From assembly GCA_030272155.1 (NCBI GenBank), contig CP126195.1, forward strand, positions 682,001-746,000: a stretch of DNA of 64,000 nt, written 5' to 3'. Source of the stretch: Tetradesmus obliquus. Lineage: Eukaryota > Chlorophyta > Chlorophyceae > Sphaeropleales > Scenedesmaceae. Every line of letters begins with the position of its first letter. The first letter of the stretch is position 1. A model generated the notes under the pieces. That model worked only from the letters and a program-made list of their open reading frames with translations. It made no database searches and was not told where the DNA came from. Positions 1 to 64,000 of this stretch are shown piece after piece. Made by a program: the position numbers and the translations under genes.

Positions 1-1631
1 TCGTCTGATGAATCAAGCCTCCTGGTTATGACAGCATTAGGTGAGACGTGTATCATTACGAGAGGTCATCTGCAAAGGCGGGGTGCCATTGCTGACAGCT
101 GACATGCTTCCAGCATTCAGGAGATCAATCACGGGGTTCAGCATGGGGTAGAACTGTGCCCAGCATCTTGTTGCAAGCACTTCACATATGCTGACAATGC
201 GTGAACACCAGGTTATCAACTTCACGTGTGTGTGATGCACGTCTTGCAGCTGACACAGCTTGGCTGCTTTTCACTTCACGCTATGCTGAAGCAGGCTGTT
301 ACTCTCAGCATGTCTGGTTTGTCATGCGTGTGACGTTGTAACACCATGCGGCTGGATGCTTTGCGGCAGTTTCAACACAAAGGGCATGACTGAAGGGGGG
401 CACTGGCAACGGATGCTGTTGCACACTACGTTGGTAGTGGTATGCCTTTGCCTGGAGGCATATGCCTCGAGCATGAGCGAGTGCCGGCTGACCCGCGAGG
501 GGATTCCCATGTATTCAAGCATTGCAGAACTGCACAAATTAGCCATTTCCAGTGAACATGACGTGTCTGGCCTGCAACTGGTGTGGCTCTATGGGCATAC
601 GCTGCATTGCTGTGCCATAGATGCACGTTGCAGTGGTTGCATGCACCCTGTCCGGAGTCCTTTTGCACGCCTCAATCATGACTCATGCTCATGCACTGAT
701 GGCACGTTCTGCTGTGGTGGAGAACAGTTGTGCTGAAGCACGTAGTGAGCGCACACACACAGCAGCAGCATGCATCGTACAGCATTTAGTGCAGGCCAAC
801 ATGTCACCACCATGGCTGGCTCCGCTGCATTGCTCAGCACTGCCCAGGCTTGGCAGCGCTGATGGCCACCTGTGCAACTACATCAGTAGTCTGAGCTAAT
901 TCTCTTGTCCCTTTTGAGGTTGTAGCAGCTGCTTCTGCTGCACCACACCCTCCTTCACACAACAAAAGCGCAGTGCAACTTTAGCACACCGGCTTACGCA
1001 ACATGACAGCTGCAGAGATTTATTCAAGCACAATCGCTACCTACCTAGCTGATAGCATCATTAAAAGACACAGCCCGTTCCTCAAGCAACAAGGAGCGCA
1101 CCTTGCCTCAGAATGTATGATAGTAAGTGATGTCTGTGGTGGCTCCAATCACCACCAACAACAGCATTGGCAGCGCATAGCAAACATACCGCAGCAGACA
1201 GGCAATGGGCTTCATATGGATGATGCCTTGATGCTGTCTCAAGCCTACAGGAGACGCGCAATTGCTGCACTCAACTGAGCTGAACTGCGTTGCTGTATGA
1301 TGGGATGCAATCATGAGTAAACTAAAGCACTCTAGGATAGTAACATGTTGCCTGGGGCCCTAGTGGCATTGTATTGCTTAGCAACATATCATCAGCATTA
1401 TAGAATGTTTTGAACAACCCAATTTGCTACTTGCTGGATGGTTTGGCATTGCAAGATGCACATGCAAGAATCAAATGGACTGCCTATTCTATTGCTTGTC
1501 CCAGCACAAGTCTGTGCGAGTATGCATTTTTAGCCTGCGGCCATGCTGCTGTGCCATTCACATAGGTGGCATTCAACAGCCTTTTCTTGATTAAACGCTG
1601 AGTCACATAAACCCAGGCGCAGGCAAGGTGC
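1..1631. other. Intergenic region, no gene recognised
   Basis: I see no convincing coding exon, RNA gene or long repeat here. Short open frames on both strands lack recognisable motifs and have no splice-linked continuation. The right end is presumably the 3' untranslated region of the minus-strand alginate-lyase-like gene that stops at 1632. No clear TGTAA signal was found just downstream of that stop. Confidence 0.5.
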
Positions 1632-2915
1632 TCAATACAAGCCCCCGCCTCCAACTCTCTTCACGCTTGATGCCATACTGCCCGATCTGCCAAGCCTAGC
1701 CCGCCTATGGCCAGCATTCATGCCCTGCCTTACGCTGCTGCCGCGGTCGCTGCTGCGGCTGCTGTCAGTGCCTTGACTAAAGCTACTGCTGCTATTGTCT
1801 GTGTGACTACTACTAGTGCTGGTACCACTGCTGTTGAGAGCAGGCTCACCACTGCTGCTGCCGCTGCTGCTGCTGCTGCTGCCGCTGGCATGCCTGTGGT
1901 GCTGCTCGTGCGAGCATACAGTGAATGGCCGCAGCCCTGCCCTCCACAGAGACCCTGCAGTGTTGGCGTGGCTGAGCGTGCCGCCTCCCCAGTGCATTGC
2001 GTACCAGTCAACATAGTGCCGCTTGATGAGTGCTGCTGTCTCCGGCATTTTGAGGCCCAGCCTGCCCACGTAGTGGTTGTAGGCGTGCTCCCAGGCTGTG
2101 GGCAGGAAGGTGATGCCTGCAATGTCAAAAAGCCCAAGGAACTGGCATCACTGTGGTGTGTAAACGCGTTTGTGCACTTGCCAGCACAACATGTGTAAGA
2201 CCAGGAGCATTGGTGCTGCGCTACAGCAAAAGGTGGTGGGCCAGCAGCTATTCAGTACGCATGCGTGCACTGCCCACAGCAGGGACCGTGTTTGAAGCAA
2301 TGGTGGACCCCACTAGGCCAGCCTCGGACAACAACATTTGCAGATCCACTTGCAGCCTCACCTTGCAGGTACTTGATGCCATCATTCAAGTCCATATGGC
2401 AACCATAGGTTGGTGCATACAGTAGTTATTCACCCCCAGCCATAACAACAGCTGCAGGTCCCATACACAGCCCTCACCTTGCAGGTATTTGATGCCATCA
2501 TTCAAGTCCGCCACCCACGCCCCGCTAGTCTTGTTCTTGGCAAAGAACCGCTGCCGCTGCATGTCGAAGGCCCACATGGTGCCGCTCGGCGGTTTAGGCA
2601 TCGACTTGAGCAGCTTAAACCCTTGGGGCAGCTGAGACTCGCTATCATTCGCCATTATGATGCGAGCAGTGAGCTCGAGGGCAGGCACGAGTGCAAACTG
2701 GTTGCTGGAGTACAGGTCCATGTCTTGCTGCCAGGCCATTTCTGCGACTTGTAGCAGCCCGCCGAGGCCAAACTGCACACAGCATGCACAGCAGCAGCAG
2801 CAACAGCAGTAGCAGCAAACATTGAATGTGGCAGCAAGGTCCACGTCCTGCTGCCAGGCCATCTCAGCCATTTGCAGCAGCCCGCTGAGGCGAAACTGCA
2901 CACAGCATGCACAGC

Positions 2916-2979
<64 letters not shown>

Positions 2980-5900
2980 ACATTGGATGTGGCAGCAAGG
3001 TTGAAACTACACAGTAGCGCCACCTCGGCCCCATGCAGCCGCCCGCCCAGGCTAAAACTGAACGTGAGAGAGCCAGCAGTTCAATCACACGCATGCATGT
3101 GACATGAGCTTGTGGCTGCAGCGCACAACGTCAGTCTGACGTAATGCCAACAAGACGAGCTCGCTCCCGAGCTATTGGTAGCTCGTGCCATCATGCATGT
3201 GTGTCGTGAAGCTTGACAGCACAGCACAGCACAGCACAGCACAGCACAGCACAGCACAGCACAGCCACAATGTCAGTCAGCACCACATACATCCAGCTGC
3301 AGATCCGCATCACTCCAGGCTTGTGAAACTCAGCAGCACATCTGTGCACAGCTGTGCTGTGCTGCATCAGCAGTAAGCTAGATCTCACCTGTGTATGGTA
3401 GATGTCCCGAAGTGTCTCAGACGTCTCCCCAAGCACCCGCCACCATCCCTGATGCGAACACAGCAGAACCTTACAGTGCTGTGTTGGTCGGCGATCATCA
3501 ACCCCCTTTCCACCATGAGTGATGATCGAGTCGGGCACGCTCACCTGAGTGTGATAGATGTCCCGAAGTGTCTCAGAGGTCTCCCCCAGCACCTGTCCGC
3601 CATCCCTGAAGCACTTGGCGCGGGCCCATCAAGCGTCCCCGAAAGCTCGACAAAACACCACACCACAGCATAGCATCACTGCCGCCTTCGCAGCTGACAG
3701 CACGTGCATCTGCATCACTCTGACTTCTCAAACTCAGCAGCACATCTGTGCATAACTTTGCTGTGCAGCATTCCCAGCAAGCCAGGTGTTTATCATGTCT
3801 CACCTGTGTGTGGTGGATGTCCCGCAGCGTCTCAGAGGTTTCCCCCAGCACCCGCCCGCCATCCCTGAAGCCCTTGGCACGGCCCTATCATGCTTCGCAC
3901 ATAGCTTGACAACACACCACAGCGTAGCATCACTGCCACCTTTGCAGCTGACAGTACGTGCATCTGCATCACCCCAACTTGTCAACCTTAGCAGCACATC
4001 TGTACATAACTTTGCTGTGCTGCATTCCCAGCAAGCTAGATAGTTACTAGGTCTCACCTGAGTGTGGTAGATGTCTCTGAGCGTTTCAGAGGTCTCCCCA
4101 AGCACCCGCCCGCCATCCCTGAAGCCCTTCGCGCGGCCCCACTTGGTGTAATCCCGTACTGTCGCGTGGTACAGGTTGACGGCCTTCCTGTATCGTACTT
4201 TGTCGTCTGTCAGCACACCTACTGCCATCCAGGCCTCTGCAATCGTGCTGTGCCTGTGCAACAGCAGCAGCGCAACGTGGTGGTTTGAAAAGTCAACAAT
4301 ATGTAAGTCTGGCACCCTACAGGCTAGCAACACCAGCATGTGGAAGTGTTCTGCATCATCAACTAGCATTACAGCAGCTGCCAGTAGACCTGCCACTTGC
4401 TGAGCTGTCACTTTTTTTTATCACAGCCGCGCACCAGTTGTTGAGCACGTTCTGCTGCCCGATCGCAATCGCGTTCTTTGTGCTGTTCATGTACTCGTCC
4501 GTCTGCGGCATCAGCAGCTGCTCGGTCCAGGCCATAAATTCTTCGTACGTGGCCTGCCAGCCGGGCACGCGGCCTCGCAGCAGCTCCAATGCTTTTGCGA
4601 ATGAGGCCACCGCCCAGGCTGCTTCAAGAGGCCCGTTCTCCCTCACATCGCCAAAGGCCTGCAGGCGACAGCGAGGGACAGCATGGTGGGAAACCTCGGA
4701 CATTGTTGCACAAGCCTTGGCTAAGCTCAGCAGTCAGATAGCTGATTTAAGCAGCACTGGTGGCTGAATGCGCAGTCGCATGATGTACAGCTGAACAAGC
4801 TGTGACTCTGTGTGCTGCCGGCTGCCTCTGTGATGTAGATGAGTCCTGCACGGCAGCTCCATCAATCATGTTGCAGAGCAAGTGACAGCTGCAGGAGCTG
4901 CAGGAGCTGCCTGTACCTGGTTGTTGCTGGCCCACGCGTGGGTGATACGCAGGGCGTTTTCCGCATATGTGACATTCCCGGTGGCCCAGAAAGCCAGCGC
5001 CTGCTTGTATGTCTGCTGGGCATCCAGCTGCAGGAAAATTCAAAACATGGCAGTTGTCACTTGAAGCTTGAAACACAGCATACACATTGTGAAATGCAAC
5101 ATTCAAAAATACATGCATACAATGCCAGCGGTACGTGCTGGGTGTTCTTTGACTGCCAAACGAATTTTGACGATGTGTAGCAGCCACAAATGCGGCATGA
5201 GGCAGCCAGTACCCAGCAGGCATTCATGTGATTGTAGCAGCGGGCTATGGCAGCAGCAGCAGCAGGAGGCTTGCGGCTTTCAGGCATCTGACCATGTCAG
5301 CCAGGCCATTCCAAGCAAAATCTACCCACACCACCGCTGACCTGGACTGCTTCATGAAATTTGCGCCAGCGCACCGCTACTAGCAGGAGCGCTGGGAGAC
5401 CTTGGGCATGGGGTCTCCTGGACAATCACTGCTTGAAGGTGCGCAGATTTGCTTGTTTCATGTTGTTCTTGAAAGCCCTGGCTGCTGCCCCACCCCACGC
5501 ACCTCAACAAGGGAGATGTGTGCACAGTTGTCCCTGGGTGCTCCATCTGGGTAGTTCTGCGGGCACTCCCCCGAGTCTTTGTTTGACCCGCCATAGCGCG
5601 CAGACACGTTGACAAGCACAAAAGGGCCCGCATAGTTTATGGGGGTGTCTGTGGGCACCTGCCAGCCGTTGTTGTAGGTTTTAGGGATGACGCCGGCGCC
5701 TGTCAGCAGGGTTTTGAGGGCCAGTTCCTGCAGCAGTCAACAGCGGTAGGAGAACCTCAACCTTCAAAAGAAGAGCAGCCTTGCATCAGGCGACTATCGG
5801 CATATGCTGCGCAGCAATCACAACAACACTGCATGGCCTACAAAAACTGCACACCTGTGCACAGTACATCTGAACATCCTCCTAAATGGGGGTTTGAAAA

Positions 5901-6336
5901 ATGTTTGTGTCTCTCACCTGCAGCGTCGCATTGTCCTGCAGCCTGTGCTGCATCAGAGCCAGCTCAGCAGGCCCAATCACACCCCCAGGGTGCACAAAGC
6001 CGCTGCTATCATTGAAGCTGCGCAGCGCCTTATACGTTGCTTTGACCGGGTCAAAGTCAGTGAACTTGAGGTTGGTGGTTCGAAGGCTGCTCATAACGTA
6101 CGCCTTTGTCTTGAAAATAACATCCTTTGTGAGCCGCCGCGGAGCGCGCTGGTAGGTTACGTGCATGCTGCCGTTAGGTGTTATGACAGGCACTGGTACG
6201 CGCAGCTTCTGCGTGCAGTGCCCCATGTAGTAGTTTGGTTCGTCTGCAACGAGGCTGCCATTTGGGTTGAGGTCTGGGCGCAGCATCTGCACTAAGTACT
6301 CCTGATCTGCTGCATCAATGCGAGGCATGTCGCTGC

Positions 6337-6398
<62 letters not shown>

Positions 6399-6760
6399 TT
6401 GATGCCGTTGCTGCTGGTGTTGCCACGGAAGATGCTGCTGCTGTTCGAGGCAGTGCTGACGCTGCTGCTGCCGCTCATGCTGCTGTTAATCCTGACTGCT
6501 TTCCTTGTCTCATGCTGTCCTGCACTGCTGCTACTGCTTTGTTGGGGTGTGGTGTAGTACACATGCTTGTGTGTTCCCCTCTTGCGAGCCTGCCAATGGA
6601 TACAGCAGTGCTGATATGCTTGCGGCACCAGCTCTGGTGCTAAGCCACACATCACCACCTGCATCTCCATGGGGCACATAGGTGCGCCGCTGTTCTGCTG
6701 CACAGCTGCATGGCTGCCTTGCAGCGCTGACAGCAGCAACAGCAGCAGCAGCGGCACCAT
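1632..6760 (-). CDS. Alginate-lyase-like secreted protein (7 exons)
   Basis: Exons (minus strand): 5918-6760, 5503-5727, 4917-5027, 4435-4658, 4058-4253, 2478-2772 and 1632-2116. Phases close to about 792 aa. The start at 6760 is followed by a Leu-rich signal peptide (MVPLLLLLLLSALQGSHA); an upstream ATG at 6796 is possible. After a Ser/Asn-rich stretch (about residues 95-160) comes an alginate lyase superfamily-type fold: HPGGVIGPAELALMQ, a Cys-containing loop with GPFVLVNVSARYGG, an Ala/Trp-rich helix with ENALRITHAWASNNQ, NGPLEAAWAVASF, GETSETLRDIYHTQFGLGGL, and a final exon with HYVDWYAMHWGGGTLSHAN. The C-terminus is a Ser-rich tail of about 80 residues. The likely role is polyuronide or polysaccharide lysis in the periplasm or wall; the substrate cannot be read from sequence. 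Introns carry extra copies of exon edges. Family call is from remembered motifs, not a search. Confidence 0.75.
2362..2515 (-). repeat. Exon-edge duplication, 3' edge of alginate-lyase exon 6 (2 copies)
   Basis: The exon end encoding LNDGIKYLQ and its GTGAGG donor at 2478-2515 is repeated at about 2362-2395 inside the following intron. The downstream copy is shorter and has also kept a donor-like site. Confidence 0.7.
2700..3060 (-). repeat. Exon-edge array, 5' edge of alginate-lyase exon 6 (3 copies)
   Basis: Three diverged copies of the acceptor plus the start of exon 6 (FGLGGLLQVAEMAWQQDMDL in the copy used) lie at about 2700-2775, 2840-2905 and 2999-3060. All have a Cys/Gln-poor exon edge followed on the sense strand's 5' side by a TGTGCAG acceptor. 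A pure (CAG)n tract of about 20 units at 2918-2977 (CTG on the coding strand) separates copies 2 and 3 and lies just upstream of the copy-2 acceptor. Confidence 0.8.
3218..3264. repeat. Pentanucleotide microsatellite (ACAGC)n
   Basis: About nine perfect ACAGC units lie inside the intron between exons 5 and 6 of the alginate-lyase-like gene. This is the only long pentamer tract seen in a window dominated by CAG triplets. Confidence 0.9.
3395..4135 (-). repeat. Exon-edge array, 3' edge of alginate-lyase exon 5 (4 copies)
   Basis: The exon end encoding GETSETLRDIYHTQ with its GTGAG-type donor occurs four times, at about 3395-3455, 3553-3615, 3808-3875 and 4058-4135. Intron-derived sequence between copies (TGCACAGCT..., GCAGCACATCTGTGCA) is repeated too, so the unit is part exon and part intron, roughly 165-255 bp. 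Only the copy at 4058 is joined to the complete exon. Confidence 0.85.
6320..6412 (-). repeat. Coding triplet tract (AGC)n, poly-Ser/Asn
   Basis: Imperfect AGC/AAC codons on the minus strand encode a run of Ser with scattered Asn in exon 1 of the alginate-lyase-like protein, between its N-terminal region and the catalytic fold. It probably acts as a flexible, possibly glycosylated linker. Confidence 0.85.
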
Positions 6761-6796
6761 GGCTGGCAGCTGCACCTCCGCCTTCAAACGCTGCAT

Positions 6797-7900
6797 AGCA
6801 CAGCAAAGCATGCAGCAAAACGTTGCGATGTGCTGATCATGATGTTCAAAGTTGCTGCATTCCCGCTCAAGTTGGATGGTGGATGGGGCAGTTTCGATAA
6901 AAGCAGCATCAGGAGCAGCGACAGCAGCAGCATCAATGCTGGCTAGCATGATGCAGCACCACGCCGGAACCGTTAAGTAGAAAAACAGCGTTTGCAGTTC
7001 TATGTATGTTGCTGACGAGCAACTGAGTCAGAAGCATGCACTTCCCGCGCTCACCTCACTTTGCCCGCGCACCGCGTGGCATGCATAGGCCACCACTACT
7101 CCGTCGAGTCACTCTTGTATCCACTTTGATACTGATTGTTACTTTCTTCCGGTGTTGGTTCGCCTCAAGCAGACACCGGCAAACGAGTGAGGAAGAAAGC
7201 AAGCTTGTTTACAGGAGTGCTTCAGTTCAGCACGTCGAACAAAGCCAACATCATCTAGGAAAGCAAAGTGGCGCTGCTGCATCACACCATTCTGCAGTAC
7301 ACGCCTGACGAGTACCATCTTCGCCGTGTCAGCCCGTGTCAGCTTCCAAAGCAACGCCACATTACTCGATGAAGCACCAATCGCCGTTCATATGTGTTAC
7401 GCACAACCAGATCACGCGAATTCATCGCAATATGCATCCAAAGCACACACAGACAGCCACACGTGTCCATGTTGCACTCAGCAAAGCATGACAGGCAAGC
7501 ATTGCAAGCATGCTCAAGGTAAGCAGCAGCAAGCAGTGCTAAAAGGCACGTGCTTTGGTCACATAGTTCATGTAACAGCCCCATTTTGCAGGCCAACCAC
7601 TGCTGCTGTAACAAGTGCAGGACGCCACTGCTGCCGTGCCCTACACTGTGGACTGTGACAGCCGCTGACGGCAACATTCAAATGTTCTGCGTGTCCCCTG
7701 CCTGTTGGAATGCTGTTCTTGACAGATGCTGCCACGTGCACATGTCAAACATGCATACCCAGGTGCCACACCATTAAAAAGGACTGCCGCTTCAAACTTA
7801 GGACCAAGTTGCTGCTGCCAAGGGCCGCTGATGGCTACTGCTATGGCGCCGACAGCTGTGGCCCGCATGCTCGCTGCTGCTGCGCTGCTGCTGCTGCTGC
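6797..7900. other. Intergenic: promoter of alginate-lyase-like gene and 3' UTR of dehydrogenase
   Basis: No coding exon is recognised. A TGTAA motif on the minus strand at 7209-7213 could be the polyadenylation signal of the dehydrogenase gene ending at 7901, which would imply a 3' UTR of about 690 nt. The left part should hold the promoter of the minus-strand gene starting at 6760. Confidence 0.4.
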
Positions 7901-8458
7901 TCACTGTGCCCATGGGTCCAGCACAATCTTGATGACACCCTCGCGGCGCTGCAGTAGCAGCAGTAGCACAGCAGGGCAGCAAGTTAATGCTTCTATCGTA
8001 TTAGAGACTGTCACATGTGGGCTGGGTACCAACTATGAAGATAACAGCTGAGATGTGTAATGCAGAGGCGGCAATGCTCACTGTCGCAACAAGCGCTGCT
8101 GACACCGCTACTAGCCATATTATGACTACATTGCAGGCACGAGGCAGAGCAGTTCAGCTTCATAAGCTACAGATCAACACCCAACTACACGCACTGGCTG
8201 CAACAGATAACAGCGGCTGGCAACACTAGCAGCCATGTCTGTCGCAAGGATGGCATGGCTCTGCCTGGTGCTGCATAATATAACATGCATGATGTAACAT
8301 AGTAACATGTTACCTCGGCAAACATCTTGTATGCCTCCACGCCCTGCTGCAGGGGCATCCTGTGGCTGATGATGGCAGTGAAGGGCCAGGCCTGGGCCTG
8401 CACCAGCGGCAGCAGCTGCTGCATGTAGTGCCGCGCAGGGCAGCGCCCCGACCTGCTT

Positions 8459-8494
<36 letters not shown>

Positions 8495-10138
8495 CCCATA
8501 TGTTCAAAGGGTTCCTGCTACATGGCTTAGAGTATTGGAAAACTGCAAACACACAGTTGACGGATTAGGCGATTGAAACGGGTGTGTTTGAGCAGCCATA
8601 TGCGGATGCATTTGGGCACCCAGACTCGTGGTGCCCAGAAAGTTGTTTGCCGCACCCATTTTTCAAAACCATCCTCACACACCTGTACGTCAAGTTCTTG
8701 TTGTACGCGTCCACCGGCGAGAAAGGGAACTGCGGTTCCGTGTGCACCCCAATTGATGACAGCACGCCGCCAGGCCGCAGCAGCTCAAACCCTAAACCCA
8801 GCGCTGCACCGCTGCCAACCAACTCAAGCGCCACATCAGCGCCCCGGCCGCCAGTGGCAGCAGCAACAGCAGCAGCAGCCTCGCTGATTCCCACTGCCAT
8901 GGCCCCGAACTCTGCTGCTTTGTGGCGGCGGGTTGGCACGGCGTCAACCGCGATGACGGATGACGCGCCTCGCTGGCGGGCTGCGAGGATCGCGAGTAAT
9001 CCTACCGGCCCGCAGCCGATGATTACTGCGGTGTCACCGGGGCTGATGCTGGCCTGGTCAGCGCAGAAGAAGGCTGTGGAGAGGATGTCACCCAGCAGGA
9101 TACACTCCTCATCGGTTACACCCTCAGGCACCTGCAGCAATTGTAACATTGTGCTTGCCTTAGTGTGCAAAGTGCTGGCAGGCGGTTGACTTGATCAGGT
9201 TCATGATGTGGACAGGATGTCACCCAGCAGGATGCACTCCTCATCGGTTACACCATCAGGCACCTGCATTAAGTGATGTAACGCTTGTGACAGCGTGCGT
9301 TTAGGTGTGAGCGTTGGAATGCATTCAGAATGCATAAGAATGCATAAGAAGCAGCAACACAAGGCTATCACCATCTGACTTCCACTTGATGCTCCCACTG
9401 CTGTTGCAGTTGCTGCTTCCAAATATAACGTGATCAACATATGCTTGTACAAACATATTATAGCCAGCGCACCTTGACCAGCGTGCCGTCAGCCAGGGGC
9501 ACCCGCACGTACTGCGCCTGGCTGCCCTGCAGGCCAGCACCAGGGGCTGGAACACCGCCCCCTGGCACCTCCCCAACCCATCCAAAGCAGCGGGCACCTT
9601 GTGCGTGGCTGCAGCGGCAGGTGAGGCCCTTGCTACAGCAGAAGCAGGAGCCGCAGCTGGTGGTGAAGGGGGACATCACGCAGTCACCTGGCTGCAGCAG
9701 CGTCACCTGCACAGCGGTTACACAGCACGTCAGATTGTGAGTCATGTGGTTTTTTTTCTGTGTTGCAGATGCAGGTGCGGCCCTTGCTGCAGGGGAAGCA
9801 GGTGCCGCAGCTGGTAGTGAAGGGGCTCATGACGCGGTCACCTGGCTGCAGCTGCGCCACCTGCACGCAGGCATCACATTGTTGCATATGTGTTATCTGT
9901 AGATTAACAATGCAAGCGAGGCTTCTGGGAAAGCAGGTCCCGCAGCTTGTGGTGCAGGAGGACATCAGCCGGTCACCTGGCTGCAGCTGCGTCACTTGCA
10001 GGCAGGCGTCATATTGTTACATATTTCCCTCACCCACCTGCTGCCCCACCGCCTCCACCACCCCTGTGAACTCGTGGCCCACGATGGTGCCCTGCGCCAG
10101 GCCAGCCTCACGCCCATGGTAGGGGTGCAGGTCGCTGC

Positions 10139-10171
<33 letters not shown>

Positions 10172-10514
10172 TGTAGGTGCGTGCTAGTTTTCACTTGCTG
10201 AGTGCCTGTGCCTGCGCTAGCTGGTAGAGTGTATGGCAGGTTTGTGGCAATTTAGAACTTGCTGTTGTTCTGCTGTGTCTTGCAGCTGCAGCTCGCAGTG
10301 CAGCGGTTCAGCAGTATCAGTATGGGTTGAGCTCCTGCAAGTGGAGTGCTGTTGCTGCAGGCGCTCACCTGCCGCAGATGCCGCAGAGAGTGACCTTCAC
10401 TATCACGTCAGTGGGCTGCAGAATGGCAGGCTTGTCCACTTCAGCCAGCACGATCTGCTCTGTGCCGCCAAAGGTGAGTGCCAGCATCTTGTCACCCGCA
10501 GCAGCTTCTGCCAT
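7901..10514 (-). CDS. Zinc-dependent medium-chain alcohol dehydrogenase (6 exons)
   Basis: Exons (minus): 10369-10514, 10038-10134, 9473-9706, 8683-9131, 8314-8452 and 7901-7948. Phases close to 1113 nt, 370 aa, the usual MDR length. The catalytic zinc site is visible as CGICGSD and the GHE motif in TIVGHEFTGVVEAVG. The structural zinc lobe is SCGSCFCCSKGLTCRC, with four Cys in MDR spacing. The Rossmann fold shows GDTAVIIGCGPVGLLAILAA followed by VIAVD. The last exons read AYKMFAE joined to RREGVIKIVLDPWAQ, the expected MDR ending. It should oxidise or reduce an alcohol or aldehyde with NAD(P)H in the cytosol or an organelle; the substrate is unknown, and threonine or formaldehyde dehydrogenase-like relatives are possible. 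No targeting peptide is evident. (CTG)n tracts precede the acceptors of exons 2 and 5. Confidence 0.9.
8455..8493 (-). repeat. (CTG)n tract upstream of dehydrogenase exon 5 acceptor
   Basis: On the coding strand an almost pure CTG run ends with CAAGCAG, directly before exon 5. It sits where a pyrimidine tract is expected. A similar run at 10135-10172 precedes exon 2. Confidence 0.85.
9086..9262 (-). repeat. Exon-edge duplication, 5' edge of dehydrogenase exon 4 (2 copies)
   Basis: The acceptor and first 16 or so codons of exon 4 (VPEGVTDEECILLGDILST) at 9073-9131 are repeated at about 9205-9265 as VPDGVTDEECILLGDILST. After that the upstream copy runs out of homology and hits a stop. Confidence 0.85.
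9640..10002 (-). repeat. Exon-edge array, 5' edge of dehydrogenase exon 3 (3 copies)
   Basis: Three copies of the acceptor plus the exon start that codes for the structural zinc lobe (LQPGD-VMSPFTTSCG-C) lie at about 9640-9706, 9765-9866 and 9925-10002. Only the one starting at 9706 runs through the whole exon. The other two keep AG acceptors and most Cys codons. Confidence 0.85.
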
Positions 10515-11538
10515 GCCTGCTGCTGCTGCTGCTGCTGCTGCTCTTCACTTGCGACAGCTGAAACGGACCCTTTGCCTCCTGGTACTGGGGAAAAGAAGTG
10601 ATTTCAGTGCTAGTGCAGCTTTGGATTTTGTTGGAGGCTGATTGTCAGGTGGCCTGGCTGCAAATGTACCAGTATGTGTAGGGGACGCTGCAGGAACAGC
10701 AGCGGACACATGAGAACACCAAGCAGCAGCAACGATCATGACACGACTTTCACCAGGCTTCACAATGCTGAAAGCTGGCCACTGGCTGCAAACACGTCAT
10801 CGTTGCCCGTGCAAGTGAATGAACACTGCACAAGCAGCAGCAACAGCACCACATGCTGAGCTACTGTCCCCTAGGTCATCCTCCAACCCCTTTGTTGCGC
10901 AGGAGCAGCAGTAACATAGAAACATGCAAACGTACCTTGTGTGTCTTTGAAGCTGCAACGGAAGCGTACGAGCAATTCAAGAGCAGCGACACCAGCTGCT
11001 GTCAGGCTTTCACGGAAGAGCGGTTAACGCGCGTGATTGTTCCGGCTGGAGCAGGCAGTCGATCACATTGACATTCACGAGACATTAACACAATGCTGTG
11101 ATGATGTCGCCCGCGCAGCTTTGCCTTGGGGTCCAGGTCTGTGTCATGAAACAGCCACATGACATGCTTGACACCTGGAGCTGCAGCCAGCTATATTCAA
11201 GGGGTATTAAGGTGCAAGCAGGTAAGTCATTGCAGAAATAATGCAGCATAATGAGTACTCACATGGCTAGCAGGTAAGTCATGCCAGCTGGCCAGAAGAA
11301 GCAGCCACCTTGAGTTTGATGTGTCGTTCCCGACCATGCAAATTTAATCAATCGTTGATTACATCGCTGCCAACAGCAGCAGCATCCTACCGTCCTTGGC
11401 ATCCCCACGGATGCAGCAGGCTGGCGTTTGTCACTTCCAAACCGCGAAACAGCAACCCTGCTGCATCACAAGGCGCTCCTGCAACCACGTGCCTACGTTG
11501 CAATTGCCGCCTCAAACGCCACAGCACAAACAGCGCCC
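10515..11538. other. Intergenic: NUP188 3' UTR and dehydrogenase promoter
   Basis: No exon is recognised. A minus-strand TGTAA at 11359-11363, about 175 nt past the NUP188 stop, is a good candidate polyadenylation signal. The remainder should contain the promoter and leader of the dehydrogenase gene beginning at 10514. Confidence 0.45.
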
Positions 11539-14500
11539 TCACATGCCGGACGCTGCTGCCCTGGCTATGCTGGCCATGCGCTCGTGCCGGCGCACCGCCT
11601 CAGCAGCAACAGCATCCAGCCCCGCACCCCGCCTGCTGGTGCCGCCCCACCGAGGGGCTGCTACAGCCTCATGCAGCTGCCCTGCTGCTGCTACGATGCG
11701 CACACAGGCTGCAGCCACCCTGCGGCGGCGTGGGCTGATGCTCTGCGGGTGCTGCACCATGCTCATGCCCACTGCCAGCACTTGATCCTGCAAGCAGCAG
11801 CAGACATGACACAGCAAAGCATGAATTGAGTTTGATATGGGACCACAGACCACGATTAGTGTCGAGAGTGAAGCGGCGTGTGTTGAAATCAGTGGTTCTA
11901 ATCTACTAGCAGTTGCTGGTTTGCCAGCACACGCTCAGCAGAAACGTTCCATTTTCAGCTGCACAGCGCAGAGAGGAGTAGCGTGTCAGGTGCCTGATGA
12001 CCAAACCGCCAAGATGAGCAGGCACGCTGCTCAGGCAGGCACGTGCCGATCTCCACCCAACACAAAGCATGTGAGCATCTAACACTGCAGCACACCTCCC
12101 ATACTCAACAGCAACAGCACCTGCAGACTTGCAAGCTGCTGCTGACAAACCCGCTCCCCTCAGTCCTCACCTGCAGTGCAACCAGCGCCTTTGCAGCAGG
12201 CCAAGTGCCCTGCCCTGCTCCTCCTCCCCCAGCTGCTGCAGCACCTCTAGATTCATTGTGGGTGCGTTTCATACCCCGCAGCAACAGCGCCTGCATTCCT
12301 GCAGGCTGCTGCCTCACAATGATCCACTCCCCCAGCTCTTACCTGCAGCGCCTTGCACGTCCCTACTCACTGAGCCTCCAAACACAGTGCAGTACAACAC
12401 ATGCCCACCATGCATACTCAGCATGAAGCCAACTTATCACCCCAGCCCCCACCTGCAGTGCCGCCAGCGCCTTGGCAGCAGGCCACGTGCCCTGCCCTGC
12501 TCCCCCAGCAGCAGCAGCACCTCCAGATTCATTGTGGGCACACACATTTCAAAGGCAACAGCAACAGCGCCTGCAATCCTGCAAGCTGCTCCCTTACAAT
12601 GATCCAGTTCCCCATCTCTCACCTGCAGTGCCGCCAGCGCCTTGCACATCCCTACTCACTGACCCTCCAAACACAGTGCAGTGCAGCTCAAACACAACAT
12701 GCATACTCAACATAAAGCCAACTTATCACCCCAGCCCTCACCTGCAGTGCCGCCAGCGCCTTGGCAGCAGGCCACGTGCCCTGCCCTGCTCCCCCAGCTG
12801 CAGCAGCAGCAGCAGCAATCTCTCCAGGCTCCACCACCGGAGCAGTAGCCAGCAGGAAAGCCAAGCTGTGCTCACACGCAGTATACACTGCCTCGCAGAG
12901 TCGCGCGCAATATTCTGAGCAGCCGCCAATTCCACCGCCACCCGTCAGGCCGCCTGCAGCATCAGCTGCTGCAGCAGCAGCAGCAGCAGCACGTGGGCTG
13001 GCGCCGCCGCCGCCTCCACCAGCAGCAGAGAAGGGCCCTGCTGTGATCAAACCCCCTGCAGGGCTGCTGGGCTTGCTGCCAGCACCTGCTGTCGGGCTAG
13101 CTGCTGCTGCTGCTGCTGTGGATGGCATGGCCGGCACTGCTGCTGCTGTGGATGGGGCTGCGAGGTTGTTGGCGCCGCCGGCGGAGCAGAGCTTGAACCA
13201 GCCGTCGCTGGCCTCTAGGCCTGAGGGGAGCTTGGCCAGGCGGCGCTCAAAGGGGCTGAAGGGGGCGCATCGCACACGCAGCGACCTGCAGAGACACGAC
13301 AAATACACATCGCGAAAGCAGGGTTGGCAGCAGGGCGGCAGGTGCAGGCAGTGGCGCTGCAGGCAATGTGTGCTGTGTGTTGGCAGAAACATGGCAGTCA
13401 CTTAATTTGCCACTGACTACATAAGCATGCACCTGCCGCATATCCCTGCCTCAGCGGCAGAACAGTCCCCTCCAAAACAGCAACGCAGCTGATCGCCGAG
13501 CTTACTGCCCCCACCTGTCTAGTGATGGGGCAGCAACAAACAATGTTCGTACATAAACAACGGCAGTAGCGCAGCTGAACAGCCAGCACGCACTGTACGC
13601 ACCTGTTCAATGATGAAGCAGTAATGCTCCACCAGCCTGGCAGCAGCAGCTGACATCTGATGTAGACAACAGCAGCAGTGCAGTAAAACAGCCAACCCAA
13701 CCCAACCCACCCACCTGTCTAGGGATGGAGCAGCAACAAACTCCACCAGCCTTGCAGCAGCAGCCCTAAAAGTAGCCAGCGACCCCGGCCGCTGCAGCTG
13801 CCAAACCCCAATGTGAGGCACCATAAACCCTAACAGGTACATCGCCCGCTCAGCTTCCAGCAGATTCGCCAGCGTCAGCAGCAGCGGCGCATCCCGGCTG
13901 TACCCTAAACCCCCAGCCCCGGACCCTAAACCGCTGCTGCCGCCAAACCCTGACTCTGGACCCCAGGCGAGGGTCAAAACCCCATGCGGCTGACTTGGCA
14001 GCTGCCCTTGCCCTAAACTGTTGAGGCCAGCGCCTTGTGTGCTGCTGCTGCTGCTTCTGCCGCAGCTCTGCAGCTGCACTGCGAGCAGCAGCCGCGGCTC
14101 AGCAGCGACCAGCAGCTGCATTGCAATGTCTTTGACTGCTGTGCTCCTGCTCAGCTGCTGCAGCAGCGTACTGAGCAGGCCAAGCAGCAGGCACCACTGC
14201 TGATGCCTAGGGGACCAAATGCATCCTGCACCTGCACTAGCTGCTGCAGCAGCAGCAGCAGAGCCAGCTGGCAGGCCCCCTGGTGCTGCTGGCAAACCTT
14301 GGATCGTCTGCACACTGCTGCCGCTGCTGCTGCTGCTGCTGCCACTAAGTGACATGTAAGCCCCAAGTGTGCTTAGTGACACCTCCATGAGGGGTGACAG
14401 CTCATAGCCGCCAAACCCTGCTGCTGAGCCATAAACCCCACCACCTGGGCCCACAAACCCTAATGAGGCCACATCCAGCAGCCCTGTGGCCTGCTGTGTA

Positions 14501-15782
14501 TGCATAATCTGCCGGCAGTAAGCCACTAGCACAGGCAGTAACCCTTGCTGCCACAGCTGCAGAGACCCCTCAGGTGCCTGAGCCACTGACAGAGCCAGCT
14601 CAAGCACTGAAATGTCCGTTACTGCTGCACCCGCAGCAGCGGCAGCAGCGGCGGCTGCCGCGCCGCGCTCTGCTGCTGCCGCTGCAGCTGCCGTGGCACT
14701 GCTGCTGCTGCCAGCAGCTGCTGCTGCTGCTCTGTTACTGGCATCCACGCCATTTGGCTGTGCCGCAGCAATGCGTCCGACTGGTGGTGCTGCTGCATCA
14801 AGTGCTGCTGCAGTTGTTACAAAGCCGCTGTTACCTGCCCTGGCAGCAGCAGCAGCAAGCATCGGCACAAGAGCCAGCTGCTGTGACACTGCAGCCAGCC
14901 ATGTTGCAGGTGGCAGCTGGTGCTGCAGTATCTCAATCAGCAGCTGTAGCATGGCAGCAGCAAAAGCCTGTCGGGATGCGCTGACACCTCCAGCAGGACC
15001 CTGCTCTCCCTGCTGCTGCTGCTGCTGGTCAACTGCCATAGCACATGCTTTGCACAGCACTGGCAGCAGATCCAGCAGTGCTGCTTCCAGCTCTAAAAGC
15101 TCAGCTGGAGTCATGCCCTCCCCTGCTGCTGCTGCTGCGGCTGCTGATTGCTGCTTTGCTGCTGCAGGGGAGTTGCTGCTGCTGCTGCCCTTCCTTGCTG
15201 CTGCTGCTGCTGCCATCAGCATCTGACCTGGCAGCGCCTGCAGCATTAGCAGCAGGCTAGTGCTCAGGCACTCCACTACCTCCACATCTGCTGCCACTGC
15301 ACCACTCACTGCCCCTGCTGCTGCTGCTGCTGCTGCTTCTGTAAGGCTGTCACCGCCCCTGCCCCTCAGCCAACGGCTCAGCAGCCCTGTACACTTTGCA
15401 CACGCAGCCAGTGCAGCAGCATCCGCACTCTGACTGCTGCTGCTGCTGCTGCCAAATGCCCCAGCTGCTGCTGGCAGCGCCTTAACACCTCCTCCTGCTG
15501 CTGCTGCGCCAATCTGCTGCTGCTGCTGATTCAGCGCTCGAGCCATCAGCACGGGACGTCCCACAGGCCTGCCGCCACCTACTGCTGCTGCTGCTGCCGC
15601 GTCACTCGCTGCCGCCACTTTCCACACACGTACTGACAGCAGCATAGAGCGAGCTGCCAGCAGCAGTGCGGTACTGCTGGCATGCCCAATGAAGGGCAGG
15701 CCCCAGGGCACAGCTAGCAGTCTGGCTGCTGGGCCGCTAGAGAGGTGGCAGGTCTCCTGCAGCGCCTTGTCAACAGCCTGGT

Positions 15783-15821
<39 letters not shown>

Positions 15822-16788
15822 CGGTCAGCTGTCAGAGATATGCTGTGTGGCATGTGTGATGAAGGGCAGGCCCCAGGGCACAGCTAACAGCCTGGTTGCT
15901 GGGCCGCTGGACAGGTGGCAGGTCTCTTGCAGAAGCTTGTCTACAGCCTGGTAGCGAGGCAAGTATGCGGCAGCAGCAGGGCCACAACAATGTATTTGAT
16001 CAGTCAACATCCCACCACGCACCTGTAGGCTGCTCCTCGGCAGCTGCCTTGACTATAAACTGACATGCCACATTGCATGCATCCGGTACTGCTGTACCAT
16101 AGTACTGTACCATAGTCAAAACACAAAACACCAACGATATCACTGCACCACGCACCTGCAGGCTGCTGCTCAGCAGCTCCCGGGCGGTGGCGCTGCTCAT
16201 CAGCTCCTGCCTTGCTGGAGCATACCTGACAGCAGCAGCAGCAGCAGCAGCAGCGGCGGCGACGGTGGAAACAACTGTTTTACTTGCCGGAAGTCAGCCA
16301 GGACGCAGTACAGCCCTGCCGCAGTCCTGCCTTTGCAGCACATCAGACTACAGCATAACTCCAGCAGCGACAGCTGTGGCCACTGCATGCACTGCGGCGG
16401 CAGCAATTGCTGGCACAGTAGCTGCGGTTGCATAATGCCTGCATCTTCCTGCATCCTCAGCACGCTGCGGCAAACAAACGCAAGTCTGCAACAACAGGCT
16501 CATTAGCCCCTGCTGTGTCTCTGACACTTGCCTCACACTCATATGCAGTCTCCTTATCATTGCCGATCCGACGCGCACCTGCTCATGCTTGCGAAGAGGC
16601 TTGTTGCCGCCTGCAGCAGCGCAAGCCGTGCATGCGCCAGCGCTGCCGCTCCGCTCACATCGTCCAGCGTGACAGCCAGAGCAAGGGCACCCTCACATTC
16701 GTCAATGGTGAAAGGCCCGAGCAGCCGCATCAGGCGTGAGGAGTCAAACAGGAACTGCCTGCAAGGGTGGTTGTTGGGACATCAACAT

Positions 16789-16820
<32 letters not shown>

Positions 16821-17151
16821 GCAGCAGTGAATTAGTGCGCAGCTGGTGTAATCAGATGCATTGCTGTCACCAGTAACGCCAGCGTGCCCTCAAACTCGTC
16901 AACGAGCAAGGGGCCTAGCAGCTGCACCAGACGCGAGCAGTCAAACAGGAATTGCCTGCACGCGGAAAAACAGAAAACAGAAAACACACCTGCCGTACTG
17001 CGTCTCTCCCGCACCCCAGCTCCAAGGGGTGACAGCTGCATAGCCAAGCAGCACTTCTCCAAAAGGCCGGCCATACAGCGCATCAACCAGCACGCTGCCG
17101 CGCACACCGCCGCCATCAGCGCCGCCGTCAGTGTCCATCTCCTCGTCATCT

Positions 17152-17201
<50 letters not shown>

Positions 17202-17386
17202 TAGGGGGTGAGCATGCACATCCAAGAGCAGGCATACACAGGCACGGCGCGCAGCACAGCTTGTGATAAATGAAGTGGCGACAGGGCCGCCGCAAGCTGG
17301 AGCTCAACTGCAGTACGTGCGACAATGCGTGCCATTCAATTCATCATGTAAGCTGCGTGTGATCACTCTCTCAGCTGTCCTCTTCC

Positions 17387-17424
<38 letters not shown>

Positions 17425-20400
17425 GATGGATAGATAGGTGCTGCTATGGCAATCTACCAATCTTCGTGAGGCCTCTCACCTTCATCAGCAGCAGCGATGC
17501 CGCGGGGTGCATCCGGGTCAGCCAAGATGCGACAGGCGGCCCTCAAGTCTGCCAGGCTGTACTCCCCGGCTGCTGCTGCTGCCAGCAGCGGCTGCACTTC
17601 TGTGCGCAGCTGCGCTGCTATTGACAGTGCATCAGCAGTGAGGGTGGGTGGGCCCCAGGCGCCCGTTATGGCTGATGCGCCCAGCTGCAGATACGTCACC
17701 TGCACAAACAAAGCAGCAACAAATGCAGCGGCACGTGCAGCAGTGCAAAGGGCAGGGCAAGGCAAGGCATGTTTGTGATCGCCAGTTGCATGTGAGGCGC
17801 ACTTGTAAAGCAGTAGAACCAGTTGCTGCTGCCACTGACAGCGCATCAGCAGTGAGGGCAGGCAGGGCCCCCACAGGCCCCTGTGGTGGCTGATGTGCCG
17901 AGCTGGAGATACGTCACCTGGAAAAGCATACAGCAGCGATTAGTGCAGTGGCGCAGCGCGGGCAGGGCAACTCAGGTTCACTATGTATGTTTGCAGTTAC
18001 AGAGAAAGTCGAATTGGTTAAATTGGAATTGGGATTTCCATTCACCACTGCTACCGACAGCGCGTCGGCAGTGAGGGAGGGCGGCCCATAGGCCCCTGTG
18101 AAGGCTGATGCGCCCAGCTGAAGGTGGTCACCTGCAAAAGAGGCAGGTTGGGATTGTACCATAATGGTTAGAAGCCTGCTGTAAGGCAAGGACCGGATAA
18201 AAATTTACAGCCTCTTTCATGCTAAGCCAGACCTTGCTGGAGAAAAAGAAACATGCGATTTTGAAATGTGCAGCATCTGTGATAAGCACTACCAATGGGT
18301 GAATTGCGGTGCAACGTTTATTTATTTATTTTTGTATTAGAAATCACTCTATGCAGTTCTGACCTTTTGCGGGAAAGCCACCAGCTGACCTGTGAAAAGT
18401 AGGTTTAACAATCCTCCCACCCCTTACCTGCAGCATGCGCGCCAGCTGGTCCATCAGCGGCTGCTGCAGCCCCAGCTGGGAAGCTCCCCCCAGCAGCTTG
18501 CTCAGCTCCAGCACGCCCACTGACGACAGCAGCTCAGCATAGCCCTTGGACTGCTGCTGCTGCTGCTGTTCAGCGCTGGCGCTGCTGCTGTTGGCCTGCA
18601 GGACATGCCAGAACAAGTTTGGATGATAACAATGGTTGCATTGTATGCATGTGTGAGGTCTGTGACGTGGCGCATGCGGATGGTAGGTGGCTTGCGGGAC
18701 GTCTCTGAGCACCGAGCCCTTGAAACAGTTCAGGCTGCAGTCCGTGAACTGCCTCACAGGAAGTGCGGCACACCCCAGTGTTACAGCCGCCACCGCTGCT
18801 GCTGCTGCTGCTGTAGCTGCTACTACAGCAGCCATTCCAGACCGCCATCTCGTGTGCGTGTGTCGATGCATGCAGGGTACGCACCTGCACTGACAGCAGC
18901 TCCAGCAGCAGGCTGTGCAGCGCCTAGTGCACACAGCTACCAACCACTGGCTGCAGCTACGTTGACAATCACAGCAAACATGAAACTGCTTGCAGCAGGC
19001 GCAAGGACCTGCACGACAGCAGCTGCAGCAGCAGGATACAACAACTTCATCTGCTGCTGCTGCTCTTGCCGAAACTAGCCACCCTACAAGCATGTGGCGT
19101 TTAAACAAGGCGCACTGACCTGCACCGACAGCAGCTCCAGCAGCAGGATGTGCAGGCCGCAGGCGTGCACCTGCAGCCGCCACGCCGCCGCCTCACACTC
19201 CGCCACATCCTGCAGCTCAGCAGAGGCTGCTGGCAGGCTGGCTGCGGTGGGCAGGCAGGCCTGCGCATTTGATTATAGAGCAGCGAAAGCAGCAGCAAAG
19301 ATGCAGAAACATCAGCCGGCCAAAAAGATGAGAAGAAGTCTCTCCTGCTTGGGGGAGGGGGCTGGCAGGCCTGCAGCAAACAGCACACAGTGCACACACG
19401 CACAAGGATTATTATCAGGGAGTATGTTGCATGCTGTCCTTCATTAGCTTTCAGGTTTGGGGTTGACGAGTTAAACAGCGCTGTCCAAGCCTATGAGTAC
19501 CTTGACGGCCTTCCAGCTTTCTGTTTGCGGTCTCAGCAGCTCCACGGCGCTATGTGCTGCGCCCTGGCACTCCCACAGCATAGCCAGCAGAAGCGTCAAA
19601 TACAACCAATGAAAGCACACGCCAATGCACAAAAACACGCACATCATCATCAAATTGCTCACCTTGAAGGCCTTCCAAAAGTCTGGCTGCCCTCTCAGCA
19701 GCTCCACCGCGCCGTGTGCGGCGCCCTGGCACTCCCACAGCGTAGCCAGCAGCCGCAGCAGCGCCAAACACATTCAACGCAAGACCATACTAACACACAG
19801 ACATACGCACTGAACTACGAGAGTTGCTCATGAGCAGGTGATCACCTTGAATGCCTTCCAAAAGTCTGGCTGCCCCCTCAGCAGCTCCACGGCACCGTGT
19901 GCCGCCCCCTGGCACTCCCACAGCGCAGCCAGCAGCCACAGTGTAGCCAGCAGCCACAGCAGCGCCAAACAAAATCAACGCAAGAACATACCAACACACA
20001 GAGATTCGCACTGAACTATGAGAGTTGCTCACCTTGAATGCCTTCCAACAGTCTGTTTGCGCTCTCAGCAGCTCCAACGCGCCGTGTGCAGCCCCCTGGC
20101 ACTCCCACAGTGTAGCCAGCAGCCGCAGCAGCGCCGAACGCGGTCATTTGAAACCCACACCAATGCACATAGATACGCAAAGAACACTTGAAATTGCTCG
20201 CCTTGAATGCCTTCCAAAAGTCTGGTTGTGCTCTCAGCAGCTCCACGGCACCATGTGCCGCCCCCTGGCACTCCCACAGTGTAGCCAGCAGCCGCAGCAG
20301 CGCCGCCAGCAGCGCCGGCTGGCTGGCCAGCAGCGCAGGGGCCTGGCGCAGCAGCTGCCACATGCCGTCAAGCGCTGAAAATGGCGGCTCGGTGTCTTTT

Positions 20401-21324
20401 GCGTTTGCCCCTTTGCTGCTCTTGCCTGCAGGGGTGGTTGTATCTGCTGCTGCTGTTGAGGTGTCGGTTGGCAGTTTGAGGGATGATGGGAAGCAGAGGG
20501 TATCCAGGATCTCCGAATGCGACCTGCAGCAGCAACAGCATTGACCAACAGAGCATGATTTGGTGCATGCAAGCTGCCAGAACAGCAGGCAGGCAGCAGA
20601 CATCATGTGCAAAAGGCTACTGACGCCTGCAGCATGAACTGATATCAACTGCTTGCCTGAGACCAGCAGTTGCTTTGCAGCAGCACATAGTGGTGATATC
20701 AAGCAGCTGCAATGTGTGTACGGGCGATCAGCACTGTCTGTTCGTTTGCACGCCAGTGCATGTGTTATGTTATGACTGTTATAACAATGCCTGTCGCGCA
20801 CCGTGCGCCCGCCTCCAGCAGCGTCATGCACCTCATGGCCCACTCAGGGTACTGCTGCGCAACCTGCAGCAGCAGCAGCAGCAGCAGCATGAAGATGATG
20901 CGCAAAGCACTTGTAACAACACACCAACCACGCACAAAGCTTGCCCATGCATGCTCCTATCTGCCATGTCCCATAAACGCCAATATGTGACGCAACCACG
21001 CCCCCAACCGAACGTGCCAAAACGTTGTGGCACATATGTTCCGCAGAAACGTGACAAAGAGTATGTTGCCCATGCGCAGTTTGGGCCACTTATGCAGCAC
21101 CACGCCAGACTGGCTGTCACATCATGCTTCTGCCGCTGTCGCGTTCCATCTGCCACTGCCAGCCGACTAGGATGTGGGAATCAGATGTTGGCTGCATTCG
21201 ACATACCTGTGGCTCGAATGGCCGCAGCAGTGCGCCGCGCAGGTCAGGCACGGCCGCCAGCAGCGCTGCAAACAGCCCTGAGGGCCGCCACCAGCCACCA
21301 GCACCACCTGCATGCGTTGCGGCC

Positions 21325-21371
<47 letters not shown>

Positions 21372-24300
21372 GCAGCCATATGTCGCACGTCGCATGCATT
21401 GCAGGCGACATGCATAAACATGGGTGGCTTGCAGGACAAAATGTGCTCAACGACGGCCGCATGCTGTTTGTAATCTTCATGCCACTGCTGGTGACAACAT
21501 ACATCCATTGAGGAGCAGGAAGCAGAACAGCACCTGCCAGGCATCACTTCAGCAGAAACCTTGTGATACTATTCACATTCAAATTCGCTGCGTCGTCAGA
21601 GCTCATACGTCTGCACTGCACACCTCTGCCGCCCAATCCCAAGCCAGTAGCAGCAGCAGAGTGCAGCCCCCTTAGGTAGGGCTGAGCAGGGTTGAGCCCA
21701 CCCTGCACAGGCCCAGCTAATGCACCCAGCCCTGCAGGAGTGCCGCCACTGCCCGCCACCGCTCGGCTGGGGAGTGCTGCTGTAGCCTAACAAACAACAC
21801 ATGACAAACAGCCACTACAAGCAGTGCTTGTTTATCTAAGCATAACACGCACTGCTCACCTCTGCCGCCAAGTCCAAGGCCAGTAGCAGCAGCAGAGTGC
21901 AGCCCCCTTAGGTAGGGCTGAGCAGGGTTGAGCCCACCCTGCACAGGCCCAGCCAAAGCACCCAGCCCTGCTGGGGTGCCGCCACTGCCCGGCACTGCCG
22001 GCCCACCACCGCCCGGCTGGGGAGTGCTGCTGTAGCCGAACCCGCTGGGGCCTGCTGCTGTTGATGGGCCGGCCTGCAAAGTAAGATTTTAGCAGCGCAG
22101 TGTATGTGGATGTGGCCGTTTTGAACATGTCAGTTGGCGCTGACTTGCTTGTCAGACAGCAACAGGCACATGCATGTGGCCACCTCGCTTGCTGTTGCAG
22201 CTGCGCAGGGCATACTGTGGCACAAACGTGACAAGTGCTGCTGTAGCCGAAGCCGCTGGGGCTTGCTGCTGTGGATGGGCCGGCCTGCAAAGTGCAGTTT
22301 GCAAGGTGGTTAAAAGGCCGTTACAACATGTTCAATGTTTTACACAACATGCGTCAAGGCTAATTTAGAAACTTTCCATTGACAAAAGCAGCTGTCGGCA
22401 TGTGCCCATCCGCATGCTGTTGCAGCTTCGCACAGCAGTAACAGGCTGACGGCATGCTGGCAGTTGTTGCAAAACAGCGCAGCTGACTTTGCAAGGTTTC
22501 TACCACTGCAGGGCTCACCTGGAGAATGGCAAAGGCGTTCAGCGCCTCCAGTGCCAGCAGCGGCAGGTGCGTGGCGTAGGGGTAGGTGGCGTAGCTTGCG
22601 ATGATGGCTGCTGGGCTCAAGCCACCACCCGGAGGGTCCTGAAAAGAAAAAAAAACATGCAGCAGCAGTGCAGATAGATGCTTAGGATGCTCGTCACATC
22701 GAGTCAACATTGGTATAGCCGACGATGATGGCTGCTGGGCGCAAGCCACCGCCCCGGGGGTCCTGCAGCAGCACAACAGCAGCACACACACAGCGGCGCA
22801 CAAAGGATGCTTTAGGTGCTGGTCTGCTGAGTTGCTCTGGCATAGCTCGCAATGATGGCTGCTGGGCTTCAGCCGCCACCCGGGGGTCCTGTAAAACCAG
22901 AAAAGGCATGCACGAGCAGCACCGAAGGGAGGCTTAGGATGCTAAACAATGAACTCAATGTTTTGCTATGATTGTGAGGTACCTGCCTATGTATGCACAC
23001 ATCACAGCACCACATGAGCAACATAACAACATTCAAATGCGTCCTTGGATCGCTGTGGCGTTCACGCTGCTGACTCACCGCGCCCCAGTACTGCTGCAGC
23101 GGCATTTCAGGCGACAGGTGGCACAGCAATACAATCACCGCAGGCTACAAACCAATATAAAAAATCAACTCACCGCGCCCCAACACTGCTGCAGCGGCAT
23201 CTCTGGTGACAGGTGGCACAGCGCGCCCTGGTACAGCACTACAACTACAGCAGGCTACAAAACGATTTGAGGATACATCAAACTCACTGCGCCCCAGTAC
23301 TGCTGCAGCGGCATTTCAGGCGACAGGTGGCACAGCGCATCCTAGTACAGCACTACACTTAGCGCAGGCTACAACACAATACGATAATACATTTAACTCA
23401 CCGCGCCCCAGTACTGCTGCAGCGGCATCTCCGGTGACAGGTGGCACAGCGCACCCAGCAGCACCGGCACCAGCAGCAGCAGCCCCTCCGCCAGTTCACT
23501 GCCTGCATGGCAGCACCAACACAGGCTGGTAAGACGAAACCGAGGACTTTGCTGGGAGATTAGCATGCGCTTCCTGCACAGATGTTGGTTTTGTGTTCAG
23601 CAGGACCAAGTGCAGGCACAACGTTCTGCAGCAGCCCATCACAGAAGCCATACCTGCTGGCTGGGTTGTGTCTACTTTTGTTTGTTTGCAAATTTCAGCA
23701 CTGGCAGGACGAACTGAACATACAATGTTCTGCAGTAGCCCAGCACAAAAGACCATACCTGCAGCCAGCAGCGCGCTGCTGCCGGCCTGCTGCTCCGCCA
23801 TGTCTCGCAGCGCATCAGCGGGAGGTGGCAGCGCCGCTGACAGGTAGCCGTGGCCTGCAGGACAAAACATTGTCATCAGGCAAGTTTAGGGGTTTGAGTC
23901 AGTAAGAGCATGAAACAGGGAGTCCTGGCGTGCGGCGACATCAGTGCAATCATCATTTAGGCTGCAGTTTCAGCCGGCCAGCAGCGTAGCAACATAACAA
24001 GCATGCATGCGTAGAACACACCCTCCCACCTGCTGTCGCCAGGTCATGCACCACCTTGGCAGCCAGTACCGTCACCAGCACTCCGCCAGGCGCCCCCGCT
24101 GCTTTCGGCCCCGCTGCTCCCGGCTGCGCCACAGCACCAGCCACCAGTGCTCCCCGCACCACACCCAAAGCAGATGCAGCCAGGCTCATGCGTGCTGCTG
24201 CACAGCTGAAGGGCAGCCAGGGCATAGCGCCCAGAACCCTATGTAACACAAAGCTGACAAGGCCAGGCACTAAGCCCCAGGTGCACTGCTGATCCAGCAG

Positions 24301-26747
24301 TGAGGATGTGAGGCTGAGCACTGCTGCAGTGAGCGGGTAGGACTTTGCAGGAACCTCCAGGTTGTCCTGCAAGGCCTGCAGGAAAAGTAACCGGCGGCAG
24401 ACATGGGGGCAAACGTTGGAAAAGATGTGAGCAGCAGCAGCGCGCCTGCGCTGTGCGGCAGGCAGGACAAAAGCGCAGCATGGTTGTCTGGAACAAAACT
24501 GGAGCGGACACGAAGGAAACCGTTGTTACATATGTTACAGGTATTCCAGGTGTCTGCATTGTGTAAAACATGACTCCTGCCGCACCTGCAGCGTCTCAAG
24601 CGCCCGCCAGTCCTCCGCAGCTTCAGCAGCAACAAAAAGGCAGCGACGACTCCAACACCACGCCCACAACACCCCCAAACGATCCAGGACAGCAGCCAGC
24701 TTTTCAACTACTGCAGCCATCACGCACAAAAAATGTCGTGCCGCCCTTTCATGTACAGATCATAACACCACCAAGCACTGCCAAGCCAAAGCAGTCATGT
24801 AGTCACTTGTTTGGTAAACAAACCACTTTTCAGGCTCTCTTCCCGCACCTGCAGCGTCTCCAGCGTCCGCCAGTCCTCAACAGCTTCCGCAGCCAGCTGC
24901 TGCTGCTGCTGCCGCTGCACCCAGCCCGCCAGAGCCTCCAGCGGCACCAGCGGCAGCGGCTCGTTACAATTCGAATTCAAACTGCCCGCAAACAGCTGGC
25001 AGGAGCCCAGTGCTGCCAGCACACGCCCTGGCTGGCAGCCTGCTGCTGCAGATGCAGCCAGCAGGCAATCTGCTAGCGCTTCCAGCACCTGCTGGCCAAA
25101 TTCAAACTGGCTGCTTTTCCCGCCATTTCCTGCAGTCGCTGCGCTGGCGGTTGCAGCGAGCGCTGGCAGCACATTGAGTGAGGCGATAATAACATCCAGC
25201 CAGTCCATCTTTTGGCTGCCTGCGTAGTCAATGCGGACTTTCATCAGGGGCTTGGCGAGCAAGGGCTCTGACTTGAGGAGTGCTGCTAGCAGCTTCAAGA
25301 TGAGGCGCAGGTCCTGCAAGGAAATGCAAGGGCAAGTGAGGCACAGGAAGCAGTCATGTTATGTTGCAGCTATGTCTTCATCAGGAGCTTGGCCAGCAGA
25401 GGTTCTGACTTGAGGAGTGCTGCTAGCAGCTTCAAGATGAGGCGCAGGTCCTGCAAGGAAATGCAAGGGCAAGTGAGGCACAGGAAGCAGTCATGTTGTG
25501 TTGCAGCTCCTGTTTCATCAGGGGCTTGGTGAGCAGGGGTCCTTGGGCTTGAGCAGCGCAGCCAGCAGCATCATGATGACCTCAAACGCAAGGGCAAGTG
25601 AGGTGCAACAAATGGCAAGTTCTTTTTTTGCAAAGCACGGCAGGCAGCATGACTAACATCGTGATAGAGGAATTGACACAACATGGCAGAAAACATACAG
25701 AACAGAGGATACATAATATATGACGGGACTAGCAACAAAGATTGCGGCATCCAGTGCAATCTACCCACACGCCTGCCAGTACTCGCTGCCGCCACTGCCT
25801 GCCGTGCCACATTCACCACATGTTAGAAAACACAACAGGCAGCAAAGGCGCACGCCCGCAGTGCAGTATGTTTGCACACACCTGCCAGTACTGGCTGCCA
25901 GCACTAAGACAAGAGCACGACCGACACACCAACCATACACAAGATGTTAAAGCACTCAGTGCAGGCCTGTCCACTCACCTGCCAGTACTCGCTGCCGGCC
26001 ACTGCCTGCCTGGCCACATTCGCCGCATGACAGACAGCATAACATGCAGCAGAAGCGCAAGCCGTGCAGTGCAGTTTTTCGGAGACGCACACCTGCCAGT
26101 ACTGGCTGCCAGAACTAGGACCAGAGCATGACAGACACACCAAACAAACACAAGATGTAAAAGCATTCGGTGCAGGCCTGCCCGCGCACCTGCCAATGCT
26201 CACTGCCAGCCACTGCCTGCCGTGCCACATTCACCGCATGCAGCTGCTGCAGGCAGTGCGCCGCACGCGCCAGCAGCAGCACCGGCCCAATGCCCTCCTC
26301 TGCTTGCACATCCCAGGCCACAAGGAAAGAGCCTTGGTCTGCTGCTGCTGCTGCTGGTGCTCCGCCGTCTGAAGCTGCTGCTGTTGCTGCTGCTGACTTG
26401 ACAAACTCTGGGAGAGGATACACCTTTCCGCGGATGCCCTGCAGCAGACAAGCATACTGAGGTGTCAGGCTATCTTCGCTGTGGGGTGACGCAGCCAAAA
26501 GCAGCGGCAACAGCCCTGCAGCCACCTGCTCTGCAAGTCAAGTCCCTTGGCAGAAGCAAGCTACACAACTCGCAGATCTAGCGGCTGCGCAGCATACGCA
26601 CCTGTGCACCAGCGCAAGCATCACCTATACTATTCTGTGCTCGTCTACATTTGCACCACAAGCCACGCACCTGTGGCAGGTTGCTGCCCTGCACCTCGGG
26701 CGCCTTGGGCCATGGCAGCTCCTGCATCAGCAGCGCCTCATCACCCT

Positions 26748-26795
<48 letters not shown>

Positions 26796-29700
26796 GCAGC
26801 GGCAGCAGCAGCAGCAGCAGCGACACAGCAGCAAGATCTTGTCACAATGCTTGCTGCCGATGGTGGCTTTGCTGCTGGGGAAGCCACCATGTGCTGCTCT
26901 GAGGTCGCCTGGGCTGCCTGTTGTGCATCAGCAGTATATTGTGTTGTAGTTTTGTGCGGCGGCAGTATATCTGTTGCCCATGAACACGCCAGGGCCTTGC
27001 AGGCAGCAAAGGCGTGGTGACATCCAACCGCCCTGTCACTGGCAGGGCAGACACATACAATGATGCCATGTATCATCCGCAGCCAGCAGAGTAACAATCA
27101 GGTGCCTTGTCTGGTCTGACTTTTGAACTGCTGCACTGCACACGCAGCTCAAATTTGCTCGCAGACCACCACCCGACAGCAATAGCAGCACTTGTGTAAG
27201 GGGCTTTCCACTCACCTGCAGCAGCACGCCTGCGCTGCCTGCCTCATACGCAACCGCCAGACTTGGCTTATTGCAGATGTAGCTATAAGCTGCATCGCCA
27301 GCCTCCCTGCCTTGGCACAGGCCAGTGGTCAGCTGCAGGAAGGGCCCGGGGACTGCAGGGAACATGGCGGCTGCCTCATCGAGAAAGTGGCGCAGCGGGC
27401 GGGTGGCGTCCAGGGACTCGTCCCACACCTGCTGCGCCAGCTGCGGGGAGTCTGCAGGGAGTAAAGCAAGTTTTGCAGAGCAAAAACAGGGCATGAAAGG
27501 GTTGTGTTGTTCCATAAGCAGGCACATGCAGAAGCAACAGCAGCCGCAGGGTGGTGGTCAGTGTCAGGAAAGGCCCGGGGCATGCAGGGAACATGGCGGC
27601 TGCCTCATCCAGGAAATGGCGCAGCGGGCGGGTGGCGTCCTGGGACTCGTCCCACACCTGCTGCGCCAGCTGCGGGCAGTCTGCAGGTCAAAGAAAGTAG
27701 CATTGCAATGGGGAGAGAAGGCCGCTGGAAAGGAGTTTGTCTGATGAATCAAGAACGGTAGCAGCAGCATGTGCAAGGCAAGCAGGCGACATAGCCCTAC
27801 AAGCTGTGCCAGCGAAGCCGTTTGTTTTTGTGTTTCCTTGCTTTCTCACCTGCCACCACAGCTGCCCACAGCTCCAGCAGCTGACTCAGCACCGTCCCCG
27901 GCAGCCGCCAGGGGCTCAGGTCAAAGGCGGCACTCCACATTACACAATGTCATTAAAATAATAAAGTTCCTCCCCTCCCCCACCAGCCACCACAGCCGCC
28001 CACAGCTCCAGCAGCTGACTCAGCACCTGCCCCGGCAGCCTCCAGGGGCTCAGGTCAAAGGCAGCAGCCATCCGGCACTATCATGCACTTCTTCATCATT
28101 GTCATCGGTTCTATGAGCGATTGTGGATTTTTTCCACAGAAACCTCTTGCAACCTCTTTGATATGCCCCACCTGCCACCACAGCCGCCCACAGTTCCAGC
28201 AGCTGACTCAGCACCTGCCCCGGCAGCCTCCAGGGACTCAGGTCAAAGGCAGCAGCCATGAGGCATAAGCCTTGCAGCAGCAGGCCCCTGAACAGACCCC
28301 CATACCGGCGTGCCTATAATCTGCAGGAACTACGCACCACACACGGCCAGCTGCACCACAACATGACAAAAGCCCCATCTGGCATCCCGCCGCTATTTGT
28401 TTTCAATTTCTTGCTGTCTCACCTGCCACCACCGCCGCCCATAGCTCCAGCAGCTGCGTCAGCACCTGCTCCGGCAGCAAGCAAGCCAACTGCACCCACA
28501 ATATACATAAGGCCCATCTGGCACCCCACAGCAAGTAATATTATTACAATTATAAACGTGAGTTTTTATGTGTACGCACCTGCCACCACAGCCGCCCAGA
28601 GCTCCAGCAGCTGACTCAGCACCTGCCCAGGCAGCCTCCACGGGCTCAGGTCAAAGGCAGCAGCCATGAGGCACAAGCCTTGCAGCAGCAGGCCCCTGAA
28701 CAGGCCCCCTGCCAGCATGCCTATATCAGCTGCAGGAACTATGCACTGCACACAGACAGCTGCACCACAACTCAACACAAAAGCCCCATCTGGCACCCCG
28801 CCCCAAGGTGTTTCTGGTTTTCTTGTTATTCTTACCTGCCACCACCGCCGCCCACAGCTTCAGCAGCTGCGTCAGCACCTGCCCGGGCAGCCAGCAAGCC
28901 GACTGCACCACAATATACATAAGGCCCATCTGGCACCCCACAGCAAGCATTACTATCATTGTTAATATAAGGTGATTTTGTATGTGCCCTCACCTGCCAC
29001 CACAGCCGCCCAGAGCTCCAGCAGCTGCGTCAGCACTGTCCCAGGCAGCCTCCAGGGACTCAGGTCAAAGGCAGCAGCCATGAGGCACAGCCCCTGCAGC
29101 AGCAGGCCCCTGAACAGGCCGCCTGCCAGCGTGACGGGGGCCAGCTCCTCTTGTTGTAATGGGGCTGCGATGGCTGCAAAGCCGCCTGCCTGCAGCGCCA
29201 TTTGCTGGATGCTCTCCGAGATGGCATCTGCACAGAAGCGCAGCGCAAACAATGGATGAGTGGGTTGAGGACTGAGGATTTTTGGGGTGAGGATAGGTAT
29301 CGGCTTGAGCAGAAGCAGCGCCATCTGCTGAATGCTCTCAGAGATGGCATCTGCATGAATAGAGGCAAGAATTGGATGTGTCGGATGACAGTCAACACGG
29401 GCGAGAACAAGAGTGTGCTGAAGCAGAGGCAGCGCCATCTGCTGAATGCTCTGCAAGATGGCATCTGCAACAAAGCAAGCACTGGATGTGTGGATCAAAC
29501 CCTAATCAGAAGTACTGACCCACCTGCAGCTCCCCTGTAGCTGGCCAGCAGCCAGTTGCACGCATACACCGACAGCAGCCACCACAACTTGCGTTCTTGG
29601 TTGTACTGGTTGTACGCATACACCGACAGCAACCGAAACAACAAATTTTCAGATCGCCTACACGAGTTGGCTTAAACCCAACAAAACAAGGGCAATAGCA

Positions 29701-32700
29701 CGTGTTTGAAAATCAATCGAAACCTGCCTGCGGCTCCCCTGTGGCTGGCCAGCAGCTGGTTGTACGCATACACCGACAGCAGCGCCAGCGCACTGCCAGG
29801 CACGTGCTGCCGCCAGCCCATTAGTGCAGCCTCACATATCAGTCAACTGTTGACCGCTGCCACTGCAGGCATGTGCACCTAGCCCTGTGGCTAATATCAC
29901 CGACTTGTGTCACTAATACACCCAGCGAAATTTGGTTGAAATCTGATTACCTGCGGCGCCTCTGTAGCTAGCCAGCAGCTGGTTGTACGCATACACCGAC
30001 AGCAGCGCCAGCACACTGCCAGGCACGTGCTGCCGCCAGCCCATTAGTGCTGCCTCAGCGCTGCGCCACTGCCTAAAAGCACACACGCCGCGGGGCAGTG
30101 CCCCGCCGCTCTGCTGCACCGAGGCTGCGGCCCCTGCCAGGCGCTGCAGCAGCTGCCCTGGCTTCAGTGCTGCCAGCAGCAGCGCACACGCCTGCATGGT
30201 GTAGTTGTCAGCAGGATGAAAGCGAGTGAGTGACTGGATGCAGACAGGACTGCTTGCACTGAGGTTGCGGCTCCTGCCAGGCGCTGCAGCAGCTGCCCTG
30301 GCTTCAGCGCCGCCAGCAGCAACGCACACGCCTGCAGGGTGCATGCCATGTGCCAGCAGGTGCATGCCATGTGCCAGCAGCAACGCACACGCCTGCAGGG
30401 TGCATGCCATGTGCCAGCAGGTGCATCAGTAGGTTGGCGATAATCTTAGACCTAAGCTGTGTCCTATTGACATTGGTGAAGTACAAAACACGTGCATCGC
30501 CGACACTGTCAACACGGTCATGCTTGCACTGCTGCTGTCTCCTGCACCAAAGCACCCTAGCTCAGCTTGCTGCATGCTTACAGTCCCGCGCACCCACCAG
30601 AGCCTCTCCCAGCTGCTGCATGTTGGCTGCCTGGCTGTCTCCCGCAGCCCAGCCGCCGCGCTGCTGCTGCTGCTGCAGCCCGCCACCTGCACCACCTCCT
30701 GCAAGCGTTCCTGCAAGCATGCCTGCGCCGCCGCCGGGCCCAGCCACAAACACAGCCTCTCCCAGCAGCTGCAGCAGCTGCAGCAGCCTCTCCTCACTGC
30801 ACTCTGGCCAGCGCATTGCCTGAAGATCCTGCAAGAGGATCTTGGCCTGTGCTGCATCCTCTGCTGCTGCTTCGCCTGCTGCGTCGCCTGCTGCTGCTGA
30901 TGATGTGGCAAGAGTCGCTAGGGCGTGGCAGGCTGGGGAGGTGGCTGGGTCAGGGCCGCAGTAAAGCTGAGTCAGCAGGCACAGCAGCTCGCAGCGCTCG
31001 TGCAGCTGGTGCAGGTGCAGCCGCTGCTCCAGGTCTGCTGGCTTCACCTGCAAGCAAGGAATCAAAATATGTTATGCAGCATTAAGACGAGTTTGGTGGG
31101 CAAGGATGTGCGTCCGTGTTTCATGGTGTCTAGTCTCAAGCCATTCGTCTCGATGCAGCTGAACCACGGATGGTGCCGGGAGCCTGAAGCAACCACTCCT
31201 CCCTCCCAATACCTGCTGTGAGAAAAGTGTGGGGCACATGCAGGTGCAGGCGCCGCTCCCGGTCTGCTGGCTTCACCTGCGTTTGAGGCAGCGCACCACA
31301 CACGACACACATATACAGTGCTGGTGGTGGGCAGGCGCGTGCCTTTGTGTTGTATGCTGTGCTGCTGCCCGCAGATCTCCCTCAACCAACCCCCCATGTG
31401 CATCGCTTGCTTGCTCATTCGAATCTTAATGCAAAGTTGATGGCACATAGCACTGCAGAGGCTGAAGTCCCTGCACCCGATAGCAGCCTGTTTTTGCACT
31501 CACCATGTGACGCAGCTCTGCTGCTGGCTGCATATGCTTGCTGTGCAGCTATCATCCCACACTGCAATGCAGCAGCAAGCACATCTCCAGCCATCTGCAT
31601 CCTCACTCACCACATGACACAGCTCTGCTGCTGGCTGCACCGCCACCAGCGCTCCAGCTGCGGCACCAGCGCTACTTCCAGCGCCTCCGCCGCTGCCGCC
31701 GCCAGCTGCTGCTGCTGCTGCTGCTGCTGTGCTGCGTGGCTTGAGCAGCGCTGCCAGGCTGTCTGCTGCCTTGCCCTCCCAGCCTGCCTCCAGCAGCCTT
31801 TTTAGAAGATCCCTGCAGGGCTGCGAGGCATCTGCTGCCACATCCACTGCAGGCAGCAGCCGCAGCAGCAGCAGCAGGTGTGCATCGTCAGAGTCATTAC
31901 GAAGGAAACAAGTGCGTGGCGTTTGCTGTTGCTGCTGCATGTTGTGGTGTCACTGAAGTGTGGCGTGCACTGCTGGCGTGTACATGCAGACGCTGCGGAC
32001 AGTTGCCCCAGTGCTGATGAACCCTGTGGTATAAAGATACCTTTACATCTCAGCAGGCAGCAGGCCCGTGACATACAGCGCATCCCTGCAGCTGCTGCAC
32101 CAAACACTACCCATTATGTAAGTGACAGCCATAGACCTTACTCACTTGCGGTCATGACGATGAACTGCTGGCACTTTGCCAGGTAGATGCGCTCCTCTGC
32201 ATAGTAGTCAGCCACGCCCTGCACCACATCCAACGGCAGCACTGCTTGCCCCGGGCTGCTGCTGGGCTTAGCTGCTGTTGATGCTGCTGCAGCTGGTGCT
32301 ACGCCTGTGCCTGCTGCTGGTGCTGGCAGCGCCAGCGGTGCTGCTGCTGCAGGAGCTGCTGCTGCGGGTGCTGCTGCTGGAGGCGGTATGCTGATGTCAT
32401 TGTCCTTCAGCCAGCGCTTGAGCAGCAGATGGCACTGCAGCTCATCCAAGTTCTGCAATACACAATATTTTTTTAAATGATCAACAATCATACTACACGT
32501 GGTGACAGGTACGATGCAGGAGGTGAAATACTGCTGGAGAGCAGTGACAGCAGCAGTAGCAGCAGTTTGCATTTGAATGTTGAGCACCCGTCGGCGATCA
32601 GGCACTATCGACGCGTCAGAGTAATTTGATCGTTAACAAACCGTCGAGCAAACTCACCAGCAGTTGGCTGAGCTCTGCTGTGGCGCTTGCCAGGTGCTTG

Positions 32701-32933
32701 TCGATGCCGATTCCACGCTTGGCGCCCCAGGCCGGTGCCTTATGCGCTCCTCCGCTATTAACAGCATTTGCTGACTTTTCGTTGGGCCCAGAGAACTTGC
32801 TGAGGCCTTCCAGCAGCCAGCCAAAGTTCAAGTTGAGCAGCTCAGTCAGCCCAGAGAGGCTGGATCTGTTTGCTGCCTGCAGCTGCTGGCAGACCTGCTT
32901 GAAGGGCAGCCAGTAAAGCTCTGAGGTATCCAT
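11539..32933 (-). CDS. NUP188: Nucleoporin NUP188 homologue (28 exons)
   Basis: Large scaffold nucleoporin of the inner ring of the nuclear pore. Exons: 32658-32933, 32146-32452, 31611-31846, 30598-31047, 29951-30191, 28994-29227, 27216-27451, 26671-26745, 26190-26438, 24849-25313, 24030-24375, 23759-23854, 23402-23502, 22519-22638, 21860-22073, 21207-21307, 20802-20863, 20202-20523, 19120-19260, 18428-18595, 17480-17699, 16990-17149, 16579-16758, 16284-16464, 16156-16206, 13715-15777, 12742-13285, 11539-11787. Phases close over 8088 nt (2695 aa). Family hallmarks: ELYWLPFKQVCQQLQAANR at the N-terminus, DYYAEERIYLAKC, WDESLDATRPLRHFLDEAAA, YSYICNKPSLAVAYE and PLPEFVK. It is longer than plant NUP188 (about 1950 aa, from memory), mainly because exon 13715-15777 is full of Ala/Ser/Gln/Gly runs. 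Minor exon errors are likely. Confidence 0.85.
12166..12810 (-). repeat. Exon-edge array in NUP188 (5 copies, 3' edge AAKALAALQ)
   Basis: The exon end encoding GQGTWPAAKALAALQ with a GTGAG-type donor is used at 12742 and repeated at about 12618, 12448, 12339 and 12166. Two copies are truncated. The intervening intron segments (GCAACAGCGCCTGC..., ACTCACTGA...CAAACACAGTGC) are repeated as well. Confidence 0.85.
13488..13790 (-). repeat. Exon-edge duplications in NUP188 (3' edge of the 2-kb exon)
   Basis: The edge encoding AAAARLVEFVAAPSLDR at 13715-13765 has partial copies at about 13610-13660 (AAAARLVEHYCFIIEQ) and 13505-13545 (the CCTAGACAGGTGGG part). Both copies keep a GT donor. Confidence 0.65.
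13819..14475 (-). repeat. Cluster of TTAGGG (telomere-like) motifs inside NUP188 coding sequence
   Basis: On the coding strand TTAGGG occurs five times in this stretch, at about 13829, 13904, 13923, 14012 and 14458. Each reads as Leu-Gly (TTA GGG) in frame, several extended to GGTTTAGGG or TTAGGGTTT. One more, GGTTTAGGGTTTG, lies in the dehydrogenase at about 8790. They are interspersed, not tandem. Confidence 0.6.
15700..15960 (-). repeat. Exon-edge duplication, 5' edge of the 2-kb NUP188 exon, plus (CTG)n
   Basis: The start of the long exon (DKALQETCHLSSGPAARLLA, 15670-15777) is duplicated at about 15840-15960 (DKLLQETCHLSSGPATRLLA). Between them a (CTG)n tract on the coding strand (15783-15822) abuts the acceptor at 15778. 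Confidence 0.85.
16680..16960 (-). repeat. Duplicated 5' exon edge in NUP188 (FLFDxSRL pair)
   Basis: Copies at 16871-16955 (QFLFDCSRLVQLLGPLLVDE) and 16680-16758 (QFLFDSSRLMRLLGPFTIDE). Only the second continues into a long exon with a donor in the required phase, so it is used in the model. The first ends at a donor in phase 0, which fits neither neighbouring exon. A (CTG)n tract at 16798-16827 lies upstream of the second acceptor. Confidence 0.75.
17149..17422. repeat. CAG/CTG tracts around NUP188 exon 22
   Basis: A tract at 17154-17200 reads CTG on the coding strand and ends in CTGCAG, directly before exon 22. A second tract at 17393-17422 has the opposite orientation (CAG on the coding strand) inside the same intron, an exception to the orientation rule. 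Confidence 0.85.
17630..18135 (-). repeat. Exon-edge array in NUP188 (3 copies, LQLGASA..TADALS)
   Basis: The 5' edge encoding QLGASAITGAWGPPTLTADA (17630-17699) recurs at about 17845-17915 and 18050-18132 with acceptor-like AG ends. The 17.6-kb copy is the one that extends into the full exon. Confidence 0.8.
18880..19150 (-). repeat. Exon-edge array in NUP188 (3 copies, LLLELLSVQ)
   Basis: The exon end encoding LLLELLSVQ with a GTCAGTG/GTGCGT donor at 19120-19150 is repeated at about 19005-19040 and 18885-18925. Confidence 0.7.
19503..20310 (-). repeat. Exon-edge array in NUP188 (5 copies, about 100-115 bp of exon each)
   Basis: Five copies of the edge encoding ATLWECQGAAHGAVELLRAQ and PDFWKAFK lie at about 19503-19592, 19670-19766, 19852-19966, 20033-20135 and 20202-20310. 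Four carry a GT donor (GTGAGC, GTGATC, GTGAGC, GTACTC). The full-length exon at 20202 carries GC. Linking intron fragments with AACACACAGA...CGCA are repeated too. Confidence 0.9.
21320..21369 (-). repeat. (CTG)n tract upstream of NUP188 exon 16
   Basis: A pure CTG run on the coding strand is followed by CTGGGGCCGCAACGCATGCAG and the exon 16 acceptor at 21308. A similar shorter run at 20864-20890 precedes exon 17. Confidence 0.85.
21653..22290 (-). repeat. Exon-edge array in NUP188 (Gly/Pro-rich exon, 2-3 copies)
   Basis: The Gly-rich exon at 21860-22073 is nearly repeated at 21653-21790, from the middle of the exon through its donor. The start (AGPSTAASPSGFGYSST) is repeated again at about 22228-22286. 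Copies therefore exist of both edges of one exon. Confidence 0.85.
22519..22895 (-). repeat. Exon-edge array in NUP188 (3 copies, GGGLSPAAII)
   Basis: The acceptor and first codons of exon 14 (DPPGGGLSPAAIIASYA) at 22590-22638 recur at about 22715-22762 and 22845-22890 with the same CAG acceptor and DPRG/DPRV starts. Confidence 0.85.
23075..23502 (-). repeat. Exon-edge array in NUP188 (4 copies, SPEMPLQQYWGAV)
   Basis: Four copies of the exon 13 end (CHLSPEMPLQQYWGAV plus GTGAG donor) lie at about 23076-23130, 23170-23225, 23283-23340 and 23398-23460, spaced about 110-115 bp. A conserved intron piece (CTACA...CAGGCTACAA) sits between copies. Confidence 0.9.
24570..25570 (-). repeat. Edge copies on both sides of NUP188 exon 10
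   Basis: The 3' edge (VEDWRTLETLQ plus GTGCGG) at 24849 is repeated at about 24578-24620. The 5' edge (DLRLILKLLAALLKSEPLLA) at 25240-25313 is repeated at about 25380-25452 and in degenerate form at 25510-25585. Both ends of a single exon have been amplified outward. Confidence 0.85.
25765..26240 (-). repeat. Exon-edge array in NUP188 (about 5 copies, NVARQAVAGSEYWQ)
   Basis: The exon 9 end (NVARQAVAGSEHWQ plus GTGCGC) at 26190 recurs at about 25975-26030 and 25768-25820. Shorter pieces carrying only the SQYWQ/GTGTG part lie at about 26085 and 25878. Intron segments with CAAGATGTTAAAGCA are co-repeated. Confidence 0.8.
26746..26822 (-). repeat. (CTG)n tract upstream of NUP188 exon 8
   Basis: On the coding strand an interrupted CTG run of about 75 nt ends in CTGCAG, directly before exon 8 (25 codons, GDEALLMQELPWPKAPEVQG start). 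It fills the pyrimidine-tract position. Confidence 0.9.
27331..27690 (-). repeat. Exon-edge duplication, 5' edge of NUP188 exon 7
   Basis: The start of exon 7 (PQLAQQVWDESLDATRPLRH, about 120 bp from the acceptor at 27451) is repeated at 27555-27681 with 90% or so visible identity. The upstream copy then diverges in the intron. Confidence 0.9.
27850..29130 (-). repeat. Exon-edge array in NUP188 (7 copies, LLELWAAVVAG)
   Basis: Seven copies of the exon 6 end (SPWRLPG.VL.QLLELWAAVVA plus GT donor) start at about 27850, 27982, 28168, 28421, 28578, 28836 and 28994. Some extend further into the exon (GLCLMAAAFDL, GGLFRGLLL). Intron filler such as AAAGCCCCATCTGGCA...CC is also repeated. Every copy retains a GT donor. 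Only the 28994 copy is attached to the exon's acceptor. Confidence 0.9.
29180..29480 (-). repeat. Exon-edge array, 5' edge of NUP188 exon 6 (3 copies)
   Basis: The acceptor plus DAISESIQQMAL start at 29190-29227 recurs at about 29312-29350 and 29428-29465. Each copy has a T-rich GCAG acceptor. Together with the 7-copy array, both edges of exon 6 are amplified. Confidence 0.85.
29530..30430 (-). repeat. Edge copies on both sides of NUP188 exon 5
   Basis: The 3' edge (VLALLSVYAYNQLLASY plus donor) of exon 5 is repeated at about 29720-29840 and 29530-29640. The 5' edge (ACALLLAALKPGQLLQRLAG) is repeated at about 30262-30335. Beyond it lies a short tandem of a roughly 40-bp unit containing GCATGCCATGTGCCAGCAG at 30336-30425. 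Confidence 0.85.
31245..31640 (-). repeat. Edge copies around NUP188 exons 3 and 4
   Basis: The exon 4 start (VKPADLEQRLHLH) is copied at about 31240-31280. The exon 3 end (QPAAELCHV plus GTGAG) at 31611-31640 is copied at 31500-31535 as QPAAELRHM plus GTGAG. Confidence 0.75.
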
Positions 32934-33957
32934 CTTTTGCAATCCCAACACTGGATGATCATACAGCACTCATGGGATCCGCTGCTGTGCAGCGCACGGG
33001 TTGTAAGTACAGCAATCTGATGTACCGCGTGCTTTTTAACTCAACAGTTGTATCTGGACCACAGAATATAAGATTTGGACTGTCCTTACACAAAAAGTTG
33101 TTGAGTGTGTGACGGTGTGGATTCAACATGCGGATGACAGAACCACACCACCCCACCCAACCTGTCTGACAGACGTCAAGTTCAAAGAAAGCTGCAAGGG
33201 CCACAGCAACCGACGACGCAAGTGCCATCAGCATTTGCAGTCACCAAGAAAGTTTTCGCTTGAGCCACTGCCAGCATTGCAGTTGTCAAAGTTGTCAGGT
33301 TATGCGGCTGTTGCTCCCACTGCAGCCTGCGGCAGTGCATCGGGGATGCAGTATGCTGCAGCCTGGCATGTGATCTTCAACAGCTGCCAATGGAAAGCTG
33401 CTGCGCTTGAAACACTTTTTTTGCAGTTCGTTTGCACGATAGTACACGCGTGCTGTTCATTTACAGGGGGCTGTAGCAGCGTCTGAGCTGTGTTGGTTAC
33501 TTGGCTGTTCATGCTGCTGGAGAACCGATACATCAGCTGTGTCACACTGATAAAAGTAGCAAATGTCGAATTTGCATAGGAGACGGTGTTCAGGTTACTG
33601 AGCTCTTCATGCTTTCATGGGCTGGCAGGAAAGGCTTTTCTCCGGGCAGGCGCACCTGTAGGCGCCAAGTGCGATCACTTGAACGTTCAAACGCATCACG
33701 GCCCCAGACTGGGCAAATCAACGCTTTCATCATCTCTCTGCAACGCTAGAGCGGCAACCACCATCACTTTGTGTATGGCCGTGCCGGGCCGGTGAGTGTT
33801 ATGGTAGGGCTTTTGATTCCTGTTCTCGTTCTTCTTCCTCGCACATCCCACGGCTTGTAAGCTGACACCGTAAGTTGTTATACGCTCTGTGCTTTCTTCT
33901 GTATTGCGCCTAAGCATTTACTGCCTGCAAGTTCCCGCGTACATTCAAGCAGCAGCA
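32934..33957. promoter_or_regulatory. Divergent promoter region between NUP188 and HPRT
   Basis: NUP188 starts at 32933 on the minus strand and HPRT at 33958 on the plus strand, so these 1.02 kb should contain both promoters and leaders. No TATA box or named element could be identified with confidence. The segment from about 33580 to 33950 is richer in A/T and nearly free of CAG repeats, unlike the surrounding introns. I found no coding exon in it. Confidence 0.4.
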
Positions 33958-35371
33958 ATGGCGCAAGCAACCATCAGTGTCGCGCCTGCGGTCACAGACA
34001 AATCAGAGCAGCTTTGTGCAGCGGCAGCGTCGGCAGCCACGTACAGCATCCATGACGACGTGGGCGAGGTGCTGTTCACGAAGCAGCAGATGGCAGAGAA
34101 GGTTGTAGAGATGGGGAAGCTGCTAGGAAAGACATACGAGGTGGGATACGTGCCAAGTGCCGCGCCATGCATCCAGCCTGGTGCATGGTGTGCTAACCCA
34201 ACCTCCCGCCCCTCTGTGATCGGCTGCTTGCAATTGTTTGCATGCAAATGGCAATCGCTGTACCATTCTCTTGCATCAGGCACGCACACTGGATGCTGAG
34301 CACACGCTGCATTATACCTAGCACCTGCTTGGCTGTTGGCTGTGGTACTGCTGTCAGCTGCTGTTCCTTGCCTTGCACACTCTTCCTCCCTGGACACCTT
34401 GCTGCACTTTGATTCACATGCTCCGTGCATGTTTTCACACAATCTGCAGGGCAAGGCGCCAGTGCTGATGCCTATCCTCAAGGGCGGCTTCATCTTTGCT
34501 GCTGACCTCATCCGGGCACTGGACCCCTGCCCAGAGGACTTGGTGGTGGAGTTTGTGTCAGCAAGGTGGGCTTGCCGTCAAGAGCAATTTGTTGCACAGT
34601 CCTGCAGCATGTGCACCAGCAAGGTGGGCGTAGTGTGAGCTGTAGTTGCATGCGTGTCCTGCTTTAGGCATGTGCGCTAGCTTGCATGCTGCAAGAGCAG
34701 CAGTCCTTGGGTGGCAGCGACAACGTAGCAGTGCCACACAGCAATTGCTGGGGCTGCAGTGCAGCAGCAGTAGCAGCAGCTCAGCACATTCACAACAGGC
34801 ATTTTGCAAACATCAGGTCCCTGTTGCTTGTGCCAGCAGCCACTGCATGTCAGCAATGCAAGCAGCTGGCGCGACAGTCATTTGATGCTGTGCCAATTTC
34901 ACACTGCCTGCTTGATGCTAATGCGACTCTCAACGCCACTTGCATATCATGTGCCGCCGCCTCGGCTGCCGCTACTGCTTGTGCTGCTTATGTGTCATGT
35001 ACCATCAGGTCATACGGCGCCCGCACAGAAACCAGCGGCACAGTGCAGGTGTCGTTTGATGCCGAGGCAGTTGCTGGCAGGCACTGCCTCATGGTGGACG
35101 ACCTGTGTGACTCAGGGCTGACACTGCTCACAGTGAGTATGAGGCCCCACCAGCTGTTGTAGCCTACAGTGAGGATGCGGTTGGTGCCCAGCTGCTGTCG
35201 ATGCTGCAGCGCAGCACTGGCTGCAGCAGCTGCTGCAGCATTGTAAAAGGGCGTATGTGTGCTGCGTCTGCGTATACTGTGCAACCAGGGCACATGCAGG
35301 GCCTGCGGGCTGCTGGCTTCTTTTATGCACAGCAGAGCAGTGCAAAATGCTTCATGGGTTGCGAGCGACAT

Positions 35372-35403
<32 letters not shown>

Positions 35404-36876
35404 CAAGTGTATTCAGATCTTCAGGGATGCGCCATCCACCCTGCTGTTCACTTATTATTCTGTTGCTGTCTCTGTTCCTGCAGCATTTCAACGTGTGCCA
35501 CCCGCCACATCCGCTGCTGCTGCTGCTGCTGCTGCTGCCAATTGCAGGTGCGTGACCAGCTGCTTGCCGCTGGCACTGCCAGCGTGGCGTCAGTGGTGCT
35601 GCTGGACAAGAGGGCACGGCGCAAGGTGAGGCGTGGGCCTGATATGTTGTGGCATGATAGATCCAACAGGCCCCTCAGGCTTAGGGGTATATAGGTCAGT
35701 GTGTTGGTTCAATTTCAGGCACTTCTGCAGACATGACCCCTGGCCAGTGGAATCACTACCCTGCAGTGCTCTTGTGGTGTCGCTCGGCAACAAGCAGCGC
35801 AAGGTGGGATGGTGCAAGATTTGGATGGTGTGGATGGCAAGGGGACTGCCCATTTGTTCATCTGCAAAATGGCGAGGGTTTTTCTTGCGCTGGGCCGTCC
35901 ACTGCCTTTCAGGCTTGTGCTCTGCTTCCCATACTGTTTTCTGTTCATGTTGTCCTGATGCTGCAGGTGGCTTATGATCCCGACTTTGTCTGCTTAGACT
36001 GCCCCAACCAGTGGGTGGCAGGCATGGGCATGGACACCTTGAAACCCTCGTCATACCAGCTGCTTTCACCAACTCATTTGTACCAAGACCTGATGCCTGC
36101 AGGTGGCTCACGATACGGACTTTGTCTGCAAAATTGCCCCAACCAGTGGGTGGCGGTCATGGGCATGACCAGCGTTCAACTTCCCTTGTTACCAACCACT
36201 GAACTTTTTTCCTAACGTCTGCAGGTGTCCTATGATCCCGACTTTGTGTGCCTGGACTGCCCCAACCATTCGGTGCAGGGCATGGGCATGGACACCGTAA
36301 AAACCTTGTCATACCAGCCACTTCTATCAACTCATTTGTTCCGTGACCTGTTGCCTGCAGGTGTCCTATGCTCCCGACTTTGTTTGCCTGGACTGCCCCA
36401 ACCAGTGGGTGGCGGGCATGGGCATGATCAGCGTTCAACTTCCCTTGTCACCAACCACTGCATCCTTTTTTAACGTCTGCAGGTGTCCTATGCTCCCGAC
36501 TTTGTGTGCCTGGACTGCCCCAACCAGTGGGTGGCGGGCATGGGCATGATCAGCGTTCAACTTCCCTTGTCACCAACCACTGCATCCTTTTTTAACGTCT
36601 GCAGGTGTCCTATGATCCCGACTTTGTGTGCCTGGACTGCCCCAACCAGTGGGTGGCAGGCATGGGCATGATCAGCGTTCAACTTCCCTTGTCACCAACC
36701 ACTGCATCCTTTTTTAACGTCTGCAGGTGTCCTATGATCCCGACTTTGTGTGCCTGGACTGCCCCAACCAGTGGGTGGCAGGCATGGGCATGGATACCAA
36801 CCAGCGCTACAGGTCCATGGACTACGTGGCAGTGCTCAAGCCCGAGGCAATCCAGAAGGCCATGCATTCTGCATGA
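33958..36876 (+). CDS. HPRT: Hypoxanthine-guanine phosphoribosyltransferase (5 exons)
   Basis: Purine salvage enzyme converting hypoxanthine or guanine plus PRPP to IMP or GMP. Exons 33958-34140, 34450-34565, 35009-35132, 35548-35625 and 36727-36876 close in frame to 651 nt, 216 aa, the normal length. Visible motifs: LMPILKGGFIFAADLIR (PPi loop), SYGARTETSGTVQ (flexible hood loop), HCLMVDDLCDSGLTLLTV (PRPP signature), VVLLDKRARRK, and DPDFVCLDCPNQWVAGMGMD (base-binding loop) then YVAVLKPEA. The ATG at 33958 is chosen because it precedes the conserved region by a plausible 30-residue leader; an in-frame ATG upstream at 33889 exists. No organelle signal is obvious. Intron 4 holds six further copies of the exon 5 start. 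A (CTG)n tract precedes exon 4. Oriented divergently from NUP188. Confidence 0.95.
35371..35403 (+). repeat. (CAG)n microsatellite in HPRT intron 3
   Basis: About ten CAG units lie in sense orientation inside an intron. A separate (CTG)n at 35512-35537 lies just before the exon 4 acceptor at 35547. Confidence 0.9.
35967..36792 (+). repeat. Exon-edge array in HPRT (7 copies, 122/136-bp periods)
   Basis: Seven copies of GCAG acceptor plus the exon 5 start (YDPDFVCLDCPNQWVAGMGM) begin at 35967, 36103, 36225, 36361, 36483, 36605 and 36727. Spacings are 136, 122, 136, 122, 122 and 122. The last three 122-bp units are almost identical; the first two are most diverged. Each unit ends about 66 bp into the exon, then carries intron sequence with CATCC-TTTTTTAACGTCTGCAG or CACTTCTATCAACTC. 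A degenerate copy of the exon 4 end lies at about 35785-35806. Confidence 0.95.
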
Positions 36877-37160
36877 TCTGATGGACGCTTGAATGTTCAG
36901 CTAGGCCAGCGGCAGCAGCGGCAGGTTGCTGGACTACGTGGCAGTGCTCAAGCCTGAGGCTACATGCATTCTGCATAAATGCAGCGGCAGCAGCAGCAGC
37001 AGCAGGAGCAGCCGCCGGACTACGTGGCAGTGCTCAGGCCGGAGGCAATTCAGTAGGCCATGCATTCTGCATAGATGCAGCAGCAGCATTATCATGAGCA
37101 GCAGCAGCAGCTGGACTTCGTTGCAGTGCTGAAGCCGGAGGCATCCAGAAAGCAATGCAC
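36812..37160 (+). repeat. Tandem copies of the HPRT 3' coding end beyond the stop codon (4 copies)
   Basis: The final coding segment (DYVAVLKPEA...) at 36818-36876 is followed by three copies at about 36929-36980, 37017-37075 and 37110-37150. They keep the GGACTACGTGGCAGTGCTCA-like core and GCAGCAGC spacers. These copies lie in the 3' UTR or beyond and are not needed for the protein. Confidence 0.85.
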
Positions 37161-38667
37161 GCATGAGTCCGCCATCAGGCAATTTGCAGGCGGTGCAGCA
37201 GCAGCAGCAGCAGTGGGTGGCTGCAACCCGAGGCCATTCAGCTGCAGCAGCCAGGCCGTGGGAGCTGTACGTGGCAGGGTGGCTGTGCTGGCGTTGCAGC
37301 TGGGCTGTTGACAGTGAGATTGCATTGCATTTTCTGCTGTGGTGACTTTAACCACAGCATAAGCTGCATCGGCCTGCGGCTGTTGTGGCTGCTGTAGCAT
37401 CTTGGCCTCCGCCACCTGTATTCTTTTCAGTTGAGCTGTCGACGCGTCGATGCAGCGACGAGCATGTGTGATATGCCAGCGGTGTGTGTTGCTGCTTCTG
37501 CGGGGGGACAGGTAGTGGGAGTTGAGGGTGTGTTCGGACGTCATTGAAGCGTGCATGTGGGTGTTGAGCCAAGCAGCAGCGCTGTGCTCGTGAGGAGATG
37601 TATGGTCGATGTGATTTGCGCCAGCTGTGGTGCTCAATGAAGAGTGTACATCGTGAGAGTGTGTGTGCGTGCTTCTGGAGTCCTGTGGTGCTGATGTGTT
37701 TGCTGCAACATGGCAAGCAGCATCATGGCATTGTGTGCGGGAATAGGAAACTGCGTATGGTGCATGCATAGGGAAGCGGGTATCGCCTGGAGCCATTTTT
37801 TTGCCTAGCAGGATGCGCCAGAGCCACAGCCAGCAGCATCATTTGCATGCCGGCTCCTGGATTATTGTGCACGCCTGGCCCTTTTGAGGGCGAACTTGTT
37901 TTGACCGCACATACGAGGAAGGTTTTTGTTTAGTTTTTGAGTGAAGGGATGCACGTGCTTTGCCAATGGCTGCCCAGGAGGCGCAGGCTTCGGCACTCCC
38001 TGCACTGAAGTAGAGGCAGTGCACATGTTGTTTGAGTCGTGCCAAATTTGATCGTGCTGCCTTAACGTCATTATTGCACGTTCTCTACTGTTTGTACTTT
38101 GCGGATGGGCCTTGAGGCATACGGACGGCACCTTGATCAGTGGTTGAACGTTCGTAAAGTGTCTGCTGTGTTATCCCCTACTGATGAAGCTGGCGGCGCG
38201 TTCGGCCACATCTAAACCTATTTTCCTGACGTTACAATACGCCATGAAGGCATTCGAGCCAGTAACGTTGAGGTGAGTTGGTTGGACACGATATCGGTCA
38301 CCCTGCAGAACTTCTGGTTGGAAGCTCTCTGGAAGCCTGGGTTCCCTGGTGCGCAGTACTAAACCGAAGAGTTTGATAGCCGACGTTCGCTCATCATCGG
38401 TTTGGCTTCCTTACCGCGATCGTGCACCGTAAATCAGACCTTACCCGTTCGCTGCGCAGGCTTCGTTGGTCCTGTGTGTCAAGAGCAAGACAGCATCCAA
38501 TCACCATTCACATGCGTTTGTAGGGAAACTTGATCCATTCTGCCTATTTGCACCAGGAGCACGGCTTGTGCAGCCCATCAAGGCGTTCTCAGTTTGCCAT
38601 TAGCAAGAGGCGCCTGATCTTGCGGTCTGCTGCCAACAACAAAAGCGCATATCGCCATTTGCAGCAG
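37161..38667. other. Intergenic region between HPRT and disintegrin-like gene
   Basis: No exon with recognisable homology. A long minus-strand open frame (37092-37796) has an unbiased, His/Ser/Thr-rich composition and no motif, so I do not call it. From about 38130 to 38520 the sequence is free of CAG repeats and probably contains the promoter of the gene starting at 38668. Confidence 0.4.
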
Positions 38668-41600
38668 ATGATACGTGTTACAGTAATACGTGTGGTGCTG
38701 TGCCTGGGGCTGCTCAACCTCGGTGAGACAGGGTGCTGGAGCAGTGACTCTGGGTTCCTGGCATGCTTGCACATCCAATCGCTTTTGTCGGTGTGAACAG
38801 TCTATTAACATTTTTACTGCTCTACTCAGTATTTCTCGGCACAATGGCAGCAAGTGGCACAGCAGCACTGCTGATGGAGCAGCAGCTATTGCCCATAGCC
38901 TGGCACCCTGCTCTGTAGCAAGCTTTTGTTGCTTCGTCAATAACAACATGCCATTGATCATATCTTGCAGTTACAAAACAACTGTAATGGCATGTGCATG
39001 TTACATTTGTCAAACAGCTGACAGACTTGAATGCCTTCGGCTGCCGCACTGCACCCCTGCCCCAACCCACAGCTGCTGCAGCCACAGACTGCACAACACA
39101 GGCAGGTGTTCCGATCTGCTTAAACAAGGCGCTTGGTGAGTTGCAGCACGCCATGCGTAACACAGCAACAGGCGGCTTGCACTGCTTGGCCAGCTGCGGG
39201 AATGCCTGCCTGCAAGACAGCAGCACAACACCTGGGACAGACGCCCTGTTGCTGCTAGCAGCTGCACCTCGAGTCACTTATATGGTTTGGTGGGCAGGTA
39301 ATGAACCAGCTGTCGCTCGCTCGTTTGTGGGGCAGAGCATGCACTTGGACTACTGGTTGCCCGCGCCAGCCAGCTGCCGCGCTGCCGCGCTGGTCTCCTG
39401 GCTGCTTTTAGGAAGTGAGGAATAACTGTTACAGCAACCCTGTTGCGTGCCGTGGCTTGCAGGAACACTGGTCACTGATGGATCCTGCACCACTAATTCA
39501 TCCAGCATAGCCTGCCTACCTACCTCAACACCCGGTGAAGTGTGCAGCTACCCTGTCCTGCAAGACGGCACAGCGTGCCGCGCAGCAGCAGGCGCATGTG
39601 ATGTAGCCGAGGTCTGCAACTACGCAAGCAGCGGCTTCAACTGCCCTGCGGATGCGCTGCGGCCTGCAAGCTTCGAGTGCCGTGCGTCGCCTGCTGCCAA
39701 CTGCACCGGCAGTAGCGCAGTATGCCCACGTAAGTGATGAATATGCCGCAACAGTGCGGAATGCTTGTTGGCGGTGCCGCTGCTGCAGGCCAGCTGGCAG
39801 GCAACTGCACTGGAAGCAGCGCAGCATGCCCACTTTGAGTGGTGGCTGGGGCTGCAAAAAAGCAGGATACATTATGTCGATAATGATGTCACTGCTGCAG
39901 GCATGCAAACAGCTGATTGCTGGCGGCTGCTGTTTGGTGCTTTACATGATGTTCACCACAAAGAAGGCTGCATTGCAGGTCGCCGGATGTATGAAGTATG
40001 CGGGCAGTTGCACACCACCAACATGCATGCACGGCGTCACATTACACCATGCAGCACATGTCCCTAGCATGCATGCTTCAAGCATGAAGTTTAGGACAGG
40101 ATGCATTCTGTGCGCTCCCAACAACACGCTGCTCACCACCCAAACCAGGCAAAATGTATTGACCGCAACTGCTGCCTGTGTTGCATTGCTTGTTGTGCAT
40201 GCCTGCAGCGCCTGACTGCACGGCGGTGCAGAACCTCCCAGCCTGCGTGAACCCCGCAACCGGTGAGAACAGCACCCCGCAGCTGAGTTACACAGAGCAT
40301 TGCGGCGAGGATGACCACCTTCTAGCACAGTTGTATGCAGCGGAAGGCTGTGACAGTGAGATAGATAAGTACACAATCTGCTGCAGTGCAGATCTGTGCA
40401 GTGCTGCTTCTGCTGAGGAATGCTGCGCAAGCCCTGCCAGTTTTGTCAGCGGTTACATGCACTGCATCATGTTGACCAAGCTACAGCTAGATTTGTGCGT
40501 GTTCACTCACTGCACCGCGCTTCTTCCCACATTCTGGTGCATCCTCCCGGCTGCTGCTGCTGCTCCGCAGGCACCATCAACGCAAGCTGTACCGCCAACT
40601 CCACCTCCGAGTACTGCCTCAGCATTGCCGGCTTCTCCTGCAGATACAGCTACCGGCTCAGCAGCGAAATCTGCAGGGCAGCAGCAGGAGCCTGTGATGC
40701 ACCAGAGCTGTGCAGCGGGACATCTACAGAGTGCCCTGCTGATGTGCTGCAGCCCAGCAGCTTGGTGTGCAGGGCCGCAAGTGTTAGCCCGCCTGTGCCG
40801 GCACAGAACTGCACTGGCAGCAGCACCACCTGCCCTGCGGTGAGACACGCTTGCAGTATGTTTTTGCTGTGTATGCTGCGCTGTTTTTGTTTGCAGCATG
40901 CAAAGGTAGAGCGGGATCAGCAGTGTGATCTTGATATGCAGTTTGCAGTGCTTGCTGTCTTCTTCTGCAAGTTGTCGTCAGCCAGTGGCCTGTTACTCCG
41001 CAGCCAACAGTAACCAGCAGTCGCAACTGCCACATGCCGGCAGCAGCACCACCTGCTCTGCGGTGAGACACGCTTGCGACATTTTTTCTGTTGCTGGATG
41101 TGCTATTCCTTGTTTTATTGGCCCGTGCAGCATGCGCCAAGTAGAGCTAGGTTTGTAATGTGATCTTCTATTTGGGTCTTGCAGTATGTGCTGTGCTCTG
41201 CGGTTTGTTGTCGTCAGTCCGTGGCCCGCTATTTTGCAGCCAAACAGCAGGGCGGCACAACAACTGCCACATCACATGTGTTGTGTTGGTGAGCTCTGCT
41301 GGTCAACAAGCAAATTGCTCTTACTGTCAAATGTTTGGGCACGGGCCTCAATGTGGCTGTTTGCTGCATGCTGCTGTTGCTGCTGTTTGCCCTGCAGTAT
41401 GGCTTCAACACCAACTGCCCAGCGCAGGCGGTGCCAGGATGCGTCAACGCTGCGTCAGGTGGGTGCGGCATTGGCTTTGCCACCAGGGCCTCTTCTGTGT
41501 TTCAAGCACTTCTTTCCCCAAGGATGTGTGTTATGCAGCAAAACTCAGCACATGTTGTTGCTTGAAAGAGGCAGCACATGCATTCCAGCATCACGTGTTC

Positions 41601-44600
41601 ATCAACAAAAACTGCATGACATGCAGTACCGCCTTAACCATACTTCCTTCCCCTGCTGCCGCTGCTCACCCGCTCCCATGTGCCGCAGGTGTACCCGATG
41701 CAACCTGTGCAAACAGCACATCAGCATTCTGCCTCCTGGTAAACTCCACAGGAGTGATCTGCAAGTACTCCCTGAAACAAGGCGCCACAATATGCAGGGG
41801 CTTTGCAGGAAGCTGCGATGTGCAGGAAATTTGCTCGGGCCAGAGCCCTGAGTGTCCTGAAGATTCCTTCCAGCCGAATACAACAGTGTGCCAGCCGGCA
41901 AGCGGGTCCATCCCTGCGCTGTTCTGCAGCGGCAGCGGCCCGAACTGCCCGCCGTATGGAAGCTCGACAAACTGCAGCGCGCAGGCAGTGCCGGCCTGCG
42001 TGAATGCGACATCAGGTGAGCACGTGTTCTGTTGAGTTGTCAGGCAGCAAGCAGCTGCAACAGTGCTTGGGGCGTTTGCTGCAACAGCAAGTGGAAGGTC
42101 ATGCGCATGCCGTGTGTGTGACACCACAGGTGTTGTCGATGCCGGCTGCAACCAAGAGCTCATTCTTCTGCCTCAACATCGGCGGCATCAACTGACACTG
42201 CCGTGCTGCCTGTGCTGCCTGAATGTATCATCCTTTACGTCTCGTCCATCACAGGAGCTGTCAATGCCGGCTGTGCAAACAGCACCTCCAATTTCTGCCT
42301 CAACATCGGCGGCATCATCTGTGGCTACAGCATGAAAGCAGCAGGCACCACCTGCCGGGCATCTGCAGGCGACTGCGATGCAGCAGAGACGTGCAACGGC
42401 ACAGCTGTGGACTGCCCGGCAGATGCATTCCTGCCCAGTAGCACAGTGTGCAGGGCTGCCACAGTTACTCCAGTTGTGCCGGCACAGAACTGCACCGGCA
42501 GCAGCGCGGTGTGCCCGGCCTATGGTAGCGGCGTAAACTGCACAGCACAGACAGTGCCGGCATGTGTCAACGCTACATCAGGTGAGCGTGTTACATGATA
42601 ACAGCTTGTACCGTACCGTACCTGTTGCAGGCGAACTAATGTATGGTGCTGCATGTGTCACTTGCACTGGCTGAGTCATATATACTGATACACTTCACTA
42701 ATTGGCATCGCATCACTGCTGCTGCTGCTCCTCCTGCTGCAGGTGTGCCAGATGCCGGCTGCACCAACTCCACCTCCGCCTACTGCCTCGCCATCAGCGG
42801 CGTCACCTGCCGCTACAGCCTGCGCCCCAGCAGCAGCACCTGCAGGGACAAAGCCGGAGACTGCGATGTTGCCGAGCAATGCAGCGGCACTGTAGCGGAC
42901 TGCCCTGCTGATGTGCTGCTCAGCAATGCGACAGTGTGCAGGCCGGCGGCTGGATTAGTGCCGGAGCAGAAATGCACAGGCACGAGTGCTGGGTGCCCTG
43001 GGTATGGCAGTAGCGTGAACTGCAGCGCACAGACGGTGCCTGAGTGCGCAGACCCTGCGACAGGTGAGGCCATAACAGTGCATGCTGCAACTAGCGGGAG
43101 ACAGTTGATGTTCAAGTGATTGTTGTGTGTCCAAGCACTGCTGGGGTGCTGCCTCAAGTGACAGTGAAGCGATTGACGCTCTCCCCCTGTTGCAATGCAC
43201 CACATCAGGCAGTCAGCCACACTGTGTTGTTGTTTGCAGGCACGCCAAACGCAGCCTGCAGATATTGCCTCTGCCTCTGCCTCATTGTAACATTTGTCAA
43301 CCTGTGTGCGGCATCTCCTGCAACTTAACGCTGCTTGCAGACATGCCGGACGCTGCCTGCAATGCCGGACTCAGCTTCTGCCTCAATGTGACAGCTTCGA
43401 AAGTCACCTTCAGGTGCTCCTTCCGCCCCTCCAGCATCAAATCTGTCAACACACGCCGACACGCGTTTGTGTTTCCTGCAACTGTCTCTGCTTGCAGGCA
43501 CGCCGGTCGCTGCCTGCAACGCTGGCCTCGGCTTCTGCCTCAACGTGACAGCTTCCAACGTCATCTGCAAGTACTCCTTCCGCCCAACCAGCTTCACCTG
43601 CCGCACTGGCCCCCCAGCTACACAGTGCCCCGGCAATGCAGCAACCTGCCCTCCTGCGGACCCTCAAGTGCCAATCATTGGGCTGACAGTGTCTGTAAAT
43701 GGGCTGTGCAATGACAATGTGTACAACACAATCCTGGCGAGCGTGCAGGGGCAACTGGTTGTGCGGGAGGTGTGGTGGGAGCTGCTGTCAAGGGAGAGAA
43801 GGCGAATTGCACCAACGTGAGTATTGGCGAAAGCTGAGATAAAATGGGTGTTGACGACACTGATTGTTCAGAGTCAACACCGTAGGATTGGTTGATTTGC
43901 ATCTGGCAGCAGAGCAGTTCAAAAATCTGTTAATCAGCCATCTTGAAACCGTTTGAAGTACACTCACACATCCTGAAGCGCATGTGCATAGCCACACATC
44001 AACAAACAATGCATATGCCTACCCGTGCGGCCGCAACCTGCTGCCACAGACCAACGCACGGCGCCGCCTGCAGCAAGTGAACATCGCGCGTTACAGCCTT
44101 GGATTCTCATCCAACACAATAGCAGATGCAGGCATTTTGAGTCAGCTGCGCTTCACCTACCAGAACTTTGTGAATACAGTGAAGGCAAGCGGCATCGCTG
44201 CTGCTGTGCCGGGCCTGGGGGCTGCAGTGACAGCCATCACCAACGGCGCAGGGGCGGTGCAGGGTGCAGGTGAGCTGCCACTGCTGAACCTTTCGGCAGG
44301 GCATCTGCTGCTGTGAAAGGCAATGTATGCGTAGCTGGTGATCACGAGGTCTGTAGATACACTACTGGCTCAGTGTCCAGATCGCCAGCAGATGCTCGTG
44401 TCTACGAGGGCGTTTGTTGTGGTGTCACGGGTGCAGAAGCAGGGCTGCGTAAAGACAGTTAAGTCGGAACTCCCATGACCATGATGACCCTCGTGTGCAT
44501 CACTGCGCCCTTCAGTAGCACACCACTGCTGCCGTCACTGTTATTATCGCCCAGCCACTTGCTGCACTCTGATTTCCCTGCAGACGCCAACATCTCCAAT

Positions 44601-46199
44601 GATCCATTGAGCCCCGAAAACCTGTCAGCTTTCCTGTCCAACTCCGACTTCATTTATGTCGGCTTGCCCTTCCGTGTGAATGCAACCCTTGCACGCGGCA
44701 GCATTGGCTCGTCTGGCGTCATCCTGTCAATCACGGGCGCAACATGCAGCCCGGTTACACCTGGCGGCGTCACTGATTCATCAGGCCAAGCTATCTTCAG
44801 CTGCACAGTGACAGCACCTGCAGGGCAGAAGACGCTTACAGTTTCCGCAGCTGGCCGCACCATTACTAGCAGCCTGACCATAACAGCATATGCAGCAACG
44901 GTTACTGTGTCCCCGGCTAGCCCTACTGTTGCTGTTGGTGGCAGTGTTAGCTTTAGTACCATGCTGTCATTTCGTCCTCTTACGGCACCTGGAGGCTATG
45001 AAGTGACAATGTCAGGGACTCCTGGCGTTACATGCACACCTGCAGCAGCAGTCACAAGGGTGAATGGAGGCGCCACCTTTTCCTGCAGGTTTGAGGCAGC
45101 AGGTGAGGTTATGGTGGGCTGGGTGGGCTGCAGCAGCAGATAGGTGCAAAGCAGCTGAATTGCTGGCGAGAATGCTATTGCTATTTGAGACTACTGTGTC
45201 ATGAGACACGCATGTAATTGCCAGGCACATGCTGTGCTTGACACAGCAGTGATACAGCTTCTTAGTGACGTGTCGGCAACCATGTGCATGCGGACTGCAG
45301 CAGGTCAGGCAGCACCTACCAAGGTAGAACGATCAATTGTGACTACTTTGCTCCGAATGTTTCATCCATCAACCCTTGGCTGTAACCTGTTTGTATTTGC
45401 AGGCCTCATCGCAGTCACTGCATCAGCATCAGAGGTGGCAGCAACAGCAACAGCTGTCGTCAATGTGACGGGTGGCACACCGCCACTGCCGTCACCCTCA
45501 CCATCACCCTCCCCAGCAGCATCACCCTCCCCATCACCCGCCCCTTCACCTTCCCCGACGCCAGATAGCTCTGTCCGCTGCGGCTTCTCACGCCGCTGCT
45601 TTGCTGATTCTGGCAGCTTTGGTCAGGCCTGCAGCGCCCTCAGCAGCACCGGCTGCGAGTGCGATAGGACTTCATTTTCTCCCCGTGAGGTCTGCGTGTG
45701 TGCTGCAAGCAGGGGCCTCGTGCCTTTCTCTGCAGCATCCGGTTTTGGGGCTAACAGGGTTAACACCACAAGCTGCAGATGGGACATCACATCGCTGCCT
45801 GGCCTGACCTCCAACAACAGGGCCTTTACAGGTTATGATGTCAACATCACAACACGCAATTTCAACGGCAGGGTGCTGTTCCCACTGCCGCTGGGCGCAG
45901 CAGCAGCAGGCGGCAGCACGTGCCCTCCCAACAACGCACAAAACCGCCCCTGGAATGTCGTGCGCAGCATTACTGTAGGCCGGCCCCTGCTGATTTGCCG
46001 TACCGGTCAGTACAAAACTGCAAGAGTGACCAGCCAGGCAGCCGGACACTACTGCACCAACAATGCGACGTTTGTGTCCGCGCAGGTGTCCGCACAGCCC
46101 GGGCTGTTCCGTGGTGTGCCTCAGTGCTACGCGCTGACGATCACTCTGACTGATGGGCGCACATTCAGCACCAACCTGCGCGTGACACGCAGCAACTGA
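38668..46199 (+). CDS. Secreted disintegrin-like Cys-rich repeat glycoprotein (13 exons)
   Basis: Exons: 38668-38722, 39082-39135, 39463-39729, 40209-40262, 40571-40839, 41398-41458, 41689-42015, 42255-42581, 42743-43063, 43498-43816, 43992-44269, 44584-45102, 45403-46199. Frame closes to 1215 aa. Exon 1 is a signal peptide (MIRVTVIRVVLCLGLLNLG). Then five modules of about 107 residues follow, each with C-RAAAGACDVAE-C-type (disintegrin-like) cores and endings NCSAQTVPACVNATSG, plus a truncated sixth. Next come Ig-like/beta-sandwich segments (TVTVSPASPTVAVGGSVSFS), a (SP)n hinge as in algal hydroxyproline-rich wall proteins, and a Cys-rich C-terminal domain. No metalloprotease domain or membrane anchor was seen. 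It is probably a cell-wall or extracellular matrix adhesion protein (inference). Exon 1 to exon 2 joining is the least certain part. Confidence 0.75.
39785..39842 (+). repeat. Intronic copy of the disintegrin-like exon 3 end
   Basis: A CTGCAG acceptor-like site is followed by a copy of the coding segment for NCTGSSAACP, matching NCTGSSAVCP at the end of exon 3. It lies in intron 3. Confidence 0.7.
40790..41075 (+). repeat. Duplicated 3' edge of disintegrin-like exon 5 with donor
   Basis: The segment GGCAGCAGCACCACCTGC followed by CTGCGGTGAGACACGCTTGC at about 40816-40855 is repeated at 41038-41078 together with following intron sequence (TTTTTGCTGT / TTTTCTGTTG). Both copies keep a GTGAGA donor. 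Confidence 0.85.
42130..42200 (+). repeat. Intronic partial copy of disintegrin-like module start
   Basis: An ACAG acceptor followed by a segment close to the start of exon 8 (VDAGCN...SSFFCLNIGGIN, then a stop). It is a truncated 5' exon edge upstream of the functional copy at 42255. Confidence 0.8.
43235..43440 (+). repeat. Two partial copies of the disintegrin-like exon 10 start
   Basis: Copies at about 43239-43275 (TPNAAC) and 43341-43440 (MPDAACNAGLSFCLNVTAS) precede the exon 10 edge at 43498 (TPVAACNAGLGFCLNVTAS). Both have CAG acceptors. The 43341 copy is long enough to be an alternative exon start. Confidence 0.85.
45478..45563 (+). repeat. Pro-Ser hinge-coding repeat
   Basis: Alternating Ser and Pro codons (LPSPSPSPSPAASPSPSPAP) form a hydroxyproline-type spacer typical of volvocalean wall glycoproteins, here between the Ig-like segments and the C-terminal Cys-rich domain. 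Confidence 0.9.
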
Positions 46200-48300
46200 G
46201 CACGGTTGGTGCCATATGAGTTGAGCATGCGGCAGATATTGTTTGTAGTTGTGCATGTGGTGTGAAGCCGATTGGCTCCTGCATGACCTGCATGTGCAAG
46301 CTTCACAGCTGGTGCAGCAGCAACACGTGTGCACGATGCTGCAACTTGGGCAGCGCACATGAGCAATGCATCTTACCCAGGAAATTTGTTGAGCCTGGAC
46401 CAGCTGCCGGCACCAGGTGCCGCAGCAACAGTATGTTTGTCCCTTTGAAGGCACTGCTTTAAGGCTCTGTTCAATGCAGCTGTTTTGCTTTGCTGCTTGC
46501 ATATGAAAAGGCAACGCGCCAACGCTGGCGAACGATTCTTGCTGGTGTGTTTCGATGGTCCATGCTGGTGTGTTCAGATGTCATTGTACAGCGCTGCTGC
46601 TTCGTTCAAACGTTGCTCGTTTTTGCAATAGTGGTTGTGGCCGTTGAGGACGAACCACAGCATGCCGTTGTGCTCAGTGCACCATCACACATTGTTTGGG
46701 TGGCAGAAAATCCTGGCCACAATTGATGATACAGCAACAGTAGCACATACGATCTGTCGCCAGGTACCAATCCTGCTGCTGCCAGCCCAACGGGTGGCAC
46801 CGACGGCACTCTGAATGAGGCTGCCATGATGAGGAGATTCAGGCTGAACTCTCTTGCCCAACATTGATCGTACAGTGCGGTCTGCAATGCGCGTTTCAAC
46901 GCTGCTGTCTCTCAGCACCAGGCGCCTTGTGCTGAATGATAACTTCACTTGAATGTAGCTGGTTGAAGTGCTCAGGCTGCTGGTGCTTTGTCAGCACAAC
47001 CTGGGCTCGCCGCTGTAGATATGTTGCATTCGTTGCTCAGGCAGCAGCACCTGTCAGGCAAGATGTGATGATGTTGTTGCCAATGCAGAATGATGCCGAT
47101 TTAGTACAGGAGTGGCAGCAGTGGCACTTAGTCACCACAAGTTGACATTCATAACATTGGTGTGTTCCTGGTACCAGGACTGGTATCAGCATGTGCATGG
47201 AACGCCACAGCAGCAGGCTGTTGGGCTGCAGGCATTGCATCTAGATGCGGCCGCTTGCCGCTGCTGTGCAGCAGCATATGGTCAGGTCATCATGTGACAC
47301 CATCAGGTTGGGCAGCTTCACAGATGTGCTTAATGCTGCGTTGCGCAAAACAAAAGTTTGTGTTGTTAGGCTGCCAAGTATGATGACGTGACAGTTGCCC
47401 CATGTGACTTGACTGAAGGGTGGTTTTTGCTGAGCAGTCCAGCCAGCGTGACGCAGCAATGGCCTGTGACTAGGCCAGAAGGCCTCCCCTCAGGCTGCTG
47501 TCTTGTGTGCTCGACAGAGTTGTTTAGCCGCCGCAGCAGCTGTGTGACACTGCAAGCTCCCTTGCCGCTGTTGCCTGAATGCCATTTGCACCGTGCAAAT
47601 GGCAGTAGTACTGCAACAGCTGTTGTGGAAGCTGCCAGTGGCATGTTGTCTGGTCAGAGCAGTTGGACTGTGTAAACTTACGTTTGTTCCTGTTGGCCAT
47701 CATGGGGGGCACTCACATCACTGACTCATCGGATAGAGCAGCTACTAGCTGCCAGTACAGCTGTCTTTGGCAGTGCCTATTGTCAGTTGACGTCAACCAA
47801 GGCCCACATGCCACAACATGAGCGCTTGTATGTTCCGTTTCCAAAAGCTGCCTGGCAGCACCATGAACCCTTATAGTGCAGATGCTCGTCAAACGCAATG
47901 AATAGATGCTGCCATCTGTACCACAGCCAGTTGCGGACACAGTGCTGCTGCATATAAGCAATCCACGTGTGTCGACAAGGAAAACGGCGCGTGCATGTTG
48001 CATTCAGCTATTGCAAATTGTAGTTCCTGCAACATTTCAATACTGTGCATGCTTGACGCTTGAGTACCTTAGCAGCACACTCCTAAGGACAACTGCGCAG
48101 TATGCAATTGCTGCACACCCAACACTCCATTAATCCAACATACTGGCGTTCGACATACATTAGCAGCATGCCACTATGCACACATTGCACGCCATGCCAG
48201 ATGCAGGCAGCACGGCAGCCGCACCTGCCAAGCCGCCCGTAATCTGAAGCTGCACTTTGCAAAAGGAAGCGGCGGCCACATGCTCAAAGCCCCGGCCTGC
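46200..48300. other. Intergenic region, no gene recognised
   Basis: About 2.1 kb without recognisable exons. A plus-strand TGTAA at 47671-47675 could end the disintegrin-like transcript, but it is about 1.5 kb past the stop. No strong repeat is present, and CAG tracts are scarce compared with the introns. Confidence 0.4.
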
Positions 48301-48327
48301 GAGAAATGCCCTGCAGCTCCCACATAG

Positions 48328-48687
48328 CAGCAATGGCTACCTCTAGCAGTTCCAAACCCTGTAAAAACGATGCATGGTCTGTGCAAGCATCATCAGCACC
48401 TCCATACCTCGTACTCAACCAATGCTTCAAGCATAGTGTAAGCTACACTATCACAGCAGTAGCACAGCTGTGGCCATGCGCACCAGCTCTGCCATGCGGC
48501 TGCACATCTCACCAGACAGCAATGGCTACCTCTAGCAGTTTCAAACCGTGGAAAAAAATAGCATCGCCTGTGCAGCCCTCATCAGCACCTGTACACCACG
48601 TACTACATCAATCTTAACAGTACCACAGCAGTAGCACAGCTGTGGCCATGTCACTGCGCACCAGTACTGCCGTGCGGCTGCAGTGTG
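48328..48687. repeat. Direct duplication of about 185-190 bp downstream of H3-like gene
   Basis: Two copies starting CAGCAATGGCTACCTCTAGC at 48328 and 48518 share further blocks (CATCAGCACCT, GCAGTAGCACAGCTGTGGCC, GCACCAG-...-TGC-GCGGCTGC). The second ends just before the stop codon of the minus-strand H3-like gene. Confidence 0.85.
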
Positions 48688-48694
48688 TCGCCCC

Positions 48695-49609
48695 TCACTC
48701 GTGCGCTGTCTGCATGTCCTGCAGCAGCACCTTCTGCCTCCCTTGGTTGATAGCCGTGGTGTTAGCTCGCTGCATAATGCGGATGAGGTACTCCTCTGAG
48801 GCTGCCTGCAGGGCCTTGATTGCGCGTGGCGTGAAGCCACAGTCTGGCTTGAGCGGCTTCATCACATCCTCGCACAGCTTGTGGAAAGCCTCGCCTGAGA
48901 TGAGGGCGTGCGTTGTTGCCTGGTAGTGCCGGATCTCCCGCAGCGCGGCTGCGTCATGTCTGCTGGCGCAGATGCACTGCCCGCAGGAGCAGCAGCAGCA
49001 GCAGGGCGCCGCACGCGGCCGCTGCCGGCAGCTGCTGCTAGCAGCTGCTTCTGCTGAGGCAGCCTCGTCTGCTGTGTCTGGATCGCTGATGCACACAGCC
49101 TTGCTGCCACCATTGCTACGCTCCTCTACAGCCATTGCATGCTGCTCCACAACGACCTCCGCATCATACACCTCCGGGTCAGTTGCTATTTCATCTGGTG
49201 CGTCCTCTTCTGCTGGCATGCCTTCTTCTGCGTCCTCTACTGCTTGCATGGCTACATCCTCGTCCTCTGCTGCTGACATATCTTCGTCTCCATCACTGCC
49301 AGAGCCAATGTCTTCCCAATCATCAGCACCGCTGCAGCAGCGGCGCCGTATGTGCCAGGGCACATCTGAGTCTGACGCTGTCATGTACTCCTCAATCTCA
49401 TCTGAGAAGTAGTCAAATTCAGGCCCTGAACCTGACTCTGTAGACTCTGCTTCTGTGTATTCATAGCCCGAGGATTCGGCTTCTCTAGCAGCTGCTTCTG
49501 AACCTGTGTCTGCTTCTGATGCTGAGCGCTCTGCAGCGTCGACTTGCATGGATGGTGGTGCGCCAGGTGGAACTAATTCGAATTCAGTCTCCATCTTATC
49601 ACCGATCAC
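48695..49609 (-). CDS. Acidic protein with C-terminal histone H3-like fold (intronless)
   Basis: Single uninterrupted frame, 304 aa, start ATG at 49609. Residues 1 to about 190 are strongly acidic and low complexity (runs such as AESSGYEYTEAESTESGSG and SGSDGDEDMSAAEDEDVAMQ). Then comes a short Cys cluster (CCCCCSCGQCIC), where H3 would have its basic tail. Residues from about 222 onward match the H3 core in order: ALREIRHYQATTHALI (alpha-N), AFHKLCEDVM (alpha-1), an F in the loop, AIKALQAASEEYLIRIM (alpha-2), N-TTAI and QDMQTAHE (alpha-3), ending without the H3 C-terminal tail. It may bind a histone partner or act as a divergent H3 variant (inference). No basic tail or known modification sites. 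Being intronless in a window of intron-rich genes suggests retroposition or transfer. Functional call is moderate; the fold match is by eye. Confidence 0.7.
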   Translation of the reverse strand: MIGDKMETEFELVPPGAPPSMQVDAAERSASEADTGSEAAAREAESSGYEYTEAESTESGSGPEFDYFSDEIEEYMTASDSDVPWHIRRRCCSGADDWEDIGSGSDGDEDMSAAEDEDVAMQAVEDAEEGMPAEEDAPDEIATDPEVYDAEVVVEQHAMAVEERSNGGSKAVCISDPDTADEAASAEAAASSSCRQRPRAAPCCCCCSCGQCICASRHDAAALREIRHYQATTHALISGEAFHKLCEDVMKPLKPDCGFTPRAIKALQAASEEYLIRIMQRANTTAINQGRQKVLLQDMQTAHE

Positions 49610-49969
49610 ACGCTAGCAGGCCGAGTAGATAGAGGTGCTGCTGCCGGTTGAAAAGACCCTTCGTCAGCTACGGCAATCGGCAATTCACTGAGAAAAACAC
49701 GTTCTTCGATGAGTATGCTAGAAACTGTCGCGCCTCAGATGCTGAACTGGCGACAACGGGTGCTACCATTGTCAGAGCACCTTTTGAATTTGCCCTGTTA
49801 CTGAGGGTTTAGGAACTTTTCCAAACTTTTGGTGGACGGTCATCTCAAGTGGACAGTACACGAGAACTTTTCACAGGGCAGACGACCAAGAAGCAGCAGC
49901 AGTAGCAAGAAGGGGTTGGCAACCAAATGCCTGTGCATAACCCGGGTTGCTACTGTCAGCTCACTGAGC
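49610..49969. other. Upstream region of H3-like gene
   Basis: No coding exon. It should include the promoter of the minus-strand H3-like gene. A partial, degenerate beginning of the 183-bp satellite appears from about 49970. No canonical histone promoter motif was identified. Confidence 0.4.
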
Positions 49970-51785
49970 TTGGCATGCCTGCAACACCGCCCTGAACAAA
50001 GTGCAGCGCGCACCAGAATGCAGCTGCCCACAGCCCTGCTAACAAAATATCTTATAAAACACATTGTTAACTACTTACAAGACCATTTTAGCTGAGCATG
50101 AAGTCAGCCGCTCAAGCGTGACGACGTTCTGTGCACGCTGGCAGCTGCTGCTTGGCATGCCTGCAGCACCGCCCTGTGCAAACGGCAGCGCACAGCAGAA
50201 TGCAGTTGCCCACAGCTCTGATTGACATTACGTCTTTCAAAACACATTATGTTCAGCGTACAAAGCCATCATAGCTGAGCAAAAAGTCAGCCGCTCAAGC
50301 GTGACAACGTTCTGTGCAGGCTGGCATCTGCTGCTTGGCACGCCTGCAGCACCGCCCTGTGCAGAGGGCAGTGCACAGCAGAATGCAGCTGCCCACAGCC
50401 ATGTGACATCAGGTCTTACAAAACACATGGCGACCAGTGCACAAAGCCCTAATAGCTGAGCAAAAAGTCAGCCGCTCAAGCGTGACAACATTATGTGCAC
50501 GCTGGCATCTGCTGCTTGGCATGCCTGCAGCACCGCCCTGTGCAAAAGGGCAGCGCACAGAAGAATGCAGCTGCCCACAGCTCTGCTTGACATCAGGTCT
50601 TACAAAAAATATGATGTCCAAAAAACAAAGCCATCATAGCTGGCCAAAAGTCAGCCGCTCAAGCGTGACAACGTTATGTGCATGCTGGCATCTGCTGCTT
50701 GGCATGCCTGGAGCACCACCATGTGCAAAAGGGCAGCGCACAGCAGATTGCAGCTGCCCACAGCCCTGCTTGACATTACGTCTTACAAAACACATTATGT
50801 CCAGCGTACAAAGCCATCATACCTGAGCAAAAAGTCAGCCGCTCGAGCGTGACGACGTTATGTGCATGCTGGCATCTGCTGCTTGGCATGCCTGGAGCAC
50901 CGCCCTGTGCAGAGGGCAGTGCACAGCAGAATGCAGCTGCCCACAGCCCTGCTTGACATCAGGTCTTGCAGAACACATTATGTTCAGCGTACAAAGCCAT
51001 CATAGCTGAGCAAAAAGTCAGCCGCTCAAGCGTGACGACGTTCTGTGCACGCTGGCAGCTGCTGCTTGGCATGCCTGCAGCACCAATTTGTGCAAAGGGC
51101 AGCACGCAGCAGAATGCAGCTGCCCACGGCCGTCCGTAACATTAGGTCTTACAAAACATTTGGCGTCCAATGTACACAGGAATCACAGCTGAGTAACAAG
51201 TCAGCCGCTCAAGCGTGACGACGTTCTGTGCATGCTGGCATCTGCTGCTTGGCATGCCTGTTGCACCACCCTGTGCAAAGGGCAGCGCGCAGCAGAATGC
51301 AGTTGCCCACAGCCCTGCTTGACATTAGGTTTTACAAAACACAATATGTCCAGCGTACAAAGCCACCGCAGCTGAGCACACAGTCAGCCGCTCAAGCGTG
51401 ACGACGTTCTGTGCATGCTGGTATCTGCTGCTTGGCATGCCTAAAGCACCACCCCTTGCACAGTGCACCGCGCAGCAGAATGCAGCTGCCCACAGCCCTG
51501 CTTGACATTAGGTCTTACAACACACGTTATGTTCAGCGAGCAAAGCCATCACAGCTAAGTAACAAGTCAGCCGCTCAAGCGTGACGACGTTCTGTGCATG
51601 CTGGCATCTGCTGCTTGGCATGCCTGAAGCACCACCCTGTGCAAAGGGCAGCGCACAGCAGGATGCAGCTGCCCACAGCCCTGCTTGAAGGTGCTTCTTA
51701 CAAAACACATTGTTTCCAGCGTACAAAACCATCACAGCTGAGCAAAAAGTCAGCCGCTCAGGCGTGACGACGTTCTGTGCATGGT
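49970..51785. repeat. 183-bp tandem satellite, about 10 monomers
   Basis: The motif CAGCCGCTCAAGCGTGACGA (with small changes) recurs at 50105, 50288, 50469, 50652, 50836, 51019, 51202, 51385, 51568 and 51751, giving spacings of 181-184 bp. Each monomer also has CTGCTGCTTGGCATGCCTG, a CAGAATGCAGCTGCCCACAG block and TTACAAAACACA...AGCGTACAAAGCC. Copies differ by scattered substitutions and 1-3 base indels. A partial leading unit begins near 49970 and the last unit is cut at about 51782. There are no unique spacers, so it is a satellite and not a CRISPR. Confidence 0.95.
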
Positions 51786-52727
51786 GCGGGGCCGCTGGGC
51801 GTCAGCAGGGCTTGGGCGGCGCTGACGATGCGGGACTTGATGGTGTCCTTCTTGAATCCTGGCCTGCTCGCGTATGTGCCCTTGCTGCAGCCATACTTGC
51901 GTGGTGCCTTGGCGCAGTGGGAGCGGGAAAAGCTCATCATCCTGCTTAGTATCTTTTGCTTAGGAAAGAGCGTCGTAAGACGATGAGAGCGAATATCGCT
52001 TGTAATGTTGGTGAACACAGATTGCCGGGCTCTTATAGGCTGCCAATGCAGGGATTTCGGAAGGGGGGTTAGCGAACGGGTAGCTTCGCCGGTAGCTGCC
52101 CCCCGGCTATGCCAAGGTTCGCCTGCAACACTCTAAAACGCGCAATGGTAACAATCAGTGCTAAAGCAGTGTTTTGTGAAGGGTGGCGGGGCGTTGGCAG
52201 CCTGTGCACATGTGTGTTGCCCACACAGGCAGCAGCTGCTGGCTGGGAGCTGCAAGCCTGACGGTTTCATCGTGCCAGGCCAGCTGGCATGTGATGCAGC
52301 AGTCTTCGTTTGCCACGCACAGTCATGGAATGTCATTTACAGGGAATGGTTCAACATGTCGAGTCAACTGATAAGCTTGTACTCAGTAGCGGCGTGCTTA
52401 CACAACAGTGATCTGCCTGACAACTTGAAGGCACCATCGAGCTGCTGATTGACATGGTATTCTGTTCAAACCAATATCACCTGCAGCAGACGTAAATGCC
52501 ATGCAGTGGCGGAAGTGCCTCAGATGCTGCTAGCAACTCTACGACCACAACAAACGCAGTCATGCATCCGAGTAGCGAAAGGCCACCGCGGCAGCTCCCT
52601 TGACATGCGTAACACCACAGCCAGCACATGCACAGCGCTGTACGAACACATGGCGCGCCGTGCAATGCGATGCAACCTCCATCACTGATAACCAGCCTAC
52701 CGACTCAAACCTGACCTACAACCACCC
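51786..52727. other. Region between satellite and LHC gene; possible short gene
   Basis: Opposed short frames overlap at about 51758-52018 (minus, 86 aa, basic, ends inside the satellite) and 51777-51986 (plus, 69 aa, with hydrophobic stretch LIILLSIFCLG). Neither has a recognised motif and I cannot choose between them. Further right, minus-strand TGTAA motifs at 52337-52341 and 52398-52402 are candidate polyadenylation signals of the LHC gene ending at 52728. Confidence 0.35.
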
Positions 52728-53248
52728 CTACTGCCCAAACACCGTGCCGAACGACGTGAAGATGTTTGCTGCCAGCGGTGACTGCAAGTGGGCAGCCAGG
52801 CAAGCCCAGGGGCCCTGCCCAGTCAGTACAGCCTGCGCACAGAACCCAGCCACAGCCAGCATTGCCAGCCTCCCGTGCCTGATCTCACTCTCCTTGTACT
52901 GCGCAATCGCAGGCCCCGACACCACATACGCAAAGCAATTAAACACGCCAGACGGATACGCAGGCGCGCCGCTGCCTGCAAAGCCACCCGCCAGGTCCGC
53001 GCGCTGCGGCAGCAGCGGCTGCAGGGGCGCCGCCATGCTGCCTGGCTGCTGGTAGTCCCGCCAGCGCAGCCACTCTGCGCTGCCAAGCAGTGCAACTTGG
53101 ATGCCGCAGAGTGTGTATGGGTCTGCCCAGTAGCGCGGCCCTGGTCCAGCTGGGGGCAGCCAGCCAGTGGCGAAGAAGGGCTGCTGGCCCAGCAGCTCAG
53201 GCACTAGGCAGCCCACCGCACCCAGCATCGCCCAGCGACCTGCAGGTT

Positions 53249-53299
<51 letters not shown>

Positions 53300-54154
53300 T
53301 TTTTTGAGAACGCTTGGAGGAAACCACTGTTGAGCAGCAGATGCTTCACGTAGTCAGCATTAGCAGCTGGTTGCTTGCATGCAGAAGAACGCATTGCGGC
53401 AACATGAAACAAGACATCTAACATAACTGTTAGACCTGTTAAAGTCGCACAGTCACGTACATGACAGCTCAACCTCAGCCCGCACCATAGCCACACCCAC
53501 ATCACACAACCCCAGTCTTTGTATTTTTTTTTTTTGCACTCACCGTGGATGACCTCCGAAGTGACCAGCCAGGTGCGCTCCGCCTGGCTCGTCACTTGGG
53601 GGTCAAACAGACCCAGCGGGTCAAACCCAAAGTCGCCCGGCAATGCGCCATCCAAATACACCAAGCTAGACTCGCTCGGCATCAGCAGGAAGTCCTGGTG
53701 AAGCCGCTGCATTGGATCTGACGGCACGCGCACTGGTGGCGCCGCTAAGCCAGCCGCCGCCAGCGCCTGCGCATTTGTGGCGGCTGCTGCAGCAGCAGGT
53801 GCTGCCGCTGCCCGCCAGGCTGCTAGGTTGCCGCGCCAGGTTTGGAAGGACTGGAATGCGGCGGCTACTGCTGCTGGTGCTGCGGCAGCTGCTGCAGCAG
53901 CAGACAGCGCTGCTGGTGCTGCTGTGGCGGCTGCAGGCAGCACTGCTGCTGAGCTGCCTGCATTGGCAGATGCTGCCGGCGCTGCTGCTGCTGCTGCAGC
54001 CGCCGCAGCAGCCACCACCGGCATGCTGCTGGCTGCTGCCCTGCTGACCCTGCTACTGCTGCTGCTGCTGCTGCTGCTGCTGTATCCACCCCCTGCAAAC
54101 TTCTGCGGCTGGTTAGGTAAGCTGCTGCTGCTCAAGCCAGCTGGCGTGCTAGCC

Positions 54155-54189
<35 letters not shown>

Positions 54190-54354
54190 TCTAGTCTTGT
54201 AGCTGTCTCCCCCTGGTCTACCGCTACCCCCTGCCCCTCCCCGCCCACCCTTGCCCAGGGCAGTTGGGATGTCGTATATGCCTGCAAAGCCCTTCACTGT
54301 ACCGCCGATGAGGCTGCTGCCGGGGCCGTCTTCGTCGCCCTTTATTTTCTGCAT
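52728..54354 (-). CDS. Light-harvesting chlorophyll a/b-binding (LHC) family protein
   Basis: Exons 53544-54354 and 52728-53239 join in frame (440 aa from the ATG at 54354). The thylakoid antenna fold is clear: LPGDFGFDPLGLFDP, helix 1 with TSEVIHGRWAMLGAVGCLVP (ExxHxR chlorophyll ligand), helix 2 in YTLCGIQVALLGSAEWLRWR, helix 3 with ESEIRHGRLAMLAVAGFCAQ, then GPWACLAAHLQSPLAANIF. The N-terminal 210 residues are unusual: a Gly/Lys-rich start and long Ala/Ser runs, not a typical transit peptide. A (CTG)n tract at 53248-53299 precedes the second exon. I cannot assign the exact LHC subfamily. The first exon is open upstream to 54366, where a phase-0 acceptor would allow splicing from the TIC21-like gene, so the true start may lie in that gene. 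Confidence 0.87.
53248..53299 (-). repeat. (CTG)n tract upstream of LHC exon 2 acceptor
   Basis: About 15 CTG units on the coding strand, followed by CTCAACCTGCAG and the acceptor at 53240. Confidence 0.9.
53860..54190 (-). repeat. Ala/Ser-coding GCN and AGC triplet region in LHC first exon
   Basis: Triplet tracts on the coding strand encode poly-Ala and poly-Ser between the N-terminal Gly/Lys-rich segment and the LHC core. The interruptions keep frame, so the exon is open over 800 nt. Confidence 0.85.
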
Positions 54355-54833
54355 GTGCCGCTGGCGCTGCAGGCAGCGAATAGAAAGCCGGGAGCAGCAA
54401 GCAGCAAGGAGGCGGTTGATGCACGGATGTGAGAGACGTTAATGCAGGCAGCATGAAGTAAGCGCAATGTCAGGTACCTTCACAGCAAAGATCACTGGCA
54501 ATGATGCGTTTGAATATAGAGCCAGCAGCAGCCGTGGGGGGCCCTGGCACTAACAGTGCATAACTACTGCAGAAGCAACTGCCCACCAGCTTGCAAAAAT
54601 GCAGATGAAACACGCCTGCAGCACCCGACAGCTAACTACACGCTACACACGTTCACACAGCGGCGCAGCTTCATGCCAGCTGCGCGGCAGCACGCTGCAC
54701 CATGCAAAAAGCTGTGTGCCTGCCCTTGCTGCACAACTGCTATGTGGTGGTCACCATGGTGCGCTGTCGGCGACTCACACCGTATGTTCTACAAATAACA
54801 CATGACACGCCCGCCTGGCTCCGCCCCGCCCAC

Positions 54834-55043
54834 CTACGCTACCTGGAAGCGCAGCCCGCGGCCCTCTCCCACGATGTTGAGCAGCCACAGCGAGCACAGC
54901 AGGCTCAGGAAGTGGCCCAGCAGTGTGTTGGTGGCGGCCTGGGGGTGGTGACAGCAGCAGCAGCAGCAGCAGCAGAGAACAGGCAGCACAGCAGGCTCAG
55001 GAAGTGGCCCAGCAGCGTGTTGGTGGCGGCCTGGGGGTGGTGG

Positions 55044-55095
<52 letters not shown>

Positions 55096-55249
55096 GAACA
55101 GGCAGCGCAGCAGGCTCAGGAAGTGGCCCAGCAGCGTGTTGGTGGCGGCCTGGGGGTGGCGGCAGCAGCAGCAGCAGCAGCACAGAACAGGCAGCACAGC
55201 AGGCTCAGGAAGTGGCCCAGCAGCGTGTTGGTGGCGGCCTGGGGGTGGC

Positions 55250-55294
<45 letters not shown>

Positions 55295-58108
55295 CTCAAG
55301 AAGTGGCTCAGCAGCGTGTTGGTGGCGGCCTGGAAGTGGCAGCAGCAGCAGCAGTGCCGCAGCAGCAGGGCAGGCAGCAGACAGGGCGGGTGAGGAAGCA
55401 GGTGAGGAAGTGGCCCAGCAGCGTGTTGGTGGCGGCCTGGGGTGTGGTGAGGAGCGCAGCACAGAGCAAGGCAGTACGGGGCACGCAGAAGACAGCAAGT
55501 GCAGTTGGGGGGGCAAAGCAAACAACCAAGTAACGCAGTGCACCAGGAACACGTTCAGCGCCGTCATAACCACACCCACAGCCACAGAGACATGTAAGAC
55601 AAGCTCCTGTGGCACGACCAACTCATCAACCAGCCCTCATGACCTGCACCAGGAACACGTCCAGCATCAGCACCACAACCAGGAACCCTCCAACCCTACC
55701 AACACCTACGGAAACAAATCACAAACCATCCAGAGCTCCTCACCTGCACCAGGAACACGTCCAGCGCCAGCACTGGGTTGTAGCCCGCTGCCGCTGATGC
55801 CATGAAGGGGTTGACGCTTGCGTTGGACAGCGTCTTGGCCACCAGCAGCCCCACCAGCGTGGAGATGCCCAGCAGCGTGCTGCCCATGCCCACGATGTTG
55901 ATCAGGATGCCGCGCGTGATCTGCTCCATGACCTGCGGCAATACAAGCGTGAACCCCAACAAAGTTTGCAGTTTGACAGGGTTTTGGTGAGCAAGCAGTG
56001 CTGAAAGCAATGCCCACGATGTTGATCAGGATGCCGCGCGTGATCTGCTCCATGACCTGCAAACATTGGAAAGAAAATTTGTGATGTGCGGCGCAAGGCA
56101 ACGAACAGTCAGCGTGTAGCGTGGAGCCTCACATGCCCACAATGTTGATCAGGATGCCGCGCGTGATGTGCTCCATCACCTGCAAACATTGGAAGGTTGT
56201 GGAGAGCAGAAAAAGGCAGAAACCAGTCAGCACGCTGCGTGCTCTCCATGCCCACGATGTTGATCGGGATGCCGCGAGTGATCTGATCCACGACCTGCAA
56301 GTGTTGAGAAGTGTGTGATGTGCGGCGCAAGGCAACAACCAGTCAGCATGGTGCGTGGAGCCCATGCCCACGATGTTGATCAGGATGCCGCGAGAGATCT
56401 GCTCCATGACCTGCAGCATGTGTGCGAGTCATAAGCATGCAGCGCAAGGGCCTGTTGATCGAGCAGTTGGCGGCAGAACATGTATGAGATGCGCTGCAGT
56501 GTTGGCCACGCAGCTGTGTACGCACGACCTACAACTCCCTCACCTGCAACCTTTTCAAACACGGGACAACCTGTTGCATCTGCTTCTGCTTGAACTTGGC
56601 CACACTGGCTGCGTGATTTGCTCAACGCACATCAACACTCACGCACAGCACATTCCGCACCTGCTGCTTCTTGATCTTGGCCACGTTGGCGCCGTCCAGG
56701 TACTCCTGCATGCGGCAGCTGCAAACACAACACAAACCCAAGCAACAAACACCGCACTTGCCCCACCTGCTGCTTCTTGATCTTGGCGCCGTCCAAGTAC
56801 TCCTGCATGCGGCTGCTGCAAAAACAACACAAGCACACGCAAAAAACACTGCACTTGGCCCACCTGCTGCTTCTTGATCTTGGCTACGTTCGCGCCGTCC
56901 AGGTACTCCTGCATGCGGGAGGCCAGCCGCTGGTAGCCAAAGCTCCAGAAGGTAGACAGGAAGCCTGCCAGGATGCCCACCAGGGTGAGGTACAGGCTGG
57001 CCTTGGGGCCAGACTGCAGCAGCAGCAGCAGCGGCAGCAGCAGGTGGTGGAGGCGAGGACTTGCTTCGCTTGTGCATGTGGGGATTTGCCGAGCAGGGGT
57101 CGCTGCAAGCTTGGAAGCGCAGCGCAGCGTAGCATGCCAAGTGCCTGCAGGCGGATGATAGTCTGCGCTCCCAGCTGTGGCAGCAGGGTGATCGTTCCTG
57201 CAAGTGCCTGGATACATGTATGCACGCATCAGTCAGCATGCATGCATATGCAGAGTGCTGTCGCAGTTCCTGCTGGCACGCAAACAAGCCACCGCCACAT
57301 GCGCAGCTCATCAAGTGAACGCGCTAGCTGTCACCGGCAGGCACTCCTGCAAGCATATGCCTGCAACTGCTCCTGCAAGCTGTCCAAGCGTGCATACACA
57401 CCTGTGATGTGAACGCCACTGAGAACAGCAGGATGACGCCAGACACCACAGACAGTGTGAGCTGCACCCAGAAGCCAATCCAGCCATATCTGCTCATCGC
57501 CTGTGTTGCCTTTGATAGTGAGGAGCGTGCAGCCTCCCCAAGCTTGCCAGTTGAGTCTGGCCCGCCGAATGAGGATGGGTTGTATGAGGGCTGCTGCGGG
57601 TTGTAAGGGTAGTCTGCTGCTGCTCCTGCAACCTGCAAATTCAAGCATAAATTGCAGCAGTGCAGCAGTGTGGAGGTTGGTACGAAGCATGTTGCAGGTG
57701 GGTGGGTCATGCCAGCAACAGTACAGCAGCAGGACGGCAGAGCAGGGCCCAGCATGCTCAATTCACTGTATCCGCCCTGCGTGCCTGTACCAAGAGCACA
57801 TCGAAGCAATGTACGAGCGAACTACGCATTGATTTCAAGGATTATGTGTCCATGCAGCCCTCAGATCGACTGGTGCTAGAATGCACTGTGCGTTCAGTCA
57901 CCAGGCGTACCTGCAAGTCTCCCCGCTGCTGCTGCTTGCCGTCATTGCGAGCTGCAGACGGCGACAAGGGACCCAAGCTTGCAGCAGCCACTGCACATCG
58001 CCTGACTCGCTGCAGCAGTGGCCTACAGGGCACTGCCTTAGCCTGCAGTGGGCTGCAGCTGACCCCCAGCCCCACGGGGCGCTTATGTGCTAGAGGTAAT
58101 TGCTGCAT
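54834..58108 (-). CDS. TIC21: TIC21/PIC1-like chloroplast inner-envelope protein
   Basis: Exons 57911-58108, 57402-57632, 56864-57013, 55744-55932 and 54843-54938 give 288 aa in frame. Reading on past the last donor adds Val-Ala and a TAG at 54834-54836 (290 aa, close to plant TIC21). Exon 1 looks like a chloroplast transit peptide (MQQLPLAHKRPVGLGVSCSP, Arg/Ala rich). Membrane segments follow: IGFWVQLTLSVVSGVILLFS, LYLTLVGILAGFLSTFWSFG, ITRGILINIVGMGSTLLGIS with GLLVAKTL, and TNTLLGHFLSLLCSLWLLN. The signature blocks WSFGYQRLA, GYNPVLALDVFLVQA and NTLLGHFL match the DUF3611/TIC21 family. Proposed roles in plants are envelope protein import or iron transport. Alternatively the last donor splices to 54366 and fuses this protein to the downstream LHC. 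No TGTAA was found between 54834 and 54366. Confidence 0.87.
54898..55440 (-). repeat. Exon-edge array in TIC21 exon 5 (6 copies) each with its own (CTG)n
   Basis: Six copies of the exon start (coding AATNTLLGHFLSL) lie at about 54898-54938, 54988-55030, 55107-55150, 55200-55242, 55290-55332 and 55405-55440. Upstream of five of them on the coding strand is a CTG run of 5 to 17 units ending in CCACCACCCCCAG or CCACCCCCAG. So exon edge, acceptor and microsatellite have been amplified as one unit, with tract length varying between copies. Confidence 0.93.
55538..55775 (-). repeat. Exon-edge array, 3' edge of TIC21 exon 4 (3 copies)
   Basis: The exon end coding LDVFLVQ plus GTGAGG/GTCATG (CTGCACCAGGAACACGTCCA on the plus strand) is used at 55744 and repeated at about 55647 and 55539, with surrounding CAACCAGGAACC-like intron pieces. 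Confidence 0.75.
55918..56415 (-). repeat. Exon-edge array, 5' edge of TIC21 exon 4 (5 copies)
   Basis: The acceptor and exon start (VMEQITRGILINIVGMG) occur at 55888-55932, 56011-56058, 56133-56180, 56250-56296 and 56362-56412, spaced about 115-125 bp. Intron pieces between them share GTCAGC-TG-TGCGTG and GTGATGTGCGGCGCAAGGCA. Copies differ in the start residues (VMEQI, VMEHI, VVDQI). Confidence 0.93.
56655..56925 (-). repeat. Exon-edge array, 3' edge of TIC21 exon 3 (3 copies)
   Basis: The exon end (RMQEYLDGANVAKIKKQQ plus donor) at 56864-56920 is repeated at about 56765-56815, where the 12 bases coding ANVA are deleted, and at 56659-56715. Intron pieces with AAACACAACACAA and CACTTG-CCC are co-repeated. 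Confidence 0.9.
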
Positions 58109-59126
58109 CAGCGTAGCATAGGCGATCTCAGATGCACGTGCTGCGTTTGTGTAGTGAGTCTACTAGTGAGGTGTGTTGGTGACTTCTGCAAAGCGTGCTG
58201 TTCAGCGCCCAAACTCCGTTGATCTACGCCGAGAACTTGAAATTGAATCTTCCTACGAGCGTGCAGGCTGTTGTCCTCTGGCTTGTCACTGGTTGAGCTA
58301 CTGCCCTGACACCTGGATGTGACATGACATCAGACCCCTGCTCCAGCGGCCCTGCCATCCGCTGGTGTACTGCTGTTCAGGCAAACCTGTATCTTATTCC
58401 ACCCACACAACATCAGGGCTTTACATTCTGCACTGCAGTTGACTGCAGCCCAATGCCGATGCTTGCCTGCCAGAACGAAGAGTTGCCAGGCTGGAGCAGT
58501 CACAACCTGAATAACCAACAAGAGTGTTGCGTGCAACCCTGGCAACAGGGCTACCACTGGCAGCTAGCAACAGGAGCAGCGCTGAAAGTCACATCTGGCA
58601 CTGGACGGCCAGGTACGCACCATCAACACCGCACTGCGGCCCAGTCGCACTCGTGCATGCTATTCATCGCACTCTCAGCACTACTTGCACCATCGAGGTA
58701 TCGGTGCTTCATATCCAAAGCCCTGGATATGCGATCAATCAACCGAAACTGGTGTTGCCGGGCAAGCAAACTCCAACTTCACTATGAAGAACTTCCCAGC
58801 AGACGTGCATAAGCTTGAACTCGACTTCTGGTGACAACAGAGCATGTGTAGACACAACATTCAACTGCAAGCCCTGTCTGACTTTCAACAAATCCCCCAA
58901 GGCAACCCATACTGTCCTCTGCGTCCAAGCTGACCGCAGCAGTCGCTACCACCAGCACATGCAGCTGCGTGCACACCATTCAGGATGCATAATCTGCACG
59001 TGACACAACCACCTCAATCCATGAACAGCGGACCAGCGATGTCAGCGAGGCATCACCACACTGTAGTATGGCATACGCAGCGGTACTGCTGTATCAGATG
59101 CAACATCGCACACTGCACTGATGGTG
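58109..59126. other. Intergenic: TIC21 promoter and ZIP 3' flank
   Basis: No exon recognised in 1 kb. The part nearest 58108 should hold the TIC21 promoter. There is no long repeat except at the right edge, where a copy of the ZIP 3' end begins. Confidence 0.4.
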
Positions 59127-59345
59127 ACGGTGGTGGCGGTGGCTGCCTCCGCCCAGCCCATGGCTGCGTGCGCCATGGCTGTGCACATGACCGTGCTCGC
59201 CATTGCCATGGCAACATTGCCGCACTGGGAGGACGATTCCACTTACTAATGGTGGTGATGGTGGTGGTGGTGGCTGCCTCCTCCCAGCCCATGGCTGTGC
59301 ACGTGACCGTGCCCGTGCCCTCCATTGCCGTGATCATGTGCGTCA
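59127..59345 (-). repeat. Duplication of the ZIP transporter 3' end (2 copies)
   Basis: The final coding part (GHGHVHSHGLGGGSHHHHHH, 59246-59330) is duplicated beyond the stop at about 59127-59215, with CAGCCCATGGCTG and GCCATTGCCATGG blocks. As in HPRT, the terminal exon has been copied downstream. Confidence 0.85.
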
Positions 59346-62300
59346 GGGATCATGGACAGCAGCGCAATCGCAGCCACGCCCAGCAGCAGCATCGCAAACT
59401 TCACCCAGCGCGCAAAGAGCTGCGTGATGTCCGTCCGGCCGCTGCGCATGTCTCCCTCAAACTCCTCCTCCACTATCTCGGATGCACCCACATACAGGAA
59501 GGTGCCGGTGGCGAAGCAGGAGAGTGCCAGGTGCACCAGCGGGTGCACGTTGCTTACATACATACCTGCCAGGATGGCTGTAGGGGCCACCAGCACAAAA
59601 GGACCCACATACAGCGTGATCTGCGGGTGGTGGGCGGCAGCAGCAGCAGCACACATGAGTGTTGGATTAGTTACCAAGCTGCCAAAGCGCCATGACCTGC
59701 AGCTCTAAACCACACATGCCAGTCAGCAGCAGCACACACGTTGCGTGTTATGCGGAGCCTGGCCAGTCGCCATGCGACGCTATCTTGCAGACACACAAAC
59801 CAGCAGGAGCCAGCAGGTTGAACGAGTCGGCCGCATCAAGATGATCAGCATGTGCCTTGCGACTTCAACTCAGCCCCAGCGCAGCAGGTTCGTTGCCACC
59901 TGACCAGAACTCGAGTCAGCCTATGATCATCAACATGTTGAATAGTGCGTTGCTGTGCTGCGCACCTGGCGTGTTGTTGCGCCGTCCTTGAGGAACCTGC
60001 TGCTGAGGGCCAGGCCGGAGATGAGCTTGTGGCTGGCGATGGCCATGAACAGCATCAGGAACTCCTTGCGCTGGTCCTGCAGGCAGCAACACACGACAAA
60101 AACAAGACTTAGAACTGGTAGGCTAATTTGCAGGCACCGCCACGGGCTGCTGCCAAGCACATTACACAATGTGCTAGGAACGCTTGCTGCAGGCCTGCAA
60201 TGTACTTGTGGACCACACCACAGCAGATTTGCGAGTACACTGCAAGCCTGCTGCAAGCGTTTCACTAAGACTTATATAAAATAACTAAATAATATAACAA
60301 ATAAATAAAAAAATAAATAAAAAAATAAATACAGCAGCATCCTCACCATGAGCCCCAGCGCCATGCACTCCAGGAAGGTGTGCACAGCCATTGCCACCAG
60401 CAGCACCACACCCTGGCGCAGGTCACCCACCACCACAGCGTGGTGGTGCGTGTGCGCCAGGTGCACGTGCGCGTGCTGCTGCTGCACGCTGACGCTGTGG
60501 CCCGCGGTGCAGCCGTGGCCATGGTCGTGTGCATGGTCATGGCTGTGCTGGTGAGCATGCGCATGCTCGTCATCATGCTCGTGTGCATGCTGCTCCTCGG
60601 CCAACAGAGGTTTGACCAGATCTTCTGCTGCTCCGTTGCCGCTGTTGCCCTGCTGCGGCGTGCTGTGCGTGCGGCTGCGCAGGTTGTAGCGGCCCTGGCT
60701 TGGCGTCAGCTGCCCGTTTGCGCTGCCGTCCCCTCCAGCCGTGCTTGTGCCCTGCTGCTGCTGCCTGTTTGACTCGTCTGCGCTGTGGTTGCTGAGGCCG
60801 GCCAGGTCGCCTGCTGAGCCAAGCAGCAGATCCTCGGCTGTCCTGCAAGCACAAAAGGCAGCAGGAATGCAGCATGGGCAGATCAGATGACAGTAGAGTG
60901 CCTTCAAGCTTTCAAAAGCAGGAAGAGCAGCTGACCTGGTCTTGCACACACATCCTGCAGGCGCAAGCAGCGCTGCAAACCACTCAGGGCACTGCTGCAT
61001 GCCCGAAACTTTCAACAGCAGCATGTCCTGCTAAAGTTGGCTGCTCTGTGCGAGGCAAGTAAGGACTTTATGCTGCTGTCTTGATACAAGTCAGAACTCT
61101 CAGATCCGAAAAGCTTGCCACACACCTGCAATCCACGCACGGCGGTGCGATGCCCGTGTGCGGGCCGTGCCCGTGCGCGCTGCCGTGCACATCAAACAGC
61201 ACTCGCTCCACAAACAGAACCAGCATGTAGCCCAACGTGATGAGCACCAGATACAGTGGGTAGTCCCCAACCAGGGAGCCCAGCCGCTGCTGCGCCTCTG
61301 CGCAGTGTGGCAGCAGATGCACCAGGCCCGCTGCAAGGAACACGCCTCCAGAGAAGCAGTTGAGCAGCGACAGCCACCTGCAGGACGCAGCAGCAAGCAG
61401 GGACGGCGGCGCAGGAACATTGGTGGAGCGTTGTGGTGATGCAGACCAATTTATTTGTGCTCATAGCTGCTGAAAGCATTGCTCTACTGCTTTGTGCCTG
61501 TGGTGCAGCAGCGCATCTAGATGCCTGTGCTGATGGTTTGCTGTCTCAAAGAAGCAAACTACCAGATCTGATCTGCTGCTGTGGACCTGCTCACCACTCG
61601 TATCCCTCAAACGACTTGAGCAGCACTGGGATGTACACTCCTGCAAGGCCCTCGAAGAACAGCGCCAGCGCTGCCACCAAGCGCAGCATGCCCGTGACAG
61701 GCGCGTTGACATGCTCATGGTAGGCGCCCGCTGCAGCGCCCTCAGACAGACTGCAGCTCTCGTCCAGCTGCAGGAAACAAAGGACATGGACAACACCGTG
61801 CCACGGGCTATGTAAGTGCTGGTAAGACATGCTGGAGTTGTGAAAGGCACCACGATGTGAGCAAGCATACAGCAGCGCCGCACACTTTGCTGGCCCCCAG
61901 TGGTGCATGCTGCTGCAAGCGGTAACACGCTTTGCCAGCACCAAAAACACCTTTAGTACAGCGCCACTGCTAGCAGTTGCCGCTGCTGCCGCACCTGACA
62001 GGCCATGATTGCTGCGCAGGCTTGTTCTACTGCACGCTGGTCCAGCACGAGGCTCTCTCCCTTGCCGTATGCCGCTGCTAGGTCGGCGGCTGACAGCTGG
62101 TACTTTGGCGCACTGTTGCCTGTATTGCTGCTGCCTGCTTTGCAGCCACGCCTGCGACAATACAAGGTGGGAAGCGGGCAGGCGCGAAGCAGCAACCCAA
62201 CTCATAACAGCTGTGCTGAAGCTGAGACAGCTGCACGTGTATGGTGGAGCAATATGCATGGTGCCATTCAGTTCAATGGCAGGCCCACCCATCAACAGCT

Positions 62301-62827
62301 GACCAGGCAACATGCACTTGCATGATGGGCAGAACCAGTTGGGCTGCTGGAGTCAAGTTATGGTGCATAGTCACCATCCTTGCAACTGCCAGCTTGGGCC
62401 TGGCTGCTCATCGAGTCATTCAAAAGCCTGCCTTAGCCAGCAGCAAGTTAGCAAGTAACACTGCTAAAAGGCGGTAAACCATAGTTCAGCACCTGTATCG
62501 GCCGATACAGTTACTGAATTACACTAACCGCATTGCAGCAGCATCACTTGCCCAACCGGCTGCTGGCAACCACACCAGATCAGCTGCCCCGTTCAGCAGC
62601 ACCACGCCCGCCTTTCCGCACCTGACTTCTGAAGTGAGTCGTGCAAGGTCTGCAGGAAGCAGCGGCTCCTCTGCTCCAACTAACTCTGCTAGCCTGTCTG
62701 CGAGCACGCTGTGCTGGCCAAATGCGTTCAGGTACGGTTGGGGCGCCTCTGCTGCTGGGGACAGAAGGCAGCAGCTGCTGAGCAGAAGAGCGACCAGGAG
62801 CAGGACCAGGCTCGATGGCTGGAACAT
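59246..62827 (-). CDS. ZIP-family zinc/iron transporter (7 exons)
   Basis: Exons 62622-62827, 61995-62151, 61595-61767, 61126-61377, 60347-60842, 59966-60076 and 59246-59620 close to 468 aa. It begins with a signal peptide (MFQPSSLVLLLVALLLSSCC). Helix 1 is RLVAALALFFEGLAGVYIPV, helices 2 and 3 are GGVFLAAGLVHLLPHCAEA and LYLVLITLGYMLVLFVERVL. A long His-rich cytosolic loop follows (HAHEHDDEHAHAHQHSHDHA and more). The metal-site helices come next: AVHTFLECMALGLM (helix 4 HxxxE) and IASHKLISGLALSSRF (helix 5 H), then FVLVAPTAILAGMYV and CFATGTFLYVGASEIVEEEF. The C-terminus is a second His tail. It moves divalent metal, probably Zn or Fe, into the cytosol across the plasma membrane or an organelle membrane. 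Specificity cannot be read from the sequence. This is one of the cleanest gene models in the window. Confidence 0.94.
60285..60333. repeat. A/T-rich (ATAAATAAAA)n tract in ZIP intron
   Basis: An imperfect TAAA/AAAT run of about 50 bp directly follows exon 5's donor in the ZIP gene. It stands out in a CAG-rich window. Confidence 0.9.
60475..60600 (-). repeat. His-codon (CAC/CAT) rich loop-coding repeat in ZIP gene
   Basis: A degenerate CAY-GCN / CAY-GAY repeat codes for the metal-binding loop between helices 3 and 4. It is coding and in frame. Confidence 0.85.
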
Positions 62828-64000
62828 TTAGGATTGACCTGGGATGTTAACACAGTAGCAGTGATAGTTTGAGGGATGGTAAGCACAGTGGCTAATTCAA
62901 CTCCTGTGCAGGTCAGGTGCTGCTGCTGTGTAGCTCACCCTATATGCTCGGCGCAGCTGAATAACAACTACGGCGTTTGCAAACACATGGCATGAGCGGC
63001 TGAGTCGACCGGCTGACTTCGCTTGAAGACGAGCAGAAACGGGGCACGGACTATGGTTCTTGCGTGCTGTCTGCGTGCAGCACCTACAAAAGCAATGCAA
63101 CTGTTGTGTAACGTAGATCGACGCTGCTTGCGCTGTGTGCTGTGGCTCCACGAAAACCTAGCCCACCTTGTTAAAGGACAGTGCAGCAGTGCAGGCTGGG
63201 GCAATACTGCAAGGCCACTGAGGTAGATCTGCAGGCTGTGACTTACAAACTGTATCGCAATGTGCCAGCAAACCTAAACATCGCGCGAGTACCGGAATGA
63301 ACTGTACTGGTAGCAGTACACACAGCAGCACTACTGCTGCATGCGCTGCGCTACTGGCAGTGCAGCAACACCAACAGTCAACTATACGCCATCAGCAGAG
63401 GTACCTGCTGTGGGTGCAACAATGCTGTGCATGTCTGCATGCGCAGGTAGCCATAACGCTTGCACAAATCGCCATGCCACATGCATGGGCCGTGCACGAT
63501 GTGCCATCATCACTGCGCAAACCCATACCACATCATGCGTTGATGCATATAACTCCTGAACCGTCCCACCGTCGACCTTAACTCCTTCCAGGTTTGAATC
63601 TGTGCCTGCTGTCAAAGCCACTCTGGCTTGCATGTTGTGCCTGCCCTCAACAGCATTGCCAACACTGCTGGCCAGCAGCACACCCATGGGTATGAAGACT
63701 GCATACTACAATAGTGATGCGGGTGAAACATAAGTAAACAAAAGCCAACAGGAAACAGATGGACACAGCAGCGTGAGCAGCAGCGCAAGTGACTTGCCAC
63801 CCAGGTAGCACTGCTAGCCGTGACGGTCAGTGGCTGACAGCATGGCGGTACACAGCAGATGATGGCCATTTGTGGCAGAGCCACATTGCAGGCTTCGCCG
63901 TCTGCTCAAATGACAAACCCTTACAAAAGAAAAATGGGTTAAAGCGTAAACGGCGTCCAAAGTTGCTATCACTCGCACCTTGTGCAAGGGACGTTGCTGC
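62828..64000. other. Upstream region of ZIP gene, no gene recognised
   Basis: The segment should include the ZIP promoter. A short plus-strand stretch at about 63295-63345 reads NCTGSSTHSS, resembling the disintegrin-like module's NCTGSSTTCP, but it continues without Cys spacing and is probably chance. I found no other coding evidence. Confidence 0.35.

Follow-up and report, generated by a model that had tools for sequence, protein, structure and literature searches.

Introns of Tetradesmus obliquus carry tandem arrays of diverged exon edges with consensus splice sites

A 2007 study by Zhuo et al. is said, by its title, to concern introns arising from tandem arrays in human genes, and its likeness to the present case lies in tandem arrays being tied to introns. 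In the potato RdRp gene, a new intron arose from a tandem genomic duplication that crosses an intron-exon boundary, as outlined in PMC4974935, and for Drosophila PMC2891723 outlines intron gain through exon duplication involving a proto-splice site. Donor duplication has been connected with stwintrons in Lipomyces, where, in the account given by PMC7138796, duplications of 4-7 nt were proposed and two-step splicing was shown. In human paralogs, internal tandem repeats alter gene structure, and these changes are ascribed to minisatellite expansion, according to the summary of PMC2812944. Here, we describe arrays in which an exon edge, including its splice site, recurs as diverged copies (decoys) within the adjoining intron.

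The analysed stretch of DNA (hereafter the window; 64,000 nt) comprises bases 682001-746000 of contig C5 in a genome of 104.66 Mb and 17 contigs, and was combined with 19 sampled 10-kb regions for the array survey. Genes were predicted with a home-made finder based on a hidden Markov model, for which the window and these 19 regions served as training data; its consensus sequences were CAG/GTGAG for donors and CTGCAG/G for acceptors (slash, junction). Gene models outside the window are its predictions; within the window, its NUP188 and TIC21 pieces were replaced with curated models, and the counts omit three small genes predicted on the plus strand at 34-38 kb. One further, repeat-rich region (L016) was left out of gene finding and edge counts. 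After removal of 46 edges with short or triplet-repeat sequence, 368 of 414 edges from 54 genes and 207 introns were scored. Decoy junctions initially fell on AG at 59 of 66 acceptor decoys and on GT at 43 of 56 donor decoys (plus 5 on GC); for most later tests they were shifted by up to 4 nt to the closest GT or AG. Codon tests used 91 of the 123 real-decoy pairs and 64 decoy-decoy pairs, with a minimum of 21 ungapped nt per pair. Names given to the ADH-, LHC- and ZIP-like genes in the window were assigned from the translations and are presumptive.

The NUP188-like gene was curated by hand with the aid of the T. obliquus protein P0121, by which one exon was located. Its 2641-aa frame closes using solely the edges attached to exon bodies (Table 1), as the initial annotation had held in stating that one set of edges restores the complete reading frame. 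P0121 aligned with it from end to end at 94.1% identity with indels of at most 10 residues. Among the 14 NUP188 homologs listed, P0121-P0123 are from Tetradesmus obliquus and P0124 is from Scenedesmus sp. NREL 46B-D3. P0123, which stems from another T. obliquus annotation and a contig of another length, showed 2 single-step residue differences from our model at 1232 positions compared, which places the window in T. obliquus or a very close relative, and contains insertions recognised by eye as reading like decoys of two NUP188 exons; these insertions appear to be decoys misannotated as exons.

Table 1. Gene models and exon-edge copies in the window (positions are those of the window)
Gene	Feature	Position	Strand	Remark
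NUP188-like	gene	11539..32933	-	27 exons, 2641 aa, one terminal stop
NUP188-like	three decoys, 3' edge of exon 12742-13285	12171-12224, 12453-12507, 12623-12644	-	
NUP188-like	two decoys, 3' edge of exon 13715-15777	13515..13652	-	
NUP188-like	decoy, 5' edge of exon 13715-15777	15893..15947	-	
NUP188-like	decoy, 5' edge of exon 16579-16758	16908..16955	-	
NUP188-like	two decoys, 5' edge of exon 17480-17699	17865..18131	-	
NUP188-like	two decoys, 3' edge of exon 19120-19260	18885..19038	-	
NUP188-like	four decoys, 3' edge of exon 20202-20523	19501..20087	-	real donor GC (GCGAGC); all four downstream decoys GT, two of them GTGAGC
NUP188-like	decoy, 3' edge of exon 21860-22073	21624..21678	-	
NUP188-like	decoy, 5' edge of exon 21860-22073	22234..22284	-	
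NUP188-like	two decoys, 5' edge of exon 22519-22638	22711..22888	-	
NUP188-like	three decoys, 3' edge of exon 23402-23502	23079..23341	-	
NUP188-like	decoy, 3' edge of exon 24849-25313	24586..24630	-	
NUP188-like	two decoys, 5' edge of exon 24849-25313	25396..25589	-	
NUP188-like	two decoys, 3' edge of exon 26190-26438	25771..26033	-	
NUP188-like	decoy, 5' edge of exon 27216-27451	27626..27680	-	
NUP188-like	six decoys, 3' edge of exon 28994-29227	27850..28890	-	at 27850, 27984, 28172, 28423, 28580, 28836
NUP188-like	two decoys, 5' edge of exon 28994-29227	29315..29464	-	
NUP188-like	two decoys, 3' edge of exon 29951-30191	29524..29778	-	
NUP188-like	copy, 5' edge of exon 29951-30191	30250..30341	-	pairs with 30111-30201, 91%; in addition to the 39 counted copies
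NUP188-like	decoy, 5' edge of exon 30598-31047	31239..31276	-	
TIC21	four decoys, 5' edge of exon 55744-55932	56010..56410	-	
TIC21	two decoys, 3' edge of exon 56864-57013	56661..56821	-	
gene 1632-3292	decoys of exon 2478-2772	3' edge 2362-2393, 5' edge 2841-2895	-	
ADH-like (8174-10514)	decoy, 5' edge of exon 8683-9131	9209..9263	-	

The NUP188-like gene holds 39 decoys in 15 of its 26 introns, derived from 19 exon edges (10 donor, 9 acceptor). Together with TIC21 (6) and two other genes (3), the window contains 48 such copies with 74-100% identity over 22-55 nt. The initial annotation had reported arrays in all six intron-containing genes; this holds for four (1632-3292, ADH-like, NUP188 and TIC21), while none were scored in the other predicted intron-containing genes of the window. 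Its statement that both edges of one exon can be copied applies to the NUP188 exons 28994-29227, 24849-25313, 21860-22073 and 13715-15777 and, by way of the additional 5' copy, to exon 29951-30191, while the 3' edge copy of the last TIC21 exon was seen by eye only.

For TIC21, two copies lying in frame had been linked into the predicted gene as mini-exons. This model was rejected, as these are absent from P0001, P0002, P0004 and P0009. A TIC21 ORF of a relative (P0072) carries, as seen by eye, a copy of its own head approximately 108 nt upstream in another frame, the sole such case among 120 listed proteins scanned; therefore, at least one array also exists outside this assembly. This bears on the possibility that haplotype or read errors were stacked by the assembly as false tandem copies, which had been dismissed on the grounds that copies vary. 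That concern is answered in part: copies and their spacers differ from each other, arrays lie on many contigs and traces of decoys occur in other data sets (P0123 and P0072). We therefore regard an assembly artefact as extremely unlikely.

Across the sample, 68 of 368 scored exon edges (31 donor, 37 acceptor) had 1-6 diverged copies in the adjoining intron, giving 123 decoys in 55 of 207 introns, 13 of which held both donor and acceptor kinds. All controls were empty, with no matches in antisense orientation, none to the far edge of the same exon (0/118) and none in introns of other genes; as regards exon edges, the recurrence across unrelated genes expected of introner or transposon insertions was thus absent. 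Exon-edge arrays, with tandem copies of both donor and acceptor edges, are thus real features of these introns, as first described. The expected lengthening of introns is also seen, with a median of 524 nt for introns with copies compared with 252 nt for those without. Self-BLAST of the window returned 96 pairs of direct repeats, offset by 61-2169 nt, together with a single inverted pair, which joins triplet-repeat tracts. Direct repeats occurred in 14 of 20 sampled 10-kb regions (18.5% of bases), L003 having a lone pair 3.5 kb apart, and inverted pairs only in L016 (34) and L017 (1). Below 400 nt, repeat offsets are most frequent at 120-140 and rise again at 220-260. Direct repeats with offsets of 102-673 nt were further found at three RNA polymerase second-subunit genes on other contigs (identified by Pfam; 4 loci, two overlapping). 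L016 (G000:C14:1500001-1510000) is unlike the other 19 regions, with a GC content of 0.494, 87% repeats and 110 direct and 34 inverted pairs; it supplies 8.7 of the 36.9 kb of repeat-covered sequence in the 20 regions and is perhaps a centromere or transposon cluster.

With L016 excluded and offsets limited to less than 2500, arrays were present in 12 of 19 regions. The 109 merged arrays comprised 71 spanning exon and intron, 2 confined to introns, 3 confined to exons, 23 outside predicted genes and 10 mixed cases, and covered 24.9% of intronic, 13.0% of exonic and 14.2% of remaining bases. Conserved strong splice sites were found in 87 of the 109. Minisatellites or VNTRs unrelated to gene structure were rejected based on these two counts (71/109 spanning, 87/109 with strong sites). 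Random placement of units predicts a ratio of spanning to intron-only arrays of 1.3:1, compared with 71:2 observed (P 2e-15; P 6e-4 for whole array spans). This ratio also speaks against plain neutral tandem duplication, by which random segments would be duplicated, exon copies purged and junction-spanning copies left to survive and decay with neither renewal nor selection, although faster decay of intron-only arrays could contribute to it. The repeats outside predicted genes (14.2% of bases) are in line with such neutral duplication. Conserved strong splice sites were present in 16 of the 23 arrays outside predicted genes and in 4 of 23 under a reversed PWM, a lenient control because in non-genic DNA it matches about 5x less often than the true PWM does; many of these arrays may belong to unpredicted genes.

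Copies start at the splice site and reach at least 24 nt into the exon (median 66 nt), the longest running into neighbouring units. Inner breakpoints all lie within 4 nt of each other in 16 of 32 arrays with at least two decoys and differ in the other 16. Similarity is largely limited to the exon part: ungapped identity drops almost to the random level no more than 6-8 nt past the junction, and the 45 nt past the splice site show an identity of 0.64 over all pairs compared with 0.53 for random introns. In the same decoy-decoy alignments, exon parts were 90.1% and spacers 76.7% identical, with the exon part higher in 20 of 22. The slower evolution of exon parts is not what neutral duplication predicts, while the spacers that are at least 0.75 identical in about a fifth of pairs (21/122 and 19/93) agree with it; the remaining pairs may be too old to retain spacer similarity. 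Similarity covered the full exon in 10 of 123 decoys, and a few decoys may therefore be exon duplications. Only 5 of 291 repeat pairs showed at least 93% identity over at least 85% of the unit, and the intron half is mostly unrecognisable. The suggestion of ongoing copying of junction-spanning segments is thus not supported in the form given, and as judged from these alignments most arrays are something other than plain young tandem duplications. With just these 5 young full-unit pairs to examine, microhomology at duplication ends gave no result. The sharp stop at the junction could alternatively reflect copying of exon sequence alone, from spliced RNA or cDNA into introns, so that similarity was junction-limited from the outset. 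Regular array spacing and full-unit similarity in some pairs argue against this, as does the retention of GT or AG where a cDNA would continue into the next exon, and we consider it very unlikely.

The splice sites of decoys are strong, as had been claimed from the window. PWM scores of at least 2.5 were reached by 42 of 56 donor copies (26 of 31 real donors) and 37 of 67 acceptor copies (24 of 37 real acceptors), compared with 4% of random intron positions. After adjustment of junctions, the base composition of 52 GT donor decoys equals that of real donors, and the 65 AG acceptor decoys are near real ones but slightly weaker. The donor consensus is intact in decoys while +4 and +6 vary. Partner splice sites at the inner ends of decoys were at background level (acceptor 7% vs 7%, donor 0% vs 1%). 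Spacing was flat modulo 3, revealing no frame rule, and is as expected for neutral duplication; in-frame read-through was open in 11 of 68 cases, 4 stops occurred in 91 pairs and 9 of 12 anchored indels shift the frame (without anchoring, 102/124, most of them due to loose alignment ends). Since there are neither partner sites nor a frame or spacing rule, and stops and frameshifts occur, ordinary alternative exons are unlikely. Together with radical replacements, this led us to reject decoys as translated, mutually exclusive exons. The splicing machinery apparently passes over near-perfect decoys. A broader functional role, in which decoys serve as rare alternative edges, in recursive or nested splicing or as poison sites under selection, would fit the intact donors, a decoy-decoy pN/pS of 0.36, the annotation of two decoys as exons in P0123 and the distance of at least 88 nt between adjacent copies, which is close to the 5th percentile of intron length (89 nt; spacing based on an older NUP188 model). 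The absent partner sites, the flat spacing, the mostly closed frames and the radical nature of decoy-only replacements are at odds with it, and such a role seems rather unlikely.

Sequence differences are concentrated at third codon positions, with 5.5/5.0/15.8% by codon position for real-decoy and 6.7/5.7/15.0% for decoy-decoy pairs. For real-decoy pairs, pS was 0.185 and pN 0.047, resulting in a pN/pS of 0.25 (95% CI 0.20-0.33), while decoy-decoy pairs gave 0.36 (0.28-0.54). Values for pairs with dissimilar spacers were 0.27 (real-decoy) and 0.32 (decoy-decoy), and for pairs with similar spacers 0.21 (21 real-decoy) and 0.64 (15 decoy-decoy). The last value is compatible with neutral duplication; the overall 0.25 lies below the approximately 0.5 that we estimate for a neutral copy of a constrained exon, and taken together with the excess of spanning arrays and the slowly evolving exon parts this makes plain neutral duplication unlikely. 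Decoy replacements are nearly as radical as random ones (BLOSUM -0.48 vs -0.52), compared with -0.06 in strain and +0.36 in species proteins. Of 34 decoy replacements in NUP188, 11 introduce a residue also present in a homolog (8.8% expected, P 1e-4), and for six of these 11 the residue is present in P0121; counting distinct replacements, 8 of 31 match (P 5e-3). The other 23 have a BLOSUM of -0.87 and hit invariant sites in 8 of 23 cases, compared with 177 of 457 overall. TIC21 behaves in the opposite way with regard to conservation, as none of its 6 replacements falls at an invariant site vs 25 of 90 codons.

Our reading of these differences is that decoys may be neutral now and carry an exon block from functional alleles unlike the present exon. 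As a rough estimate with omega near 0.1, functional edges would account for approximately 15% synonymous divergence and decoys for about 3% neutral change. A single lineage in which both mutate at an equal rate would not yield this split, and exchange between diverged haplotypes would therefore be its simplest source. Weak selection on decoys or a lower decoy mutation rate may apply instead; an omega of about 0.16 for exons and 0.35 for decoys fits the counts equally but fails on the radical replacements. A signal of recombination mosaics, with a homoplasy of 12 vs 2.2 expected in 7 arrays, was at first seen and not upheld: with 10 arrays and codon-position rates, homoplasy was 3 vs 2.2 expected, a value reached by 36 of 100 simulations.

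Considering the observed arrays, their density, the exon-limited similarity, consensus sites, missing partners, synonymous-rich differences and homolog residues, we propose that the arrays are untranslated decoys that were founded by junction-spanning duplication, are renewed by exchange and represent snapshots of older or other exon alleles. We hold the chances of this explanation to be close to even. The founder would be a tandem duplication whose breakpoints lie in the exon, at a median distance of 66 nt from the junction, and in the neighbouring intron. The resulting unit, mostly about 90-160 nt long, would be re-amplified within the intron, and spacers would later drift past recognition. 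Splicing would continue at the exon body's own edge, probably via exon definition. The real edge would still be chosen, since the far end of a decoy lacks the matching splice site; a donor decoy with no preceding acceptor, or an acceptor decoy with no following donor, should be invisible if exons are recognised as units. Functional edges, those of other alleles included, would occasionally renew the exon block and splice consensus of decoys through unequal exchange or gene conversion, and decoys would therefore be snapshots of older or other alleles with some slight neutral decay added. The mosaic test (3 vs 2.2) gave renewal no support, and selection on decoys could also explain their splice consensus and low pN. 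A bolder version, in which the splice junction bounds the renewing process and exon edges act as master templates rewriting splice-competent decoys genome-wide, is in our estimate doubtful.

The initial annotation had further suggested that such copying lets splice sites shift and provides a route of intron gain. Neither was seen in NUP188, where P0121 shares the junctions of our model and shows no new intron. In intron 0 of L013 (164 nt, gene-finder model) the head of the next exon is copied exactly at the donor, a layout as expected for intron gain by tandem duplication, making this a single candidate. Other repeats in the window include a 183-nt unit that recurs approximately 10 times outside predicted genes and in which strong splice-like sites are conserved (49968-51786) and tandem repeats with CAG tracts within a predicted plus-strand ORF (54887-55495). 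Pure CAG/CTG triplet runs are common in exons and introns (e.g. 15783-15820, 17152-17201 and 21326-21369), and many triplet runs encode Ala, Gln, Ser or Leu runs. The abundance of CAG tracts suggests a FEN1/rad27-like mutator as a possible candidate.

With decoys in about a quarter of sampled introns (55/207), donors nearly at real PWM strength and acceptors somewhat weaker, splice-site choice, including exon vs intron definition and proximity rules, would be testable in a natural system. The arrays represent one route of intron lengthening and raw material for intron gain, and account for annotation errors such as the decoys called exons in P0123. If decoys are allele snapshots, exon alleles could be dated inside a single genome. 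Should the master-template version be true, introns would preserve exon alleles locally as a fossil record and would constitute a massive natural test of spliceosome choice among near-identical sites.

The literature searched, which covers few subscription papers, yielded no title or abstract opening on multi-copy exon-edge arrays. Duplication across an exon-intron boundary (PMC4974935) and intron gain by exon duplication (PMC2891723) are already known from the cited accounts; what appears new, going by these searches, is that roughly one in four sampled introns contains multi-copy arrays whose similarity stops at the splice junction. As in the potato gene, the duplication crosses an exon-intron boundary and carries splice signals, but potato, as outlined there, represents one case that led to a new intron, whereas the present arrays are multi-copy, occur in 55 of 207 introns and are mostly similar in their exon part only (PMC4974935). 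The Drosophila case, in its outline, shares the derivation of splice sites from local tandem duplication of coding sequence; there, however, the duplicate becomes an intron inside a former exon, while here copies sit in existing introns (PMC2891723). Lipomyces resembles our arrays, as far as the cited account goes, in having an additional donor beside the real one within an intron, with proposed duplications of 4-7 nt compared with at least 24 nt of exon in the arrays, which are described here from DNA sequence (PMC7138796). In human paralogs, as summarised there, gene structure is likewise altered by tandem repeats, yet through minisatellite expansion, whereas the units described here are mostly 90-160 nt long and end at splice junctions (PMC2812944).
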